Origin: Phycisphaerales bacterium | GTDB lineage: Bacteria > Planctomycetota > Phycisphaerae > Tepidisphaerales > Tepidisphaeraceae | Assembly (NCBI GenBank): GCA_020847545.1 | Contig: JADLBV010000032.1 | Coordinates: 1 to 50,094 of the forward strand | DNA length: 50,094 nt | Direction of reading: 5' to 3' | Shown: positions 1 to 50,094 of the stretch, piece after piece | Layout: each line of letters opens with the position of its first letter | Position numbering within the stretch: position 1 is the first letter of the stretch | Made by a program: the position numbers and the translations under genes | The notes under the pieces: generated by a model | The model's input: the letters and a program-made list of their open reading frames with translations, nothing else | Databases searched by the model: none | Told to the model about the DNA's origin: nothing

Positions 1-182
1 AGCGGGCACTGCGTCCGGCGGTGGTGATGCGCAAAATCACCGGCGGCAGCCGCAGCCGCGAGGGCGCACAGGCCTGGGCCACCCTCGCCAGCCTCCTGCG
101 CACCGCCGATCAACGCCAACTCGGCGTATATGATGCCACCAAAAAGCTCGTTTTGGACTACTGGGCCACAGGACGACGGTAA
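1..182 (+). CDS. IS66-family transposase, C-terminal end (5' cut by window)
   Basis: The reading frame is open from base 3 and stops with TAA at 180-182, giving about 59 residues. They include LRPAVVMRKITGGSRS, then a helical stretch ending VLDYWATGRR. The 'R..V..RKI.GGSRS..G' pattern followed by a short helical tail resembles the C-terminus of IS66-type DDE transposases. The catalytic domain would lie left of the window, so intactness cannot be judged. I see no terminal inverted repeat in the 20 bases after the stop. Family recognition rests only on this short tail, so it is moderate. Confidence 0.5.
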   Translation, partial: RALRPAVVMRKITGGSRSREGAQAWATLASLLRTADQRQLGVYDATKKLVLDYWATGRR

Positions 183-203
183 ACAGTTACTACAGTGGTA
201 AAA

Positions 204-1313
204 TCAGCCCACCGCAACGGGTTCCAGCAGGGTGTTCCACTTTCGGCCGGTGCGGCATTTCCAGCCGGCCTTGTGGTAGGCGTAGCCGACGATCAGGGGC
301 ATCGCCAGGGTGGCTTCGCTGAAGACCATTTGTTCGTAAACGGTGTCCACCTTGCCCCAGCTTGAGGCTTCCTTGAGGGTGGAACTGGACAGGGCGCCAT
401 CACGCACATCCGCCACGGTGATTTGGATGGCGTATTTGTGCATCGGGGCGTCGTGGCCCAGCACCTCGGCAGCGACGACGATGTCCTGTGTGAAATTCTT
501 GGGAACGCCGCCGCCGATCATGAAAATGCCGGTTTCGGGGTTTTTGATCTTGAGTTGGGTCAGTTCGTAAAAATCCCTGCCGCCATCCCAACTGGCCACC
601 GGAGCGCCGTTGGCGGCCGCCTGAATCGCCACCAATCCAAAGCCGGCCGAGCAATCCGAGAAGGCCGGGCAAAAGATCGGCACTTCCCGCTGAAACGCCT
701 CGTGGATGATCGAATCATCGCACTTTGGCCCGCCGTTCTTGTCCAGATACGCGCCAAATTCGCGCAACAGCTCGCGGCTGGAATAGGGGCGCGGTTCAAG
801 CGACTCGAAGATTTTCTGTGTCGCCTCATCGCAGATGCGCAGGTCTTCCTCGCTGATGAGCGTGTCGTAGATGCGATCCAGCGCGTGTTCTCGCAGTTCG
901 CCATCATACAGGCCGCTCTTGAGCCGGTCTTCGGCAACATAATGACGGAAGCCCAGTGCTTCAAAAAAGTCCTGATCCACCATGTTGGCCCCCGTGGAGA
1001 CGATGGCGTCGATCATGTTGTTGCGGAGCATGTCCACGATGATCTTTTTCAGCCCCGCGCTGATGAGCGAGCCGGCCAGGCAGAGGATCACGCCGCATTC
1101 CTTGTCGCGCAACATGCGGTCATAAATCTCGGCCGCCCGGTTCAGGTCGCGGGCGCTGTAGGCCATGTGTTTCATCGCCTCGACCAGCGGGACGATGCCG
1201 GCCATTTTCGTCACATCCACATGTTCGATGGTGCCGAATTGCACAAATTTCTGTTTACCGGCCGCATCGGTCGCCTTCAGGGGCTGGGTGTTGAGCGTCT
1301 TGTCGGTTGCCAT
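204..1313 (-). CDS. Deoxyhypusine synthase-like protein
   Basis: 369 aa. Homologue of the deoxyhypusine/homospermidine synthase family, which moves the aminobutyl group of spermidine through an NAD-dependent lysine-imine. Visible features are the N-terminal segment AGIVPLVEAMKHMAYSARDL, the substrate-region string SAGLKKIIVDMLRNN, the NAD-fold segments IVSTGANMVDQDFFEALG and FMIGGGVPKNF, and near the C-terminus EASSWGK, whose lysine matches the catalytic lysine of the eukaryotic enzyme. The frame stays open upstream into the divergent gene. The ATG at 1313 is chosen because GGAG lies about 10 nt before it and because the longer version would run through the leader hairpins. Bacteria lack canonical hypusinated eIF5A, so a polyamine (homospermidine-type) role is more likely; this is inference. 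It is preceded by a strongly structured 5' leader. Confidence 0.85.
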   Translation of the reverse strand: MATDKTLNTQPLKATDAAGKQKFVQFGTIEHVDVTKMAGIVPLVEAMKHMAYSARDLNRAAEIYDRMLRDKECGVILCLAGSLISAGLKKIIVDMLRNNMIDAIVSTGANMVDQDFFEALGFRHYVAEDRLKSGLYDGELREHALDRIYDTLISEEDLRICDEATQKIFESLEPRPYSSRELLREFGAYLDKNGGPKCDDSIIHEAFQREVPIFCPAFSDCSAGFGLVAIQAAANGAPVASWDGGRDFYELTQLKIKNPETGIFMIGGGVPKNFTQDIVVAAEVLGHDAPMHKYAIQITVADVRDGALSSSTLKEASSWGKVDTVYEQMVFSEATLAMPLIVGYAYHKAGWKCRTGRKWNTLLEPVAVG

Positions 1314-1348
1314 GGCATCATCTCCATAAAACAAGGGTCTGTTGATAC

Positions 1349-1434
1349 AAAAAAAGCCACCTCGATCCGCTACGGTGTACCCGAAAATTGACATTTCGGA
1401 TACCCGCCATTGCGGGTCGGGGTGGCTTTTGACG
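1349..1434 (-). promoter_or_regulatory. Highly structured 5' leader (possible riboswitch or attenuator)
   Basis: The untranslated leader can fold into a four-way junction closed by a 14-bp stem: 1352-1365 pairs with 1417-1430, with one G-U pair. Inside are CCCGC/GCGGG (1403-1407/1412-1416, 4-nt loop), CCGAAA/TTTCGG (1381-1386/1394-1399, 7-nt loop) and a 3-bp CCG/CGG (1367-1369/1373-1375). On the minus strand the closing stem ends in GGTGGC followed by seven Ts, so the closed form also resembles an intrinsic terminator ahead of the synthase start. The predicted transcription start falls at the first base of the fold. It matches no riboswitch class I can name. Confidence 0.5.
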
Positions 1435-1440
1435 CATCGT

Positions 1441-1468
1441 ATTGTCATGCTTATTACGACAGCGTCAA
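1441..1468 (-). promoter_or_regulatory. Sigma70-type promoter of the deoxyhypusine synthase-like gene
   Basis: On the minus strand TTGACG (1468-1463), a 16-nt spacer and GACAAT (1446-1441) form a recognisable promoter. Transcription would start near 1434, exactly where the structured leader begins. Confidence 0.5.
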
Positions 1469-1493
1469 GAGTTGGTTTGGAAATCGCCATTTC

Positions 1494-1522
1494 TTGACAA
1501 TTACAGGGGGGGTGTGCTACGG
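1494..1522 (+). promoter_or_regulatory. Putative promoter of the secreted protein/OppA unit
   Basis: A perfect TTGACA (1494-1499) is followed by a 17-nt spacer and CTACGG (1517-1522), preceded by TGTG as in extended -10 promoters. It is oriented toward the gene starting at 1588 and is back to back with the synthase promoter. Confidence 0.4.
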
Positions 1523-1587
1523 TCGCGTCCCCTGCGGAAAGTGTTATCCCGCGTAGACTTACAACCGGCCCGCTGGAGAATAGTTTG

Positions 1588-2724
1588 ATGAATCGACACC
1601 TTGGCGCTCTGTTGGGGTTTGTGCTGGCGTTGGGAATGGGTTCCTGGGCCACTGCTCAATCCGCCGATTTGCCTGACAATCTCAAATCCTCCACCTCACT
1701 TGGGCCGGCGGAGATCCAGACGATTGATGCATTTGTGAAGGGGCAGATGCAGCGGATGGTCGGCAGCGACGCGGCCGCCCAGGCTGGCGCGCGCGACACC
1801 TTGATCAATCAGGCCACCCTTCGCGGCAAGCCATCCGAGGCGGCCTATCTCGACGCCTATGCGGCCGCGCTGGATCAGGCGAATCAACAGGTACCGGCCG
1901 ATGCGCCGCTGCGGGTTCGATTGAACGCGGCCATCGTCACCGCCCGTGTCGCCGAAATGGCTTCCAACTCCCGCCTGGTGGATTCGGTGTTGCGCTGGCT
2001 GGATGACAAGGAGACGCCGGTGGTTTTGTGGGGGATGAAAGGGGCGAAATTCGTCCTGACTCCGGTGCTGGACAATGAACCCTTGGCCCAACGGGTGAAT
2101 TTGCCGGAGGCGATTGTCAAAGCGGCCGATCGGACCCAATCCGGGCCGGTGTTGCAGGATGCCTATGCAGCACTCTCCCTGGGGGTGTTCAATCCCAATA
2201 CATCCAACATCAAGGCAAGCTGGCTGAATCAAACCCTGCCGTCTTTGTTCGAACTTCTGGCCGACCGCGTGAAACAATATGCCGCCGGTGTTCCGGTGGA
2301 TCCGCAGGCGGAAAATCAGGCGACCGCGATGCTGGTGCATCCGCAGATTTGGCCCAAGTTGTCGGCCCCGCAACAGGTGCAGGCGGTGCAGGCGATGAGC
2401 GATCTGATATCACTGGGGGCCGCCCGGTTTGCTGCGGCTGCGAACAACACCCCGGAGGCCGAAACGTTGGCCGCGATGGTTCAGGGAACGGCCAAGGCCC
2501 TTTGGGTGGTGGGGACGCGAACGAAAAGCACCGAACTGGTGGAACTCTCCAGCCGGCTGAGCAAGACGGATGTTCGATCTTCCGGCAAGGAAGTCGCCGA
2601 GATGGCCGAACAGGTGTATCCGCTGCTGGTGGAGATTGCTGAATTTAAGGGCGTGACCGCGCCGCCCAAGCCGGGCGCTGCGGGTTCGGCCTCGGCACCG
2701 ACCGCCGGCGGGGCGGGTCAGTAG
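1588..2724 (+). CDS. Secreted protein of unknown function
   Basis: 378 aa. The ATG at 1588 is chosen over an adjacent TTG because GGAGAA lies 8 nt upstream. Residues 1-25 form a clear signal peptide (MNRHLGALLGFVLALGMGSW, then an ATAQ-like cleavage site). The mature protein is Ala/Gln-rich and helical throughout, with no catalytic motif or repeat I recognise, and ends in a flexible Pro/Gly/Ala tail. It lies 39 nt upstream of the oligopeptide-binding protein on the same strand and may share its transcript. A periplasmic helical scaffold is possible, but I assign no function. Confidence 0.75.
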   Translation: MNRHLGALLGFVLALGMGSWATAQSADLPDNLKSSTSLGPAEIQTIDAFVKGQMQRMVGSDAAAQAGARDTLINQATLRGKPSEAAYLDAYAAALDQANQQVPADAPLRVRLNAAIVTARVAEMASNSRLVDSVLRWLDDKETPVVLWGMKGAKFVLTPVLDNEPLAQRVNLPEAIVKAADRTQSGPVLQDAYAALSLGVFNPNTSNIKASWLNQTLPSLFELLADRVKQYAAGVPVDPQAENQATAMLVHPQIWPKLSAPQQVQAVQAMSDLISLGAARFAAAANNTPEAETLAAMVQGTAKALWVVGTRTKSTELVELSSRLSKTDVRSSGKEVAEMAEQVYPLLVEIAEFKGVTAPPKPGAAGSASAPTAGGAGQ

Positions 2725-2763
2725 CAGGGGGCAGTCGAGGTCAATGAAGTCAAAGCCCATCGC

Positions 2764-4419
2764 ATGATGCGATTGTGGATCATTCCATTGGGGTTAATCG
2801 CCCTGTTGGCGGCGGTGATCGCCTGGTCGGGCGGTAAAACCGTTCCCCGTGCCGATTTTACCTTCATCAATCGAGGCGATGTGGGGACGCTGGACCCCAA
2901 TCGCATGTCCTGGTTGCAGGACATTCGCCTCGCGTACGCCCTGTGGGAAGGGTTGTACACGCTGGACCCGGCCACCTTGCAACCAATTCCCGGCTGTGCG
3001 GACAAAATCGACATCAGCCCGGACCATAAGACGTATACATTTCATCTGCGGCCCAACGCCCGCTGGAGCGATGGGTCGGCCGTGACTGCGGGGGATTTTG
3101 TCTTTGCCTGGCGTCGAATGCTGCGTGAGCCGGGGGATTACACCTATCTGTTTTTCTATATCGTCGGGGCAAAACAATACAGCGACCAGTATCAAGAGGA
3201 TCCCAAACAGGCCGATTTTGGCATGGTTGCGATTCATGCGGATGATCCGCGCACGTTGCGGGTGACATTGGCGCATCCGGTGGCGTTTTTCCCCGATTTG
3301 TGCGCGTTCCCACCTTTTTTCCCGTTGAATGAAGCATCGATGCGTCCATTTGAACGGCGCGACTCGGCCGGCCGGGTTTCCTATGAACGGGGCTTCACCC
3401 GCGAGCCGAATCTGGTGGGTAATGGGCCGTATCATCTGCTGTTCTGGGATTTCAAACGTCGGCTGCGACTGGAACGGTCCGAAACCTACTGGAACGCCGC
3501 ACAGGTGTATAGCCGGACGATTGATGTCCTGAGCGTGGACGATCCGATGGCGTCGTTCCAGACCTATGAAAGCGGTGGGGCGGATTGGGTGGCGGACATC
3601 ACCGGTGAAATCGCGGCCGAACTGCGTGCCAAGGGCCGTACTGACCTGCACATCTTCCCCGGCTTTGGAACCTATTTTTATACCATCAATTGCAAACCCA
3701 AACTGCCCGATGGACAAAAAAACCCATTCGCCGATGCGCGTGTCCGGCGGGCCTTTTCGATGGCGGTGGATAAAACCCCGATAGTGAAAACGATCACGCG
3801 CATGGGGGAGCAAACCGCTTCCAATTACATCCCCACCGGCATCTTCGCGGATTATCCATCCCCCAAGGGACTCTCTTTTGACGTGGCACAAGCCCGGCAA
3901 CTGCTGGCCGAGGCAGGATATCCCGATGGCAAGGGATTTCCCCATCTCCTGCTGATGTACAACAATGAAGCACACCATGGGGATGTGGCACAGAACGTAC
4001 AGCACCAATGGGCGAAAAATCTGAATGTTTCGGTGGGGCTGGAAGGGCTTGAGATCAAGGTCTTCCGAGAACGCCTGCACAACAAGGATTACGCCATCGC
4101 CCGTGCCAGTTGGATCGGCGATTACAATGACCCATCCACATTTACCGATAAATATCTCTCCTACAGCGAAAACAACGATTCAGCGTGGGCCAATACCGAT
4201 TACGACCGCCTGTGCAAAGCGGCCGCGGTGGAGGTTGATGCGGCCAAACGGCTGAAAATGCTGGCGGATGCGGAGTCGATATTATTACAGGAAGCGCCGA
4301 TCATCCCGATTTACTATTATGTCAACGCGTATCTGTTCCGCGACAATGTCCACGGCCTACCCTTAAACCCACGCAACATGGTCATGCTCCAGTCGATCCG
4401 GGTCGAGCGAAAGAATTGA
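2764..4419 (+). CDS. Oligopeptide ABC transporter substrate-binding protein (OppA/DppA family)
   Basis: 551 aa, SBP_bac_5 family; binds peptides outside the inner membrane for uptake or sensing. An N-terminal hydrophobic segment (about residues 3-22) acts as signal or anchor, without a lipobox cysteine. Family signatures are GTLDPNRM and ALWEGLYTLDPATLQPIPGC near the N-terminus, YTFHLRPNARWSDGSAVTAGDFVFAWRR, VRRAFSMAVDK, and the lobe-closing WIGDYNDPSTFTDKY. Length fits the family (540-560). No permease or ATPase gene is adjacent; the next gene is convergent. It is therefore an orphan binding protein in this window and may serve transporter parts encoded elsewhere. Confidence 0.9.
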   Translation: MMRLWIIPLGLIALLAAVIAWSGGKTVPRADFTFINRGDVGTLDPNRMSWLQDIRLAYALWEGLYTLDPATLQPIPGCADKIDISPDHKTYTFHLRPNARWSDGSAVTAGDFVFAWRRMLREPGDYTYLFFYIVGAKQYSDQYQEDPKQADFGMVAIHADDPRTLRVTLAHPVAFFPDLCAFPPFFPLNEASMRPFERRDSAGRVSYERGFTREPNLVGNGPYHLLFWDFKRRLRLERSETYWNAAQVYSRTIDVLSVDDPMASFQTYESGGADWVADITGEIAAELRAKGRTDLHIFPGFGTYFYTINCKPKLPDGQKNPFADARVRRAFSMAVDKTPIVKTITRMGEQTASNYIPTGIFADYPSPKGLSFDVAQARQLLAEAGYPDGKGFPHLLLMYNNEAHHGDVAQNVQHQWAKNLNVSVGLEGLEIKVFRERLHNKDYAIARASWIGDYNDPSTFTDKYLSYSENNDSAWANTDYDRLCKAAAVEVDAAKRLKMLADAESILLQEAPIIPIYYYVNAYLFRDNVHGLPLNPRNMVMLQSIRVERKN

Positions 4420-4496
4420 CGAGTTTCCACTGGATTCGCCGTGCCGTAACGCACCGATCGCATCCTTCCTTCATCCCGACACCTCTCACCCGACTC

Positions 4497-5087
4497 CTAT
4501 CCCCTTGATTTGTATTTCGCATCCAGCAGCGTGATGACATCGGCGCTGATGTCCGCCTTGGGTGAGGCGAACAGGATGTTTCGGCCCGCGATGATCGAAC
4601 GCAGTTGATCGGAGGTGATGGCATCCAGTGTCGGCGGAAATTCCGGATGCTGTTCGGCCAACACCAGGTCCAACCCGCGCTGGGCGGCGATTTCGCCGAC
4701 GGCCGACTCGATCTTCTCAAACAGCCCCTTCATCTGCTCTTTCTGGGTCCGGTCGAGTTCCATCTGCATCATTTCCTTCCAGGCGCGGTAATCGATGGCG
4801 GCCTTGAGGTATTCCTGATTGCGGGATTGAAATTCCGGGCTGTCGGGCTTGAGCAGGTCGCGGGCCTGCTTCTTGGCGTTGAGGTCCTGTTGTTTTTGCT
4901 GATCGGTGGCTTCGAGCGATTTGCGGTCGTTTTCAATCTTCTGCTTGAGATCCTTGGTCTCCTGCATCTCGCTGAAGATGCGGGCGGTGTTGACGATGGC
5001 GATTTTCAGATTTTCCTGCGCCCGGACCGGGGCGGCCAGCGCGAAAACAGCCAGAAGTACGACCGGGACCATGCGGCGAATCAGCAT
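4497..5087 (-). CDS. OmpH/Skp-family periplasmic chaperone
   Basis: 196 aa. A signal peptide ending in AAPVRAQ precedes KIAIVNTARIFSEMQETKDL, the usual start of an OmpH/Skp domain. A long charged coiled coil follows (about residues 50-130), then a short C-terminal beta region. Family members trimerise into a tentacled chaperone that carries outer-membrane proteins through the periplasm. It lies convergent to the OppA gene and upstream, on the same strand, is glmS about 150 nt away. The bamA/lpxD neighbours often seen with skp are absent. Confidence 0.8.
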   Translation of the reverse strand: MLIRRMVPVVLLAVFALAAPVRAQENLKIAIVNTARIFSEMQETKDLKQKIENDRKSLEATDQQKQQDLNAKKQARDLLKPDSPEFQSRNQEYLKAAIDYRAWKEMMQMELDRTQKEQMKGLFEKIESAVGEIAAQRGLDLVLAEQHPEFPPTLDAITSDQLRSIIAGRNILFASPKADISADVITLLDAKYKSRG

Positions 5088-5237
5088 CGAAGTTCATCCT
5101 TTCCGGGGGAAATCGGCCATCGGCGGCGGGGGATCGTCAAATGTCAATCCCATCACGGCGCCCCGATGGCCCATCCGATATGTGAAGGATGAAGCATAAT
5201 CGACGATTGCGCGGGCCACAACTTTTCGCGGCGCAAC

Positions 5238-7109
5238 CTATTCCACCGTCACGCTCTTGGCGAGGTTTCGCGGCTTGTCCACGTTACAGCCGCGGGCCAG
5301 TGCCGCGTGATAGGCGATCAGTTGCAGCGGCACCACCGTCAGCAGCGGTTGCAGGCATTCCATCGCATCGGGCACTTCGATGACATGCTCGGAATATCGA
5401 TGGATGTTCGCATCCCCCTCGGTTGCCACCGCGATGATCTTGCCGCCGCGGGCGCGGACTTCCTCAATGTTGCTGATGACCTTGTCATACTGCGAACCTT
5501 GGGTCGCGATGAAGACCACCGGCATTCCATCGTTGATCAGCGCGATTGGGCCGTGCTTCATCTCGGCCGCGGGCATCCCCTCGGCGTGAATGTAGCTGAT
5601 TTCCTTGAGTTTCAACGCCCCTTCCAATGCCACAGGATAATGATACCCACGCCCCAGGAACAGCCAGTTTTCCCGTTCACAGAACTGCTCGACAATCGTG
5701 CGGATATGATCGCTCTGCTCCAGCACCTTGGTCATCTGGTCCGGGATCGCGCACAGGCCGTCGATCACCTCCTGGCATTGCGCCTGGCTCATGAACCGTC
5801 GCCGGCCGATATACAACGCCAGCATCGCCAGCGTGACGATCTGGCAGGTGAACGCCTTGGTGCTGGCCACACCGATCTCCGGCCCGGCGTGAAGATAAAT
5901 CCCCGCATCCGTCTCCCGCGCGATCGTGGAACCGACCGCGTTGATCACGCCCAGCGCCAAAGCACCTCGTTCCTTGGCTTCGCGCAAGGCCGCCAATGTG
6001 TCGGCGGTTTCGCCCGACTGGCTGATCGCCACCACCACGGTTCCCTCTTCCACAATCGGATTGCGGTAACGAAATTCAGAGGCGTAGGTGCATTCGGTGA
6101 CGATTTTGGCCAGGTCCTCCATCAGATAATCGCCCACCAACCCCGCGTGCCACGCCGTCCCCTGTCCGGTGAGGATGATCCGATGGGCGCGGATCAGTTC
6201 GCGCGTGTATTTGGAGACGCCCCCCAGCACGATCCGGCCATCTTTTTGCTCCGCCCGGCCGCGCAGCGTGTTGCTGATGGCCGTGGGCTGCTCAAAAATC
6301 TCCTTGAGCATGTAGTGCGGATAATCCCCCAGCTCATATTCCTCCAGCTTGTTTTCCAATTGAGACACCACCGGACTGATGGCGATGTCGTCGATGGTGC
6401 AGGTGCGAAACGCATCGGGCTTGAGAATCGCCATTTCGTTGTCATTGAGATAAATCACCTGCGTGGTGTGTTCGACAATCGCGCTGGCATCCGATGCGAC
6501 GACATATTCATCCTTCCCCACGCCGATGATCAACGGGCTGCCCTTGCGCGCCACCACCAGCGTGTCCGGCTCTTCCTTGCAGATCACCGCGATCCCGTAC
6601 GTCCCCTCCACCTGATGCAACGCCGCCTGCACGGCCCGCTGCAACGGCGACACACCCGGCGGGATGTGGTTTTGCACCTTCATCTCGTCATACAAATCCC
6701 CGATCAGAACGGCCAACACCTCGGTGTCGGTCTGGCTGGAAAACTGGTGTCCCTTGCCGGAGAGGAATTTTTTTAACGCGGCGTAGTTTTCGATGATCCC
6801 GTTGTGGACCAGCGCGATCCGGCCGGAATTGTCCAGATGCGGGTGGGCGTTGCATTCGGTGGGGGCGCCATGCGTGGCCCAGCGGGTGTGCGCCATGCCG
6901 ATGAATGATTCGGGCAACGCCTGGCCGTTTTGAATCGTGTTTTCCAGTACGCTGATCCGGCCCACCGCCCGGCGGATGTGCATATTGCCGGCCGAGTCGA
7001 TCACCGCCACGCCGGCCGAGTCATATCCCCGATATTCAAGCCGTTTGAGTCCCTCCACCAGCAGCGGTTGAGCGATCTTCCGTCCAACATACGCAACGAT
7101 TCCACACAT
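5238..7109 (-). CDS. glmS: Glutamine--fructose-6-phosphate aminotransferase (isomerizing)
   Basis: 623 aa. Makes glucosamine-6-phosphate from fructose-6-phosphate and glutamine, the first step toward UDP-GlcNAc. The start at 7109 puts Cys in position 2 (MCGIVAYVG), which becomes the N-terminal nucleophile after Met removal, and GGAGGG lies just upstream. The class II glutaminase domain (about 1-240) has TRWATHG and HNGIIENY. Two SIS domains follow, with GTAWHAGLVGDYLMEDL, SQSGETADTLAAL and STKAFTCQ, and the protein ends in LAKSVTVE as in E. coli GlmS. The frame is open further upstream, but that extension does not match the family. No glmS-ribozyme-like sequence is evident in the short leader. 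Confidence 0.97.
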   Translation of the reverse strand: MCGIVAYVGRKIAQPLLVEGLKRLEYRGYDSAGVAVIDSAGNMHIRRAVGRISVLENTIQNGQALPESFIGMAHTRWATHGAPTECNAHPHLDNSGRIALVHNGIIENYAALKKFLSGKGHQFSSQTDTEVLAVLIGDLYDEMKVQNHIPPGVSPLQRAVQAALHQVEGTYGIAVICKEEPDTLVVARKGSPLIIGVGKDEYVVASDASAIVEHTTQVIYLNDNEMAILKPDAFRTCTIDDIAISPVVSQLENKLEEYELGDYPHYMLKEIFEQPTAISNTLRGRAEQKDGRIVLGGVSKYTRELIRAHRIILTGQGTAWHAGLVGDYLMEDLAKIVTECTYASEFRYRNPIVEEGTVVVAISQSGETADTLAALREAKERGALALGVINAVGSTIARETDAGIYLHAGPEIGVASTKAFTCQIVTLAMLALYIGRRRFMSQAQCQEVIDGLCAIPDQMTKVLEQSDHIRTIVEQFCERENWLFLGRGYHYPVALEGALKLKEISYIHAEGMPAAEMKHGPIALINDGMPVVFIATQGSQYDKVISNIEEVRARGGKIIAVATEGDANIHRYSEHVIEVPDAMECLQPLLTVVPLQLIAYHAALARGCNVDKPRNLAKSVTVE

Positions 7110-7332
7110 AATTTCCCTCCAAATCCTTCCTTTAATTTCAGTGGCAATGAACCCACATCGGTCGTACCATCGTAGAAAGATCAGTCTAGCCGCGCTTTGG
7201 GCCGCGGCCAAGAAAAATAGACCCAAATTAACGGCCTGTTATTTAATCGGACCGTTCGGTCGCAACAATTACAGGGGTTGCGCCGATTTGGCGAAGTTGT
7301 GTGATACAAAATCACCCCCGGGAAAGACCCAC

Positions 7333-8694
7333 ATGGATTTATTTGCGGACGTTCGCGACAAAAACATCCGCCGGGTGGCCCCGCTGGCCGTGCGCATGCG
7401 GCCGCAAAATCTTGATGAATTCGTCGGCCAGCAACATTTTCTCGGACCTGGCAAGCTGCTTCGGCGGATGCTCCAGGCCGACCGTCTGACCAGCGTCCTG
7501 TTTTACGGCCCACCCGGGACCGGCAAAACCACCCTCGCCCTTCTGATCGCCCAATACAGCAAGGCCCATTTTGAGCAGGTCAACGCCGCCGCCGTGGGGG
7601 TCAAGGAGGTCCGCGCCATCCTCGATGCCGCGCGCGAACGACTGGCCACCGGTGGGCTTCGTACCGTCTTTTTCGTCGATGAAATTCATCGCTTCAACCG
7701 CGCCCAGCAGGATATTCTTCTGGGTGATGTTGAGAGCGGGCAGGTGTTGCTGGTCGGCGCCACCACCGAAAATCCCTTCTTTGCCGTCAATTCACCCCTG
7801 ATCAGTCGAAGCCAGATTTTTCAGTTTGGGCCGTTGAGCGAGGAGGAGATCAAAGGATTGCTTGTCCGTGCGATAGCAGACCCCGATCGCGGCTACGGCA
7901 AACTGTCCATCCGAATTGACGATGCCGCGCTGGATCATTGGGCCACCACCAGTGATGGGGATGCCCGCCGGGCCTTGGGGGCGCTCGAAGTGGCCATCCG
8001 GTCACAAATCGCCGAGCAGGGTGAAGACCATCCCATCCACATCACGCTGCCGATTGCTGAAGAATCCATCCAGCGCAAGGCGATTGTCTACGATGCCACC
8101 GGCGATGAACATTACGACGCGGCCAGCGCCCTGATCAAATCCATGCGCGGCAGCGATCCGGATGCGGCCGTCTATTGGGTGGCGCGAATGCTCGAAGCGG
8201 GTGAAGACCCCCGTTTTATCGCCCGCCGAATCGCCATTCTCGCCAGCGAAGACATTGGCAACGCCGATCCCCGTGCGATTCAGGTTGCCGCTTCCGCCTA
8301 TGCCATCGTCGAACGCATCGGAATGCCCGAAGCCCAACTGACCCTCGGACAAGCCGCCATTTACATGGCCACCGCCCCCAAATCCAACGCCTCGGCCAAG
8401 GCCATCTGGTCCGCCATGGAGGATGTCCGCAATGGCCGAACCATCCCCGTTCCGCGCCATCTGCGCGACACCCACTATTCCGGCGCCACCCGCCTGGGTC
8501 ATGGTAATGGTTATCAATACGCCCACGATCACCCCGGCGGATATGTTCAACAGGATTATCTGGGTGTCGACAAGGAATATTATGTACCAACGGATCGAGG
8601 GTATGAGGCCCAGATTGCCGCGCGAATGGCACAGTTGAAGCAGGCTCAGCCGGATAATTCATCCAACCCGGGGGAGAATAGTGTGTCTAAATAG
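7333..8694 (+). CDS. rarA: Replication-associated recombination protein A (RarA/MgsA AAA+ ATPase)
   Basis: 453 aa. AAA+ clamp-loader-like ATPase of the RarA/MgsA/WRNIP1 family, acting at stalled replication forks. The N-terminus PLAVRMRPQNLDEFVGQQHF is typical. Walker A is GPPGTGKTT (about residue 58), Walker B is VFFVDEIHRFNR and sensor 1 is LLVGATTENPFF. The C-terminal helical and tetramerisation domains include ARRIAILASEDIGNADP and end in HLRDTHYSGA, as in the family. The ATG at 7333 gives the standard MDLF N-terminus; 64 further open codons upstream are not conserved-looking. A short hairpin GTGAT/ATCAC lies just before the start. Followed after 47 nt by the formyl-THF cyclo-ligase gene. 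Confidence 0.93.
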   Translation: MDLFADVRDKNIRRVAPLAVRMRPQNLDEFVGQQHFLGPGKLLRRMLQADRLTSVLFYGPPGTGKTTLALLIAQYSKAHFEQVNAAAVGVKEVRAILDAARERLATGGLRTVFFVDEIHRFNRAQQDILLGDVESGQVLLVGATTENPFFAVNSPLISRSQIFQFGPLSEEEIKGLLVRAIADPDRGYGKLSIRIDDAALDHWATTSDGDARRALGALEVAIRSQIAEQGEDHPIHITLPIAEESIQRKAIVYDATGDEHYDAASALIKSMRGSDPDAAVYWVARMLEAGEDPRFIARRIAILASEDIGNADPRAIQVAASAYAIVERIGMPEAQLTLGQAAIYMATAPKSNASAKAIWSAMEDVRNGRTIPVPRHLRDTHYSGATRLGHGNGYQYAHDHPGGYVQQDYLGVDKEYYVPTDRGYEAQIAARMAQLKQAQPDNSSNPGENSVSK

Positions 8695-8741
8695 GATATG
8701 ATGATCCGATGAGAAGGGGGGCCGGGGTTGAGGAAAGCAAT

Positions 8742-9341
8742 ATGGCCGAGGGTAGCAACAAGACCATCATCCGAAAGCAGCTTCGGGAGAAGCTCGCCGC
8801 CATGTCTCCCGATCAGCGTCGTGCCAAAAGCATCGCCGCGTGCGATCTGATCGCCGCCAGTCCGGAATTTCATCAGGCATGGGTCATCATGCTCTTTTTG
8901 AGCACGTCGGAGGAGGTCGATACCGCGCCGCTGGCGTTGCGCGCCTGGCAGGCGGGCAAGACGGTTGTGGTCCCCAAAGTTTCCTGGGATCAGAAGCGCA
9001 TTCTGCCGGTGGAAATCAACAGCCTTCAGACCGGCCTGACCGTCTCCGGCACGGGTGTTCGAGAACCAGTCGCCGGCAAGCCGGTGCCGCTTGAATTCAT
9101 CGATCTGGTGATCGTTCCGGGTTTGGGTTTTACCGAAAAAGGGCATCGCATCGGCAGGGGCATGGGTTTCTACGACCGCTTTCTGGCCCAGAGCGATTTT
9201 ATGGGCCTCTCGTGCGGCCTGTGCTTTCAGGAACAGGTGGTTTCGGAACTGCCGATGCTTGACCATGACATGCCGCTGAGTATGCTGGTCAGTGACCATG
9301 GAATCCGTCGATTCAGCACAAGCTGTATCCGCCAGCCTTAA
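8742..9341 (+). CDS. 5-formyltetrahydrofolate cyclo-ligase family protein
   Basis: 199 aa. ATP-dependent enzyme that converts 5-formyl-THF to methenyl-THF, recycling one-carbon folates. Family marks are the basic N-terminal KQLREKLAAMSPDQRRAKS, the WQAGKTVVVPKV strand, VIVPGLGFTEKGHRIGRGMG and FYDRFL (the usual GRGGGYYDR motif with Met replacing one Gly), and a C-terminal ELPMLDHDMPL. The ATG at 8742 is preferred because GAGGAAAG sits 6-8 nt upstream; an in-frame ATG at 8709 would add 11 residues. Likely co-transcribed with rarA. Confidence 0.88.
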   Translation: MAEGSNKTIIRKQLREKLAAMSPDQRRAKSIAACDLIAASPEFHQAWVIMLFLSTSEEVDTAPLALRAWQAGKTVVVPKVSWDQKRILPVEINSLQTGLTVSGTGVREPVAGKPVPLEFIDLVIVPGLGFTEKGHRIGRGMGFYDRFLAQSDFMGLSCGLCFQEQVVSELPMLDHDMPLSMLVSDHGIRRFSTSCIRQP

Positions 9342-9404
9342 GATGGATCGCTGACGGTCGAAATTTCAGAATCCTACTCATTCGAGAACACGGAGGTTCT
9401 CCAC

Positions 9405-10442
9405 ATGTCTCGTAAACAAACGCGAATCAGTCGGGCATTGATCGGTATTTTAGGCGTGGCGATTGTGCTGGGCGTGGTGGCCTATTTCCACAACGTCAAC
9501 AAGAGCCGGGCGCTGGAAACCAACAACGCGCCACCATCGATGCCGGTGACCCCCTCAGTTGTGCCACACGCGCAGCCGTCGCCGGCCGTGGCGCCGCCGA
9601 CATCCCAGCCCGCGCCGGTGGTATCACGAACCCCCGATGTGGCCACCGTTGCGCCAACCTCCACTCCGCCCGCCGAAGCGGGCACGCTGGCCGAAGGGCA
9701 ATCTAAAATTCAGGCCGGTGATCTGCTGGCCGGTCGGGAAGTGCTCAACAACCTGCTCCAGGGCGGCACGCTTTCATCCACCGAAGCCGCCACCGCCCGT
9801 CAGGCCATCGCACAGGCCAACCAGACGATTATCTTTTCCCCCAAGCGATTTCCCAATGACCCCTTTGGCGGTACTTATGTCGTCAAACCGGGAGACAATC
9901 TCGCCAAGATCGCCCAAAATTATGACATGACATGGGAAATGCTGGCCCGCATCAACGGCCTCAACGACCCGCGAAAACTCCGTGCCGGGGCGACCTTGAA
10001 AGTGATCAAGGGGCCATTCCACGCCATCGTGACCAAGAGCGCTTTCACCATCGACATGTACCTTGGATCGGCCGGCGAAAAAGGGTCGATGTACATCACC
10101 ACCTACAACGTCGGTCTTGGCCGCAACGATTCCACCCCGACCGGATCATGGCTTGTGATGCCGCAGAACAAGTTGAAAAATCCCAAATTCTGGGGTGCTT
10201 CCGACCTGCCGCCAGCCGAGGCGGATGATCCCAAAAACCCATTGGGTGAATATTGGATCGGCCTGGAAGGAACCGATGGCCACGCGGTTGGCAAACAATC
10301 CTACGGCATCCACGGAACCATCGAACCCGATTCCATCGGCAAACAGGAATCGCACGGGTGCATCCGCCTGCGCAACGGCGAAATCGACATGGTTTATGAG
10401 ATGCTCGTTGAAGGCAAAAGCACGGTCATCGTGAAGGATTGA
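9405..10442 (+). CDS. LysM and L,D-transpeptidase (YkuD) domain protein
   Basis: 345 aa. An N-terminal membrane anchor (residues 10-30) is followed by a Pro/Ala/Thr-rich spacer (about 40-95), a helical segment, a LysM peptidoglycan-binding domain (about 155-203: YVVKPGDNLAKIAQNYDMTW to LRAGATLKV) and a YkuD domain to the end. The catalytic motif is present: HGTIEPDSIG, then SHGCIRLRN with the nucleophilic cysteine. Such enzymes form 3-3 crosslinks or attach lipoproteins to peptidoglycan outside the membrane. An L,D-transpeptidase is consistent with peptidoglycan in this planctomycete lineage. It stands alone between a folate gene and a convergent oxidase. Confidence 0.92.
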   Translation: MSRKQTRISRALIGILGVAIVLGVVAYFHNVNKSRALETNNAPPSMPVTPSVVPHAQPSPAVAPPTSQPAPVVSRTPDVATVAPTSTPPAEAGTLAEGQSKIQAGDLLAGREVLNNLLQGGTLSSTEAATARQAIAQANQTIIFSPKRFPNDPFGGTYVVKPGDNLAKIAQNYDMTWEMLARINGLNDPRKLRAGATLKVIKGPFHAIVTKSAFTIDMYLGSAGEKGSMYITTYNVGLGRNDSTPTGSWLVMPQNKLKNPKFWGASDLPPAEADDPKNPLGEYWIGLEGTDGHAVGKQSYGIHGTIEPDSIGKQESHGCIRLRNGEIDMVYEMLVEGKSTVIVKD

Positions 10443-10481
10443 TATTGTGGCTCATTGCCGGCTGCCTGTCGGATCTGGCCA

Positions 10482-11927
10482 TCATTGCGGCATGTGTCGG
10501 CCGGGCTTGAGAATCTGTACCTTGACCACCTCGCTGGGAAGCAGCTTGCCGGCGTTGATCCGCTCATCGGGGTCAAACGCCCGCTTGGTCCGCTGAAACT
10601 GATCCATCGTCGGGCGGTCGAACTGATAATTCATCAGGTGCAGCTTTTCGATCCCCACCCCATGCTCGCCGGTGACGGTCCCGCCGACATCGATGCAGTA
10701 TTGCAGAACCTTCTCGGCCGCCCGCAGTGTGTTCTGCACCTCGTTTTCATCCCGGTCATCGTATAGGAAGATCGGATGGACGTTTCCATCGCCGGCATGA
10801 AAAACGTTGGTGATCTGCAGCCCATATTCCCGTCCGATCTGGTCGATCTTTTCCAGCACCGAAGCCAGCATGGAACGGGGCACGCAAGCATCCTGTGTGC
10901 AATAGCTGTGGCTGATTCGTCCAATTGCCCCAAACGCGCTCTTGCGGGCCTTCCACAAGGCGGCTCTGCGGGTTGGGTCGGCGCTGGTCTCCAAGCTGGT
11001 GGCGTTGTTGAAGCTACAGATGGCCACGATCTGTTTCATCTGTCCATCCAGCAACTCCTCGATCCCATCCACCTCGATCAGCACCAGCGCCTGTGTGTTT
11101 TCGACAAATCCGAAATGAAACGCATCCTCAATCACCCGCACCATGCTCCCGTCGAGCATCTCCATCGCGCAGGGGAGATGACCATCGGCGATGATTTTAC
11201 TCACCGTGTGGCACGCATCGGCCGTGCGGCCGAATGTCGCCACAATCGTGCGAAAACCCTGTGCCTTGGGGACCAGCCGAACCTGCAACCGCGTGATGAT
11301 CCCAAATGTCCCCTCGCTGCCGCAGATCAACCCCGGCAGGTCCATCGCCGGCGATTCATAACACCCCGCGGCGGCGCCGGTGCGCAAAATCGTCCCATCC
11401 GCCAGCACCATCTCCATCCCCAGCACATGATTGGAGGAGACGAAATCCTTGAGCGTATGAATCCCACCCGCGTTGGTCGCCGCATTGCCGCCGATGGTCG
11501 ATGCCCGCTGTGAAGAAGGATCAGGTGCGAAGTGATACGCCGACCCACCCGGCAATTGCGCCACCGCATCGCTGAGGGCGGTGTTCCGAACCCCCGCCTC
11601 GACATCCGCCACGCGGTTGCGCAGGTCGATCGAATGAATGCGATTCATTTTGCTGGTGGAGACGATCACCCCATTCTCAAACGCCACGCACCCGCCCGCC
11701 AGACCCGTTCCGGTCCCCCGTGGCACGATCTGCACGCCTGCAGCCGCCAGCAGCTTGACGATTTGCACCACCTGCTCGGTGCTGGTCGGGAAGACCACCG
11801 CCCCCGGCCGGGCGCGGGCGATGGTGAAACCATCAAATTCATAGACGAACAACTCGGAGGGATCGACCATCAAATCGCCCGCCGGCAATATCCCGGCCAG
11901 TTCCGCCTGCAATTGAGCCGCTATCAT
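10482..11927 (-). CDS. FAD-linked oxidase, GlcD-type (glycolate/D-lactate dehydrogenase subunit)
   Basis: 481 aa. FAD-binding PCMH-type N-terminal domain with the FAD-pyrophosphate loop VPRGTGTGLAGGCV and SQRASTIGGNAATNAGG, then a C-terminal FAD-oxidase domain ending TGEHGVGIEKLHLMNYQF, all typical of GlcD/D-lactate dehydrogenases that oxidise 2-hydroxy acids to 2-keto acids. The histidine region FHAGDGNVHP is present. No glcE or glcF partner is adjacent, so it may act alone as D-LDH-like enzymes do. The ATG at 11927 (MIAAQLQ) gives a normal N-terminus; a GTG at 11966 would add 13 residues. Confidence 0.9.
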   Translation of the reverse strand: MIAAQLQAELAGILPAGDLMVDPSELFVYEFDGFTIARARPGAVVFPTSTEQVVQIVKLLAAAGVQIVPRGTGTGLAGGCVAFENGVIVSTSKMNRIHSIDLRNRVADVEAGVRNTALSDAVAQLPGGSAYHFAPDPSSQRASTIGGNAATNAGGIHTLKDFVSSNHVLGMEMVLADGTILRTGAAAGCYESPAMDLPGLICGSEGTFGIITRLQVRLVPKAQGFRTIVATFGRTADACHTVSKIIADGHLPCAMEMLDGSMVRVIEDAFHFGFVENTQALVLIEVDGIEELLDGQMKQIVAICSFNNATSLETSADPTRRAALWKARKSAFGAIGRISHSYCTQDACVPRSMLASVLEKIDQIGREYGLQITNVFHAGDGNVHPIFLYDDRDENEVQNTLRAAEKVLQYCIDVGGTVTGEHGVGIEKLHLMNYQFDRPTMDQFQRTKRAFDPDERINAGKLLPSEVVKVQILKPGRHMPQ

Positions 11928-12075
11928 TTCAATAGCGTAGCCGCCCCAAACACATTTTTCGACCACCCATTCAACGTGAATTTGTCGGAAAATTGCTCCA
12001 ATGAATACTGTTCCATCAAACCGGCATTGGCCGATAACGTCCTATGGGCCGATGTTGGCAGGTGGAGATCGTGTC

Positions 12076-12522
12076 GTGAAGCCGGTACAGGTCAAAATCT
12101 CACGGGTTGGGAACTCAACTGTTCCCATGCCACGAAAAATGACCGAACACTCGGCCGGGTTTGATGTATCGGCTGCTCTGGACCACCCATTGGTGGTCAA
12201 GCCGGGCCGGATTCACCGCGTTCCCTGCGGTTTTGCCATGGCGCTTCCACCTGGATATGAGGCCCAGATGCGACCCCGCAGCGGGTTGTCCAGCAAGCAT
12301 GGTGTCACGCTCATCAATTCCCCTGGAACCATCGATTGCGACTACCGGGGTGAAATTCAGGTTCCGCTGATCAACCTAAGCCAGGAAGACTTCACGGTTG
12401 AGCCGGGAATGCGCATCGCGCAGATGGTGATCGTCCCCGTGCCGCCGGTGCAACTGGTTGAAGTGGAATCACTGGATGAGACCGCACGCGGTACCGGCGG
12501 TTTTGGACATACGGGTCATTGA
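12076..12522 (+). CDS. dut: Deoxyuridine 5'-triphosphate nucleotidohydrolase
   Basis: 148 aa. Trimeric dUTPase: hydrolyses dUTP to dUMP and pyrophosphate, keeping uracil out of DNA. All five motifs are visible: AGFDVSAA, RPRSGLSSKHG, GTIDCDYRGEI, RIAQMVIVP and the C-terminal RGTGGFGHTG. The GTG at 12076 is chosen because GGTGGAGA lies about 7 nt upstream and because it gives the usual family length; a frame from 12001 would add 25 unrelated residues. ftsK starts 17 nt after its stop. Confidence 0.93.
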   Translation: MKPVQVKISRVGNSTVPMPRKMTEHSAGFDVSAALDHPLVVKPGRIHRVPCGFAMALPPGYEAQMRPRSGLSSKHGVTLINSPGTIDCDYRGEIQVPLINLSQEDFTVEPGMRIAQMVIVPVPPVQLVEVESLDETARGTGGFGHTGH

Positions 12523-12539
12523 CCCCAAACAAAATACAC

Positions 12540-15002
12540 ATGGATCGAACCAATCTCTGGCGACGGGTTTTATTGTTCAGTGCCATCGGCGCATGGGCTT
12601 TTTTGTTGCTTGCGTTGGGAAGTTTTCATCCCACCGACTGGCCCAGCCATGAAATCTATCCCTATCCCCCCATCCAAAACCTCTGCGGCAGCGCCGGTGC
12701 GTTTGTGGCCTATTACACCTTCCTGTTCATCGGGCAGGGGGTCTTTCCGATCCTGTTCTTCGCCGGCATCTGCCTGACAATCACCCTCTTTCGCGATGGG
12801 GTTTCCGACTTGTGGCTGCGCGTCACGGGTTTGGCGCTTTTGACCGTGGCCTTTGCCACGACGATCCACCATTTTCACCCCGGATCGCAAAACGGATTCC
12901 CTGAAGGACAGGGTGGGATTGTCGGCATCGGCGCCGCCAGTTTTCTGCAATCCCATTTCAGCACCATCGGAACACGTTTGATCCTGGCGACGATCTTTCT
13001 GGTCGGCCTGCTTTTGGCGGCCGACGATCTGGTGTTGCGCGCCCCAAGCCTGGCCGGCGGCGTCTTCAACAACGTCAAGGAACGCGCTCCCAACATCCGC
13101 TGGAATTTCATCTCATTCCCAAAACTTCCTTCTTTGCCCCGATTTGTGACCAAGGAAGCGGCAACATCGCCTGCTCCATCCCGCTTTTCCACACGCAAAG
13201 ATGATGACGACGATGAGCCGTTGAAATTGCCGGTGATGCTGGAGCGAAACAAGTCCGGCCATCTGTCGGGAGATGATATCGATCTGACCTATCCCAACGA
13301 TGAGCCGGCCGCCGCTGCGCACGATAGCGCCTTTGTGGGTGAGGATGATCCCCAACCTTCCGCGGCCGCGACCGTGCCGCCTGCAACTGAACAACTCGTC
13401 GATGCTCCACCGCCAGAATTGAAAAAAGAGATCATCGTCAAGCTCCCCAATTCGGTGAAACCACGACAATCTTCCCCGCCGCCTCCGCCGCCAAAGGAAC
13501 TGGGGGAATATCACCTGCCGCCGTGGGATTGTCTGGCCGACCCGGAACAGGGTTTCGCCGAATCACAGGAAAAATATGTCCGTGAAAAGGCCGCGATCCT
13601 GGAGCAGGCGCTGCGCGAGTTTGATATCGATGCGCACGTGGTCGAAATCGACACCGGACCTGTCATTACGATGTACGAATTGAGCCTTGCCCCCGGCATC
13701 AAAGTCTCGCAAATCACGGCCTTGTCCAATGACATCGCCCGCGCCCTGGCGGCCGTCAGTGTCCGAATCGTCGCCCCTGTGCCTGGCAAAAGCACGGTTG
13801 GCATCGAAGTGCCCAACGCTCAAAAGGAAAAGGTTCGTTTCAAAGACCTGATGCAACTGGCCCCCGAAGCCACGCGCAAGATGATGATCCCGCTGTATTT
13901 GGGGAAAGATGCCAGCGGCGAACCGTTGATCACCGACCTGGCCGGCATGCCGCACTGCCTGATCGCCGGCACCACCGGTTCGGGCAAGTCGGTCTGCATC
14001 AACACCATCATCATGTCGATCATGTACACTCAGCGGCCTGATGTGGTGAAGCTGATCTTGGTCGATCCCAAAGTGGTGGAAATGGCTCCCTTCAAGGACA
14101 TTCCCCACCTGATGTGCCCGGTGATCAACGACACCGGCCGGGCAACCAGCGTATTGGAATGGGCCTGCGAAAAGATGGATGAACGCTATGAATTTCTGGC
14201 CGAGGCGGGCGTTCGCAACATCTCCGGCTATAACAAGTTGACGCGGGAAGAGCTGATTGAGCGTTTTCAGCCTCAATCCCCCGAGGAAGAAGCCAAAATC
14301 CCCAAGCAGATGCCATACATCGTCATTATCATCGACGAATTGGCCGACTTGATGATGACCAGCGGCAAGGAAGTGGAGACGTTCATCGTCCGTCTGGCCC
14401 AAAAGGCGCGTGCCGTTGGCATTCATCTGATCCTTGCCACCCAGCGCCCGCAGGCAACGGTCGTCACCGGCCTGATCAAATCCAACATGCCCAGCAAAAT
14501 CGCCTTCCGCGTCGCCAGCAAAATGGACAGCCGGATCGTACTGGACCAAAACGGTGCGGAACTGCTGTTGGGACAAGGAGATATGCTCTTTTTGCCGCCG
14601 GGGGCCAGCAAGCCGATCCGTTCACAGGGCACTTATATCGACGACAAGGAAATCCGCGAGAGCGTCAAACTGCTTCGCCACAACGCCGAGGCTCAATACG
14701 AGCCGGAATTGGTCCAGATCAAAAGCCATATCGGCATCGATGGAGAGATGGAAAAGGATGAACTGTTTGACGATGCCGTTCGCATCGTTCTGGAGACCAA
14801 ACGGGGGAGCGTCAGCCTGTTGCAACGCCGATTGACCATCGGTTACAGCCGTGCGTCAAGGCTGATCGAAATGATGGCCGCCACCGGCATCGTGGGCGAT
14901 TACAAAGGCTCCCAGGCCCGCGAAGCGATGTTCACGGTCGAGGAATGGGACGCCATGAAAGCCGCCCGTCAAGCGGACGCCGAGAGCGGGATGAGCGTAT
15001 AG
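12540..15002 (+). CDS. ftsK: DNA translocase FtsK/SpoIIIE
   Basis: 820 aa. Septal DNA pump that moves chromosome termini through the closing division septum. N-terminal membrane domain with about four hydrophobic segments (to about residue 170), a Pro-rich acidic linker (about 190-325), then the motor: alpha/beta domain from about 335, Walker A GTTGSGKSV, Walker B IIIDELADLMM, QRPQATVVTGLIKSN. The C-terminal winged-helix gamma domain that reads KOPS is present (GSVSLLQRRLTIGYSRAS to MFTVEEW). The linker is short compared with E. coli FtsK, closer to SpoIIIE. The ATG at 12540 is used; a TTG seven codons earlier is possible. Confidence 0.95.
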   Translation: MDRTNLWRRVLLFSAIGAWAFLLLALGSFHPTDWPSHEIYPYPPIQNLCGSAGAFVAYYTFLFIGQGVFPILFFAGICLTITLFRDGVSDLWLRVTGLALLTVAFATTIHHFHPGSQNGFPEGQGGIVGIGAASFLQSHFSTIGTRLILATIFLVGLLLAADDLVLRAPSLAGGVFNNVKERAPNIRWNFISFPKLPSLPRFVTKEAATSPAPSRFSTRKDDDDDEPLKLPVMLERNKSGHLSGDDIDLTYPNDEPAAAAHDSAFVGEDDPQPSAAATVPPATEQLVDAPPPELKKEIIVKLPNSVKPRQSSPPPPPPKELGEYHLPPWDCLADPEQGFAESQEKYVREKAAILEQALREFDIDAHVVEIDTGPVITMYELSLAPGIKVSQITALSNDIARALAAVSVRIVAPVPGKSTVGIEVPNAQKEKVRFKDLMQLAPEATRKMMIPLYLGKDASGEPLITDLAGMPHCLIAGTTGSGKSVCINTIIMSIMYTQRPDVVKLILVDPKVVEMAPFKDIPHLMCPVINDTGRATSVLEWACEKMDERYEFLAEAGVRNISGYNKLTREELIERFQPQSPEEEAKIPKQMPYIVIIIDELADLMMTSGKEVETFIVRLAQKARAVGIHLILATQRPQATVVTGLIKSNMPSKIAFRVASKMDSRIVLDQNGAELLLGQGDMLFLPPGASKPIRSQGTYIDDKEIRESVKLLRHNAEAQYEPELVQIKSHIGIDGEMEKDELFDDAVRIVLETKRGSVSLLQRRLTIGYSRASRLIEMMAATGIVGDYKGSQAREAMFTVEEWDAMKAARQADAESGMSV

Positions 15003-15009
15003 GGATGCA

Positions 15010-16209
15010 CTATCGCGGGCAGGAAGCGATTGTATTCCATAAGGTTGCGACATTGGGGTGGCGGAGGATGAAATCGGCCTCATGGATTACCACAAAATCC
15101 ATGCCGCTGTTGACGACGTGTTGATGCCAGTATGCCTTCACCTGCTCGACCGAGGCGAATTGGCTTGGTTCACCACCATGAGGAGAGAAGATGTCATTCA
15201 ACCATGCGCCAACCTGTTTGCCTTCCTGCCGTACACCATTGTAATAGGGGAACATGAATGATTTCAGGTCGGCAGTCAGTTTTTGGCTGGACCAGTTGGC
15301 CGATTGAAGGCAGCCATCGATCACTCCTTCGGCGGCCAGACGATTGGCATCCAGATAAAATGTCGCCGGCGCAATTTCTTCGATTGCCACCGGGTGGGGG
15401 GGAGTGAATGCGCCCAATGCAATGGTCGGCCTCTTGCCCGACAGGCCGCGGGCTTCGCGCAGGAAAGCTTCAAACCCTTCCCCCTTGATCCAATGCCATA
15501 GTGATCGGTCGAATTGTGCGGCGTTGATGTACTCCACCGAATACACAAATGGAATCCGTTTATAGACGCCCTGATCCACGGTCAAAAATTTCTTGTGATC
15601 GTAGGCACGGATATCGACTCCTGTCCTGGCCGCAAATGCCTCTGCAATCGGTTCATTAAACCCAAAAAAATCGGGCTCCCGATGCGGCGAGGCATAAAAC
15701 GAATGAGATCGCGCCAAGTCGAACAGGATTTCATCGAACCCATAATCCAATTGCTCTTTTAAGAGGCGTAGCTTGTATTCGCGCACCTGCGGGTAATGGT
15801 AGCACGGCCAACCGCGCAAGGGATAAAACCCGCAGCGGCTCTGCCACCACCATTGCGGATGCTGTTCCATAAATTCTTCCGAAAGCTCCGGAAAATAATC
15901 ATCCAGCAGACGGAAATAGAGCATCAACTTCAAATCAAATTCCGCGGCCAGCTTCGCCACCACGTCCAGAACATCGAATTCGCGCATCAACTGGGCGATT
16001 CGTTCCGATCCGCGATGTGTCCGGGAGGGCTTGTGCATCGTGCCGGCCACCTTGCTGGGATAAATGGCCTTGCCACAGACCATCGGCGCAAAGAGCATCG
16101 CCTCAAATCCGGCGTCTTTGGCCTGTGCGAACAGACGTCGCAGCGATTCACGATCGCCGTACCCCGAAAGGCATAAATCCTGATAATCCACATCCATAAC
16201 CAGCCGCAT
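15010..16209 (-). CDS. TIM-barrel glycoside-hydrolase-like protein, function unknown
   Basis: 399 aa. The ATG at 16209 has GAAGGAATC just upstream. Alternating strand/helix segments starting with a strand MRLVMDVDYQDLCLSG and including AGFEAMLFAPMVCGKAI, FDLKLMLYFRLLDDYF, YGFDEILFDLARSHSF and MDFVVIHEADF suggest a (beta/alpha)8 barrel of the 'family 10-like' hydrolase superfamily. Acidic residues at strand ends could be catalytic, but I cannot assign them. No signal peptide, so probably cytoplasmic. Last gene of the minus-strand polysaccharide cluster, 11 nt after the CBM9/DUF4091 gene and so co-transcribed. Convergent with ftsK. The glycan substrate is unknown. Confidence 0.65.
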   Translation of the reverse strand: MRLVMDVDYQDLCLSGYGDRESLRRLFAQAKDAGFEAMLFAPMVCGKAIYPSKVAGTMHKPSRTHRGSERIAQLMREFDVLDVVAKLAAEFDLKLMLYFRLLDDYFPELSEEFMEQHPQWWWQSRCGFYPLRGWPCYHYPQVREYKLRLLKEQLDYGFDEILFDLARSHSFYASPHREPDFFGFNEPIAEAFAARTGVDIRAYDHKKFLTVDQGVYKRIPFVYSVEYINAAQFDRSLWHWIKGEGFEAFLREARGLSGKRPTIALGAFTPPHPVAIEEIAPATFYLDANRLAAEGVIDGCLQSANWSSQKLTADLKSFMFPYYNGVRQEGKQVGAWLNDIFSPHGGEPSQFASVEQVKAYWHQHVVNSGMDFVVIHEADFILRHPNVATLWNTIASCPR

Positions 16210-16220
16210 AATGATTCCTT

Positions 16221-18809
16221 CTACCTGGCCTTTCGGCACAATTGTATCTGACCAATGATCTGACTCCGCACAAGATCCAAATCCAGCAATTCGGACGGGC
16301 CACCCGATTTGAGCTTGTCCAGATATGCCTGAGCCGCATTGGCCGTCGTGGTCTTGCCGCGACGGCGGGCCGCCGCGATTTCGCGGATCAGGGTCGCAAC
16401 ATACCGGGTATCATCCACCCCCTCGCGCCACCCTTCCCACTGAATCGTATCAACCACATTGTTTTTAGTGGCGTAGACCATCATGTGGTCGCGGTAGACC
16501 CGATGGTTGAAATCATCCCAGCCGTTGGGGTTCACGGTCGGGCCAAATTGCCAATACCAACTCCAGTCAAACGATCCATCATAGTCGGCCTGCCAGAGCA
16601 GCAACCCATAATTGCGCCGATACACCTCCGGCCGCTCCACCCCGCCCTGGGGATTGGCATAACAGAACACGCGCTTGCCGGCGGCGTGGATTTTCCTGAC
16701 CAGTTCCGACGCCACCGGCCCGTGTGCGATGTTCGCCAAGTCAATAAATTCCCCGCCGATATCGAAATAATTGGAATAGCACGCCACCCATGTTTTGACT
16801 CCCTGCTGACGGATCGCCTCTGCCAGCGGCCGCTCTGCTTTTAAGACGGCATCGCGGGCTTCATCGATCAGATACAGATAAACCTGGTCGGTTTCCGTAC
16901 CGGCGGATTGGGCGGCCTCTTTCCACAGCCGCGCCATTTCGGCCGCTGATTGCGGTGTGGTCCACTCCAGCGAGATCGTCGAATCGCGATGAGGTTGGAT
17001 ATAGACCTTGTCCGTGGCCATCCCCGCCTTTTTCATCAGCCGCAAGACCTTGGGGAGATTTTCGCGCAGCTCGAACAAACCCACATAATCGACTCCATGG
17101 GCGATCAGGTTGCGCATCTCGGCCAAGGCTCGCCGCTCATCCATGGTTCCCCACATCGTCTGGGCGTACCAGTTGTTTTCCAGTGGGGAACGTTCAAGGG
17201 TAAAATCGAGCACCTGCAACTCGATGGGCAGTTTGGCGATGGGATCATCCCCGCTTTTTACCGTGATCGTTCCTGAGTAAACCCCCGCCTTGGTGCCCGC
17301 GGGCACATGAATGGTCAACCACACTTGCGTGGATGTTTTCGCCTCCACCTGCCGGATCGGCAGCAACGATTTGGAATCATCCCGATACCCCCGCCCAGAC
17401 GGGTCGCCGTTGTAGCCATCCAGCAGGATGTTTTTTTCATGGACGCGATCCACCGTCACCATTTCGGGATTTTTCAAGAGCAGTTCCGGAATCAATACCC
17501 TGCCCACCGGAACAATGTCGCTGTCTCCGGCCTGGTACCAACATTTCACCCATCGAATATCAATCGCCTCGGCCGGCAGAGTGCCGCCATCGCCTTGCAT
17601 TGGGCCAATTTCCACCATGAGGTTTGACACCGGCCGTTCATTCCAGATCACAAAGGAGGCGGCCTCATACTCCTGTGGGCATGCCGCCACCGCCACGGGC
17701 CGGCCGATCGATTCCAGCGACGGCACAGAATCCGGAAAGATGCGCAATTGATCTTTGATCGGTGGATGTGCCCCAATCGCCACCTGGTCTCCCCTCCGCC
17801 GCGCTTTTTGCATCACCGCCAGTGCCTGAATATCGAGTACACCCCGCTCCAGGCGATCCAGTCGGTCGAGGATTGTCCCGCGGGCGATGGAGGCGTATTC
17901 AGTATGTTGCAGTGATGCAAAATCCCGCTTGAAGTTCACCAGATCCTGCCAGCGGTCTTTCATCATGCGGATGATGTGCGGATCGTCCGCCGACTCCATC
18001 TGCCGCAGCGCCGATTCGATTTTTTCCACCCGCGGCCGAATGCGCTGCTGTTCATCCAGCTTCCATCGGATTGTCCGGTCTGAAGGATCGCTCACGAAGA
18101 CCAGGTCACCGAAGTTCTGGTGAAATTTGAACATCCCCTGTGCGGGGAACAATGACCAGTGTGCTCCATCAGCGGACGTGGTACGCCCGAACTGCACGCG
18201 CCACGAGGTCAACTCAGGCGGATTCTTTCGCGTTTCAAAATTTTCAAAGTAGAGCGAGGCGAATGGGATGGCAATCTCCGCTTGCCAGCCCTGTGGCGTA
18301 ACCAATGTTTTGGCTTCCCACTGCCCATCCCACGAGGCCGGCCCGCCCGATCCCAGCTCATCGAACTGATCTCCCGCCGAATTGACGACCAGGTGAAAAT
18401 GCTGGTCATCGGGGGGGCGAGTCTGCATCAAGGTCGTCGTGATGTGTGGCGACAAAAACAATTCCACGCAGTCGTCAAACCAGATTGCTTCATCGCGCAA
18501 GTGTTTGGCGGGGGGTTGTGTCCGTGGCTGCACACATCTGAAGAACAGATAGAGCTTTTGCTGGTCGTAAACGCCACGGACAAAGGTTGGGCTGTCCGAA
18601 CTGATCCTTGCCGAACCAAGCTGGGTAAAACCACCGACTTCCTTGGATTTCTGCCAGCAGGAGTCTTCCATTTTCCCGTCGACAACAGGCCCTTGCTCGA
18701 CATAGGTGACTGGAAATATTCCTGTTTCCGCCAACGCCGGGCGTGCACCAAGGCATATTAAAACAATCGTTACCAGGGCGAACCGCGACATTATTTGTGG
18801 GATATGCAT
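16221..18809 (-). CDS. Secreted CBM9-like and DUF4091-type glycan-active protein
   Basis: 862 aa. Signal peptide (MSRFALVTIVLICLGARPAL, then AE), a CBM9-like beta-sandwich at about residues 30-230 (VDGKMEDSCWQKSKEVGGFT, FDDCVELFL, WQAEIAIPFASLYFE), a helical linker, a beta-rich domain, then a C-terminal DUF4091-like region (about 570-830: QVYLYLIDEARD, RVFCYANPQGGVERPEVYRR, WQADYDGSFDWSWYWQFG, WEGWREGVDDTRYVATL). Proteins of this build occur with carbohydrate-degrading loci and are thought to be outward-facing hydrolases or binding proteins; the substrate cannot be read from sequence. The start is uncertain: ATG at 18809 or 18791, neither with a good ribosome site. It follows the prepilin-like gene after 33 nt. 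Confidence 0.75.
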   Translation of the reverse strand: MHIPQIMSRFALVTIVLICLGARPALAETGIFPVTYVEQGPVVDGKMEDSCWQKSKEVGGFTQLGSARISSDSPTFVRGVYDQQKLYLFFRCVQPRTQPPAKHLRDEAIWFDDCVELFLSPHITTTLMQTRPPDDQHFHLVVNSAGDQFDELGSGGPASWDGQWEAKTLVTPQGWQAEIAIPFASLYFENFETRKNPPELTSWRVQFGRTTSADGAHWSLFPAQGMFKFHQNFGDLVFVSDPSDRTIRWKLDEQQRIRPRVEKIESALRQMESADDPHIIRMMKDRWQDLVNFKRDFASLQHTEYASIARGTILDRLDRLERGVLDIQALAVMQKARRRGDQVAIGAHPPIKDQLRIFPDSVPSLESIGRPVAVAACPQEYEAASFVIWNERPVSNLMVEIGPMQGDGGTLPAEAIDIRWVKCWYQAGDSDIVPVGRVLIPELLLKNPEMVTVDRVHEKNILLDGYNGDPSGRGYRDDSKSLLPIRQVEAKTSTQVWLTIHVPAGTKAGVYSGTITVKSGDDPIAKLPIELQVLDFTLERSPLENNWYAQTMWGTMDERRALAEMRNLIAHGVDYVGLFELRENLPKVLRLMKKAGMATDKVYIQPHRDSTISLEWTTPQSAAEMARLWKEAAQSAGTETDQVYLYLIDEARDAVLKAERPLAEAIRQQGVKTWVACYSNYFDIGGEFIDLANIAHGPVASELVRKIHAAGKRVFCYANPQGGVERPEVYRRNYGLLLWQADYDGSFDWSWYWQFGPTVNPNGWDDFNHRVYRDHMMVYATKNNVVDTIQWEGWREGVDDTRYVATLIREIAAARRRGKTTTANAAQAYLDKLKSGGPSELLDLDLVRSQIIGQIQLCRKAR

Positions 18810-18842
18810 ATCCGAATGAGACAAATGGAGGCGTGGCGGCGA

Positions 18843-19466
18843 TTATTGCACGTTTTCGATCTCGAACATCCGATCCGTCAACTGATTGTACTTGCGTGTC
18901 TCCGCGTGGCCGTCAGGAAAAACCAGATTCACCCCATCCATATGCACACGGTAGACTCCTCCCGCCAGCGCGGCTTCGTTGGCGCCGTACCCATTGTTGT
19001 AATTCCATGCCGCGCCGGGGTTGCCGACCCAGTAACTCGCCCAGTATTGCGAACAGAAAAACCAGTAGGCATCCGCCATCATGATAACGCCACCCTTGAC
19101 TTTGTTGGCGGGTTGGTGATTGAGCCGAAGGTTATAGCCGTAATTCCAACCTTTAATGCCCCAAAGCAAGTATCCCTCCCATGAGGGGCAATGCATCAAT
19201 TTTTCGTTGTTGTTGACGTATTTATTGATGCGAAACCACCAGCCGCCTTCCAAAGATCCGTTGTTATACGGGTAATAGACCGCACGGTTATCGTTCAGAT
19301 ACATGACCGTCGACATTCCCAGTTGATGCAGGTTGCTAAGGCATTGCGTTGTCTGTGCCTGTCGGCGCGCCCGGCTCAGCGCGGGCATCAGGATACTGAT
19401 CAGAAGGGCTATAATGCCGATGACGACCAGCAATTCCACCAATGTAAATGCTTTGCGTCGATTCAT
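18843..19466 (-). CDS. Prepilin-type protein with H-X9-DG C-terminus (cluster 1)
   Basis: 207 aa. N-terminal type IV prepilin/pseudopilin signal: short basic leader MNRRK, then [19 protein letters not shown] with the methylated Phe and conserved Glu5, cleavable by prepilin peptidase. A soluble domain rich in aromatic and Asn residues follows (IKGWNYGYNLRLNHQPANK). Near the C-terminus HMDGVNLVFPDG gives the exact H-X9-DG spacing seen in large planctomycete families. Probably exposed by a type II/IV-pilus-like system. It sits between a PEP-CTERM gene and a secreted glycan enzyme; the equivalent gene in the second cluster is at 43156-44019. Confidence 0.85.
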   Translation of the reverse strand: MNRRKAFTLVELLVVIGIIALLISILMPALSRARRQAQTTQCLSNLHQLGMSTVMYLNDNRAVYYPYNNGSLEGGWWFRINKYVNNNEKLMHCPSWEGYLLWGIKGWNYGYNLRLNHQPANKVKGGVIMMADAYWFFCSQYWASYWVGNPGAAWNYNNGYGANEAALAGGVYRVHMDGVNLVFPDGHAETRKYNQLTDRMFEIENVQ

Positions 19467-19490
19467 ATCAATGTCCTTTCTGCCCCGGCA

Positions 19491-19522
19491 GATCCCTCTC
19501 CCAATACCATGGGAGAGGGATC
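19491..19522 (-). promoter_or_regulatory. Intercistronic hairpin between PEP-CTERM and prepilin-like genes
   Basis: A perfect 13-bp stem (GATCCCTCTCCCA at 19491-19503 with its complement at 19510-19522) and a 6-nt loop. No T-run follows on the minus strand, so it looks more like an mRNA stabiliser or processing site than an intrinsic terminator. Confidence 0.6.
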
Positions 19523-19545
19523 GGTGAAGGTACTTTTCTCAATGC

Positions 19546-20337
19546 TCAAGCCTTCCGTCTCCGGAGCATCAATAAACCACCCGTTGCAAGCAGCCCCAAC
19601 GAAGCCGGCTCCGGAACGGGTGAGTATTCGATCACCAACGTCGGCCGCCAGGCGTCGGTGGCGTTGGCCTTGCCCGCCCAGTTGAGGTTCGCGCTGTTGG
19701 TACCGGATGAGGGTATCACCGCGAAGCCGCGATTCTCAGCACCGCCATACCAGCCGTCCACCAGCGACGTGACATCGAACGACAAATTCTTTCCCGGCAG
19801 ATTTGTCCCATACCCTGCGGTCGAGGCCGAGTCAATCACCGGCTGGCCGGCCATGGTGATCCCGTCGCCCGTGCCGGAGGGCCCGGAGAACGGAGCATCG
19901 CTGGCGTTCCACTTCACTCCGGGACCAGGGCTGGTCTGGGCGTAGTAGAACGAAACCTGACCTTCATTCCACTGCACCGTTGGATCCTTAACCACCCAGG
20001 TCTGCGCACTACCGTTTCCCCATTGAGATCCGTTGGCAAATGTCATCACCAGCGTGGCTGAATTGATGGTCGCCCCGCCTGGCAGGCCGGAAATATCAAA
20101 TCCAACCACCGTGCCCAGGCCTAACCCGCCGAGTGTTGAATAGGCATAAAGATTATCATTTAGATTGTCGTAGGCGTTGGCTTTGCTGGGAGTTTTCATC
20201 TGCGCATCATCGCGCGTACCAGCATATCCATCCAACCCCTCTCGCAACGTCAAAGTCGCCGCGAAGCTGGATGCCGCGCCAAACATCCCCACCGAAACCG
20301 CCGCACAGACCAAAGACCGACTCAAAATCGTAGACAT
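19546..20337 (-). CDS. PEP-CTERM protein, DNRLRE-like beta-sandwich (cluster 1)
   Basis: 263 aa. The ATG at 20337 is preceded by GGAGGAGTT, an excellent ribosome site. Signal peptide (residues 1-25, ending SSFAA), then one DNRLRE-like carbohydrate-binding-type domain: LTLREGLDGYAGTRDDAQ, VVGFDISGLPGGATINSATL, LSFDVTSLVDGWYGG and AWRPTLVIEY. The C-terminus SPVPEPASLGLLATGGLLML, then basic residues, is a textbook PEP-CTERM sorting signal, processed by exosortase and associated with extracellular polysaccharide. First structural gene after the GntR/LacI regulator. Likely a surface or matrix-associated glycan-binding protein; this is inference. Confidence 0.88.
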   Translation of the reverse strand: MSTILSRSLVCAAVSVGMFGAASSFAATLTLREGLDGYAGTRDDAQMKTPSKANAYDNLNDNLYAYSTLGGLGLGTVVGFDISGLPGGATINSATLVMTFANGSQWGNGSAQTWVVKDPTVQWNEGQVSFYYAQTSPGPGVKWNASDAPFSGPSGTGDGITMAGQPVIDSASTAGYGTNLPGKNLSFDVTSLVDGWYGGAENRGFAVIPSSGTNSANLNWAGKANATDAWRPTLVIEYSPVPEPASLGLLATGGLLMLRRRKA

Positions 20338-20424
20338 AACTCCTCCAGAAAGTGATAGAAAATTTGTGAATACCATTTCAATAGACGACTCAAAACAACA
20401 TGCAATTACGGAATTTGAAGTTCG

Positions 20425-21558
20425 TTATATTCCCTCCATTGAAAAACCCGGCGGGCAGGACGAACCCCGCACGATCAGTTCCGGAGCAACCCGTTGTTGC
20501 AGCCGTGCTTCCGGGCGTCCTTCAAGGTGGTCCAGGATTGTTTCGAAAAGCCGACGAACGGCCGTGTCGATTGGCTGACGGACCACCGTCACCGGTGGTT
20601 CATAGACCCTCGATTCCAGCACATCATCGTAGGAAATAAGGCTGATATCCGCTGGCACCCGCTTGCCCAGCAGGTCCAAGGCCACCTTGACCGGTGACAG
20701 CCAGTTGCCATCGCCCACGAAGATCGCGGTGGGGGGGGTGTCGCATTGCATCCATTGCGTCACCACGGATCGGATCGGGCCATATTCCGTCTCAGTATGC
20801 TGGACCATCCGATCCGACCAGATGCACCCCGCCTGGCGCATAACCGCCATGAACGCATCCTGGCGCAACCTGGAATGGCCGTTTCGATATTGATATTCCG
20901 TTGGCACCAGCATCGCTATCCGTCGGTGCCCAAGGTGCAACAGATAGCGCGTCCCCTGACGCACCCCATCCACATCATCCACAAAAACCTGCGGGATCGT
21001 TTTGCTGGACAATTCGGCCGCCAGCGCCACGATCAAGCGATCCCCCTTGCCAAGCATCTCCAGAAACCCTCGACATTGGCGGGAAAAGGGCATAATGACA
21101 CTGGCGTCGGCACGCACCTGACGCAACATTTCGCGGTCAACGTCCTCCTGGCCCGTAAAGTCCGCCAGACGACAGTCGATCCGGAATGGCCGACGCATCA
21201 ACTGGGAATGCATCTCGATACGTTGCAGGAAATTGGTTGCGTATTCATTGGCATAAAGCTTGTTGGTGTTGTCGATGATGACATCGATCACAACGGGCGT
21301 CCGGCCAACGTGCCGCTCTTCCCGCTCCCTCACCATGGTTCCCTTGCCGGCGATCTTGATGACCAATCCCTCTTCCGCCAGCCGGGCCAGCATCTCGCGT
21401 ACCGCCCACCGGCTGATGCCGTGTTGCTGGGCGATTTCCTTCTCGCTGGGCAGCATTGAACCGGCTGTATTGTGATTTTCCTTGATTTGCTTTTGGAACT
21501 GAGCCAGAAGCTCCCCGTATACCGCGTTTGTGTTGGAGATGGGTTTAATGTTGGCCAT
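20425..21558 (-). CDS. Transcriptional regulator, GntR HTH with LacI-type sensor (AraR-like)
   Basis: 377 aa. N-terminal winged helix of GntR type (about residues 15-78: MLPSEKEIAQQHGISRWAVR, then AEEGLVIKIAGKGTMV) fused to a LacI/periplasmic-binding-protein-like effector domain (about 90-360: PQVFVDDVDGVRQGTRYLLH, HRRIAMLV, ISLISYDDVLESR, TVVRQPIDTAVRRLFE). This is the AraR architecture: a sugar releases the repressor from DNA. It leads the minus-strand cluster ending at 15010. An AraR-like palindrome sits inside its own promoter, suggesting autorepression. The -10 is only 9 nt before the ATG, so the mRNA would be almost leaderless. The effector sugar is unknown. Confidence 0.88.
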   Translation of the reverse strand: MANIKPISNTNAVYGELLAQFQKQIKENHNTAGSMLPSEKEIAQQHGISRWAVREMLARLAEEGLVIKIAGKGTMVREREERHVGRTPVVIDVIIDNTNKLYANEYATNFLQRIEMHSQLMRRPFRIDCRLADFTGQEDVDREMLRQVRADASVIMPFSRQCRGFLEMLGKGDRLIVALAAELSSKTIPQVFVDDVDGVRQGTRYLLHLGHRRIAMLVPTEYQYRNGHSRLRQDAFMAVMRQAGCIWSDRMVQHTETEYGPIRSVVTQWMQCDTPPTAIFVGDGNWLSPVKVALDLLGKRVPADISLISYDDVLESRVYEPPVTVVRQPIDTAVRRLFETILDHLEGRPEARLQQRVAPELIVRGSSCPPGFSMEGI

Positions 21559-21567
21559 TACAGATCA

Positions 21568-21595
21568 AATATACACACATGTACGGACATGTCAA
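21568..21595 (-). promoter_or_regulatory. Promoter with embedded AraR-like operator
   Basis: On the minus strand TTGACA (21595-21590), a 16-nt spacer and TATATT (21573-21568). The near-palindrome ACATGTACGGACATGT (21577-21592, 7 of 8 pairs) spans the spacer and part of the -35, so a bound repressor would block polymerase. The core resembles the TGTACGTACA-type core of AraR sites. Confidence 0.65.
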
Positions 21596-21698
21596 GAGGA
21601 ATATAGTATAAAATAGACGATATGTAAATTTTAAGATAGAACCTGTCCGAATATGTGGACGATGGCATGGTGAGCCAAATGCCCGTAAACTTCACGTC

Positions 21699-22466
21699 AT
21701 GGAGCATGTTGAAGGCCGGGAATCGGTTTTGGCCGCGTTGGGGGCGTTTCAGCGGCGGTTTCAGGTCATATTGATTCGTCACGGCATACATCAGGAGAAG
21801 ATCCAGGACATTTTGGATCTGGCGGCCGAGCGAAATGTGCCGGTGCAAATCGTCGATTCGACACAATTAAATGATCTTGCTCATGGTTCCTCCCACGGCG
21901 GGGTGTTGGCGATCTGTTCGCCCAAGCCGCGAACGACGCCGGATGAGCTGTTTGAACAGTTGCGACAATTGAGCCGTCCACCCTTGCTGTTGTTGCTGGA
22001 AGGGGTTGATGATGCCCGGAATCTGGGGTTTACGTTGCGAACGGCCGAGGCGTTGGGCGTCCATGCGGTGATGATCAAGCGGCATTTGTGGGACTTTGAT
22101 CCGGTTGAAGTCGCCCGGCCTGCATCGGGAGCATATGAACGCCTGCCGCTGGTGCAGGTGGATGATGTGAAAGTGATAGAGGAGCTTCAACGGATGGGGT
22201 TGCGGCTGTTTGGCTGTGTCGCGGGGGCCAAACGGACGATGTACGATGTCGATCTGACCGGTGGCACGATCATCGCCATCGGCGGCGAAAAACGGGGCCT
22301 CAGCGGGGCGGTTCGGTCAATCTGCGACAGGTTGATCACCATTCCCACGGCCGGCGGGGCAAGCTCGCTGTCATTGACCCACGCCGCCGCGATTGTGCTG
22401 GGCGAGGTGTTTCGCCAGCGGCGATTCAAGTCGCTTCACGATGCCGAACAAGTTGCTCAAGAATGA
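21699..22466 (+). CDS. TrmH/SpoU-family RNA 2'-O-methyltransferase (RlmB-like)
   Basis: 255 aa. An N-terminal substrate-binding domain (GRESVLAALGAFQRRF, HGSSHGGVLA) precedes a SPOUT/trefoil-knot domain with the three SpoU motifs: GVDDARNLGFTLRTAEALG, IIAIGGEKRGLSGAVRSICD and IPTAGGASSLSLTHAAAIVL. Members methylate ribose 2'-OH in rRNA or tRNA using SAM; RlmB-type enzymes target 23S rRNA G2251. The exact target cannot be read here. The last 10 bp overlap the convergent ceramidase-like gene. Confidence 0.87.
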   Translation: MEHVEGRESVLAALGAFQRRFQVILIRHGIHQEKIQDILDLAAERNVPVQIVDSTQLNDLAHGSSHGGVLAICSPKPRTTPDELFEQLRQLSRPPLLLLLEGVDDARNLGFTLRTAEALGVHAVMIKRHLWDFDPVEVARPASGAYERLPLVQVDDVKVIEELQRMGLRLFGCVAGAKRTMYDVDLTGGTIIAIGGEKRGLSGAVRSICDRLITIPTAGGASSLSLTHAAAIVLGEVFRQRRFKSLHDAEQVAQE

Positions 22467-23878
22467 GTCCCAGATGGTCGCTGATCAGCCGACGGTTTTT
22501 TGGAACCAACCAGCGCATCACCCGTTGTCATCGATTGATTTTGAAAGATTGAATATGCTTCCGGCAGAAACGGGCTTTGCCAGGATGAATAGAGGTGCGG
22601 ATGGCATTTTTCCCCGGGCACCAGGTAGCCGCCCGAACCATTGACCAGGTTTATGGCCGCGACAAAGTGGTCCGGCCAGCGTTGTCGAAGGGCGATTTGC
22701 CATTGTGAATAGGCTTCGTTGGGATGGCCAAACAGCAGGGCGTTGCCGATGCGCCAGGCCCACAGTGGCATTTCACATGCCGCACCTTTGCCCATGAATT
22801 GGACCAATTGCATCTGTCGCCGAAGCCGCTCGCGCATCGCCGGGTCGGTGCATCGAGCAAGTTTCTCGGAGATTTCGGCCGGGCTGGGCTGCGGTTTGGT
22901 CGCAAGGGCGATGCGCGCTTCGATTGCCTCCACGGTGGAGTCGATCTGTGAGGGATGATCAGTCCACACACCAAGGCGAGCGCCGGATTCCACGACCCGA
23001 TCAAAATGGAGCGACTGTCCGGCCGGGCGCATTCCAGAGAGTGTTGCCAGCACCGCATATCCAAGCATGGCGCCGTTGCGATCGGCGACAGTGGTATCGC
23101 CGACATACTGTGCCGCCGGCGCCAAGTCGCCTGATGCGCCCTGCAAAAACAGACAAGGCGCCTGTGTCTCGGTCTCCACTGTCTGCCGCATTGCGCCGAC
23201 ATAATCCGGCGAGATCAGCCTGTTGTCCCATGCCAGCGTTGTGGGGTGACAGGCGTAATTGACGATCGTCGCGATTGTCCGCAGGCTTTCCCGGCAGGTA
23301 ATGCGCCCGACCAGAAGCGTTGAATCACTGGGGATGGATGGATTGAATCCGACCACGAATTTATCGGGATCGATTGGATCGCGCATGTCCCGGTTGGTCG
23401 CCAGATCGCACAATCCATATTTCCAGTCCAAAAATGCGGGTTTTGCCTGATGGGTTGCCTCGCGGGCCGCATCAAGAATCAGCGGCCCCAATCCACGGAT
23501 ATAAGGCTCGATCAATGCTCCGCCGGCTTCATCGCATTCGTCCAGAAAGAGCGACGGGCCCGCATGGGTGTGTGACAGGCAGATCATGACGCGGCTGGAA
23601 TCGATTGACAGTCCGTTCAACACCTCGCCGCGAAGAATCCATTCGGTTGACGGCGATTTGAACCATCCAAGATCGATCGCAACCAGTATCAGCGGTGGAG
23701 ATTCGCCGGCGCGGATCGAAAGCACTGTTGCGGTCAGCGGTCGATGGATTCCCTCGGCGGCTGTGTGTGTTGCCGCGCCCCAGTTGCGGGAATGGATGCC
23801 CGGCGGCGGGGTGATGTCCCGTCGGGCCACGCCGATTCGCCCGGCGAATGTCCGATCCATTGCTGGCGCGTTCATCAT
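22457..23878 (-). CDS. Neutral/alkaline ceramidase-like hydrolase
   Basis: 473 aa. Resembles the N-terminal metal-binding domain of neutral/alkaline non-lysosomal ceramidases: GRIGVARRDITPPPGI, a Zn-type CLSHTHAGPSL, and VNYACHPTTLAWDNRLISPD. The C-terminal region ends GYLVPGEKCHPHLYSSWQSP. No signal peptide, so a true secreted ceramidase role is doubtful. In planctomycetes such proteins commonly sit in carbohydrate operons, where the real substrate is unknown. The start ATGATG overlaps the SDR stop codon, so the two are translationally coupled in the DgoD-like operon. Confidence 0.75.
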   Translation of the reverse strand: MMNAPAMDRTFAGRIGVARRDITPPPGIHSRNWGAATHTAAEGIHRPLTATVLSIRAGESPPLILVAIDLGWFKSPSTEWILRGEVLNGLSIDSSRVMICLSHTHAGPSLFLDECDEAGGALIEPYIRGLGPLILDAAREATHQAKPAFLDWKYGLCDLATNRDMRDPIDPDKFVVGFNPSIPSDSTLLVGRITCRESLRTIATIVNYACHPTTLAWDNRLISPDYVGAMRQTVETETQAPCLFLQGASGDLAPAAQYVGDTTVADRNGAMLGYAVLATLSGMRPAGQSLHFDRVVESGARLGVWTDHPSQIDSTVEAIEARIALATKPQPSPAEISEKLARCTDPAMRERLRRQMQLVQFMGKGAACEMPLWAWRIGNALLFGHPNEAYSQWQIALRQRWPDHFVAAINLVNGSGGYLVPGEKCHPHLYSSWQSPFLPEAYSIFQNQSMTTGDALVGSKKPSADQRPSGTHS

Positions 23879-24699
23879 CGCTCATCTTTCCGCAGCGTTG
23901 CCGCGTTGGTCAGGGACAATCCACCATCCATCAGGATCGAGGTTCCGGTCATGTGCCGGTTGGCCGGGTCGCAAAGATGAGCGACTTGAAAGGCCACTTC
24001 CGCCGGTGAGATCAGCCGGCCGACGGGCACGGTCTTCAGGCTTGATACGCGTAGTTGGGGGTTTTCGCGCCAGACGGCCGCGGTGAGGCCGGCATCCACA
24101 TATCCGGGCGCCACCTCGTTGACGAGGATGTCGAATTCGGCCAGTTCCAGTGCCATCGTCTTGCAGAGCATCCGCAGCGCTGCCTTTGATGCGCAATAGG
24201 CCGGGATATGGACGTGGGGGGAGTGCGCGGCCCAACTGCCTATGAAAACCACCCGTCCGGGCCGCTGATGCGCCCGCAATCGCAGGATGGCCGCCTGCGC
24301 CAGATGAAACGCCCCATCCAGATTGACGCGAAGGTCGCGGCTCCATTGCGCCGGTGACATTTCACAGGTTGGCACCAGGGTGACGACGGCGGCGTTGGGG
24401 ATGATCAGTGTGGGAGGCCCCAGGTCCGACTCGACCCTCTCCACCCATTGTCCGACCTGCTGCCAGTCGGTGACATCGACCTGGTCATAGCGGCTTCGAC
24501 GGCCGGTTGGATTCAAATTGTCCAAAAACGGCCGGGCATCCGCTGCAGGTTTGATGTCCCCCAATGCGACAGCGGCGCCGCGGCCAGCCAGTTCGACCGC
24601 GATGGCCGATCCAATGTCGCCAAGGCCGCCGCTGATGATGGCCACTTGCCCGGCCAGATTCTGATCCCGATTAACGCTGGATGGCTTGGTTGGATTCAT
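23875..24699 (-). CDS. Short-chain dehydrogenase/reductase
   Basis: 274 aa. Rossmann-fold NAD(P)-dependent oxidoreductase: cofactor loop SGGLGDIGSAIAVEL (a TGxxxGIG variant starting with Ser), NAAVV, active-site Ser in VVFIGSWAAHSP, the YCASK catalytic Tyr/Lys pair and PGYVDAGL. Acidic or polar residues after strand 2 (ALGDIKPA) suggest NAD preference, which is inference. The start codon shares one base with the stop of the upstream dehydratase gene (TAATG), and its stop overlaps the next start. Likely oxidises or reduces a sugar or sugar-acid intermediate of the same pathway. Confidence 0.88.
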   Translation of the reverse strand: MNPTKPSSVNRDQNLAGQVAIISGGLGDIGSAIAVELAGRGAAVALGDIKPAADARPFLDNLNPTGRRSRYDQVDVTDWQQVGQWVERVESDLGPPTLIIPNAAVVTLVPTCEMSPAQWSRDLRVNLDGAFHLAQAAILRLRAHQRPGRVVFIGSWAAHSPHVHIPAYCASKAALRMLCKTMALELAEFDILVNEVAPGYVDAGLTAAVWRENPQLRVSSLKTVPVGRLISPAEVAFQVAHLCDPANRHMTGTSILMDGGLSLTNAATLRKDER

Positions 24700-25877
24700 T
24701 ACCAGTCTCCCACGCTTCCATCAGAGTAAAACGACCGCTGGAGCACCTCCTGCTGGAACGGATGCTCCCTCACGATCGCCTCGTTGATCTCAATTCCCAG
24801 CCCTGGCCGCTGTGATGGGCGGACGATCCGTCCCCTGGGTTCCACGGTAAATCCCTCGCTGACCACATCCTGCCGCCAGGGGACATCCTGATGAACGCTT
24901 TCGCAGATGATGTAGCTGGGCGTGGCGAATCCAAGCTCCAGTGAGGCCGCGGTGCTGACCGGGCCTTGAGGGTTGTGCGGCGCCAATGCCATTCGATACG
25001 CCTCGGCCATCGCGGCGATCCGGCGCGCCTCGCTCAGACCGCCGCAATGTGTGATGTCCGGCTGCAGGACGCTGGCGGCCCGTTTTTCCAGCAATTCGCG
25101 GAACCCATGCTGTGAGATCATCCGTTCGCCGGTGGCGATGGGTGTCTTGACCGCGCGCTGAACCTCGGCGATGCCGTCGATCGATTCCGGCCAGCAGGGT
25201 TCCTCAAACCAGTACAGGTTGTAAGGCTCCAGCGCCTTGGCAAACAACAGCCCCATTCGCGGGCTGGGTCGGGCATGACAGTCCACCATGATGTCGATGT
25301 CATCACCCACCGCATCGCGCATGGCCGCGACGCATTTTTCGGCGTATCGAATCGGCCGCATCCCCTCCAGCGGCATGGTTTCCGGCACCGCCATCGTCTT
25401 GAAGGCCGTGAAGCCATCTTCGACGGCGCGCCGCGCCAGATCGGCGAATCGTGCGGCGTCGGCCGGGCTGGTCTGGTAAAAATCCTCCATCTTTCCGCCG
25501 CCCAGATGACTGTAAAGACGCACATGGTCGCGCACGGGTCCGCCCCAGAGTTTGTGACACGGCACGCCCAGAAACTTTCCCAGGATGTCCCACAGCGCGA
25601 TGTCGATGCCGCTGATGGCCGTGCCGCGGACGATGCCGTTGCCATGCCAGAAGTGCTGGCGGTACATCATCTGCCAGAGATGCTCGATGCGCGTGGGGTC
25701 CTGACCGATCAAGAGCTGGCTGATGTCCTCGATGGCGCTGACAACGGCGCGCGTATGCCATTCCAGCGTGGCCTCGCCCCAGCCGTACAGGCCATCCTGA
25801 TCGGTGATGACCTTGACGAAAATCCAGTTGCGCATACGCGCGTGACAGACATGCGACTCAATGGCCTTGATCTTCAT
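24699..25877 (-). CDS. Mandelate racemase/enolase-superfamily sugar-acid dehydratase (DgoD-like)
   Basis: 392 aa. Enolase-superfamily dehydratase close to D-galactonate dehydratase. The metal ligands are visible in [21 protein letters not shown] and IATGERMIS. Catalytic histidines are the one in DCHARPSP and the one in [34 protein letters not shown] is the barrel strand typical of the group. N-terminal capping domain [24 protein letters not shown]. It would remove water from an aldonic acid to give a 2-keto-3-deoxy acid. The ribosome site GAGGAGG is perfect. First structural gene after the GntR regulator; no KDG/KDPGal aldolase or kinase is in the window. Confidence 0.87.
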
Positions 25878-25970
25878 GCATCCTCCTCAAAAGGTTGTTT
25901 GAGTCCGCGAAATCTCCGCCGCGTCTGGCCGTACCCACCACGCCGACCCGAAGTTGATTGGTTGTCTGTA

Positions 25971-26927
25971 TCAAGATGGCGACACCTGTTGAGTAAGCTC
26001 CATCACCTGCTTCAATACCGGATGCTGGCGCAGTAAATGTTCCTTCAACGCCAACTGGGCTTCCGGCAAATCACGAGCCAGGATCGCCTGCAGGATTCGG
26101 CGATGCTGATTTACGGTTTCGATTCCAGAAGTTCGGTCCATCACTTCCCATGAATATAAAAAGCGGTAATAGCGGCCGAAATTAGCTAAAAAATCCTGGA
26201 TGTATCGGTTTCGGCTGGCATCGATGATCCAGCCATGAAATCCATCATCCACCCGCGGCGGCTCGGCCGGGTCGGCCAAAACGACGTTGCCCGCCAGGAA
26301 TGTTTCCATGGCCGATCGCCCATCGGGTGTTTGCAATTTCTCCCAGCTTAGATTCAATGCCATGCACTCCAAAGCCTGCCGCACTGCCGTGAAATCATCC
26401 ATGTCTTTCTGGCGAAATGGCCGCAACCTCCATCCGCGCCGGGGGACATGCTCGATGACCCCCTGGCCCGCCAGCCGATGAAACGCCTCACGAACGGTGG
26501 TTGTGCTGACGGCGAATTGTCCGGCCATCACCTGTTCACGCACAAACATCTCTCGCCCTTCCAGGCTCTGTGTCACCAGATGCCGGCCAATCGCTTCGAC
26601 ATAATCCATCGGCGGATCAACAGATGTATGCTTTTCGTTGATCTCCTTCCGATGCGCTGATTTTCGATTTCGATGCTCAGATCCGAATTGAGAAGGGGTG
26701 GTGTGACGGTTGCTCCCGCATGGTCGCGCGGGTCTTGCAACCATCGAACCGGACCCGCGCTTTCCCATCAGGCCCTCATCCCTCAGCCGCTGTAGCGCCG
26801 TGCGCACCGGCCGGGTGCTGACGCGATAATGCTCCGCCAACCGCTCCAATGTCGGCTCGCAGGGCAAAGGCTCCCTCTTGGACAACAGCCCGCGCAAATC
26901 CTGCTCAATATACTGTGACCAGTTCAC
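25971..26927 (-). CDS. GntR/FadR-type regulator with two N-terminal HTH domains
   Basis: 318 aa. A first GntR-type winged helix at about residues 5-65 (EPTLERLAEHYRVSTRPVRT, DEGLMGKRGSGSMVARP), a charged linker (65-105), a second one at about 110-172 (EQVMAGQFAVSTTTVREAFH, QGVIEHVPRRGWRLRPF), then an FCD effector domain (180-310: FTAVRQALECMALNLS, HGWIIDASRNRYI, VNQHRRILQAILARDL, EHLLRQHP). FCD domains sense carboxylates, fitting the DgoD-like operon that follows after 93 nt. Starts with GTG at 26927, 8 nt after the -10, so the mRNA is predicted leaderless. A perfect palindrome overlaps its -35. Confidence 0.85.
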   Translation of the reverse strand: MNWSQYIEQDLRGLLSKREPLPCEPTLERLAEHYRVSTRPVRTALQRLRDEGLMGKRGSGSMVARPARPCGSNRHTTPSQFGSEHRNRKSAHRKEINEKHTSVDPPMDYVEAIGRHLVTQSLEGREMFVREQVMAGQFAVSTTTVREAFHRLAGQGVIEHVPRRGWRLRPFRQKDMDDFTAVRQALECMALNLSWEKLQTPDGRSAMETFLAGNVVLADPAEPPRVDDGFHGWIIDASRNRYIQDFLANFGRYYRFLYSWEVMDRTSGIETVNQHRRILQAILARDLPEAQLALKEHLLRQHPVLKQVMELTQQVSPS

Positions 26928-26935
26928 AAAATAAC

Positions 26936-26963
26936 ACTATAATGACATTATGTATAATGTCAA
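26936..26963 (-). promoter_or_regulatory. Promoter with palindromic operator for the tandem-HTH GntR gene
   Basis: On the minus strand TTGACA (26963-26958), 16-nt spacer, TATAGT (26941-26936). The inverted repeat TGACATTA...TAATGTCA (26943-26950 and 26955-26962, 4-nt centre) covers the -35 and most of the spacer. Autoregulation is likely. Confidence 0.7.
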
Positions 26964-26993
26964 ATTGACCGAATGAAACTTCACCCCGCCACA

Positions 26994-27022
26994 TTGCAAC
27001 GGCAAAATCCGTTTTGTAGGGT
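26994..27022 (+). promoter_or_regulatory. Putative promoter of the cytochrome/lrgAB unit
   Basis: TTGCAA (26994-26999), a 17-nt spacer and TAGGGT (27017-27022), directed at the gene starting at 27064. Match to consensus is moderate. Confidence 0.35.
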
Positions 27023-27063
27023 ATCTCACAGTCAGACTTGGCTCATGAAAGGTGCAATCGGTT

Positions 27064-27651
27064 ATGAAAATGAAAATCCAGACTCATCGGTTGTTGGTTG
27101 CAGTTGCCACATTGGTCGTTGCCGGATGCGCGGCCACGGAGCATAAGCCGCAGGCCACGACTCAGGTTGTGGAATCGACCCAGCAGCCGCGCATTGCCGC
27201 CGATTCACGAATCGCGGCCGGGCGGTATCTGGTCCGGGTCGGCGGTTGCAACGATTGCCACACCGCCGGCTACATGCAGGCCCCTTCGGCCATTCCCGAA
27301 TCACAATGGCTGACAGGTGTGCCGGTTGGCTGGCAGGGGCCGTGGGGAACCACCTATGCCGGCAATTTGCGGCTCTTTGTTCAACAGATCGACGAAGATG
27401 CGTGGGTAAAATATCTCCACACGCGCACGGCCCGCCCGCCCATGCCCTGGACGGCCGTCAATGCCATGTCCGATGAGGATTTGCGCGCGTTGTATGTTTA
27501 CATCAAAAGCCTTGGCCCGGCGGGCGAGCTTGCACCGGCGTTTGTTCCGCCGGGCGAACAGCCCAAGACCCCATTTCTCAATTTGAATCCCGTCATGCCC
27601 CAATCCAGTTCGGCCCCCGCGAACGAGTCGGAAAAACAGCATTGTCAGTAA
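27064..27651 (+). CDS. Mono-haem cytochrome c family lipoprotein
   Basis: 195 aa. An N-terminal hydrophobic stretch ends in VVAGC, a lipobox, so the mature protein is probably lipid-anchored in the periplasm. Haem motif CNDCH at about residue 60, preceded by RIAAGRYLVRVGG as in cytochromes of the alcohol/aldehyde dehydrogenase subunit type. Candidate sixth ligand is a Met in ARPPMPW. The protein ends in a Pro/Ser/Glu-rich tail. The ATG at 27064 is used; GTG 27052 and ATG 27070 are alternatives. LrgA follows after 13 nt. No dehydrogenase partner is adjacent. Confidence 0.82.
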   Translation: MKMKIQTHRLLVAVATLVVAGCAATEHKPQATTQVVESTQQPRIAADSRIAAGRYLVRVGGCNDCHTAGYMQAPSAIPESQWLTGVPVGWQGPWGTTYAGNLRLFVQQIDEDAWVKYLHTRTARPPMPWTAVNAMSDEDLRALYVYIKSLGPAGELAPAFVPPGEQPKTPFLNLNPVMPQSSSAPANESEKQHCQ

Positions 27652-27664
27652 CCCCGGAGAATTC

Positions 27665-28012
27665 ATGCGCGGGCTGGCGATTCTGCTGTTTTTTAATTTT
27701 GTTGGAGTGTTTTTGCATCAATGGGCGCGCATCCCGTTGCCGGGGAGCGTGTTGGGGTTGATTTTGTTCGCGGCCGGCCTGTTCAGCGGCATCATCAAAC
27801 TGGAATGGGTTGAATCGACTTCGCATCTGCTGTTGCGGCACATGCTGCTATTTTTCGCGCCGGTGGTGGTGGGGGCGATGGCGTTGTCGGGGGTGTTGCG
27901 ACAGCAATGGCTGAGCATCACGCTGGCGCTGGTGGGGAGTTTGTTGATCGGCATGCTCATCACCGGATGGACGGCGTCGGCGCTGATGCGGGGGCGCGAT
28001 GACCAGTCCTGA
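27665..28012 (+). CDS. lrgA: LrgA/CidA-family holin-like membrane protein
   Basis: 115 aa, four predicted membrane segments. Family signatures are LPGSVLGLILFAAGL near the first loop and HMLLFFAPVVVGAM in the third segment. In Gram-positives CidA/LrgA act in murein-hydrolase control and, with LrgB/CidB, in transport of small metabolites. The stop overlaps the lrgB start by 14 bp, confirming a two-gene unit. The function in planctomycetes is unknown. Confidence 0.85.
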   Translation: MRGLAILLFFNFVGVFLHQWARIPLPGSVLGLILFAAGLFSGIIKLEWVESTSHLLLRHMLLFFAPVVVGAMALSGVLRQQWLSITLALVGSLLIGMLITGWTASALMRGRDDQS

Positions 28013-28703
28013 CCTATTTCGCAATCCGCTGTTTGGTGTTTCGGTGACGGTGATCGCTTATGCCCTGGCATCGGCGGTGCATCGGCGGTTTCATTGGGCG
28101 CACGCCCTGTTGCTGACCTGCGGCGGGATCATTGCCCTGCTATTGGCGGGGGGGATACCGTATGAATCGTATAAAATCGGCGGCGACCTGATCGCATTTT
28201 TTCTTGGGCCGGCGACGGTGGCGCTGGCCGTTCCGTTGTATAAGCAATGGAAACGGATACGCAGCCATGCCAAGGCGGTTTTGACATCGGTGGCGGCCGG
28301 TTCGATCTGCGGTCTGGCCAGCGCCGGGTTACTGGTCTGGTTTGCCGGCGGGACGCGGCTGGTGATTTTATCGATGATGCCCAAATCCGTGACCACGCCG
28401 ATTTCGATTGAATTGTCCCGCGAATTGGGGGGGTCGCCTGAATTGACGGCCGTTTTGACGGTTTTGGCAGGGTTGCTGGGCAGCGTCATCGGGCCGGCGG
28501 TGCTGCGTCGATTGGGGGTGCGACAAGACCTGGCGATCGGACTGGCGATGGGGACATCCTCCCATGGCATCGGCACGGCCCGTGTGGTGCGCGAATCCGA
28601 ACTGCAAGGGGGCGCCAGCGGACTGGCGATGGCCTTGGCGGGAATTTTCACCTCAATTTGGTTGATGCCGGTGTATTGGTGGCTTGGTGCGCACGCAGGA
28701 TGA
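27999..28703 (+). CDS. lrgB: LrgB/CidB-family membrane protein
   Basis: 234 aa with about seven hydrophobic segments. LrgB marks are YKIGGDLIAFFLGPATVALA, VPLYKQW, MMPKSVTTPISIELSRELGG and MGTSSHGIGTARV. Works with LrgA as a membrane pair. The GTG/ATG region at the start overlaps lrgA, implying translational coupling. Full family length, no sign of decay. Confidence 0.9.
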   Translation: MTSPDLFRNPLFGVSVTVIAYALASAVHRRFHWAHALLLTCGGIIALLLAGGIPYESYKIGGDLIAFFLGPATVALAVPLYKQWKRIRSHAKAVLTSVAAGSICGLASAGLLVWFAGGTRLVILSMMPKSVTTPISIELSRELGGSPELTAVLTVLAGLLGSVIGPAVLRRLGVRQDLAIGLAMGTSSHGIGTARVVRESELQGGASGLAMALAGIFTSIWLMPVYWWLGAHAG

Positions 28704-28734
28704 GAAATTATTTTCCCGACGTAGTTTGCGCGCC

Positions 28735-28740
28735 TATAAT
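28735..28740 (+). promoter_or_regulatory. Consensus -10 (TATAAT) before the MGMT gene
   Basis: A perfect TATAAT at 28735-28740, 27 nt before the ATG. The -35 (TTTCCC at 28712-28717, 17-nt spacing) is poor. Confidence 0.35.
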
Positions 28741-28767
28741 GCGCATCAATCAACCACAGGAGCAAAC

Positions 28768-29130
28768 ATGTCGCAAGTCGAAAATCAGGATGGTTTGGAG
28801 CAGTCGATCCGCGCGGGTCGGCTGAACGCGAAGATGAATTTTAACCAAAAGGTCTGGGCGTTGACCTCACGCATCCCGGCCGGGTCTGTGACCACCTACG
28901 CCAACATCGCCCACAAACTGGGGACGCGCGCCTATCGCGCGGTGGGGCAGGCGCTGCACAACAATCCCTATGCGCCGGGTGTGCCATGCCATCGCGTCGT
29001 CGGCAGCGACGGCCGACTGACCGGCTATGCCCATGGCCTGCCGGCCAAACAAAAACTACTGGCTTCCGAAGGGGTCGATGTGGTTCGCAATCGCGTGAAA
29101 CTGTCGGAGTCGATGTTCAATTTCAGGTGA
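28768..29130 (+). CDS. MGMT-domain DNA alkyltransferase-like protein
   Basis: 120 aa. Contains only the C-terminal DNA-binding/active domain of O6-alkylguanine-DNA alkyltransferase: FNQKVWALTSRIPAGSVTTY, the helix-turn-helix region RAYRAVGQALHNNPYAPG, and the active-site VPCHRVVGSDG. The cysteine is retained, unlike alkyltransferase-like Atl proteins, which have Trp there. An N-terminal AdaN/ribonuclease-like domain is missing, so repair activity is plausible but unproved. The ATG at 28768 has AGGAG 8 nt upstream. Confidence 0.88.
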   Translation: MSQVENQDGLEQSIRAGRLNAKMNFNQKVWALTSRIPAGSVTTYANIAHKLGTRAYRAVGQALHNNPYAPGVPCHRVVGSDGRLTGYAHGLPAKQKLLASEGVDVVRNRVKLSESMFNFR

Positions 29131-29170
29131 TTGAATATTCACCTGCCTCATATTCCGGCACTGTTTCCGG

Positions 29171-29635
29171 TCACCACTTTTGAGGTAGATAAGCAAGGTA
29201 CTTGCCAATCCGGTTGAGACACTGATCAATCGTCAGTGGTTCGACCGGTTCCGATTGAGCGTGGATCAGCATGTTGCGAAATTCCCGAACATGGTGGACT
29301 CCATTTCGGTGGTTATCGCTTATCGGCACCGGAGGAATGGATGCGATGCGGGTGATCAGGACGGAAACCTTTGGACTGGTCCTTCTCCCCAAGCCCGCAT
29401 GCCAATAGTCCAGCAGAATGCCTTCAAATTCAGCGAAAATTCGCAATAGGAATGTGTGGTCAAGATTGCCCTTGGCCCGTCGAATTTCGTTGAGAGTGAC
29501 ATCGCCGCGATGGTTGGCAATATTTGTTCCAGCCTCAGGATCCCACATGACATCGGCACGGCCCAGCGCATAGTGCGATGCCGACAACTCGTTTCGGATG
29601 CGACGAATCCGTTGATGACAATCATGTTGGGTCAT
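29171..29635 (-). CDS. HEPN-like protein with Rx4H motif (possible toxin)
   Basis: 154 aa, mostly helical, no signal peptide. The C-terminal half contains HHVREFRNMLIHAQ, whose R-N-x3-H spacing matches the Rx4-6H catalytic motif of HEPN ribonucleases, followed by a helix ending KYLAYLPQKW. The N-terminal half has HTFLLRIFAEFEGILLDYWH, a typical first HEPN helix. The ATG at 29635 (GAGG just upstream) is chosen; a longer frame to 29761 would overlap the upstream gene. It follows that gene after 16 nt on the same strand, as in toxin/antitoxin or HEPN/partner cassettes. Recognition rests on motif and helix pattern only. Confidence 0.55.
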   Translation of the reverse strand: MTQHDCHQRIRRIRNELSASHYALGRADVMWDPEAGTNIANHRGDVTLNEIRRAKGNLDHTFLLRIFAEFEGILLDYWHAGLGRRTSPKVSVLITRIASIPPVPISDNHRNGVHHVREFRNMLIHAQSEPVEPLTIDQCLNRIGKYLAYLPQKW

Positions 29636-29651
29636 CGCCTCGCCCCGTGGA

Positions 29652-30089
29652 TCACGCCACCAGGTCTTGCGCCAGTTGATGGAATGTATTGGCGTTCCAC
29701 GGCTGTCGCAGCGGGATATTTGAATCTGTCCAGATGTTCCAACCTCCCCGCTCATCGCCAACTAGCCTTACACGACTGAGTGTGGGATACCCCTCAAGGT
29801 CAACCCGACCATTTCCATCCGCGATTTGTAATCCAATCGGGATCACCAGCACCGCGCGTTCAGGCAGGTCGCCTTTTGGAAGCTGCACGCGCGCCGCCGG
29901 AGCTTCGTAACTTCCAAACAGCTTCTCCTCGACTTCCTCATGCTCGACAATGACCGACCAGCCAGCCTGTTGCGACCACTGGCGCACCTGTTCGACAAGC
30001 GCTGTTACCCGTTTCACCCACTCATCGCGGCGAGCCAGCATCTGAGGTGTTATCAAGGCCGGAACCGAACCATTGAATGCTTTTGTCAT
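29652..30089 (-). CDS. Small protein of unknown function paired with the HEPN-like gene
   Basis: 145 aa, cytoplasmic. The ATG at 30089 has AAAGGAATT 8 nt upstream. N-terminal helical part (MLARRDEWVKRVTALVEQVR), a middle strand-rich part (WSVIVEHEEVEEKLFGSYEA, AVLVIPIGLQIADGNGRVDL) and a C-terminal NIWTDSNIPLRQPWNANTFH. I recognise no catalytic motif. It precedes the HEPN-like gene by 16 nt, so the two are probably one transcript. An antitoxin or substrate-recognition role is only inferred from that pairing. Confidence 0.6.
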   Translation of the reverse strand: MTKAFNGSVPALITPQMLARRDEWVKRVTALVEQVRQWSQQAGWSVIVEHEEVEEKLFGSYEAPAARVQLPKGDLPERAVLVIPIGLQIADGNGRVDLEGYPTLSRVRLVGDERGGWNIWTDSNIPLRQPWNANTFHQLAQDLVA

Positions 30090-30169
30090 CGCCAATTCCT
30101 TTGCAGACGACTTCAGAATCATGCCTGTCATGACACGCAGCCATTATAGCATTGCTAAGACAACAACGG

Positions 30170-31621
30170 CTACGTTCTCCCGATCTCACTTAGTCCGGAA
30201 TTCACATCCGAAAACACCTGAATCCCGAGAAACTTGCCCAGCGCATTTTTCAACGGGTTTGCCACATGCGACTGCACGACCGCCACATGATGCGGAAAGT
30301 GCTGTAGCAGCACATCGCGATATAGTTGTTGAAGCCGATGGATTCGACACCAGCCGTAGGATCCAAATGTATGCGCTGAATTTTCCTCAAACTGGCCTTC
30401 GACCACCAGCGCCTTGGTGGCATCGGCGTTGTCCTGCGCGATGCGGAGCAACGTGACCGGCCCCGGTTTGGCTTCAAATTCAATTGTTCCAAAGGAATTG
30501 GCCTCTCCGATGATGGGCAGCGATTTGAGAATGCCATGCGCCGTCAACCGTGGTTTCTCACTGGCGAAACTGCGTGGGAAGACGCCGCAGTGCCAGAGAT
30601 TGACAAGCTCATCATCCTCATTGTGAAGATTGTTCCAGTCGGCCAGCGCGGCGGGGTTGTCGCTGGCCAGATGCAGCGCGTGCATGGAGAGCGTGCCCAG
30701 AATATCGGCCTCGCACGCGGCCGGGAAGCCTTGATCGCTCAGCCGGCTCATTGCCGCGCACGAACTGATGCCAAGGTTCTGTTGCATGGATGTCCAGCAT
30801 TGAATGGCGACACCATCCAGGGCCTGTTCGGCGATCCAGCGTTTGAGGAACAATTCAAATTTCGCGATCATCACAAGCGATGCGCTCGGCGCAGATGAGC
30901 AATCCGCATATTCAGTCAATTCGCGCACCATGCGCAGGACATCCGCCTCATCATCCTTCATCCGCCCAATGCCGGCGATCGCCTCGGAAAGATCGAGCAC
31001 GACTGTTGTTGGGCCAAGGCGTTGGAGTCGCCGTTCGTCGAATCGACAGGTCCAGAACGCATCCGGGCGCGCGCCAAGCTGGCCGTATCTTGCCCGACGA
31101 ATTCCTTTGACCACCCGACATGCCCTGAAAAATTCATCCAGATCGGTGCGGAATGAAGCATCTTTGGCCGGTGAACAAATCGGACGTCGGCCGACGAGAT
31201 ATCGCGCGCCGATCTGCCGAAGCGCATCGGCAATCGACAACAGGCCGCAAAATGCGTCACGGCGATCCATTTTCAGCGACAGGGTTTGACTCTCCTGCGC
31301 GCCAAAGAGAAAGATCGGCACATCGAGATTTGCCGATTTGACGACGTGCGCCACCGCCTGCTCATCGCCAAAATTCATCGCCCCGATCACAATGCCATCC
31401 ACATCGGCACTGCGAAACAAATCGGCGCAAACTTCGGCCTGTCGGATGTCCTGCACGCAGCCATGTTCGGTTTGGGTTTCAGAGGGGACGATCACCTCCA
31501 CGCCAAGTTCACGCATCAGCGATATCGTTTGCCGTCTTGCCTCGGCGGCGAGGGATGCGCTGAAAAAACCACGGTGTGCGGGAATAAAACCGATGCGGGT
31601 GGGGCGTTTTGGAGTTGCCAT
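30170..31621 (-). CDS. L-fucose/L-arabinose isomerase family protein
   Basis: 483 aa. Resembles the AraA/FucI isomerase superfamily: RIGFIPAHRGFFSASLAAEA at the start, VDGIVIGAMNFGDEQAVAHV, VPIFLFGAQESQTLSLKMDR, DGVAIQCWTSMQQNLGISSC and the C-terminal GPVTLLRIAQDNADATKALV. These enzymes interconvert aldoses and ketoses with Mn. Whether it isomerises fucose, arabinose or another sugar cannot be told. The ATG at 31621 gives the natural start (MATPKRPTRIG); the frame continues upstream without family features. A single gene, flanked by rpoD and the HEPN-like cassette. Confidence 0.82.
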   Translation of the reverse strand: MATPKRPTRIGFIPAHRGFFSASLAAEARRQTISLMRELGVEVIVPSETQTEHGCVQDIRQAEVCADLFRSADVDGIVIGAMNFGDEQAVAHVVKSANLDVPIFLFGAQESQTLSLKMDRRDAFCGLLSIADALRQIGARYLVGRRPICSPAKDASFRTDLDEFFRACRVVKGIRRARYGQLGARPDAFWTCRFDERRLQRLGPTTVVLDLSEAIAGIGRMKDDEADVLRMVRELTEYADCSSAPSASLVMIAKFELFLKRWIAEQALDGVAIQCWTSMQQNLGISSCAAMSRLSDQGFPAACEADILGTLSMHALHLASDNPAALADWNNLHNEDDELVNLWHCGVFPRSFASEKPRLTAHGILKSLPIIGEANSFGTIEFEAKPGPVTLLRIAQDNADATKALVVEGQFEENSAHTFGSYGWCRIHRLQQLYRDVLLQHFPHHVAVVQSHVANPLKNALGKFLGIQVFSDVNSGLSEIGRT

Positions 31622-31762
31622 GATATCGATAGGCGAAGAAGGTGAAATTGACGGGTCGCACGCTAAATCCGTCGGCAAAGTCATGTCGCCATGACCTTGC
31701 CGACGGATTCGACATCCATCGTCGGTCCCATCCCGTTTTTGGAACCTACAGGCGCTGTCGGG

Positions 31763-33550
31763 TTACGTTTGCGGCACGCTTCCGGGCAGAAAGCCTTCGA
31801 GCTTTCGGGCGCGAACCGGATGCTGGAGCTTTCGGATCGCCTTGGCTTCAACCTGACGCACGCGCTCGCGCGTCACCTTGAAGATTCGGCCGACTTCCTC
31901 CAGCGTATAGGTGTAACCGTCGCCGATGCCGTAGCGCAGCTTGATGATCTCGCGCTCGCGATAGGTCAGCGTCTTGAGCACCTGCTCGATCTTGTCCTTG
32001 AGCATCTCCTGCGCCGCCGACTCAACCGGGTTGTCGGCCTTTTCATCCTCGATGAAATCGCCGAAGTAGCTGTCTTCGCTTTCGCCGACCGGCCGGTCCA
32101 GCGAGATGGGATGGCGGCTGATTTTCAGCACCCGCCGGGTCTCGCTGACGCTCATCTTGGCACGCTTGGCGATCTCCTCGATGGTCGGTTCGCGGCCGAG
32201 TTCCTGCATGAGCTGCTTGCTGATGTTCCGCAGCTTGCTCATGGTCTCGATCATGTGGACCGGAATGCGGATCGTGCGCGCATGGTCCGCGATCGCCCGC
32301 GTGATCGCCTGGCGAATCCACCACGTCGCGTAGGTGCTGAACTTGTAGCCGCGGCGGTATTCGTATTTGTCCACCGCCCGCATCAACCCCGTGTTGCCTT
32401 CCTGGATAATGTCCAGAAACGACAAGCCGCGGTTGCGGTATTTCTTGGCGATGGAGACCACCAGCCGAAGGTTGCCGCCCGACAGTTTCCGCTTGGCATC
32501 CTCGTACTTGAAATAAATCTTGCGGACCGCCGTCACCCGCTTGTGCAGCGACTGCGCATCCTCCAGCACCAGGTCTTCCAACCCGGAGCGTTCCTGAAGG
32601 CAAACCTCCAGGTCTTCACCCGGATCCTTGACCTTTTCCAGTTCACCGATCCGCCCTTCCAGCTCCAGCATCTTTGTGGAGATGCTCGTCAGCTTCTTCA
32701 TCAGCGGCGTCACCTTGCTGGTGCGCAGCGACAATTCTTCCAACAGCTTTACGCTACGACGACGTCGCCGGCGGATCGCCATGCGCAGATCGTCGAGTTC
32801 CTTGCGAACCTTGCACGACCGCAGCGCTTCCCAGTCATCGCGGTTGCGTCCCAGCATCACCCGCACCGAACCGAGATTCAGCGGGATGCGCTGGCCGATC
32901 GTCCCTTTGTCCGCCTGATCCTCGGCCGTTGAAATTTTCATCGTCCGGTCAAAGGGGAGATCGCCGCTGTCCACCTGTTGGAGAATTTCCACCGCCGATT
33001 GAAGGCAGTAGTCGCTCTCCAATACCTTGGAACGGAAAATCTTGCGGAAAATCTCGATCCGCTTGGCCAGCCCGATCTCCTGCTCGCGCGTCAGAAGGGG
33101 GATTTCCCCCATCTGCGTCAGATACATGCGAACCGGATCGTCGATGCGCTTGGTTGATGCCTCGGCCAGTTCAGCGTCGATGTTCAGATCGACTTCTTCT
33201 TCCTGTTCGGCCGCCCCTTCAGGGAGAAATTCGGCCGTCTCCTTTGAGGGCGCTGTCGCCTTGAGACTTGCCGATGCCTTGATCGTCACCGATTTGGGCT
33301 TGGGGCCTTTTTGAAATTCGCCGATGTCCGCCTCGTCAATGAGCTTGATGCCCATCTCGTCGATCGTCATCAGCAGCGAATCAAGCTTGTCGGGCGAAAC
33401 CACCTCGTCCGGCAGCTTTTCATTCAACTCCTCGTATGTGAGGTAACCCCTCGACGTACCCATCTCGAGCAACGCGTTGACCCGAAGATCAACCTCTTCC
33501 TGCGAACCTGACCCAATTAAGGGTGTTTCCATGATCATACCTGCACTCAT
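31763..33550 (-). CDS. rpoD: Primary RNA polymerase sigma factor RpoD (sigma70)
   Basis: 595 aa. Region 1.1 at the N-terminus ([20 protein letters not shown]-like), region 1.2 [20 protein letters not shown], a charged insertion (about 190-330), region 2 with [20 protein letters not shown] and [20 protein letters not shown], region 3 [17 protein letters not shown], region 4.2 [20 protein letters not shown]. This is the complete housekeeping sigma architecture, consistent with TTGACA/TATAAT-like promoters in the window. Follows dnaG by 175 nt on the same strand, the classical macromolecular-synthesis order, without rpsU. The start could be 33550 or an in-frame ATG at 33538 or 33532. Confidence 0.96.
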
Positions 33551-33725
33551 GCTAGCAAACCCATAGGCGGCCGTGATCTTCAGGCCAAGGTCCTCAGGGA
33601 TGTTCCTGAGCCCTGCAACGCGAGTCGTTGCGACCGCCCATTCAAATTGTATTACTGTCGGATGCGATAAATATACTCGATTAACGCCCGCTGCGTCGCC
33701 GAGGCCGCATCCTCTGTCCCATATT

Positions 33726-35561
33726 CTAGGCCCGTCGCAGGTCTCCCTGCCGGGCTTTTTCCTGTAAACTTTTCAATAAATCCACCTCGGACTGTGCCGT
33801 CGGCGATGTGGCATCGGTTGTACGCCGTAAAGATGCCACAAGTTTTCTGCGTTCCTGTCGATCCTGTTCGGACAACAGATGGTCCACCGCATCCGTCAAC
33901 AACCGATCCAGATCCGACCATTGTTCAGTCTCATTGATCAATTCCACCGCCAGGGCCGATAATTCAGCCGAATCCAATGTTCCTAAAAACTCGCTGAAAA
34001 CCGGCTCTCCCTCATCCCGTTGATGATGCCAATATATCTCGGCCAACTGCTGGCGAACCGGATCGTTAAAGTCTTGTACATTCAGATGTTGCTGCACATC
34101 GTGCCATCGTTCCGGCTTGGCCAGCAAGACGCCCAGAACCCATCGTTCCGCCCGGTCGCGGGCACTGAGAACCCCCGGCGAGTACGAATCACTTACTGTC
34201 GTCTGTGTATTCTGGAATACTTGAGGTTTTCGTCGCCCATGCGAGCCGCCTCGGCCAAATCGTCGGTTCAATTCCTCCATCGGGATGTCGGTCTGTCGAC
34301 TGACCCGCGCCAAAATGGCGCCCCATCGCAGCGAATCCACCGGCCCGCTGCCACGAGCGGCCGCCAGCATCGCCAAATATTCCTCCACCGCCTTCTGCTG
34401 GCTGGTCAGGGTTCCATCGCCAGCCAGTTTCTGTTGTAACTGACGCCATGTATAGGATAGAGCGTCCTGGGCCTTGTCAAATATTTGCTCATATTCCGAC
34501 GCCCCTTGTGTCATCAAAAATTCATCCGGATCGACCCCGGCCGGCATGGAGGCGATCAAAATTTCGACCGGTTGGGTCAAAAACAGTTCCACCGCACGAT
34601 TGGCCGCCATGTCGCCGGCCGAATCGGCGTCGAATAACAACACGATCCGATCCGCGAAACGTCGCAAAATTCCGACGTGCTGTTCGGTCAATGCCGTCCC
34701 CAGCGCCGAGACCACGTTGCTCACACCAAACTGGTGCGACATGATGACATCGGTGTATCCCTCAACCACGACCAGCGTTCGTTTCTCCACGGCACGCTGG
34801 CGGGCCAAGTCCAGTCCATAAAGCGTTCGGCTTTTGGAAAAAAGAGGCGTTTCGGGGCTGTTGAGATATTTGGCGGGGTCTTGCGAACCCGGCATCACCC
34901 GTCCGCCAAAGGCGATGATTCGACCCGATTCATCACGGATCGGAAACATCAGCCGATTGCGGAAGGTGTCATAAAACCCTCCATCCCGCTCGCGCGGTTT
35001 GACTAGGCCGGCCTGCACAAGTATTTCGGGTGAAAACTTGCGTGCGACCGCGCTGGTCAGCAACCCATCCCAGGCATCGGGCGCGAGACCGATTTGGAAT
35101 CGGCGGATCGACTCTTCGTTAAACCCTCGTTGTTGAAGGTATTGCCGAGCCGCCTTCCCCTGGGTGGGGTGGGACAGTAACTTTTCAAAGAACACGCCCG
35201 CGGCCGATTGCGCATCTAGCAACACCTGCCGTTGGCTGAATTTTTCGTTCGACCCGCCGAAGCGGGGCATTTCGATGCCGGCCCGCTCACCCAGCAGCCG
35301 CATCGCATCCATGAATTCGATGCGGTCCCGCCGCATCACGAAATCGATTGCATTGCCTCCAGCCTTGCAGCCGTAGCAGTGAAAAAACTGCTTTGACGGG
35401 CTGACATGGAACGAAGGCGTTTTTTCCTGATGAAACGGGCATAACCCGACATAATCTTTTCCCCGCCGCTTGAGCGCTACCGTCTGGCCGATCAACTCGA
35501 CGATATCGGTGGCTTGCAAGACCGAGGCTTTGAAGTCATTTCCAGTGCGGCTTGCGCTCAA
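33726..35561 (-). CDS. dnaG: DNA primase DnaG
   Basis: 611 aa. Lays RNA primers at the replication fork. Zn-binding domain [11 protein letters not shown]...CYGC (CxxH and CxxC), RNA polymerase domain with TOPRIM ([17 protein letters not shown], then [17 protein letters not shown]), [20 protein letters not shown], and a helical C-terminal helicase-binding domain with a variable Ser/Gln linker (about 430-470). No ATG fits. The TTG at 35561 puts 16-18 residues before TDIVELI as in other DnaG and has GGAGGT close upstream; the TTG at 35603 is an alternative. It leads dnaG-rpoD. Confidence 0.95.
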
Positions 35562-35745
35562 CAGACCTCCAGGCAAATCATGGCCGGGGCCAAAATCAGG
35601 CAAAAGCGCCCACCGGTCGTCGGTGTTCCCTTAGACGACGTAAGTTGATTCATCACAACGACTAACATCAAAATCGACTGCGTGCGAACGCTCAAATATA
35701 ACACCGTTTTGGGGGCGGGTCAAATATCAGTATTGATAAAAACAT

Positions 35746-35774
35746 CCTAACTACATTATAGGACATAAGTTAGG
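35746..35774 (-). terminator. Weak terminator-like hairpin after the toroid-like gene
   Basis: CCTAACT (35746-35752) pairs with AGTTAGG (35768-35774), loop 15 nt, with a TTTTT run three bases downstream on the minus strand. It covers the stop codon of the gene ending at 35770. Stability is modest. Confidence 0.3.
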
Positions 35775-37191
35775 GAGAAAAGGATTGGGCGGCACGTTGT
35801 TCGATTTGGATGCGAACCAGGAGGGTGTGAATTCTTCGGATACGATCGATGATGGTTGTCGATGGCGGGCCATCGAGCGTTTGCCATTGCTCGGCATGTT
35901 CCCGCAAGTAGCGTTGGGCTTCGGGTTGGGACAAGGGCAATTCCACGGCGAAAGGTGATTCATCCAGTCCGCACAAGGCCAGTGCGACTCGAACCCGCAA
36001 TGAGCGATTGGCCGACAGCAGGGATCGATAATCGTCGCGCGACAATGTGCGCAAAGCGGCGGCGGAGCGGAACAGCGAATCGACGTTTTCGATGGCCGGC
36101 TCGGCAGGGGGGGTGGGTGGTGTGAATGGGCCAGCCGGTTCGGCTGGGCGGGTGGTGGCGACAGGGTTGGCGGTTTCCGGATTGTAAAAGCGCTCCCAAC
36201 CGGCAGGCGGGTCATGGGGCAGTTGCATCATGGACCGGACGGCCTGATCGACCGCGTCGGCCGCATCCGTGCGACTGGCCAGCAGGGCCGCCCCGATCAG
36301 GGTTTGTATTGCTTCGCCAGAGGCGCGCAGATCGATCCAACCGGATTGCGGATTGTTTGCCAGCGGCTCGCCACTGAGTTGGTATGTGGATGCCCACAAA
36401 CCGGCGGCGGGGCGGCGATCAATGGGAAATCGCACCCGCAACAATAAATCGATCGACTTGTTGGCGGCGCGAGTGGCTGCGGCATCGCGAAGACAATCGC
36501 CCGCCAGATAGAGTGCCAGTGTGTTATTACGGAAATCTGTTGAATCCAGTTGCAGCAGTCGAGGAGCATCGAGTTGATCGGGTCGGACGGTCGGCCAGCC
36601 GCCGGTGGTGGTTTGTTGGCGCAAGAGCCAAAAGAGCGCCCTGCTGGTGGATCGGTCGAGGCGTTCATCGTTTTGGGATTGATCGTGCAGGATTAGAAAC
36701 AGTCCCAACGCCGCGACGGTGGAGGATCGGTTGGCGACGACGGTGGGTGGTTCGTGTCCGCCGGCCGATGCGCCGAAGATCGCGAATCTGGGAATGCGGC
36801 CATTGCCCTGTTGAGCGGCGGCCAATCCACGGGCGATTTGGATGGAGATATCGAGAAGTTGGGGGTCGTTGAGTTCTTTGGCCGCCAATGCCAATACCAA
36901 TCCGCCGGCCGGTGTGGCGGCGGGGGTGAGATCAACTGTGGGTTTATCGGGTGATGATTTGGACGAAACCGGCTGGGTTGCCGGCCACGCACGGCCATAT
37001 GGCCGGCGAATGGTCAGGTCAATCAGTTGTTGGCATTCAGTGTGGAGCTGTTCGATCCAATGTGAAACCGGTTGTGTGGTGGAGGTGGTCGATGATTCGG
37101 CATGAGTGCGGCCAATCCATGGTCCGATGATGGCCAGACTGCTCAAAACAATCTTCGCTTTCCATGTTGGCTTGCACCGGTTGAGCATCAT
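35770..37191 (-). CDS. Secreted alpha/alpha-toroid protein, distant pectate-lyase-like
   Basis: 473 aa. The ATG at 37191 opens a signal peptide (basic MMLNRCKPTWKAK, hydrophobic core, THAE cleavage site). Helical repeats resemble the PL10-type toroid: GGLVLALAAKELNDPQLLDI, GNGRIPRFAIFG, ALFWLLRQQTTTGGWPTVRP, DFRNNTLALYLAGDCLRD and ERFYNPETANPV. The usual PL10 catalytic Asp/Arg arrangement is not obvious, so it may be a non-catalytic relative. A Pro/Thr/Ala-rich stretch (about 345-375) separates the C-terminal helical domain. The first residues overlap no neighbour; yjbQ starts divergently 67 nt away. Confidence 0.6.
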   Translation of the reverse strand: MMLNRCKPTWKAKIVLSSLAIIGPWIGRTHAESSTTSTTQPVSHWIEQLHTECQQLIDLTIRRPYGRAWPATQPVSSKSSPDKPTVDLTPAATPAGGLVLALAAKELNDPQLLDISIQIARGLAAAQQGNGRIPRFAIFGASAGGHEPPTVVANRSSTVAALGLFLILHDQSQNDERLDRSTSRALFWLLRQQTTTGGWPTVRPDQLDAPRLLQLDSTDFRNNTLALYLAGDCLRDAAATRAANKSIDLLLRVRFPIDRRPAAGLWASTYQLSGEPLANNPQSGWIDLRASGEAIQTLIGAALLASRTDAADAVDQAVRSMMQLPHDPPAGWERFYNPETANPVATTRPAEPAGPFTPPTPPAEPAIENVDSLFRSAAALRTLSRDDYRSLLSANRSLRVRVALALCGLDESPFAVELPLSQPEAQRYLREHAEQWQTLDGPPSTTIIDRIRRIHTLLVRIQIEQRAAQSFSP

Positions 37192-37258
37192 GGCATTATA
37201 GGGGTTTGGCCGTGCCGTGGGTGCGGAATGGATTGATAAAAAAGTCGAACGGAGCGAC

Positions 37259-37669
37259 ATGAAGCGGTTTATCCTGGAGTTTGCAACCGATGGCGGCGGG
37301 GACATCGTCAATTTGAACAAGATGGTCGCCGAGCAGATACGCGATCAGGCCGGCGACGGGGTGGTGCATCTGTTTGCCATCGGTTCAACGGCGGCACTGA
37401 CGACCATCGAATTTGAGCCGGGCCTGGTGAAGCATGATTTTCGCGCCGTGATGCAACGGTTGGTGCCGGATGATGACCATTACGAACACGAAGCCACCTG
37501 GAACGACGACAACGGCCATTCCCATGTCCGCGCTTCATTGATCGGGCCAAGCCTGCTGGTTCCCATTCACAAAGGATCGCTGGTCATCGGTGAGTATCAA
37601 CAGGTGGTCCTGATCGATTTCGACACCCGTCCAAGACGACGGAAAGTGGTGGGGACGGTGATGGGGTGA
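37259..37669 (+). CDS. YjbQ/UPF0047 family protein
   Basis: 136 aa, full family length. Conserved string VVHLFAIGSTAALTTIEFEP, then YEHEATWNDDNGHSHVRASL, IGPSLLVPIHKGSL and VVLIDFDTRPRRRKV. Some members show thiamine-phosphate synthase activity in vivo, and the three conserved histidines near DNGHSH suggest metal binding. The physiological role is unsettled. The ATG at 37259 is preceded by CGGAG. It stands alone, divergent from the toroid-like gene and convergent with the URO-D-like gene. Confidence 0.88.
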   Translation: MKRFILEFATDGGGDIVNLNKMVAEQIRDQAGDGVVHLFAIGSTAALTTIEFEPGLVKHDFRAVMQRLVPDDDHYEHEATWNDDNGHSHVRASLIGPSLLVPIHKGSLVIGEYQQVVLIDFDTRPRRRKVVGTVMG

Positions 37670-37699
37670 TGGCCCTGATGCCGTCATCTTGAATTGGAA

Positions 37700-38794
37700 T
37701 CACGATTCGTTGATGGTTTGATACATCGCATAGATGTTGGCGGTTGGCGTGACCGGTTGAAGGTTGTGGCACGGCCCACAAATCCAGCGGCATTTTGAAA
37801 AAATGTCTCTGGTTTGGCGCACCTCCGCGATCACATCGTCCACTGTTCCAAAGGAAAGGGTCTGCTGGTTGTCGACCGCGCCGTGAAAAATGATCTGCCG
37901 GCCGAAGTCGCGCACCAATCCCACGCGATCCATGCCGGGACATCGCCACTGGATCGGATTGAGCAGTTCGATGCCAACCCTGTCGACCAGGTCGGGTAGG
38001 AAAATCCGCGCTGCGCCATCGGTGTGATATATGATGTGGATGTTGTATCGGCGGGCCAGGTCGGCCATTTTGATCTGGTTGGGCAGAAGAAACCGGCGGT
38101 AGACCTCCAGGCTCATCAATGGTCCGGTCTGGCCGCCCAAATCCTCGGCGACATAGGTCAGGTCGATTCGCCCCTTGCCGGCCTCAAACAATCGACGGTT
38201 GAATTCATGGAAAAAATCAAACAGGTGCCCCAGGATCGCGTCGGCGATTTCGGGGTTGCACAACAGGTCTTCAAACGATTGTTCCATGCCGCGCATGGCG
38301 CAGTAGATCAGGAATGGCTCATACCATCCGCAAAGGACAATCCTGCTGGAATCGTGATTGTCCAGCTTTTTTGCAATGCGGGAAAAATCGAAGTCATCGA
38401 CGCAAGGCCAGCGATGACGATGCACATCCTGTGGTGATTGCGCATCCGCCAGCGGATGATGAGCGACTTCGCGGTAGGCGCCCGTACCGTATTGAATGTC
38501 GGAATATTTCACACCCCAAACATCGGTATCCGAATCCGCATTGTCGGCCGGCTCATCGGCAACGCCCAGCCCCGACGCCAGATGAGGGGGTGTGAGAGGG
38601 GCGGCGCCGATGTAATTGGCGTCAAAAACCAGCTTGCCGTCAATGTCAAAGTGGCGAAACAGCGTCTCCATGTCGCCGCAGCCAAGATCGGACTTCAAGC
38701 GGTTGGTGATTTCAATGGTCGCCTGATAATCGGTGGGGATGCGGTCGGGCGTCTTGCCGTTGAGCAGGCACATCCAGCGTTCACGAGGGGTCAT
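37700..38794 (-). CDS. Uroporphyrinogen decarboxylase-like (URO-D superfamily) protein
   Basis: 364 aa. N-terminus MTPRERWMCLLNGKTPDRIP is typical of the non-haem URO-D superfamily branch; also LYCGW-like segment RIVLCGWYEPFLIYCAMRGM, DDLGGQTGP-like YVAEDLGGQTGPLMSLEVYR, and HTDGAARIFLPDLVDRVGIE. These TIM-barrel proteins are often corrinoid/methyl-transfer enzymes or of unknown function in planctomycete sugar loci; true haem synthesis is unlikely. The ATG overlaps the PhyH stop (ATGA), so the pair is translationally coupled. Confidence 0.82.
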   Translation of the reverse strand: MTPRERWMCLLNGKTPDRIPTDYQATIEITNRLKSDLGCGDMETLFRHFDIDGKLVFDANYIGAAPLTPPHLASGLGVADEPADNADSDTDVWGVKYSDIQYGTGAYREVAHHPLADAQSPQDVHRHRWPCVDDFDFSRIAKKLDNHDSSRIVLCGWYEPFLIYCAMRGMEQSFEDLLCNPEIADAILGHLFDFFHEFNRRLFEAGKGRIDLTYVAEDLGGQTGPLMSLEVYRRFLLPNQIKMADLARRYNIHIIYHTDGAARIFLPDLVDRVGIELLNPIQWRCPGMDRVGLVRDFGRQIIFHGAVDNQQTLSFGTVDDVIAEVRQTRDIFSKCRWICGPCHNLQPVTPTANIYAMYQTINES

Positions 38795-39630
38795 TTGTTG
38801 TGTCCTTTGCCGGTTTTGGTCCAACGCGCATCCATCGGGTGCGACGCGGGTTGATAACGCACATCGCAACTGAGGCGGTATCGATGCGTGATGTTGGTGG
38901 TTGAGGCGTGCAGGGTGTACATGCCGAAGATCATCACATCGCCGGCGGAGAAATCGGCCGTGCGCCATTGGCCGCCGAATTTTTGCGTGACTTCCAGCGG
39001 GTCGGATGTGAACCAACCATCAATGCCGTCGCGATCGACATCGCCGCGGCCATAGGTGTTGCGCAGCGGCGCGAAACTGTCGAGCCGGTGCGAACCGACA
39101 CAGACCGCGAGCGTGCCGAGTTCCACCGGGATATCACCCATCGGGATCCAGGTCGTGTGCAGGCGACTCGACCCCAGGCCCATGTACACCACATCGTAAT
39201 GGGCGCCGGTGTATTCCTCGTTGCCGACGGCGCGCAGCCATTTGTAGGGAAAGGTGACGGCGGGTTCGTTGAAATAACCGGCGAAGAACTCGAACAGCGA
39301 CGGCGATTCAACGGCCGCCAGCACATCGGGATGATGTGCGATCCCGGCACGCCCTTTCAGGTTGACCGATTTGCCGCCGCGGGTCATCACCCCTTCCAGC
39401 ACACTCTCTCCAGGTGCCAGGGCCGCTTGTTGGTCCAGATATTGAAGAACGGTGGTGCGCGCGGTGGATACCCTGGCGGGATCGATCAGTTGGCGAAACC
39501 AGAGATATCCATCTTCTCCCATGCGTTGATGAATGGCCGTCCAGTCACCCAGCAACGCGTTGGAGTCGCGCAGTTCGCCAAGGTCCGCGCCGCCTCGCTC
39601 GAATGTGCGCGTGCCGAATTTCACCTGCAT
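38791..39630 (-). CDS. Phytanoyl-CoA dioxygenase (PhyH) family protein
   Basis: 279 aa. Fe(II)/2-oxoglutarate oxygenase fold. The metal triad is partly visible: HYD in TGAHYDVVYMG and a distal His in FGMYTLHASTTN, with Arg in ITHRYRLSCDVRYQPAS for 2-oxoglutarate. The middle region GTLAVCVGSHRLDSF fits the family. The substrate is unknown; planctomycetes carry many such genes near carbohydrate regulators. Co-transcribed with the URO-D-like gene and divergent from an AraC regulator 117 nt away. Confidence 0.87.
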   Translation of the reverse strand: MQVKFGTRTFERGGADLGELRDSNALLGDWTAIHQRMGEDGYLWFRQLIDPARVSTARTTVLQYLDQQAALAPGESVLEGVMTRGGKSVNLKGRAGIAHHPDVLAAVESPSLFEFFAGYFNEPAVTFPYKWLRAVGNEEYTGAHYDVVYMGLGSSRLHTTWIPMGDIPVELGTLAVCVGSHRLDSFAPLRNTYGRGDVDRDGIDGWFTSDPLEVTQKFGGQWRTADFSAGDVMIFGMYTLHASTTNITHRYRLSCDVRYQPASHPMDARWTKTGKGHNK

Positions 39631-39711
39631 GATATTTTCCCTACATGAATAAATAGCGTTAAATCTCGAATCGACATATGTACATTATATCGCAGTAAAT
39701 ACGACTAAAAA

Positions 39712-39740
39712 TTGTAAAACTGATCAAAGAGTTGTATATT
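39712..39740 (+). promoter_or_regulatory. Promoter of the AraC gene, predicted leaderless
   Basis: TTGTAA (39712-39717), a 17-nt spacer and TATATT (39735-39740), with only 7 nt before the ATG at 39748. On the other strand a TATAAT (39689-39684) points toward the phyH gene. The AT-rich gap also holds TGATC/GATCA arms flanking the -10. Confidence 0.5.
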
Positions 39741-39747
39741 TCGATCA

Positions 39748-40635
39748 ATGCCGCGACAGATGGAACCAAGCAGTGTGGTTGTGGATCGATTGACGGACCC
39801 ACATTTTCAAAACTGTCCGCTTGGGTCGATTCTGGTGACGGGGTGCAACTATGCCGCGCGTAAACCGATCACCTCCATGCGGGCACTTGGTCGTTACGCG
39901 CTGGCCTATGTGATGGAGGGAAGGGGAAAATATGTCGATGAAGCGGGCTGCCGCTGTGCGTTGTCGGCGGGGGATCTGATTCTGGTCTTTCCAGACCTGG
40001 CGCACCGATACGGCCCGGCGCCGCTCTGGTCGGAGCAATTTATAGTATTCGACGGCCCGATTTTTCGCGCCTGGGAAAGTGCGGGGATCCTCGATCGCTC
40101 GCATCCGGTTGTGCGGCTGGGAACATCCACCAACTGGCTGGAGCGCATTCTCTGGGTCACGGCGGCCGGTGTTCCCACAAACGAATCGGCGGCGCTTCGC
40201 GAACTGTGCCGGCTTCAGGACCTGCTGGCCGAAATGCTCGCCGGCAACCCCACCTGGCAGCGAGGCTCAAAAGATAACTTCATCGAACAGGCCCGCGCAA
40301 CACTGGAACAGATGACACCATCGCAACGGGGCCTGCCGGCCATCGCCGATGATTTTGGCATGAGCCAGTCCACCTTTCGCCGAAAATTCCGTGACGCCGT
40401 CGGCATGTCCCCCAATCAATACCGCCTGCAAAGCATGATTCGTCATGCCCAGACGCTGATGCTCGAAGCGGAATTGAGCGACAAACAGATCGCGAGCAAA
40501 CTTGGTTTTTCAGATCCATCTCACCTGTCAAGGCGATTCAAACAGCAGGTCGGCCTCAGCCCACGACAGTACCGTCGAACGTGCGAACGCAATGAAGGAA
40601 CAAATGGGATCATTTCAACAACGATACGACGTTGA
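39748..40635 (+). CDS. AraC/XylS-family transcriptional regulator
   Basis: 295 aa. N-terminal cupin-like sensor domain (about 15-105: LAYVMEGRGKYVDEAGCRCA, LSAGDLILVFPDLAHRYGP). C-terminal double HTH (about 190-285): AIADDFGMSQSTFRRKFRDA, VGMSPNQYRLQSMIRHAQTL, KQIASKLGFSDPSHLSRRFK and VGLSPRQYRR. It probably controls the divergent phyH/URO-D-like pair in response to a sugar or related metabolite. No ribosome site is visible before the ATG, fitting the predicted leaderless transcript. Confidence 0.9.
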   Translation: MPRQMEPSSVVVDRLTDPHFQNCPLGSILVTGCNYAARKPITSMRALGRYALAYVMEGRGKYVDEAGCRCALSAGDLILVFPDLAHRYGPAPLWSEQFIVFDGPIFRAWESAGILDRSHPVVRLGTSTNWLERILWVTAAGVPTNESAALRELCRLQDLLAEMLAGNPTWQRGSKDNFIEQARATLEQMTPSQRGLPAIADDFGMSQSTFRRKFRDAVGMSPNQYRLQSMIRHAQTLMLEAELSDKQIASKLGFSDPSHLSRRFKQQVGLSPRQYRRTCERNEGTNGIISTTIRR

Positions 40636-40676
40636 CAAAGATATCATGGTTCACGGCACCCCAACCTGCCTTGGGA

Positions 40677-43052
40677 TTATGGGGAAGAAGGTCCCATCAC
40701 TGCACTGCTGTAAACATTGGCGGCCTCGGTTTTGCCGTCGGGACGTTTGATGTGGGAGGAACCGTTCACATTGGATCCGCCGGCTGATATGGTGCGAAGG
40801 ACCGCTGCGGCGGGATCTTGTTCCAGGTACAGAATGCACCTGTTCGTAAAACCATTATAGTAGGTGGAGATTCCTCCTTCGATGTACACGGTTCCGTCGC
40901 TCGAACGGTTGTACACATTGCACATTCCACTGCTTTCACCTCCGAAGCGGGTGTCCAGCACATAGAACTGTCCCCAGTTGTCGTACCAACGCGTCTGGCG
41001 GCTGTAGGGCCACTTATCTTTAGCCTCAGGAGGGGTGTTGTTGTAGCGGCTGCCAACCCAGAGCTTGGGGACGCCGAGCATTGCCTCAACGCGCATCGCT
41101 CCGCCGCGATTTTCAAAGGCCGCCTGATCGTCAAGGCGGGGGTCGCTGCTGATCCAGATGTCATCCAGTTGAGTCCGCGACGCATTGGTGACCATCCCCT
41201 GAGTGCTGCCAAACTGGCCGACGGCGAAGAGGACTTCGGTTTGATTGTGGTTGTCCATCGTGCCGTCACCAGCCAGGCATTCAATTCCCACCATGGAATC
41301 GTAAAGACGGCAATTTTCAAATGCAATGCGCGCTTTGGCATCCACCTTTGTCCGGATGCGGACGCCGCGATCGCCCCCCACCCATTGACAGTTCTTGAAC
41401 CCCACAGAGAGCGGGTCGTCTATGCTGAAGACGATTCGATTCGTTGTATTCTGTTTGAAAACTGCCGTTCCCGCGCCGCATATGACCACCTCCGCGGGAA
41501 TCCGAATGGTGTCGGATACCTCGTATATCCGGCCGGGGAGGATAACCAGACATTTACCTTTCTTTCCAGCCATGTCCAATACCTTTTGGATCTCGCGTGT
41601 CATGTCCGCATGAGGATCTCGCTCGGGCGGCAAATAATCGGCCGCATCGAGCGTTGATGTGGTCTGATGGATCAGATCGTCCCAATTCCAAGCCAATCGC
41701 GGCACATGTGTTTTCTGGAGGATGTTGTCCGGAATGGGTTTTGCCTGAAATGATTCCATTTCGTCCGGCAAATTGAGAATGATATTGTCGCTGTTGCTTG
41801 AAAACTGAATCTTGTACTCATCGCCCAGTTTCGCAATGCCTCCGGCGGTTGTGTGAAAATCCTTCAGGTTGGCCAGAGCGGATGGATCCTCCCATGAAAA
41901 AACGTTGACGGGCTTTGCTGATGTCTCCGTGACATGGGTCATGGAGAAAATGGGCGGATGGATTCCCTTTTGCAGCCAGACGATGGCGTTGTCCGGACAG
42001 CCGGCCGTGGTCAGACGACAGTTGTCGATAATGACCGAGAACCATTCCCATGTCGTCATCGGTTCGTTGAATGAGCGGAGAAACCCGATGCCGTCGCCGC
42101 TTTGGGTCATAAACTCGCTGTCACGGATGGAAAGTATGCCGCCATCCTTGATCCAGTATGGATGTTTTCCGATGGCCGGGTTGGCCTGGGCCTTGATGTT
42201 GTAAAGATGGTTTTCGCCGCCGAAGGGGAAGGTGAAGATCGGTCCATCGGCCTGAGCGGATGCGTTGACGATGCAATTCCGCATCTGAAACCCGTCACAA
42301 TCGGAAGATACCGCGCCGATATTGTTTATGAATCGGCAGTTGGCGATCGTCATCTGCGTGGAATTGTTCCAATAGCCAAGATGGTCTGCGTTGTTTGGCG
42401 TGAGGATGGGTGTGTCCTTGTTCCATGTCAGGGTGTAGGGGGCCCATGGTTTGGAATTGACCCAGTTTTCACCCTCCAATCTCTGCTTGGTGAATGAACG
42501 GCACTCCACGGCGTTTTCGCCGGCATCTGCGAAGCTGCAATGTTCAATAATGATCTGCGAGGCGTCGATGTTGTTGGTCCAGATTTTAAGCTGCGTGGAG
42601 CCTCCTTTGAATTGCATCCCCTGAATGTGCGTCTGACGGGTGGAATGGAAATAGAAAATTTCCTTTGAAGGATCGTTCTGTTGCACGATGGCCTGCCCAA
42701 AGCCACGCACTGATGCGTACATCTCAAAGACGATGGGGCTCGAGATCAAATAGGTTCCGGGGGGGAAAACGACCTGTGAATAGGCGCGCGTGCCGATGCC
42801 GCCGAAGGATTGACCGAATTTCCGAACCCTCAAGCCGCGGCCGGAATAATCGCGGGTAAAGGCGTTGACGGCCGCCTGGATGGCCGCTGTATCATCCGTG
42901 CGACCATCTCCTTTGGCGCCGAAGTTGCGGACATTAAACACCCCGGGCGGGATTGGCGGTTCGGCCGCCGGAGCGGGCATGGACATGACGACCGACATGA
43001 ACAGGAACAGTCCGGCCACGATCTTGGTCATGTGGTTCTTATTGATTGTCAT
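40677..43052 (-). CDS. Secreted pectate-lyase-3-type beta-helix protein (cluster 2)
   Basis: 791 aa. Signal peptide (to about residue 32, ending PAPAAE), then a Pectate_lyase_3/rhamnogalacturonase-like beta-helix beginning VRNFGAKGDGRTDDTAAIQA, with VVFPPGTYLISSPIVF. A second copy of the opening occurs around residue 465 (MTREIQKVLDMAGKKGKCLV, ILPGRIYEVSDTIRIP), so the protein holds two beta-helix units. Right-handed helix strands with Asn-rich turns continue between. Likely a lyase or hydrolase on a uronic-acid polysaccharide. The start is uncertain (43052 or 43031), with no clear ribosome site. It follows the prepilin-like gene after 103 nt. Confidence 0.83.
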   Translation of the reverse strand: MTINKNHMTKIVAGLFLFMSVVMSMPAPAAEPPIPPGVFNVRNFGAKGDGRTDDTAAIQAAVNAFTRDYSGRGLRVRKFGQSFGGIGTRAYSQVVFPPGTYLISSPIVFEMYASVRGFGQAIVQQNDPSKEIFYFHSTRQTHIQGMQFKGGSTQLKIWTNNIDASQIIIEHCSFADAGENAVECRSFTKQRLEGENWVNSKPWAPYTLTWNKDTPILTPNNADHLGYWNNSTQMTIANCRFINNIGAVSSDCDGFQMRNCIVNASAQADGPIFTFPFGGENHLYNIKAQANPAIGKHPYWIKDGGILSIRDSEFMTQSGDGIGFLRSFNEPMTTWEWFSVIIDNCRLTTAGCPDNAIVWLQKGIHPPIFSMTHVTETSAKPVNVFSWEDPSALANLKDFHTTAGGIAKLGDEYKIQFSSNSDNIILNLPDEMESFQAKPIPDNILQKTHVPRLAWNWDDLIHQTTSTLDAADYLPPERDPHADMTREIQKVLDMAGKKGKCLVILPGRIYEVSDTIRIPAEVVICGAGTAVFKQNTTNRIVFSIDDPLSVGFKNCQWVGGDRGVRIRTKVDAKARIAFENCRLYDSMVGIECLAGDGTMDNHNQTEVLFAVGQFGSTQGMVTNASRTQLDDIWISSDPRLDDQAAFENRGGAMRVEAMLGVPKLWVGSRYNNTPPEAKDKWPYSRQTRWYDNWGQFYVLDTRFGGESSGMCNVYNRSSDGTVYIEGGISTYYNGFTNRCILYLEQDPAAAVLRTISAGGSNVNGSSHIKRPDGKTEAANVYSSAVMGPSSP

Positions 43053-43155
43053 CTTTGTTGGGGTAAAGGGGTTAAAAGTTGCGATGATCACCGATGAGCA
43101 CGCATCGGTATTAACCAGGGCGGAACGTACATGCCGGCCAACCGCTTATGACCGT

Positions 43156-44019
43156 TCATGGAACAAAAAACTGCGGTCCGGGGTTGTATTCCTGGGCCTG
43201 CTTGGCCAGTTCGACGCGCCACAGGTTTCTGGGTTGAACGGTTTGCTTCCAGTTCATGGCATCCACATGCCCGTCCGCGAAGGCCCAGTTGCAGATGCCC
43301 CGACCATTGGATCGGTTGTGGTATCCCTGTTTGCCCATGTCGAGGGCGGCCGGCGTATTTACGCCTGTTGCGTAGCCATAGCTGCTGCTCTGAATGTAGA
43401 CGGTGACGGGGGAGTAGCCGCCATAGCCCCAAACGCCTGCGCTGTAATCCACGCCAAATGGGCCAAGCCATTCCCAGTTTTCGACCAGCAGAATCGTCGT
43501 CGACGGCGATGGTATCTGCGACATTTTCCGAGTCCCCGCGTTGGTGGAAGCGCCGGTGACGGTATAGGAGGGATTCTGCGGCGTGTAGACATCGCTCACG
43601 AAACCATTGACGCAGTAGCTGCTGCGTCCCCCTTCGCGATACGTTTCATAGACTGGATTTCGTGGAAGATCATCCGATGGGCAGTGCAGCACGGAATCTT
43701 CGTACCACTGCGAGGCATAAGGATTCATCGGGTCATACTTCAATCCCAGTTGCGGGGCCATCAATGAAAAGAAGGTGACCCTCCGAAGTGGATCATTTGG
43801 GCCTGATCCGCGGTCATAAGCATAGGGCAACTGACCGTTGTTTTCGGCCGAGTACATGTGGGCGGCCATGGCGACCTGCCGCATGTTGCTGGCGCAGGCG
43901 ACGGTCTTTGCCGCCTCTCTGGCCGCATTCAGTGCCGGTAGCAGCATTGCCACCAGAATGCTTATGATTCCTATGACGACCAGCAACTCAACCAACGTAA
44001 ACGCGGTTTTGGGTTTCAT
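43156..44019 (-). CDS. Prepilin-type protein of DG-C-terminus family (cluster 2)
   Basis: 287 aa. MKPKT leader followed by [20 protein letters not shown], the type IV prepilin N-terminus with Glu5. A long soluble part carries [20 protein letters not shown] and a C-terminal segment [19 protein letters not shown], the DG-type signature of the family (the residue ten before DG is Gly here, not His). The ATG at 44019 is chosen (GCGAGG upstream) over an in-frame start 14 codons earlier. It lies between the PEP-CTERM gene and the beta-helix enzyme and corresponds to the gene at 18843-19466 in cluster 1. Confidence 0.85.
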
Positions 44020-44047
44020 GGCTGCCTCGCATATTTGCCATGGAGCT

Positions 44048-44094
44048 TGTCGGGTAGCCACAGGTCACGGCATTGCGCGACCTGTGACACTCGA
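44048..44094 (-). promoter_or_regulatory. Intercistronic hairpin between PEP-CTERM and prepilin-like genes (cluster 2)
   Basis: CACAGGTC (44059-44066) pairs perfectly with GACCTGTG (44079-44086). The arms extend imperfectly outward to GTCG/CGAC. No T-run follows on the minus strand. It occupies the same place as the hairpin at 19491-19522 in cluster 1, although the sequences differ. Confidence 0.5.
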
Positions 44095-44110
44095 CTTGTA
44101 AAAACGATCC

Positions 44111-44866
44111 CTATTTTCTGTGCCGCGCCGCCAGCGCGCCGGCACCGCCAAGGATGAACAAGGCGCTGGTGGCCGGTTCGGGGACGACCGTGGTCACGGT
44201 CAACAAAGGCCTATAGGCGGCGGTGGTGGTATTGGAATTATAAAACCGGACATAAAGGTTGTTTCCTGACGCGGCTTCGGCGTTGGGGGCGATGAGGATC
44301 AGATTCAAAATTCCATTGTTGTTATCGAGCGCATCCTGTGCAGCGGCCACAAATTGAGCTGATGTGATGAATGTGTCCGCCGAGTTATTTGCGGCACTCT
44401 GCGTAACCGAGGTCAGTACGGTGGAGGAATAATCCCCACCCGCGGTGGTCCATGGGGTTCCGGTGGCGGAATTGTTCCAGGAAGCTTGCGTCCCATTGAA
44501 TCCATGCGTAAGAGCATGAATCTCCAGGAGCTTGTTCGTTGTGCTTGTACTCGAAAAATTGGTGTCCAACATCTTGGTCAGGTCCAAAGTGACCGACTGA
44601 ATGGTTTCGCCACCGCTTAAACCGCCGGTCGCCTTCAGATCAAAGGAGATGACCGAGCGAGTTGGTAAAGCTGAATAGCGCCCCGCATCCAACCCATTGG
44701 TTCCACCAGAATAATTGGTGGTGGCAGATGCAGCCCGGATTTCGGTCGCGGGAACATCGTATGGGTTTGTGGGGCTGACGTTTTCCTGATATTGGATCGT
44801 CGCCGCCGATGCGGAAACAACAAGTCCGGCGACTGTCGCAGCCGCCAATAACGCCACATACTTCAT
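44111..44866 (-). CDS. PEP-CTERM protein, DNRLRE-like (cluster 2)
   Basis: 251 aa. Signal peptide to about residue 21 (VVSASAAT), then a beta-rich domain with RSVISFDLKATGGLSGGETI, QSVTLDLTKM, ASWNNSATGTPWTTAGGDYS and AAYRPLLTV, the pattern of DNRLRE-type domains. Ends VVPEPATSALFILGGAGALA, then RHRK, a PEP-CTERM sorting signal. It starts 9 nt after the LacI regulator stop, so the two share a transcript. Probably exported and processed by exosortase, with a glycan-matrix role inferred. Confidence 0.87.
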   Translation of the reverse strand: MKYVALLAAATVAGLVVSASAATIQYQENVSPTNPYDVPATEIRAASATTNYSGGTNGLDAGRYSALPTRSVISFDLKATGGLSGGETIQSVTLDLTKMLDTNFSSTSTTNKLLEIHALTHGFNGTQASWNNSATGTPWTTAGGDYSSTVLTSVTQSAANNSADTFITSAQFVAAAQDALDNNNGILNLILIAPNAEAASGNNLYVRFYNSNTTTAAYRPLLTVTTVVPEPATSALFILGGAGALAARHRK

Positions 44867-44875
44867 GGTAGCCTC

Positions 44876-45925
44876 CTATAAAAACGTGCAATTATTTGTG
44901 GTGTCCTCGACGGATACACCCGCCGATTCTCGCCACGCAAATTTCATGTGAACGGTCTGCCGCCGTGGGGGCAGATCGGGATTTTCCAGCCGACTGAAGA
45001 GCATTTGGCTGATTGTTTCGACCAATTGATTATGGGCGCGATCGATGCTCGCCAGCGGCGGCCTACAGAGCGTGCTCAGTTCAATGTTGTTCCAGCCGAT
45101 GATGGCCACATCCTCCGGCACGCGAATCTGGCGATCATGGAAGAAACGCAATGCCGCCATAGCCGAATGATCCGCTCCGCAAAACAGCGCATCAATGTCG
45201 ATGCCATCCTTGAAATGCGATTCATAGGCGAGCTGACAACTTTCCACGAATGGCGATATTGACTTAAAAGGACGCAAATCCACCACGGACCGCTCGTCGC
45301 TTTCCATGCCATTCGCTTCGCAGCAGCGGAGAAAATAATTGATCTTGCTACGCTGTGAGGGGTCGTCTGGAAGAACAATCGCGGCACGCCGTCTTCCCGT
45401 CCGAGCCAGATACTCCACCGTTTCTTCAATTGCCTGATAGCGGTCATGGACGACCATGTCATATCGAACGGCATTCGCCGGATCGGGAGTCACCGCCACG
45501 ACGCCCCTGAATGGTTTTAAGTCGTCGCTCAAATTCAAGAGCATTTCACAACTGCACCAGAGCAGCACGGCATCAACGCGTCGGTCGGCGTACCCATTCA
45601 GAATCCGCCGCATCAGGGAGACATCGTGATGATCCTCCTCATCCTGAAAGATGATGTATCCCATGCGCCGGGCCTGCTCCATCACCTTCATGCTTACATC
45701 CACATCACCCGTGATGCCTCGCATGGGCCAGATCGTTCCGATGGACATGCTTTTTCCCCCACGAAGCGCTTTGCTGAGGAAATTGGGGCGATACCCCAAG
45801 CGTCTGGCGGCCGATTCAACTTTTTCCCGTGAAGTTTGGCTGTACCCCGCCTTGCCCCGAAGCACTTCAGCCACGGTCGTTCGGGCCAGCCCAGTTTCAC
45901 GCGAAATATCCAGAATTGTTGCCAT
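44876..45925 (-). CDS. LacI-family transcriptional regulator
   Basis: 349 aa. N-terminal HTH ATILDISRETGLARTTVAEV, hinge region RRLGYRPNFLSKALRGGKS, then the periplasmic-binding-like domain (YDMVVHDRYQAIEETVEYLA, RRAAIVLPDDPSQRSKINYF, DALFCGADHSAMAALRFF, VAIIGWNNIELSTLCRPPLA, SIDRAHNQLVETISQML). Senses a sugar and controls the following PEP-CTERM/prepilin/lyase genes. The ATG at 45925 is chosen; codons up to 45964 lie inside the promoter. The perfect palindrome CGTATCGATACG abuts the start codon, so autoregulation is likely. Confidence 0.92.
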   Translation of the reverse strand: MATILDISRETGLARTTVAEVLRGKAGYSQTSREKVESAARRLGYRPNFLSKALRGGKSMSIGTIWPMRGITGDVDVSMKVMEQARRMGYIIFQDEEDHHDVSLMRRILNGYADRRVDAVLLWCSCEMLLNLSDDLKPFRGVVAVTPDPANAVRYDMVVHDRYQAIEETVEYLARTGRRRAAIVLPDDPSQRSKINYFLRCCEANGMESDERSVVDLRPFKSISPFVESCQLAYESHFKDGIDIDALFCGADHSAMAALRFFHDRQIRVPEDVAIIGWNNIELSTLCRPPLASIDRAHNQLVETISQMLFSRLENPDLPPRRQTVHMKFAWRESAGVSVEDTTNNCTFL

Positions 45926-45926
45926 T

Positions 45927-45964
45927 CGTATCGATACGATACTACGGGAATCTGTCGATGTCAA
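45927..45964 (-). promoter_or_regulatory. Promoter and palindromic operator of the LacI gene
   Basis: On the minus strand TTGACA (45964-45959), 17-nt spacer, TATCGT (45941-45936). The palindrome CGTATCGATACG (45927-45938) overlaps the -10 and lies one base before the start codon. The -10 ends 10 nt before the ATG, predicting a leader of only a few nucleotides. Confidence 0.65.
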
Positions 45965-46038
45965 ATAATAAATTTTAGGAATTTTTCATTTTAGGAGGCA
46001 TTTTTCCCTTCCTTCGCTTTGTGTTAGCATTTGTATTC

Positions 46039-46842
46039 ATGCCCTTGGAATTTCAATCCATCTATTTCGATACGGCCATGATTCAGGGTCGTGTTTTGGA
46101 CCTGTTCTTACCCGGAAAGATCAGTCTGGAGACGGCCATCTTTTTTATTCACGGCGGGGGCTGGCGCGGGGGAAGCCGGGTGATTTTTCATCCCATTATT
46201 CGGGCTTTGCTGGATATGGGGTTTATCTGTGGCTCCACCGATTATCGCCTCAGTGGGACACACATCGGCGATCAGGTGATGGATGTACGGCATGGATATG
46301 CGATTTTCATGCGAAAATTGGCCGAGCTGGGACGACCAAGGCGGGTGATGGTGGTGGGTTCGTCGGCCGGGGCGCATCTGGCGCTCCTTTTGGCGATGGC
46401 TTTACCCGGAGAATGCGAAGATGAGCTGGCCTATGGCGACATCGATCTGCATCAGGAGGAGTGGATCGTGCCGGCCGGGGCGGCCGTGCAGGCGGCGCCG
46501 GTGCGGTTCGAGCCGTGGGATGAGATCTTCCCCGGCAGCCTGGAGGCAATGCAGGAGATTGTCGGCAAGCCGTACGACCAGTCGCCGCAACTGTATCAAC
46601 GGGTTTCCCCGCTTCGGCATATCCGCCACACAACGCCGCCAGTGCTGCTTATGGAGGCACAGGATGAACACATGTTTCCACGGGAGTTTTCGGAGGAATT
46701 TGTTCGTACGATGCTACAGGCTGGTGCGCGGGCACAAATGATCGTATATCCACGAGCCGAACATGGATTTTTTTATGATGTGACCCGTCCGGTACAGAAA
46801 AAGGCATTCAACGACTTGGTGGAGTTTGTCGGGACATTATGA
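46039..46842 (+). CDS. Alpha/beta-hydrolase, esterase of the HSL/BD-FAE-like type
   Basis: 267 aa. The oxyanion-hole motif HGGGWRGG, nucleophile GSSAGAHLAL, acidic residue around EAQDEHMFP and final His in YPRAEHGFFYD make a complete Ser-Asp/Glu-His hydrolase. No signal peptide. ATG at 46039 or GTG at 46021. Divergent from the LacI regulator of cluster 2, so possibly a carbohydrate (for example acetyl or methyl) esterase of that system, which is inference. The CGATACG half of the LacI palindrome recurs early in its coding sequence (about 46069-46075). Confidence 0.85.
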   Translation: MPLEFQSIYFDTAMIQGRVLDLFLPGKISLETAIFFIHGGGWRGGSRVIFHPIIRALLDMGFICGSTDYRLSGTHIGDQVMDVRHGYAIFMRKLAELGRPRRVMVVGSSAGAHLALLLAMALPGECEDELAYGDIDLHQEEWIVPAGAAVQAAPVRFEPWDEIFPGSLEAMQEIVGKPYDQSPQLYQRVSPLRHIRHTTPPVLLMEAQDEHMFPREFSEEFVRTMLQAGARAQMIVYPRAEHGFFYDVTRPVQKKAFNDLVEFVGTL

Positions 46843-46904
46843 ATCCGATAGCCGAAACCATTGTCCACATGTGTATATCCATGCATCCGTAGAATCATTG
46901 GCAA

Positions 46905-46932
46905 CAAAAAACCCCACCTGACATAGGTGGGG
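46905..46932 (-). terminator. Terminator of the disrupted tRNA-Gly gene
   Basis: Stem CCCCACC (46912-46918) with GGTGGGG (46926-46932), 7-nt loop, followed on the minus strand by TTTTTT. It lies directly after the tRNA 3' remnant on the same strand and may also stop transcription from the plus-strand esterase gene. Confidence 0.75.
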
Positions 46933-46938
46933 CAAAAG

Positions 46939-46963
46939 AGCGGGTGAAGGGGGTCGAACCCTC
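46939..46963 (-). other. tRNA-Gly 3' remnant: attachment site of an integrated element
   Basis: On the minus strand a perfect T-arm, GAGGG-TTCGACC-CCCTT, is followed by an acceptor strand CACCCGC and discriminator T. The pairing 5' strand GCGGGTG and U73 fit bacterial tRNA-Gly. No D-arm, anticodon arm or 5' acceptor is present to the right, where unrelated mobile-element sequence begins. This is the arrangement left when an element integrates into the 3' end of a tRNA gene; the intact copy should be at the far end of the element, beyond the window. Confidence 0.75.
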
Positions 46964-47216
46964 AACCAATTCGCATATTCCAATTGAAAAACAGCAAATT
47001 TCACCAGCAGGCGCAGTGAATATGTCAGTAGTCCATCGGCCGGAACTGGACGCCGATCTACGATCCATCGTCGATGCGTGGCCGGACCTGCCAGCGGTGT
47101 TGCGGGCGGGCATCGTGGCGATGGTGAAGGGGGCGGGATGCCAGAACCCTACCGGCGATTCAGAATGCACCAGCGGCCGTGCAGGGGGGCATGGAAGCGA
47201 TTCAGGAATGAGGTGA
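46944..47216 (+). CDS. Small protein or integrase C-terminal tail running through the att site
   Basis: Up to 90 aa from GTG 46944; an internal ATG at 47022 would give 64 aa. The first residues GVEPSTN are the translated tRNA T-arm. The region HRPELDADLRSIVDAWPDLP followed by AVLRAGIVAMVKGAG looks like a short helical C-terminal motif I associate with planctomycete mobile-element proteins. The frame is open leftward through the att remnant to 46893. In the excised circle it could therefore be the 3' end of the integrase gene, cut off on integration. The stop lies within the ribosome site of the next gene. Coding status is uncertain. Confidence 0.35.
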   Translation: MKGVEPSTNSHIPIEKQQISPAGAVNMSVVHRPELDADLRSIVDAWPDLPAVLRAGIVAMVKGAGCQNPTGDSECTSGRAGGHGSDSGMR

Positions 47217-47219
47217 CGT

Positions 47220-47594
47220 ATGATGGATGATGATCGGATACAAAACGTGGCAATCGGACGAACGCCGACCGGCCGGTTCGCGGTGGGCAATCGTGGCGGG
47301 CCGGGCAATCCGTTCATCCGGCGGGTTACAAAACTGCGTTCCGCCCTGCTCAAGGCCGTAACCACCGAAGATATCGCCGAGGTCGTCCAGATGCTCATCG
47401 ACAAGGCAAAGGCCGGGGACGTGGCGGCGGCGCGGGAACTGCTGGATCGAACCATCGGCAAGGCGCGACAACCGGTTGACGTGACCAGCGGCGACGGCGT
47501 GGATGATCGGCCAGTGGAGTTTACGCTGAATATCGGCCACAAGGTGTTGCCGGGGGCCGTGGCGGAGCAAAAACTACTGGAGCAGGGGGGGTAG
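47220..47594 (+). CDS. Conserved mobile-element protein, DUF5681-like N-terminus
   Basis: 124 aa. ATG at 47220 with AGGTGA 4 nt upstream. TPTGRFAVGNRGGPGNPFIR matches the 'GxFxxGNxGGPGNP' start of small DUF5681-type proteins frequently found in phages and islands. A helical region follows (RSALLKAVTTEDIAEVVQML, ARELLDRTIGKARQPV). The function is unknown; association with terminase-like or replication genes is common. First solid gene inside the element. Confidence 0.65.
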   Translation: MMDDDRIQNVAIGRTPTGRFAVGNRGGPGNPFIRRVTKLRSALLKAVTTEDIAEVVQMLIDKAKAGDVAAARELLDRTIGKARQPVDVTSGDGVDDRPVEFTLNIGHKVLPGAVAEQKLLEQGG

Positions 47595-47702
47595 GTGCGG
47601 CGTTTTGGAGCGCGCGAAATAAGAATGGTACTGGCCGTCCGCCATTTGCGGGGCAAAAAAGTCGATCCAAAACCATTGCTTGAATTGATTGGGCGGGGGT
47701 AA
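47595..47702 (+). CDS. Possible 35-aa protein directly after the DUF5681-like gene
   Basis: GTG at 47595 immediately follows the previous stop codon. The 35 residues (RRFGAREIRMVLAVRHLRGK, then KVDPKPLLELIGRG) are basic and helical with no stop-rich bias. Tight spacing suggests translational coupling. It overlaps the region that may fold upstream of the next gene. Too short for confident calling. Confidence 0.3.
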   Translation: MRRFGAREIRMVLAVRHLRGKKVDPKPLLELIGRG

Positions 47703-47717
47703 AAGAAGAACGGGAAC

Positions 47718-47807
47718 GGGCGGATCGCTTCCGTCCGAAGGTCCAGCGGCGGATCGGTTTCACCTATGGCTGATCCGCCCTGGGCTGTGCCCGCCAACAT
47801 AGGTGAA
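47718..47807 (+). promoter_or_regulatory. Possible pseudoknot that hides the ribosome site of the HTH gene
   Basis: GGCGGATC (47748-47755) pairs with GATCCGCC (47772-47779). The loop between them holds TTCACCTATG (47759-47768), perfectly complementary to CATAGGTGAA (47798-47807), which contains the AGGTGA ribosome site of the ATG at 47810. Both helices can form together as an H-type pseudoknot. An alternative 5' partner, GGGCGGATC (47718-47726), can pair 9 bp with 47772-47780. Confidence 0.5.
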
Positions 47808-47809
47808 TC

Positions 47810-48481
47810 ATGTCAACGGAACAATCTGATTTGCGGGCCAAGCATCTTGAGCGGTTGGTATGTGGCGTGCATATCGACACGCCGGAACTACTGGCTGAGA
47901 AGATTGACTACCATATCTCCATCATCGAGCAGGCCGGGCGGCTGGTGGGCATGGGGTGCGCGTTACGGGAAGTTTTTGCCGACCAATCGCCGGTAAAAGT
48001 CATGCGTGCGTGTTTCGATATCGGATGGGCATTGAATCGGGATCGGGCGGGTATGCCGATTCGACCGATTCAAGACTTCACCTACGGGAAGGTGTTGTCC
48101 GCCCTGCTCGAATTGCGGCGATGGTGCGCCCGGTTGATGGAGCGGGGGAATATCGTGACGGGCAATCCGGCCAGCGCATCTACAACGCCAGTGACCAAGA
48201 GTGGGCGAAAACAAAAGACGGCCAAGCGGCGGAGCCGTATTGCTGATGGTGCGTTGCTGACAGATCGCCAGAAACAGGCGTTGGCCATGCACGGCGAAAA
48301 GCAATCCGTTGCTGAAATAGCCAAGGCGATGGGGATCAAACATCCAACGGTCAACAGACTGTTGAAAGCGGGGCAGCGGAAGCTGGGGGTGTACGCGAAC
48401 AAGTCGCATGGCCACAAGCCGCAATCCCTTCCCCATGACCGCCGGGGGCAAGTCTCAATCGCTGGCAATGACGGGGATTAA
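47810..48481 (+). CDS. HTH protein of the mobile element (sigma-region-4/LuxR-like)
   Basis: 223 aa. The N-terminal two thirds are helical (EKIDYHISIIEQAGRLVGMG, RACFDIGWALNRDRAGMPIR, LLELRRWCARLME) and unrecognised. A basic linker (KSGRKQKTAKRRSR) leads to a C-terminal helix-turn-helix, LLTDRQKQALAMHGEKQSVA, then EIAKAMGIKHPTVNRLLKAG, as in sigma region 4 and phage regulators. Probably a DNA-binding regulator of the element. AGGTGA lies 6 nt before the ATG, inside a predicted inhibitory fold. The iteron-like repeats follow its stop by 12 nt. Confidence 0.65.
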   Translation: MSTEQSDLRAKHLERLVCGVHIDTPELLAEKIDYHISIIEQAGRLVGMGCALREVFADQSPVKVMRACFDIGWALNRDRAGMPIRPIQDFTYGKVLSALLELRRWCARLMERGNIVTGNPASASTTPVTKSGRKQKTAKRRSRIADGALLTDRQKQALAMHGEKQSVAEIAKAMGIKHPTVNRLLKAGQRKLGVYANKSHGHKPQSLPHDRRGQVSIAGNDGD

Positions 48482-48493
48482 ACCGCGCGCGCC

Positions 48494-48613
48494 GTAGCGC
48501 CTTAGTAGCGCCTTTCGTAGCGCCTTAAGGAAATTTCGAGAAAATTTATTTCGCACGTAAAAACAGGCGCGGAATGCTCGCCCGTAGCGCTTTAATGCGC
48601 GCAAAGGCGCTAC
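48494..48613 (+). repeat. Iteron-like repeats of GTAGCGCCTT
   Basis: Three direct copies of GTAGCGCCTT at 48494-48503, 48505-48514 and 48517-48526 (spacing 11 and 12), a variant GTAGCGCTTT at 48584-48593, and an inverted copy AAAGGCGCTAC at 48603-48613. The last two form a hairpin. An AT-rich stretch (48531-48560) lies between. Spacing near one helical turn is typical of iterons or cooperative operator arrays. They sit between the HTH gene and the excisionase/replication genes. Confidence 0.65.
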
Positions 48614-48629
48614 GGACCCCCCCTAGGGT

Positions 48630-48782
48630 ATGGAAGCACTTTTAACCCCATCGGAGCGAGCGGCGTACCGGCGACTGGCCGAAGCTGCCCGCAAGGTAAA
48701 AACCATCGAGGATTTAAGGCGACGAAAACGCCGGCAAGAGCGTACCCGCGCTGGCCAGAAGGGGGTACGGCGTGCCAAATGA
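48630..48782 (+). CDS. Small basic protein of the mobile element
   Basis: 50 aa: MEALLTPSERAAYRRLAEAA, then a very basic helix rich in Arg/Lys ending GQKGVRRAK. The stop overlaps the next gene start by 11 bp, which supports coding. It starts 17 nt after the last repeat. Function unknown; DNA or RNA binding is plausible from charge. Confidence 0.5.
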   Translation: MEALLTPSERAAYRRLAEAARKVKTIEDLRRRKRRQERTRAGQKGVRRAK

Positions 48783-48972
48783 GACCCCCGAACTATTAAC
48801 GGCCGCGATGGTCCGAACGCATTATCTCCCCATTGCTAAACGCACATTCGAGCGATGGATATCGGCGGGGCAATTCCCCCGGCCGGATATGACCATCGGC
48901 GGGAAAGCGCGATTCTGGCGGCGGGAATCGGTCGAAAAATGGATCGAAAATAACGCGAACGAAACGAAATAA
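48772..48972 (+). CDS. AlpA/excisionase-like winged HTH protein
   Basis: 66 aa from GTG 48772. LLTAAMVRTHYLPIAKRTFE, then RWISAGQFPRPDMTIGGKAR, followed by FWRRESVEKWIE: the MerR-like winged helix of AlpA/Xis proteins with the conserved 'W...G.FP.P....G...W....V..W' spacing. Such proteins direct excision or activate element genes. It overlaps the preceding small gene and lies 49 nt before the replication gene. Confidence 0.8.
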   Translation: MPNETPELLTAAMVRTHYLPIAKRTFERWISAGQFPRPDMTIGGKARFWRRESVEKWIENNANETK

Positions 48973-49021
48973 AAACGGCCGCTTCCGGGGAAGGGATGGG
49001 CGGCCAAAAAGGACTGTACAT

Positions 49022-50094
49022 ATGAATGGCAATAAAAGCAGCAATAAATGGCAATCTTGTAAGGCTGCAGGCAAAACCTGTCCGCAATGCGGGAACGCCG
49101 ACCGATGTACCATTGCGTCCGACGGCCGGGCCGGTAAATGCTGGCGTGATGGGGGAGAGGTTTGGCGCGCCGGTAATGGACAGGCTCATGCGGCCGGTCA
49201 ATCACGATCTGCTGGCGACGGCGGAAAGAAAAGCTACGCGACGGCGATATTGGCTATCGAGGCAATTGAAAAATCGACTGGCGGGAAGCGGGTGAAAGAC
49301 TGGACGTATCGCGATTCAGGCGGTGGGGAAGTCGCGAAAATTGTGCGGCTGGCGACAGCCGACGGCAAGCAATATCGCCCCATCCACCGACACAAGAGCG
49401 GGTGGCGCATCGGAGACCCGCCGGATAAATGGCCGCTTTATCGACTCGATAAGCTCCCCGCCGATGGGCCGATCTATATCTGCGAGGGGGAAAAGTGCGC
49501 GGATATAGCGGCGGGTTTGGGACTTGCGACGGTTGCAAGTGCGCATGGATCATCATCGGCCAGCAAGACCGACTGGACGGCGCTGGCGGGGCGGGAAGTG
49601 GTCATATTGCCGGACCATGATGAGCCGGGCCGGAAGTACGCCGATGATGTTTCTCGCATCCTTCTTTCACTTGACCCGCCAGCATCAGTGAAAGTGGTGA
49701 ATCTGCCTGGCCTACCTGCTGGCGGCGACATTGAGCAATTCCTTGCCAACGGTGGCACACGGGAAGATATGTTGCGCATAGCCGGGGAGGTTGCGCCAGT
49801 ACCCGCCGGGTTTGACTGGCCGGAACCGAAGCCACTTCCGAGCGGTTTACCACCGGTGAATCAATTCGATTACGACCTACTACCGGAATCTCTACGCGAA
49901 TGGGCGATGGATGTTTCGGAGCGGATGCAGTGTCCCCCTGAATTTTCGGCGGTGGCGATGCTGGCCAGCGCCGGGAGTCTCATCGGACGAAAGATTGCAA
50001 TCCGACCGAAGCAATACGATGACTGGACGGAGGTTCCGAACCTTTGGGCGCTTCTTATTGGTTCGCCGTCAGCAATGAAGTCGCCAACGCGCCG
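49022..50094 (+). CDS. TOPRIM/DUF3987-like primase-helicase (3' cut by window)
   Basis: At least 357 aa, running off the end. An N-terminal Cys cluster CPQCGNADRC suggests a Zn-binding primase-like finger. A TOPRIM-like region follows (about 155-235: GPIYICEGEKCADIAAGLGL, VVILPDHDEPGRKYADDV). From about 285 a DUF3987-type region starts (YDLLPESLREWAMDVSERMQ, LASAGSLIGRKIAI, LWALLIGSPSAMKSP) with a GxPSxxKSP Walker-A-like loop. This build matches replication proteins of phages, satellites and integrative elements that prime and unwind their own origin. AGGA lies 8 nt before the ATG. The ATPase core is outside the window. Confidence 0.75.
   Translation, partial: MNGNKSSNKWQSCKAAGKTCPQCGNADRCTIASDGRAGKCWRDGGEVWRAGNGQAHAAGQSRSAGDGGKKSYATAILAIEAIEKSTGGKRVKDWTYRDSGGGEVAKIVRLATADGKQYRPIHRHKSGWRIGDPPDKWPLYRLDKLPADGPIYICEGEKCADIAAGLGLATVASAHGSSSASKTDWTALAGREVVILPDHDEPGRKYADDVSRILLSLDPPASVKVVNLPGLPAGGDIEQFLANGGTREDMLRIAGEVAPVPAGFDWPEPKPLPSGLPPVNQFDYDLLPESLREWAMDVSERMQCPPEFSAVAMLASAGSLIGRKIAIRPKQYDDWTEVPNLWALLIGSPSAMKSPTR

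Follow-up and report, generated by a model that had tools for sequence, protein, structure and literature searches.

The window, which is the whole stretch of DNA that was analysed (50,094 nt of a Phycisphaerales contig), carries on its minus strand at 204–1313 a gene for a protein of 369 residues belonging to the deoxyhypusine synthase family. The protein scores 564 bits against the model NF002699, named '1,9-bis(guanidino)-5-aza-nonane synthase' (cut-off 500), and 294 bits against PF01916. All models for true deoxyhypusine synthase remained below their cut-offs (TIGR00321, 216 vs 304; NF002006, 268 vs 434; NF002630, 219 vs 364) and this identity was rejected. The original prediction had assigned the gene a deoxyhypusine synthase-like product acting in polyamine metabolism; of this, the polyamine connection stands while deoxyhypusine synthase does not. 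Based on scores above cut-off, we regard the product as a caldomycin (1,9-bis(guanidino)-5-aza-nonane) synthase-type, i.e. agmatine-coupling, enzyme. Caldomycin synthase from Thermus thermophilus condenses two agmatines to form caldomycin, a precursor of homospermidine (PMC10981699). The window gene resembles it in exceeding the cut-off of an NCBIfam model named for the identical product, and agmatine coupling is a predicted activity of the planctomycete enzyme. The gene has one intergenic region in common with a divergent neighbour (1588–2724, plus strand) encoding a protein of 378 residues that matches no Pfam family. This neighbour has a TTGACA hexamer at 1494 (1494–1522, plus strand), close to the leader promoter described below.

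Promoter scanning of the minus strand found the predicted sigma-70-type promoter, TTGACG (−35; 1463–1468) and GACAAT (−10; 1441–1446) separated by 16 nt, with 9 of 12 consensus matches over 1468–1441. This was the sole promoter-like site within 1200–1700. In the order of transcription, TTGACG, the 16-nt spacer and GACAAT are followed by a predicted start near 1434, a hairpin (1429–1354), a run of seven T (1355–1349) which directly adjoins the closing stem, as had been foreseen, and the gene, whose ATG at 1313 lies 36 nt further on. In these 36 nt between T-run and start codon the promoter scan found no second promoter. Because the sole recognisable promoter lies upstream of a terminator-like hairpin, this layout implies that polymerase has to read through the hairpin for the gene to be expressed. 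The start had been placed at the first base of the fold; the predicted position is a few bases ahead of it instead, whereas the coupling of promoter and fold held up. In 26 of the 29 planctomycete members of the family described below, a promoter with 9 or more of 12 matches lies at the matching distance from the fold, and the −10 hexamer ends 9–13 nt ahead of AGCCAC, likewise in 26 of 29. Since the distance to AGCCAC is kept in this way, the transcript would begin at or just before the outermost stem of the fold (P1).

The minus-strand leader forms a fold of unusual predicted stability (z = −7.3; none of 200 shuffles was equally stable), with z = −4.6 when the region was extended into the gene. 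The plus strand folds equally well (z = −8.1) and therefore folding energy alone has no power to fix the strand. The strand was settled as minus by two covariance models, R1 and R2, which score the minus far above the plus strand (R1, 86.1 vs 38.5 bits; R2, 80 vs 39.5 bits). Their match, at 1348–1429, is the single site in the window on the minus strand.

Other genomes of the home family contain matches to the leader DNA ahead of their orthologue of the gene. In 15 of 28 orthologue upstream regions the core GCAATGGCGG ... CCGTAGC, slightly altered in some cases, follows AAGCCACC downstream of a promoter. Covariance model R1 was built from 13 of these 15 core-bearing regions (alignment A1). When it was run against 397 genomes of the class, one locus per genome was returned, confined to the home family; a weak match in one further genome (G188; L055/L099) lies inside coding sequence and was discarded. 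When 84,980 species genomes were scanned with a pattern and the matches scored with R1, Gemmatales, Verrucomicrobiota and Sorangium cellulosum were added. Follow-up searches brought the Gemmatales to 14 and the Verrucomicrobiota to 11 members. In all, 41 members are known from Phycisphaerae, Gemmatales, Verrucomicrobiota and Sorangium, i.e. from three phyla, and two degenerate members (L054, L069) stand beyond these. The original prediction had expected homologues in Phycisphaerae, which is where some members are found, yet the element extends to the other groups as well. Among the genomes sampled, no further members were seen in Myxococcota outside Sorangium, in Planctomycetia outside Gemmatales or in Phycisphaerae outside the home family. 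The presence of the leader was clustered when mapped on a tree of 41 caldomycin-synthase-type proteins, requiring 6 changes where shuffled labels required 10.5; this distribution suits inheritance together with the gene plus some losses.

Two leaders deviate. The leader at L016 has an altered core, CCCUGG in place of CCGUAG, and its caldomycin-synthase-type gene (G016:C96:3890-4945) contains one in-frame TGA, so that a pseudogene or a sequencing error is possible. At L013 (G006) a TTGACG promoter is followed by no conserved core, only by a P1-like hairpin (GAAGC...GTGGCTTC), and this leader is perhaps a decayed copy. Pattern matches in Prevotella, Psychrobacter, Synechococcus, other unrelated bacteria and one viral contig were coding or chance matches, and L130, L142, L145 and L146 proved to be plain terminators or palindromes lacking the core.

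The comparison of members defines one long hairpin of about 80 nt, very stable and interrupted by an asymmetric internal loop. Its P1 (AAGCCACC/GGTGGCUU) is near-invariant in 39 sequences, with the 5' arm AAGCCACC at the transcript 5' end (1421–1428) and the 3' arm GGTGGCTT at 1354–1361, running into the T-run. Within P1, the P2 5' arm CGACCCGC (1412–1419) covaries with the 3' arm GCGGATCG (1363–1370). P2 encloses the core RAUGGCGG...CCGU-A, whose 5' side, AAUG plus GCGG in the window (1404–1411), and 3' side, CCGU plus A (1371–1375), show little or no variation across 39 sequences of the three phyla. CCGU is able to pair with either AUGG or GCGG of the core, which gives two registers, and the invariant columns fit both. 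The pair closing the core is C-G in most members and U-A in L140. The core is capped by P3 (1376–1403), a variable hairpin with a bulged base on its 3' side; the spacing between the core strands ranges from 8 to 29 nt among members. The U7 tract right after P1 (1349–1355) has the form of an intrinsic terminator. A T-rich tract of this kind is common to most planctomycete and verrucomicrobial members; a few members and Sorangium have only a weak tract or none.

Compensatory changes support this hairpin, with covariation in both P2 and P3 around an invariant core, and the covariation among homologues that had been named as a check on the leader was thereby found. In the 29 planctomycete and Sorangium sequences, 12 of 25 pairs of the single hairpin show compensatory change, and the covariation score is 0.241 against 0.127 for shuffles; it falls to 0.094 or less when the pairing partner is slid by one to three columns. 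With Verrucomicrobiota included (39 sequences), 10 of 21 scored pairs do so, among them all four P2 pairs adjoining the core. The fold originally proposed, a 14-bp closing stem around three internal hairpins, did not survive the comparison: in 41 of 41 members the three-hairpin form is 5–18 kcal/mol less stable than the single hairpin, and its first hairpin (CCGC-AAUG-GCGG) shows no compensatory change and has one pair broken in 12 of 39 sequences. Taken as comparative evidence, these data make cis-regulation well supported, and we regard the leader as a real, conserved and strand-specific cis-regulatory RNA.

A very stable hairpin beginning at the 5' end might be a leader without regulation that keeps expression constantly low, either by partial termination or as a hairpin stabilising the 5' end. 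Such a role needs no invariant asymmetric core, kept across phyla amid covarying stems and a P3 of variable length, and we consider it quite unlikely. Alternatively, P1, being a near-perfect inverted repeat, might act at the level of DNA as a transcription-factor operator or be a mobile palindrome. Palindromic repeats did score as false positives in Gemmatales: the covariance-model matches L112-L115, L125-L129, L131-L133 and L135 are copies of a repeat containing GGCGAACCCCGCCCGCAAGGGCGG. This REP-like repeat is a near-perfect palindrome, GGCGAACCCCGCCCGCAAGGGCGG...CCGCCCTTGCGGGCGGGGTTCGCC, with a variable loop, and is found in six genomes (G751, G768, G769, G774, G779, G780), in most of them in several copies. 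The element itself behaves differently in that it is fixed in position relative to the promoter, occurs once per genome, scores strand-specifically (86 vs 38.5 bits), adjoins a U-tract and shows compensatory changes while the spacing of its arms varies by about 20 nt. A DNA-level feature is thus highly improbable.

The genes downstream of the element point to a common metabolism. In 28 of 41 members it lies upstream of a caldomycin synthase-type gene (14 Phycisphaerae, 13 Gemmatales, 1 Verrucomicrobiota). Two further members, in Sorangium and one verrucomicrobium, precede distant deoxyhypusine-synthase-family proteins of a second subfamily, which match PF01916 with 62 bits over a 237-residue part (Sorangium) and 131 bits (verrucomicrobium). 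That two very different subfamilies in different phyla have one leader indicates more strongly than anything else that the RNA is tied to the metabolism rather than to the gene of one enzyme. Eight members precede a single family of TonB-dependent receptors in Verrucomicrobiota (L105, L107, L108, L138, L139, L141, L147, L148). At L147 a His-rich ORF lies between the RNA element and the receptor gene, hinting at a metal or another substrate. One member, L053, is at a contig end, and one in Gemmatales (L117/L155 in G773, 73 bits) precedes a pilin-like gene, presumably of the DUF1559 type, and not a synthase. In Gemmata sp. IIL30 the ORF next after the caldomycin-synthase-type gene (L085, 1777–2886 in reverse-complement coordinates) is one that we take to resemble the deoxyhypusine-synthase/GSU2086 type. 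The remaining member precedes sugE (134 bits, cut-off 126). The SugE family exports guanidinium and is the commonest partner of guanidine riboswitches (PMC9788692).

With promoter, short transcript and terminator all present, the element could be the gene of a trans-acting small RNA that came to lie beside the enzyme gene by chance. Its place directly upstream of, and on the same strand as, the enzyme gene in 28 of 41 members, with functionally related genes elsewhere, speaks against this, as do its single copy per genome and a distance to the start codon of often only tens of bases, into which no other promoter fits. We give this explanation hardly any weight. A protein-dependent attenuator, in which a regulatory protein or the enzyme itself would bind the core or P1 and control termination, deserves more attention, although we judge it to be unlikely. 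P1 is conserved in sequence beyond what pairing demands, the core is invariant, and hairpins with an internal loop are often bound by proteins. However, no regulator gene accompanies the element, and autoregulation by one enzyme is difficult to reconcile with an identical core that precedes, across three phyla, two very different deoxyhypusine-synthase-like subfamilies as well as TonB receptors and sugE.

The conserved core sits within an apparent intrinsic terminator, and for this reason a cis-acting attenuator is the best explanation. We consider it reasonably probable that the element is a 5'-terminal transcription attenuator acting in cis, and most likely a riboswitch with its sensing core built into the intrinsic terminator hairpin. 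Features expected of a riboswitch are present: a conserved structured cis RNA in a 5' leader with covariation, and an invariant candidate ligand-binding core within variable stems. Transcription would start at the first bases of P1, and the emerging RNA would fold through P3, then the RAUGGCGG/CCGU-A core and then P2. Closure of P1 against the U-tract would cause termination 36 nt ahead of the gene. A ligand stabilising the core would promote closure of P1 and termination (off), while without ligand the polymerase would pass and the gene be expressed. The original suggestion that the gene could be turned on by opening the fold is plausible. An off-switch is favoured because a core held by ligand would speed closure of P1, which would also fit biosynthesis and uptake genes. 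We infer that the ligand is a small molecule, and since the enzyme couples two agmatines, a product or substrate of the pathway appears likeliest; candidates would be homospermidine or another polyamine, caldomycin, and agmatine or guanidine. SAM or SAH, also suggested originally, finds no support in the gene context.

In Verrucomicrobiota the P1 3' arm has a complement of its own across the U-tract, e.g. CGGGCGGC-UUUUU-GCUGCCCG. The alternative hairpin so predicted has a mean z of −3.0 against shuffles (p ≤ 0.01 in 8 of 11), compared with a mean z of −0.4 in planctomycetes. As predicted, it excludes P1 and is a mutually exclusive structure, as in riboswitch platforms. Its partner arm is made after the U-tract and hence cannot alone prevent termination; speculatively, the hairpin may keep RNA that has been read through in its open form. 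In Planctomycetota no general downstream antiterminator for the P1 3' arm was found, with 6 long complements against 4.5–5 by chance. Such pairing was striking only in L048, L053 and L103; over all members it was not above chance, and it was rejected as a general feature.

Several points count against a riboswitch for this pathway. The near-invariant sequence of P1, which does not covary, could also mean recognition by a protein. The TonB receptors of eight members, together with the His-rich ORF, are not obviously polyamine biology, and an off-switch is a poor match for the exporter gene sugE. Also telling against it are the weak or missing U-tract in a few members and in Sorangium, the Gemmatales member L117, which is not beside a synthase gene of this kind, and, in Planctomycetota, the outcome of the search for an antiterminator.

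Rfam, including guanidine, SAM and other riboswitch families, gave no match at gathering score in the window, in line with the original view that the leader is a structured, terminator-like RNA of no known riboswitch class. Neither did 16 related loci, each containing a member, give a relevant match at relaxed E-value. MiRNA-type Rfam matches were chance matches on palindromes elsewhere. Literature on deoxyhypusine synthase, homospermidine and polyamine riboswitches, mostly openly accessible papers beyond which a description is possible, yielded only the SAM-I-derived spermidine class and the guanidine classes. No description of the leader of a planctomycete caldomycin-synthase-type gene was found in the literature searched. 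A riboswitch function appears likely, and we regard the element as a new candidate class that is new to Rfam.

The element would work in the manner of terminator-coupled riboswitches, among which guanidine-IV (mepA motif) comes nearest in placing part of the aptamer in the terminator stem. This motif and its variant Gd4v have part of the aptamer in the terminator stem, followed by a U-tract; sugE is a common partner, and Gd4v is linked to an agmatine-acetylating enzyme (PMC12186494, PMC9788692). Guanidine-IV and Gd4v, however, comprise two hairpins joined by a loop-loop pseudoknot, with the 3' hairpin as terminator, and are on-switches or thought to be so (PMC12186494, PMC9788692). In the present element there is a single hairpin with another conserved core, no pseudoknot was seen, and the transcript starts at the first arm of this hairpin. 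The spermidine riboswitch, a SAM-I variant, likewise precedes polyamine biosynthesis genes and turns them off by premature termination in response to a polyamine, as is proposed here; it differs in having the SAM-I fold and a separate downstream terminator (PMC10853860), in place of which we find a single hairpin of about 80 nt and no SAM-I match in the Rfam scans. With ordinary intrinsic (Rho-independent) terminators and attenuators the element shares a GC-rich stem followed by U5-7 in a 5' leader, but it is much longer than usual and has an invariant asymmetric internal loop across three phyla.

It is possible, although we propose it only tentatively, that the element represents a new riboswitch class of Planctomycetota, Verrucomicrobiota and Myxococcota in which the aptamer is the terminator hairpin itself and senses a guanidino-polyamine or homospermidine-type metabolite. 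The motif is directly testable because named strains carry it, namely Zavarzinella formosa, Limnoglobus roseus and Sorangium cellulosum. Few polyamine riboswitches have been confirmed: the class for spermidine is founded on rare variants of SAM-I, and previous claims had been found unconvincing (PMC10853860). For the caldomycin/agmatine route to homospermidine, no named regulator was found in the literature searched. A separate RNA class before these genes, if true, would provide a sensor for this route, bring a candidate riboswitch to phyla that are little studied and represent an aptamer built wholly into its own terminator.

Follow-up and report, generated by a model that had tools for sequence, protein, structure and literature searches.

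Recurring operons of a sugar sensor, a PEP-CTERM protein and a prepilin in a planctomycete: candidate loci for glycan capture

The window considered here, a stretch of 50,094 nt of planctomycete DNA, carries on its minus strand two clusters in which, as an earlier note had described, a regulator, a PEP-CTERM protein, a prepilin and an exported enzyme follow one another in this order. In cluster 1, where a fifth gene comes last, the regulator gene stands behind a promoter-like site (TTGACA-16-TATATT, 11/12 to consensus; 21568..21595), and a near-perfect palindrome, ACATGTCCGTACATGT (21577-21592), a putative operator, overlies the −35 hexamer at its 3′ end and runs through most of the spacer. 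The regulator (20425..21558) joins a GntR HTH (50.6 bits) to a LacI-type Peripla_BP_3 sensor (95.2 bits). The PEP-CTERM protein (19546..20376; the ATG at 20337 may be its true start) matches DNRLRE (59.3 bits, cut-off 34), CBM96 and the PEP-CTERM signal (23.1 bits, cut-off 16), and 23 nt past its stop codon begins a hairpin with a 13-bp stem and no U-tract (19491..19522; folding z −3.0). The prepilin (18843..19466) exceeds the cut-off for N_methyl and, read from the sequence, has an exact H-X9-DG close to the C-terminus; a Pfam search found no DUF1559 domain in it at E 0.1. The enzyme, a GH123-N-type protein with a signal-peptide-like start (16221..18824; Glyco_hydro_123_N_2, E 2.2e-10), showed no trace of the CBM9 assigned to it earlier (Pfam, E 0.1). 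For the fifth gene (15010..16239) a profile search gave no significant family, but only DUF4015, a putative glycosyl hydrolase, at E 0.019.

Cluster 2 begins with a promoter-like site (TTGACA-17-TATCGT, 10/12; 45964-45936) overlapped by a perfect palindrome, TCGTATCGATACGA (45926-45939), again a putative operator, which lies directly 5′ of the regulator ATG. The regulator (44876..45925; ATG at 45925 in an ORF from 45964) has a LacI HTH before its Peripla_BP_3 sensor, so that profile matches bear out the different DNA-binding domains and the common LacI-type sensor noted before. The PEP-CTERM protein (44111..44866) likewise carries DNRLRE (54.5 bits against 34) and the sorting signal (23.0 against 16), as had been claimed for both clusters; CBM96 was matched by Pfam in cluster 1 only. 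A hairpin without U-tract (44057..44088; z −4.3) begins 22 nt past the stop codon, and the prepilin (43156..44019, ATG at 44019) has N_methyl over cut-off and DUF1559 (29.3 bits, cut-off 23.3). Its TIGR04294 score (16.5) is below the cut-off of 19 and its H...DG spacing is 14 residues, not 9. The last gene (40677..43091) encodes a pectate-lyase-like protein, as proposed, with a signal-peptide-like start (Pect-lyase_RHGA_epim, E 2.3e-19). Divergent from the regulator lies a BD-FAE-type esterase on the plus strand (46021..46842), possibly under the same putative operator. The two clusters are not recent duplicates of each other, in agreement with the earlier reading: their normalised similarity scores (regulator 0.049, PEP-CTERM protein 0.056, pilin 0.041, enzyme 0.010) are about the median of all module pairs, and across all modules, with median scores of 0.01 to 0.06, there is almost no common sequence.

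The two clusters are two of 48 prepilin/PEP-CTERM pairs in the genome of the window. A sugar-sensor (Peripla_BP_3) regulator lies within three genes in 38 of these 48 modules, on the same strand in 30 and divergent in 8; among the 10 without one, four have a GntR-like neighbour by eye. A same-strand gene of at least 300 aa follows in 42 of the 48. Counted from the prepilins, a PEP-CTERM gene of the same strand ends no more than 600 nt upstream of 33 of 79, against 0.66 expected under uniform gene placement and 0 antisense; a same-strand Peripla_BP_3 regulator lies within 2.8 kb upstream at 33 of 79 (1.8 expected, 2 in a downstream control). In a genome of the same genus the corresponding numbers are 19 and 25 of 68. 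The pairing, for which comparison with chance had been suggested as a check, is far above chance in both genomes, and the modular system is therefore real. In the typical module the LacI-type sensor comes first, behind a near-consensus sigma-70-like promoter; the genes after it, all in the same direction, encode a small PEP-CTERM protein and, beyond the hairpin, a prepilin of DUF1559 type, to which most modules add a large enzyme. In others the prepilin precedes the PEP-CTERM gene (15 of 49 modules of G000, against 34 with the PEP-CTERM gene first) or the regulator is divergent. That the sensor, PEP-CTERM protein, prepilin and enzyme form a recurring operon-like unit we regard, from gene order, as nearly certain.

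Beyond the genus the picture is different. A genome of another genus has an upstream PEP-CTERM gene at 4 and a regulator at 5 of 52 prepilins. A wider sample covered 44 pilin loci from six other genera of the family and class (G005, G006, G009, G014, G019, G020); among its 70 scored pilins a PEP-CTERM gene was upstream of 2 and downstream of 1, a regulator was on the same strand at 5 and divergent at 2, and in none of the 44 loci did both occur together, although these counts may be too low for distant relatives because the PEP-CTERM and regulator profiles were derived from the genome of the window. Counted by genes with these profiles, seven other relatives have a PEP-CTERM gene at 3 and a regulator at 7 of 48 pilins, and named loci have them at 2 and 4 of 76. 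The arrangement is a genus-level expansion; the modular character claimed for it stands, in two genomes of the genus, and its extension to planctomycetes in general does not. Generality across the phylum is unsupported, as the arrangement is rare at the sampled pilins outside the genus, where the profiles may under-count.

Of 73 module regulators, 40 have a promoter-like site with at least 10/12 matches in front of them (5% in shuffles), and 16 reach 11/12. None was found before the 32 PEP-CTERM genes behind a same-strand regulator or the 53 pilins behind a PEP-CTERM gene, and only one before the 88 unlabelled genes behind a pilin; PEP-CTERM or pilin genes divergent from a regulator have one in 7 of 16 cases. 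In both clusters of the window the palindrome lies over the promoter, with a score equalled by none of 60 shuffles. As a general operator finder across modules the palindrome search gave modest enrichment only (p ≤0.05 at 8 of 48 regulator upstreams, 4 of 38 gaps between regulator and first gene, and 0 of 13 divergent gaps). Promoters that stand almost only before regulators, together with the palindromes on both window promoters, suggest that each module is probably one autoregulated operon, and the placement of the promoters supports co-regulation of the module genes.

Of the 48 module PEP-CTERM proteins only 8 match DNRLRE, which the earlier note took for a common element, and 8 match Laminin_G_3, both being carbohydrate-binding or lectin-like domains; a hydrophobic N-terminal stretch is present in 44 of 49 by a crude measure. 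Among the 48 module pilins 47 match N_methyl and 40 match DUF1559, and models of the two window pilins have a confident N-terminal helix and a poor head domain (mean pLDDT 68.1 and 72.0). A fold search with both models found no match for the head at E 0.001 or better, and in a profile search against solved structures the matches to pilins and GspG were confined to the N-terminus, so that glycan binding by the pilin head is no more than a candidate role. Carbohydrate-active families occur among the 42 downstream proteins; since many later module genes are housekeeping or mixed, substrates cannot be read from the modules.

Strong folding follows 72 of 113 PEP-CTERM genes, whereas it is seen behind other genes that were scored in 39 of 489 cases, behind pilins in 6 of 119 and behind regulators in 6 of 82 (in 75-nt windows that may extend into the pilin gene; the hairpins of L027 and L039, 2 of the 21 listed for G000, lie inside it). 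It is lacking at 16 of 52 junctions between PEP-CTERM gene and pilin (12/34 and 4/18) and in the DNRLRE module of another genus (L106), and it is not exclusive to modules because 4 of 12 stand-alone PEP-CTERM genes of the same genome also fold strongly. A comparison of six orthologous hairpins showed 20 stem pairs with changes, of which 14 can still form, 6 of them through change on both sides; of 14 orthologous 3′ regions compared, 8 were not countable, and in several of these a clear hairpin is missing from one species or from both. The hairpins are GC-rich and mostly without a U-tract, and an Rfam scan of the window returned no family at the gathering threshold. At least five T in the next 10 nt follow 3 of 21 (G000) and 3 of 14 (G001) hairpins between PEP-CTERM gene and pilin, and 3 of 6 after convergent PEP-CTERM genes, so that most are not standard intrinsic terminators; as such they were rejected for the most part, weak termination being possible. 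Stem-loops in Ruminiclostridium with low U content and long GC stems are reported to raise binding-protein transcripts, and one lacking its tail gave no termination in that study (PMC9045158). As the window hairpins have a single T within the next 10 nt, protection of the 3′ end is by analogy their more likely effect. The likeness to these stem-loops of ABC-importer genes, and to RNA processing in the cellulosome cip-cel operon (PMC4423207), is a long GC-rich stem with few U in a glycan operon, in the former case after the gene of a binding or surface protein; unlike these systems, the modules belong to another phylum and have another operon content.

Between the two congeneric species, regulator, pilin and enzyme are usually retained (medians of 0.89 for pilin and 0.83 for enzyme in orthologous modules), while the similarity of the PEP-CTERM protein falls below that of the pilin in 12 of 15 modules; in two modules the PEP-CTERM proteins are unrelated, one of them being the pair L183/L025 with identical gene order. 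Of 11 orthologous modules compared in full, 8 have the PEP-CTERM protein as their least conserved part. On these comparisons the PEP-CTERM partner is the fastest-changing part of the module and can be replaced, contrary to the earlier idea that it forms a fixed pair with the pilin while sensor and enzyme are exchanged.

A related phylum also has recurring gene cassettes with prepilin-type proteins (Verru_Chthon cassette, TIGR02596-TIGR02599), which the modules resemble in this respect; the window pilins differ from these proteins, with 24.7 and 28.6 bits on TIGR02596 (cut-off 70). The SusCD-type polysaccharide-utilisation loci of Bacteroidota also bring together a sensor regulator with a surface-type protein and enzymes acting on glycans, in many units per genome that differ among species, the surface location in the modules being suggested by the PEP-CTERM signal. 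Unlike these loci, the modules have a regulator of LacI or GntR-LacI type, and a DUF1559 pilin and an exosortase-type protein take the place of SusC and SusD; SusD (PF07980) was found in none of three genomes, with a positive Bacteroides control. For the sorting and assembly that the module products would require, the genome encodes an exosortase (143 bits; 106.6 with neighbours in frame; cut-off 105.55), secretin, PilM, PilN, two T2SSE ATPases and T2SSF, and five other prepilins adjoin core secretion/pilus genes. The C-terminal VPEP signal, hydrophobic stretch and basic tail correspond to the PEP-CTERM/exosortase system, which has been associated with exopolysaccharide genes and surface life (PMC1569441); unlike the sorted proteins treated in the part of that work used here, those of the modules sit with pilins in sugar-sensor operons. 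The DUF1559 (SBP_bac_10) or H-X9-DG family has 74 members in Rhodopirellula baltica (PMC2754498) and 68 in P. limnophila, where it is the largest paralogue group and described as of unknown function (PMC10632474); the older paper places the domain among solute-binding proteins and reports responses of some R. baltica members to salt, cold or heat (PMC2754498), something not expected from a role in feeding. Module pilins differ from their relatives elsewhere in adjoining a sensor and a PEP-CTERM gene, which is rare in named loci: 63 scored pilins in 80 such loci have two PEP-CTERM neighbours, no same-strand regulator and three divergent ones.

We propose that the regulator represses its own promoter and would be released by a breakdown sugar, and that the hairpin would lift the PEP-CTERM message above those of pilin and enzyme, either because the stem shields its 3′ end or because a little transcription stops there prematurely, as in the binding-protein genes of ABC importers. 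These two steps, taken jointly, seem to us probable. The PEP-CTERM protein would then be an abundant surface glycan binder, and the part quickest to adapt to the substrate; the prepilin, once processed, would be assembled by the common pilus apparatus, and the resulting pseudopilus or fibre would carry the captured polymer, or else the enzyme, through the outer membrane. To this capture role, in which the part of the pilin is inferred, we give slightly less than even chances. With the enzyme and with transporters encoded elsewhere completing breakdown and uptake, the module would act like a polysaccharide-utilisation locus in which the PEP-CTERM protein and the pilin replace SusD and SusC, and that the modules are substrate-specific glycan-capture operons of this kind, without SusD, is evenly balanced in our judgement. 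Gold-labelled dextran attaches to pili-like fibres of other planctomycetes (PMC5394234), and a published proposal sees pili of dedicated pilin-like proteins as 'fishing rods' (PMC12078418); common to these and to our proposal are pilin-like proteins that would catch whole polysaccharides for periplasmic uptake. What sets the modules apart from these accounts, as far as the cited parts go, is the link of particular pilin genes with genes for sensors, surface proteins and enzymes; the organisms, too, are different. A bolder version, rather doubtful to our minds, has each operon build its own glycan-specific fibre: the common pilus apparatus would assemble the operon's DUF1559 pilin into a pseudopilus that bears, or comes together with, the operon's exosortase-anchored receptor and reels one polysaccharide into the periplasm; about 40 receptor-pilus sets would be selected by about 40 sugar sensors, the receptor would exceed the pilin by an amount set by the hairpin within the operon, and exchange between species would affect the receptors but not sensor, pilin and enzyme.

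The prepilin could instead serve as a minor pseudopilin, bringing the enzyme encoded in the same operon to a shared type II machine, with the PEP-CTERM protein an independent surface anchor or matrix protein and no polymer pulled in. The core secretion genes with their five adjoining prepilins and the joint retention of pilin and enzyme between orthologous modules fit such an adaptor, as does the elevated pilin similarity among paralogous enzymes (median 0.15 against a background of 0.058 for 12 pairs above 0.15), where PEP-CTERM similarity is not elevated (0.054 against 0.044, with a PEP-CTERM protein on both sides in only 4 of the 12). This signal is weak and rests on few related pairs, since over 51 modules it appears as a Pearson correlation of 0.25 with a rank correlation of −0.155 (PEP-CTERM protein and enzyme, −0.143); furthermore, the PEP-CTERM gene following the pilin in many G000 modules speaks against the adaptor reading, and type II secretion is not generally known to call for a separate pseudopilin for each substrate. 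We consider this explanation somewhat unlikely. Improbable, too, is that the PEP-CTERM protein and pilin are a substrate-specific glue to polysaccharide surfaces, the co-expressed enzyme degrading the polysaccharide outside the cell. The known ties of PEP-CTERM proteins to exopolysaccharide and surface life (PMC1569441) would agree with adhesion, and so would their rapid change and replacement, which suits surface specificity, and the match of 12 of 48 to the model of the flocculation-associated PepA at E 0.001, although that match probably arises through the sorting signal; adhesion alone leaves unexplained why most modules have their own sugar sensor and why a hairpin separates two surface proteins.

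Concentration of the pattern in one genus, and 21 reciprocal pilin pairs common to both species among 38 sampled G001 pilins, could mean that one ancestral regulator-PEP-pilin operon merely spread, with no joint function. The near absence of common sequence between modules, the two gene orders and the module L239, whose four parts best match four different modules, argue that the combination of parts has been kept or re-made, and the partly compensated change of hairpin stems also counts against mere spread; simple amplification seems very improbable. Scarcely credible is a PEP-CTERM coat swapped to escape recognition by phage or predators, with sugar sensors choosing the coat: it would account for the turnover of the PEP-CTERM protein, as in L183/L025, but degradative enzymes as neighbours and carbohydrate-binding domains suit feeding better.

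Planctomycetes bind and internalise large polysaccharides by an uptake system that has been called yet to be characterised (PMC5394234, PMC12078418), and a 2024 survey states that, to its authors' knowledge, CAZyme clusters of the phylum are functionally uncharacterised (PMC11131199). Within the open-licence PMC literature we found no report of the combination of PEP-CTERM protein, prepilin and LacI regulator in a planctomycete, nor one linking DUF1559 to prepilins; new here are the placement of the promoters, the hairpin behind the PEP-CTERM gene and the fast turnover of its product between congeneric species. The operons supply sets of parts that can be put to the test, namely sensor, surface receptor, pilin and enzyme, with the prediction that the PEP-CTERM message exceeds that of the pilin through the hairpin. 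If the proposal is true, part of the DUF1559 pilin family would gain a function, and glycan-utilisation systems without SusD would be defined as a kind of their own; glycan-specific fibres, if they exist, would give a gene-level answer to the uptake of whole polysaccharides by planctomycetes without SusCD. The modules described here may possibly be the missing genes for catching large sugar polymers.

The gene order claimed by the earlier note for cluster 1 (21558 to 15010) and cluster 2 (45925 to 40677), that is, regulator, PEP-CTERM protein, prepilin and large enzyme, all on the minus strand, was borne out. Both regulators carry a LacI-type sensor, joined to a GntR HTH in cluster 1 and a LacI HTH in cluster 2; a DNRLRE domain is present in both PEP-CTERM proteins, and the large last protein, which has a signal-peptide-like start, is of GH123-N type in cluster 1 and of pectate-lyase type in cluster 2. 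The clusters are indeed not simple recent duplicates: the similarities between them (regulator 0.049, PEP-CTERM protein 0.056, pilin 0.041, enzyme 0.010) lie near the median of module pairs, a module being a prepilin paired with a PEP-CTERM gene, mostly together with a sugar-sensor regulator and an enzyme.

Elsewhere in the window, the cluster 2 regulator has a divergent neighbour, a BD-FAE-type esterase gene (46021-46842, plus strand), across a gap that contains a palindrome, and URO-D-like and PhyH-like genes lie in a row by an AraC-type regulator adjoining cluster 2 (37700-39630, minus strand; 39748-40635, plus strand). A GntR/FCD regulator (25971-26927, minus strand), one ORF with two separate GntR-type HTH stretches, heads an apparent sugar-acid cluster (22457-25877) encoding a mandelate-racemase-type enzyme, an SDR and a protein whose ceramidase match falls below the cut-off.

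The window makes up all of contig C39 in a draft genome of 3.75 Mb (G000), which contains 79 N_methyl prepilins, 60 Peripla_BP_3 matches, 105 PEP-CTERM signals (E 0.05) and 10 DNRLRE domains. When the pairing of PEP-CTERM gene, prepilin and regulator was checked against chance it proved far more frequent: a same-strand PEP-CTERM gene ends within 600 nt upstream of 33 of the 79 prepilins (0.66 expected under uniform placement; antisense, 0). By positions alone, a PEP-CTERM gene lies up to 2.2 kb downstream of 12 further prepilins (2.4 expected). Regulators on the same strand stand up to 2.8 kb upstream of 33 prepilins (1.8 expected) and divergent ones are found at 8; PEP-CTERM gene and regulator occur together at 34 of the 79. 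Counted by called genes, which leaves 78 prepilins as one had none, 48 are paired with a PEP-CTERM gene (immediately upstream in 32, within two genes downstream in 16); a Peripla_BP_3 regulator lies within three genes of these on the same strand in 30 cases, divergently in 8 and not at all in 10.

In a genome of the same genus (G001), 19 of 68 prepilins have a PEP-CTERM gene upstream (0.44 expected) and 9 downstream. Regulators on the same strand accompany 25 of the 68 (1.1 expected), and PEP-CTERM gene and regulator occur together at 20. For G011, of another genus of the family, with PEP-CTERM signals taken at E 0.01 (best 150 of 154), the figures among 52 prepilins are at least 4 upstream, at least 3 downstream and at least 3 with both; 5 have a same-strand regulator. 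A wider comparison covered 60 pilin loci from eight relatives and a further set of 80 named pilin loci, the sampled pilins being drawn from the best-scoring 150 and those too close to an end omitted. Among scored pilins, a PEP-CTERM gene lies upstream in 3/7 (G001), 1/8 (G011), 1/16 (G009), 1/13 (G020) and 1/63 (named loci) and was not found there in G005 (0/9), G006 (0/9), G014 (0/11) or G019 (0/12); it lies downstream in 1/11 (G014) and 1/63 (named loci). Same-strand regulators number 4 in G001, 3 in G009, 2 in G006 and 1 in G011, with none at the sampled scored pilins of G005, G014, G019, G020 or the named loci; divergent ones number 3 in the named loci and 2 each in G001 and G009. As PEP-CTERM genes occur in 31/31 genomes (7 to 93 each), it is the linkage and not the parts that distinguishes the genus. 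Of the modular planctomycete system that had been proposed, recurrence far above chance therefore stands, while its range narrows, within the sampling, to a concentration in a single genus.

Among 48 module pilins, 47 match N_methyl and 40 DUF1559; in their alignment the first cysteine and a histidine are invariant, the second cysteine (Cys-Pro) and an Asp-Gly near-invariant. The cysteines C42 (invariant) and C113 (at least 90%, Cys-Pro; alignment with window 43156-44019) are common to module and named-locus prepilins and possibly form a conserved disulfide. The 48 module PEP-CTERM proteins contain Laminin_G_3 (8), DNRLRE (8), Disaggr_repeat (3), CBM96 (2) and one each of Kelch, F5_F8 and amylase, with no other common domain in the family tallies. 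Among the 42 first downstream genes of at least 300 aa, 38 families were matched (DUF4838 6, GH42 trimerisation 3, F5_F8 3; GH123, CBM9, Beta_helix and heparinase II/III 2 each), in a tally by family that gives no count of genes lacking a match. Further along, the genes of 100-700 aa (87 collected, of which 82 were scanned after omission of five truncated at locus ends) are mixed: amidohydrolases, BNR, MocA, PfkB, SSF/MFS transporters, GH1, GH130 and housekeeping genes. As to machinery, G000 has two exosortases; one locus (L015) encodes a secretin, PilM, PilN, a T2SSB-like protein (below cut-off) and five other prepilins, and another (L058) two T2SSE ATPases and a T2SSF protein, read as PilB, PilT and PilC.

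Of 38 sampled G001 pilins, from loci chosen mostly for a PEP-CTERM or regulator neighbour, 21 are reciprocal partners of a G000 pilin in modules where a further part is also shared or no further part is available for comparison. Median normalised similarity is 0.89 for pilins (21), 0.87 for regulators (17), 0.83 for enzymes (15) and 0.64 for PEP-CTERM proteins (15); the last are less similar than the pilin in 12 of 15 orthologous modules (Wilcoxon p 0.002) and lowest of the four parts in 8 of 11. In the orthologous operons L183/L025, identical in gene order, unrelated PEP-CTERM proteins (0.03) occupy the same place; in L244/L016 they are unrelated (0.04) and differ in position, in L266/L001 the regulator is the differing part (0.13), and the four parts of L239 (G001) are each closest to a different G000 module. 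Module parts are thus exchanged, the PEP-CTERM part most. Among the 31 sampled G001 pilins that have a PEP-CTERM partner, 9 lack any G000 counterpart scoring above 0.3; no counterpart of either window pilin was found in the sampled G001 loci. Among G000 paralogues, more similar enzymes tend to go with more similar pilins by Pearson, not by rank correlation; for PEP-CTERM similarity there are only 4 pairs.

Promoter-like sites (at least 10 of 12 matches within 150 nt upstream; loci from G000 and G001, each set of identical proteins entering a single time, though a few genes may count twice via overlapping loci) precede 40 of 73 module regulators (shuffles, 5%) and 7 of 16 PEP-CTERM or pilin genes divergent from a regulator. 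None was found before 32 PEP-CTERM genes behind a same-strand regulator or 53 pilins behind a PEP-CTERM gene, and one before 88 unlabelled genes behind a pilin; the remaining classes gave 10/141 (other divergent genes), 8/380 (other same-strand genes) and 1/6 (regulators without nearby pilin). In cluster 1 a near-perfect palindrome spans the 3′ end of the -35 and most of the spacer of the best promoter in the 7-kb region, and in cluster 2 the best promoter overlaps a perfect palindrome of 14 bp immediately ahead of the start codon, the pattern an autoregulating repressor would give; over all modules palindrome enrichment is mild (8/48 before regulators; other gaps 4/38 and 0/13). Since only 9 to 10 nt separate the end of the -10 hexamer from the ATG in both window regulators (21558-21600, 45925-45964), their messages may be nearly leaderless. 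A similarly short distance is apparent at the module regulators L260, L059, L251 and L001.

In both clusters a hairpin whose stem measures 13 to 15 bp starts 22 to 23 nt past the stop codon of the PEP-CTERM gene (z -3.0 in cluster 1, -4.3 in cluster 2); neither pilin-to-enzyme gap nor the regulator-to-PEP gap of cluster 1 (that of cluster 2, 9 nt, was left out) folds strongly (z 0.3 to 0.7). Strong folding (z below -2 over 75 nt past the stop codon; classes of more than 70 genes sampled) follows 72 of 113 PEP-CTERM genes; among the other scored genes it follows 39 of 489 (pilins 6/119, regulators 6/82, remaining genes 27/288). Where a pilin comes next the counts are 22/34 (G000) and 14/18 (G001); for stand-alone PEP-CTERM genes, 4/12 sampled (G000) and 0/8 (G011). 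Three PEP-to-pilin junctions were also read in other genera, with strong folding at L208 but not at L106 or L232. Among hairpins located by stem score the median stem length is 14 bp and T accounts for about one third of the following 10 nt; two of 21 listed for G000 fall within the pilin gene start. Six orthologous pairs, picked by eye as alignable, comprise 83 stem pairs (63 unchanged, 8 one-sided compatible, 6 two-sided compensatory, 6 broken); eight further pairs, with unalignable 3′ regions or a clear hairpin missing in one or both species, were uncounted. Two stand-alone G000 PEP-CTERM genes (L275, L279) end in clear T-tract hairpins, unlike most intra-operon hairpins.

This architecture points to a separate inducible operon for each substrate, from which the PEP-CTERM surface protein would be produced in excess, pilin and enzyme in smaller amount. 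For this ratio the nearest model is a stem-loop 3′ of ABC-importer binding-protein genes (PMC9045158, in excerpt); the nearest physiological models are a dextran-binding pili-like fibre and the fishing-rod proposal (PMC5394234 and PMC12078418, likewise excerpts). On sequence evidence the pilin may serve in glycan capture, in enzyme movement or as cell glue. SusD was found in none of three genomes searched, and the operon type is filed as distinct from the SusCD type; its assembled form with the hairpin was not found in the literature searched (open-licence PMC papers). The operon type is real, far above chance and, as far as sampled, concentrated in one genus, and it is classed among glycan-utilisation operons as a new variant.
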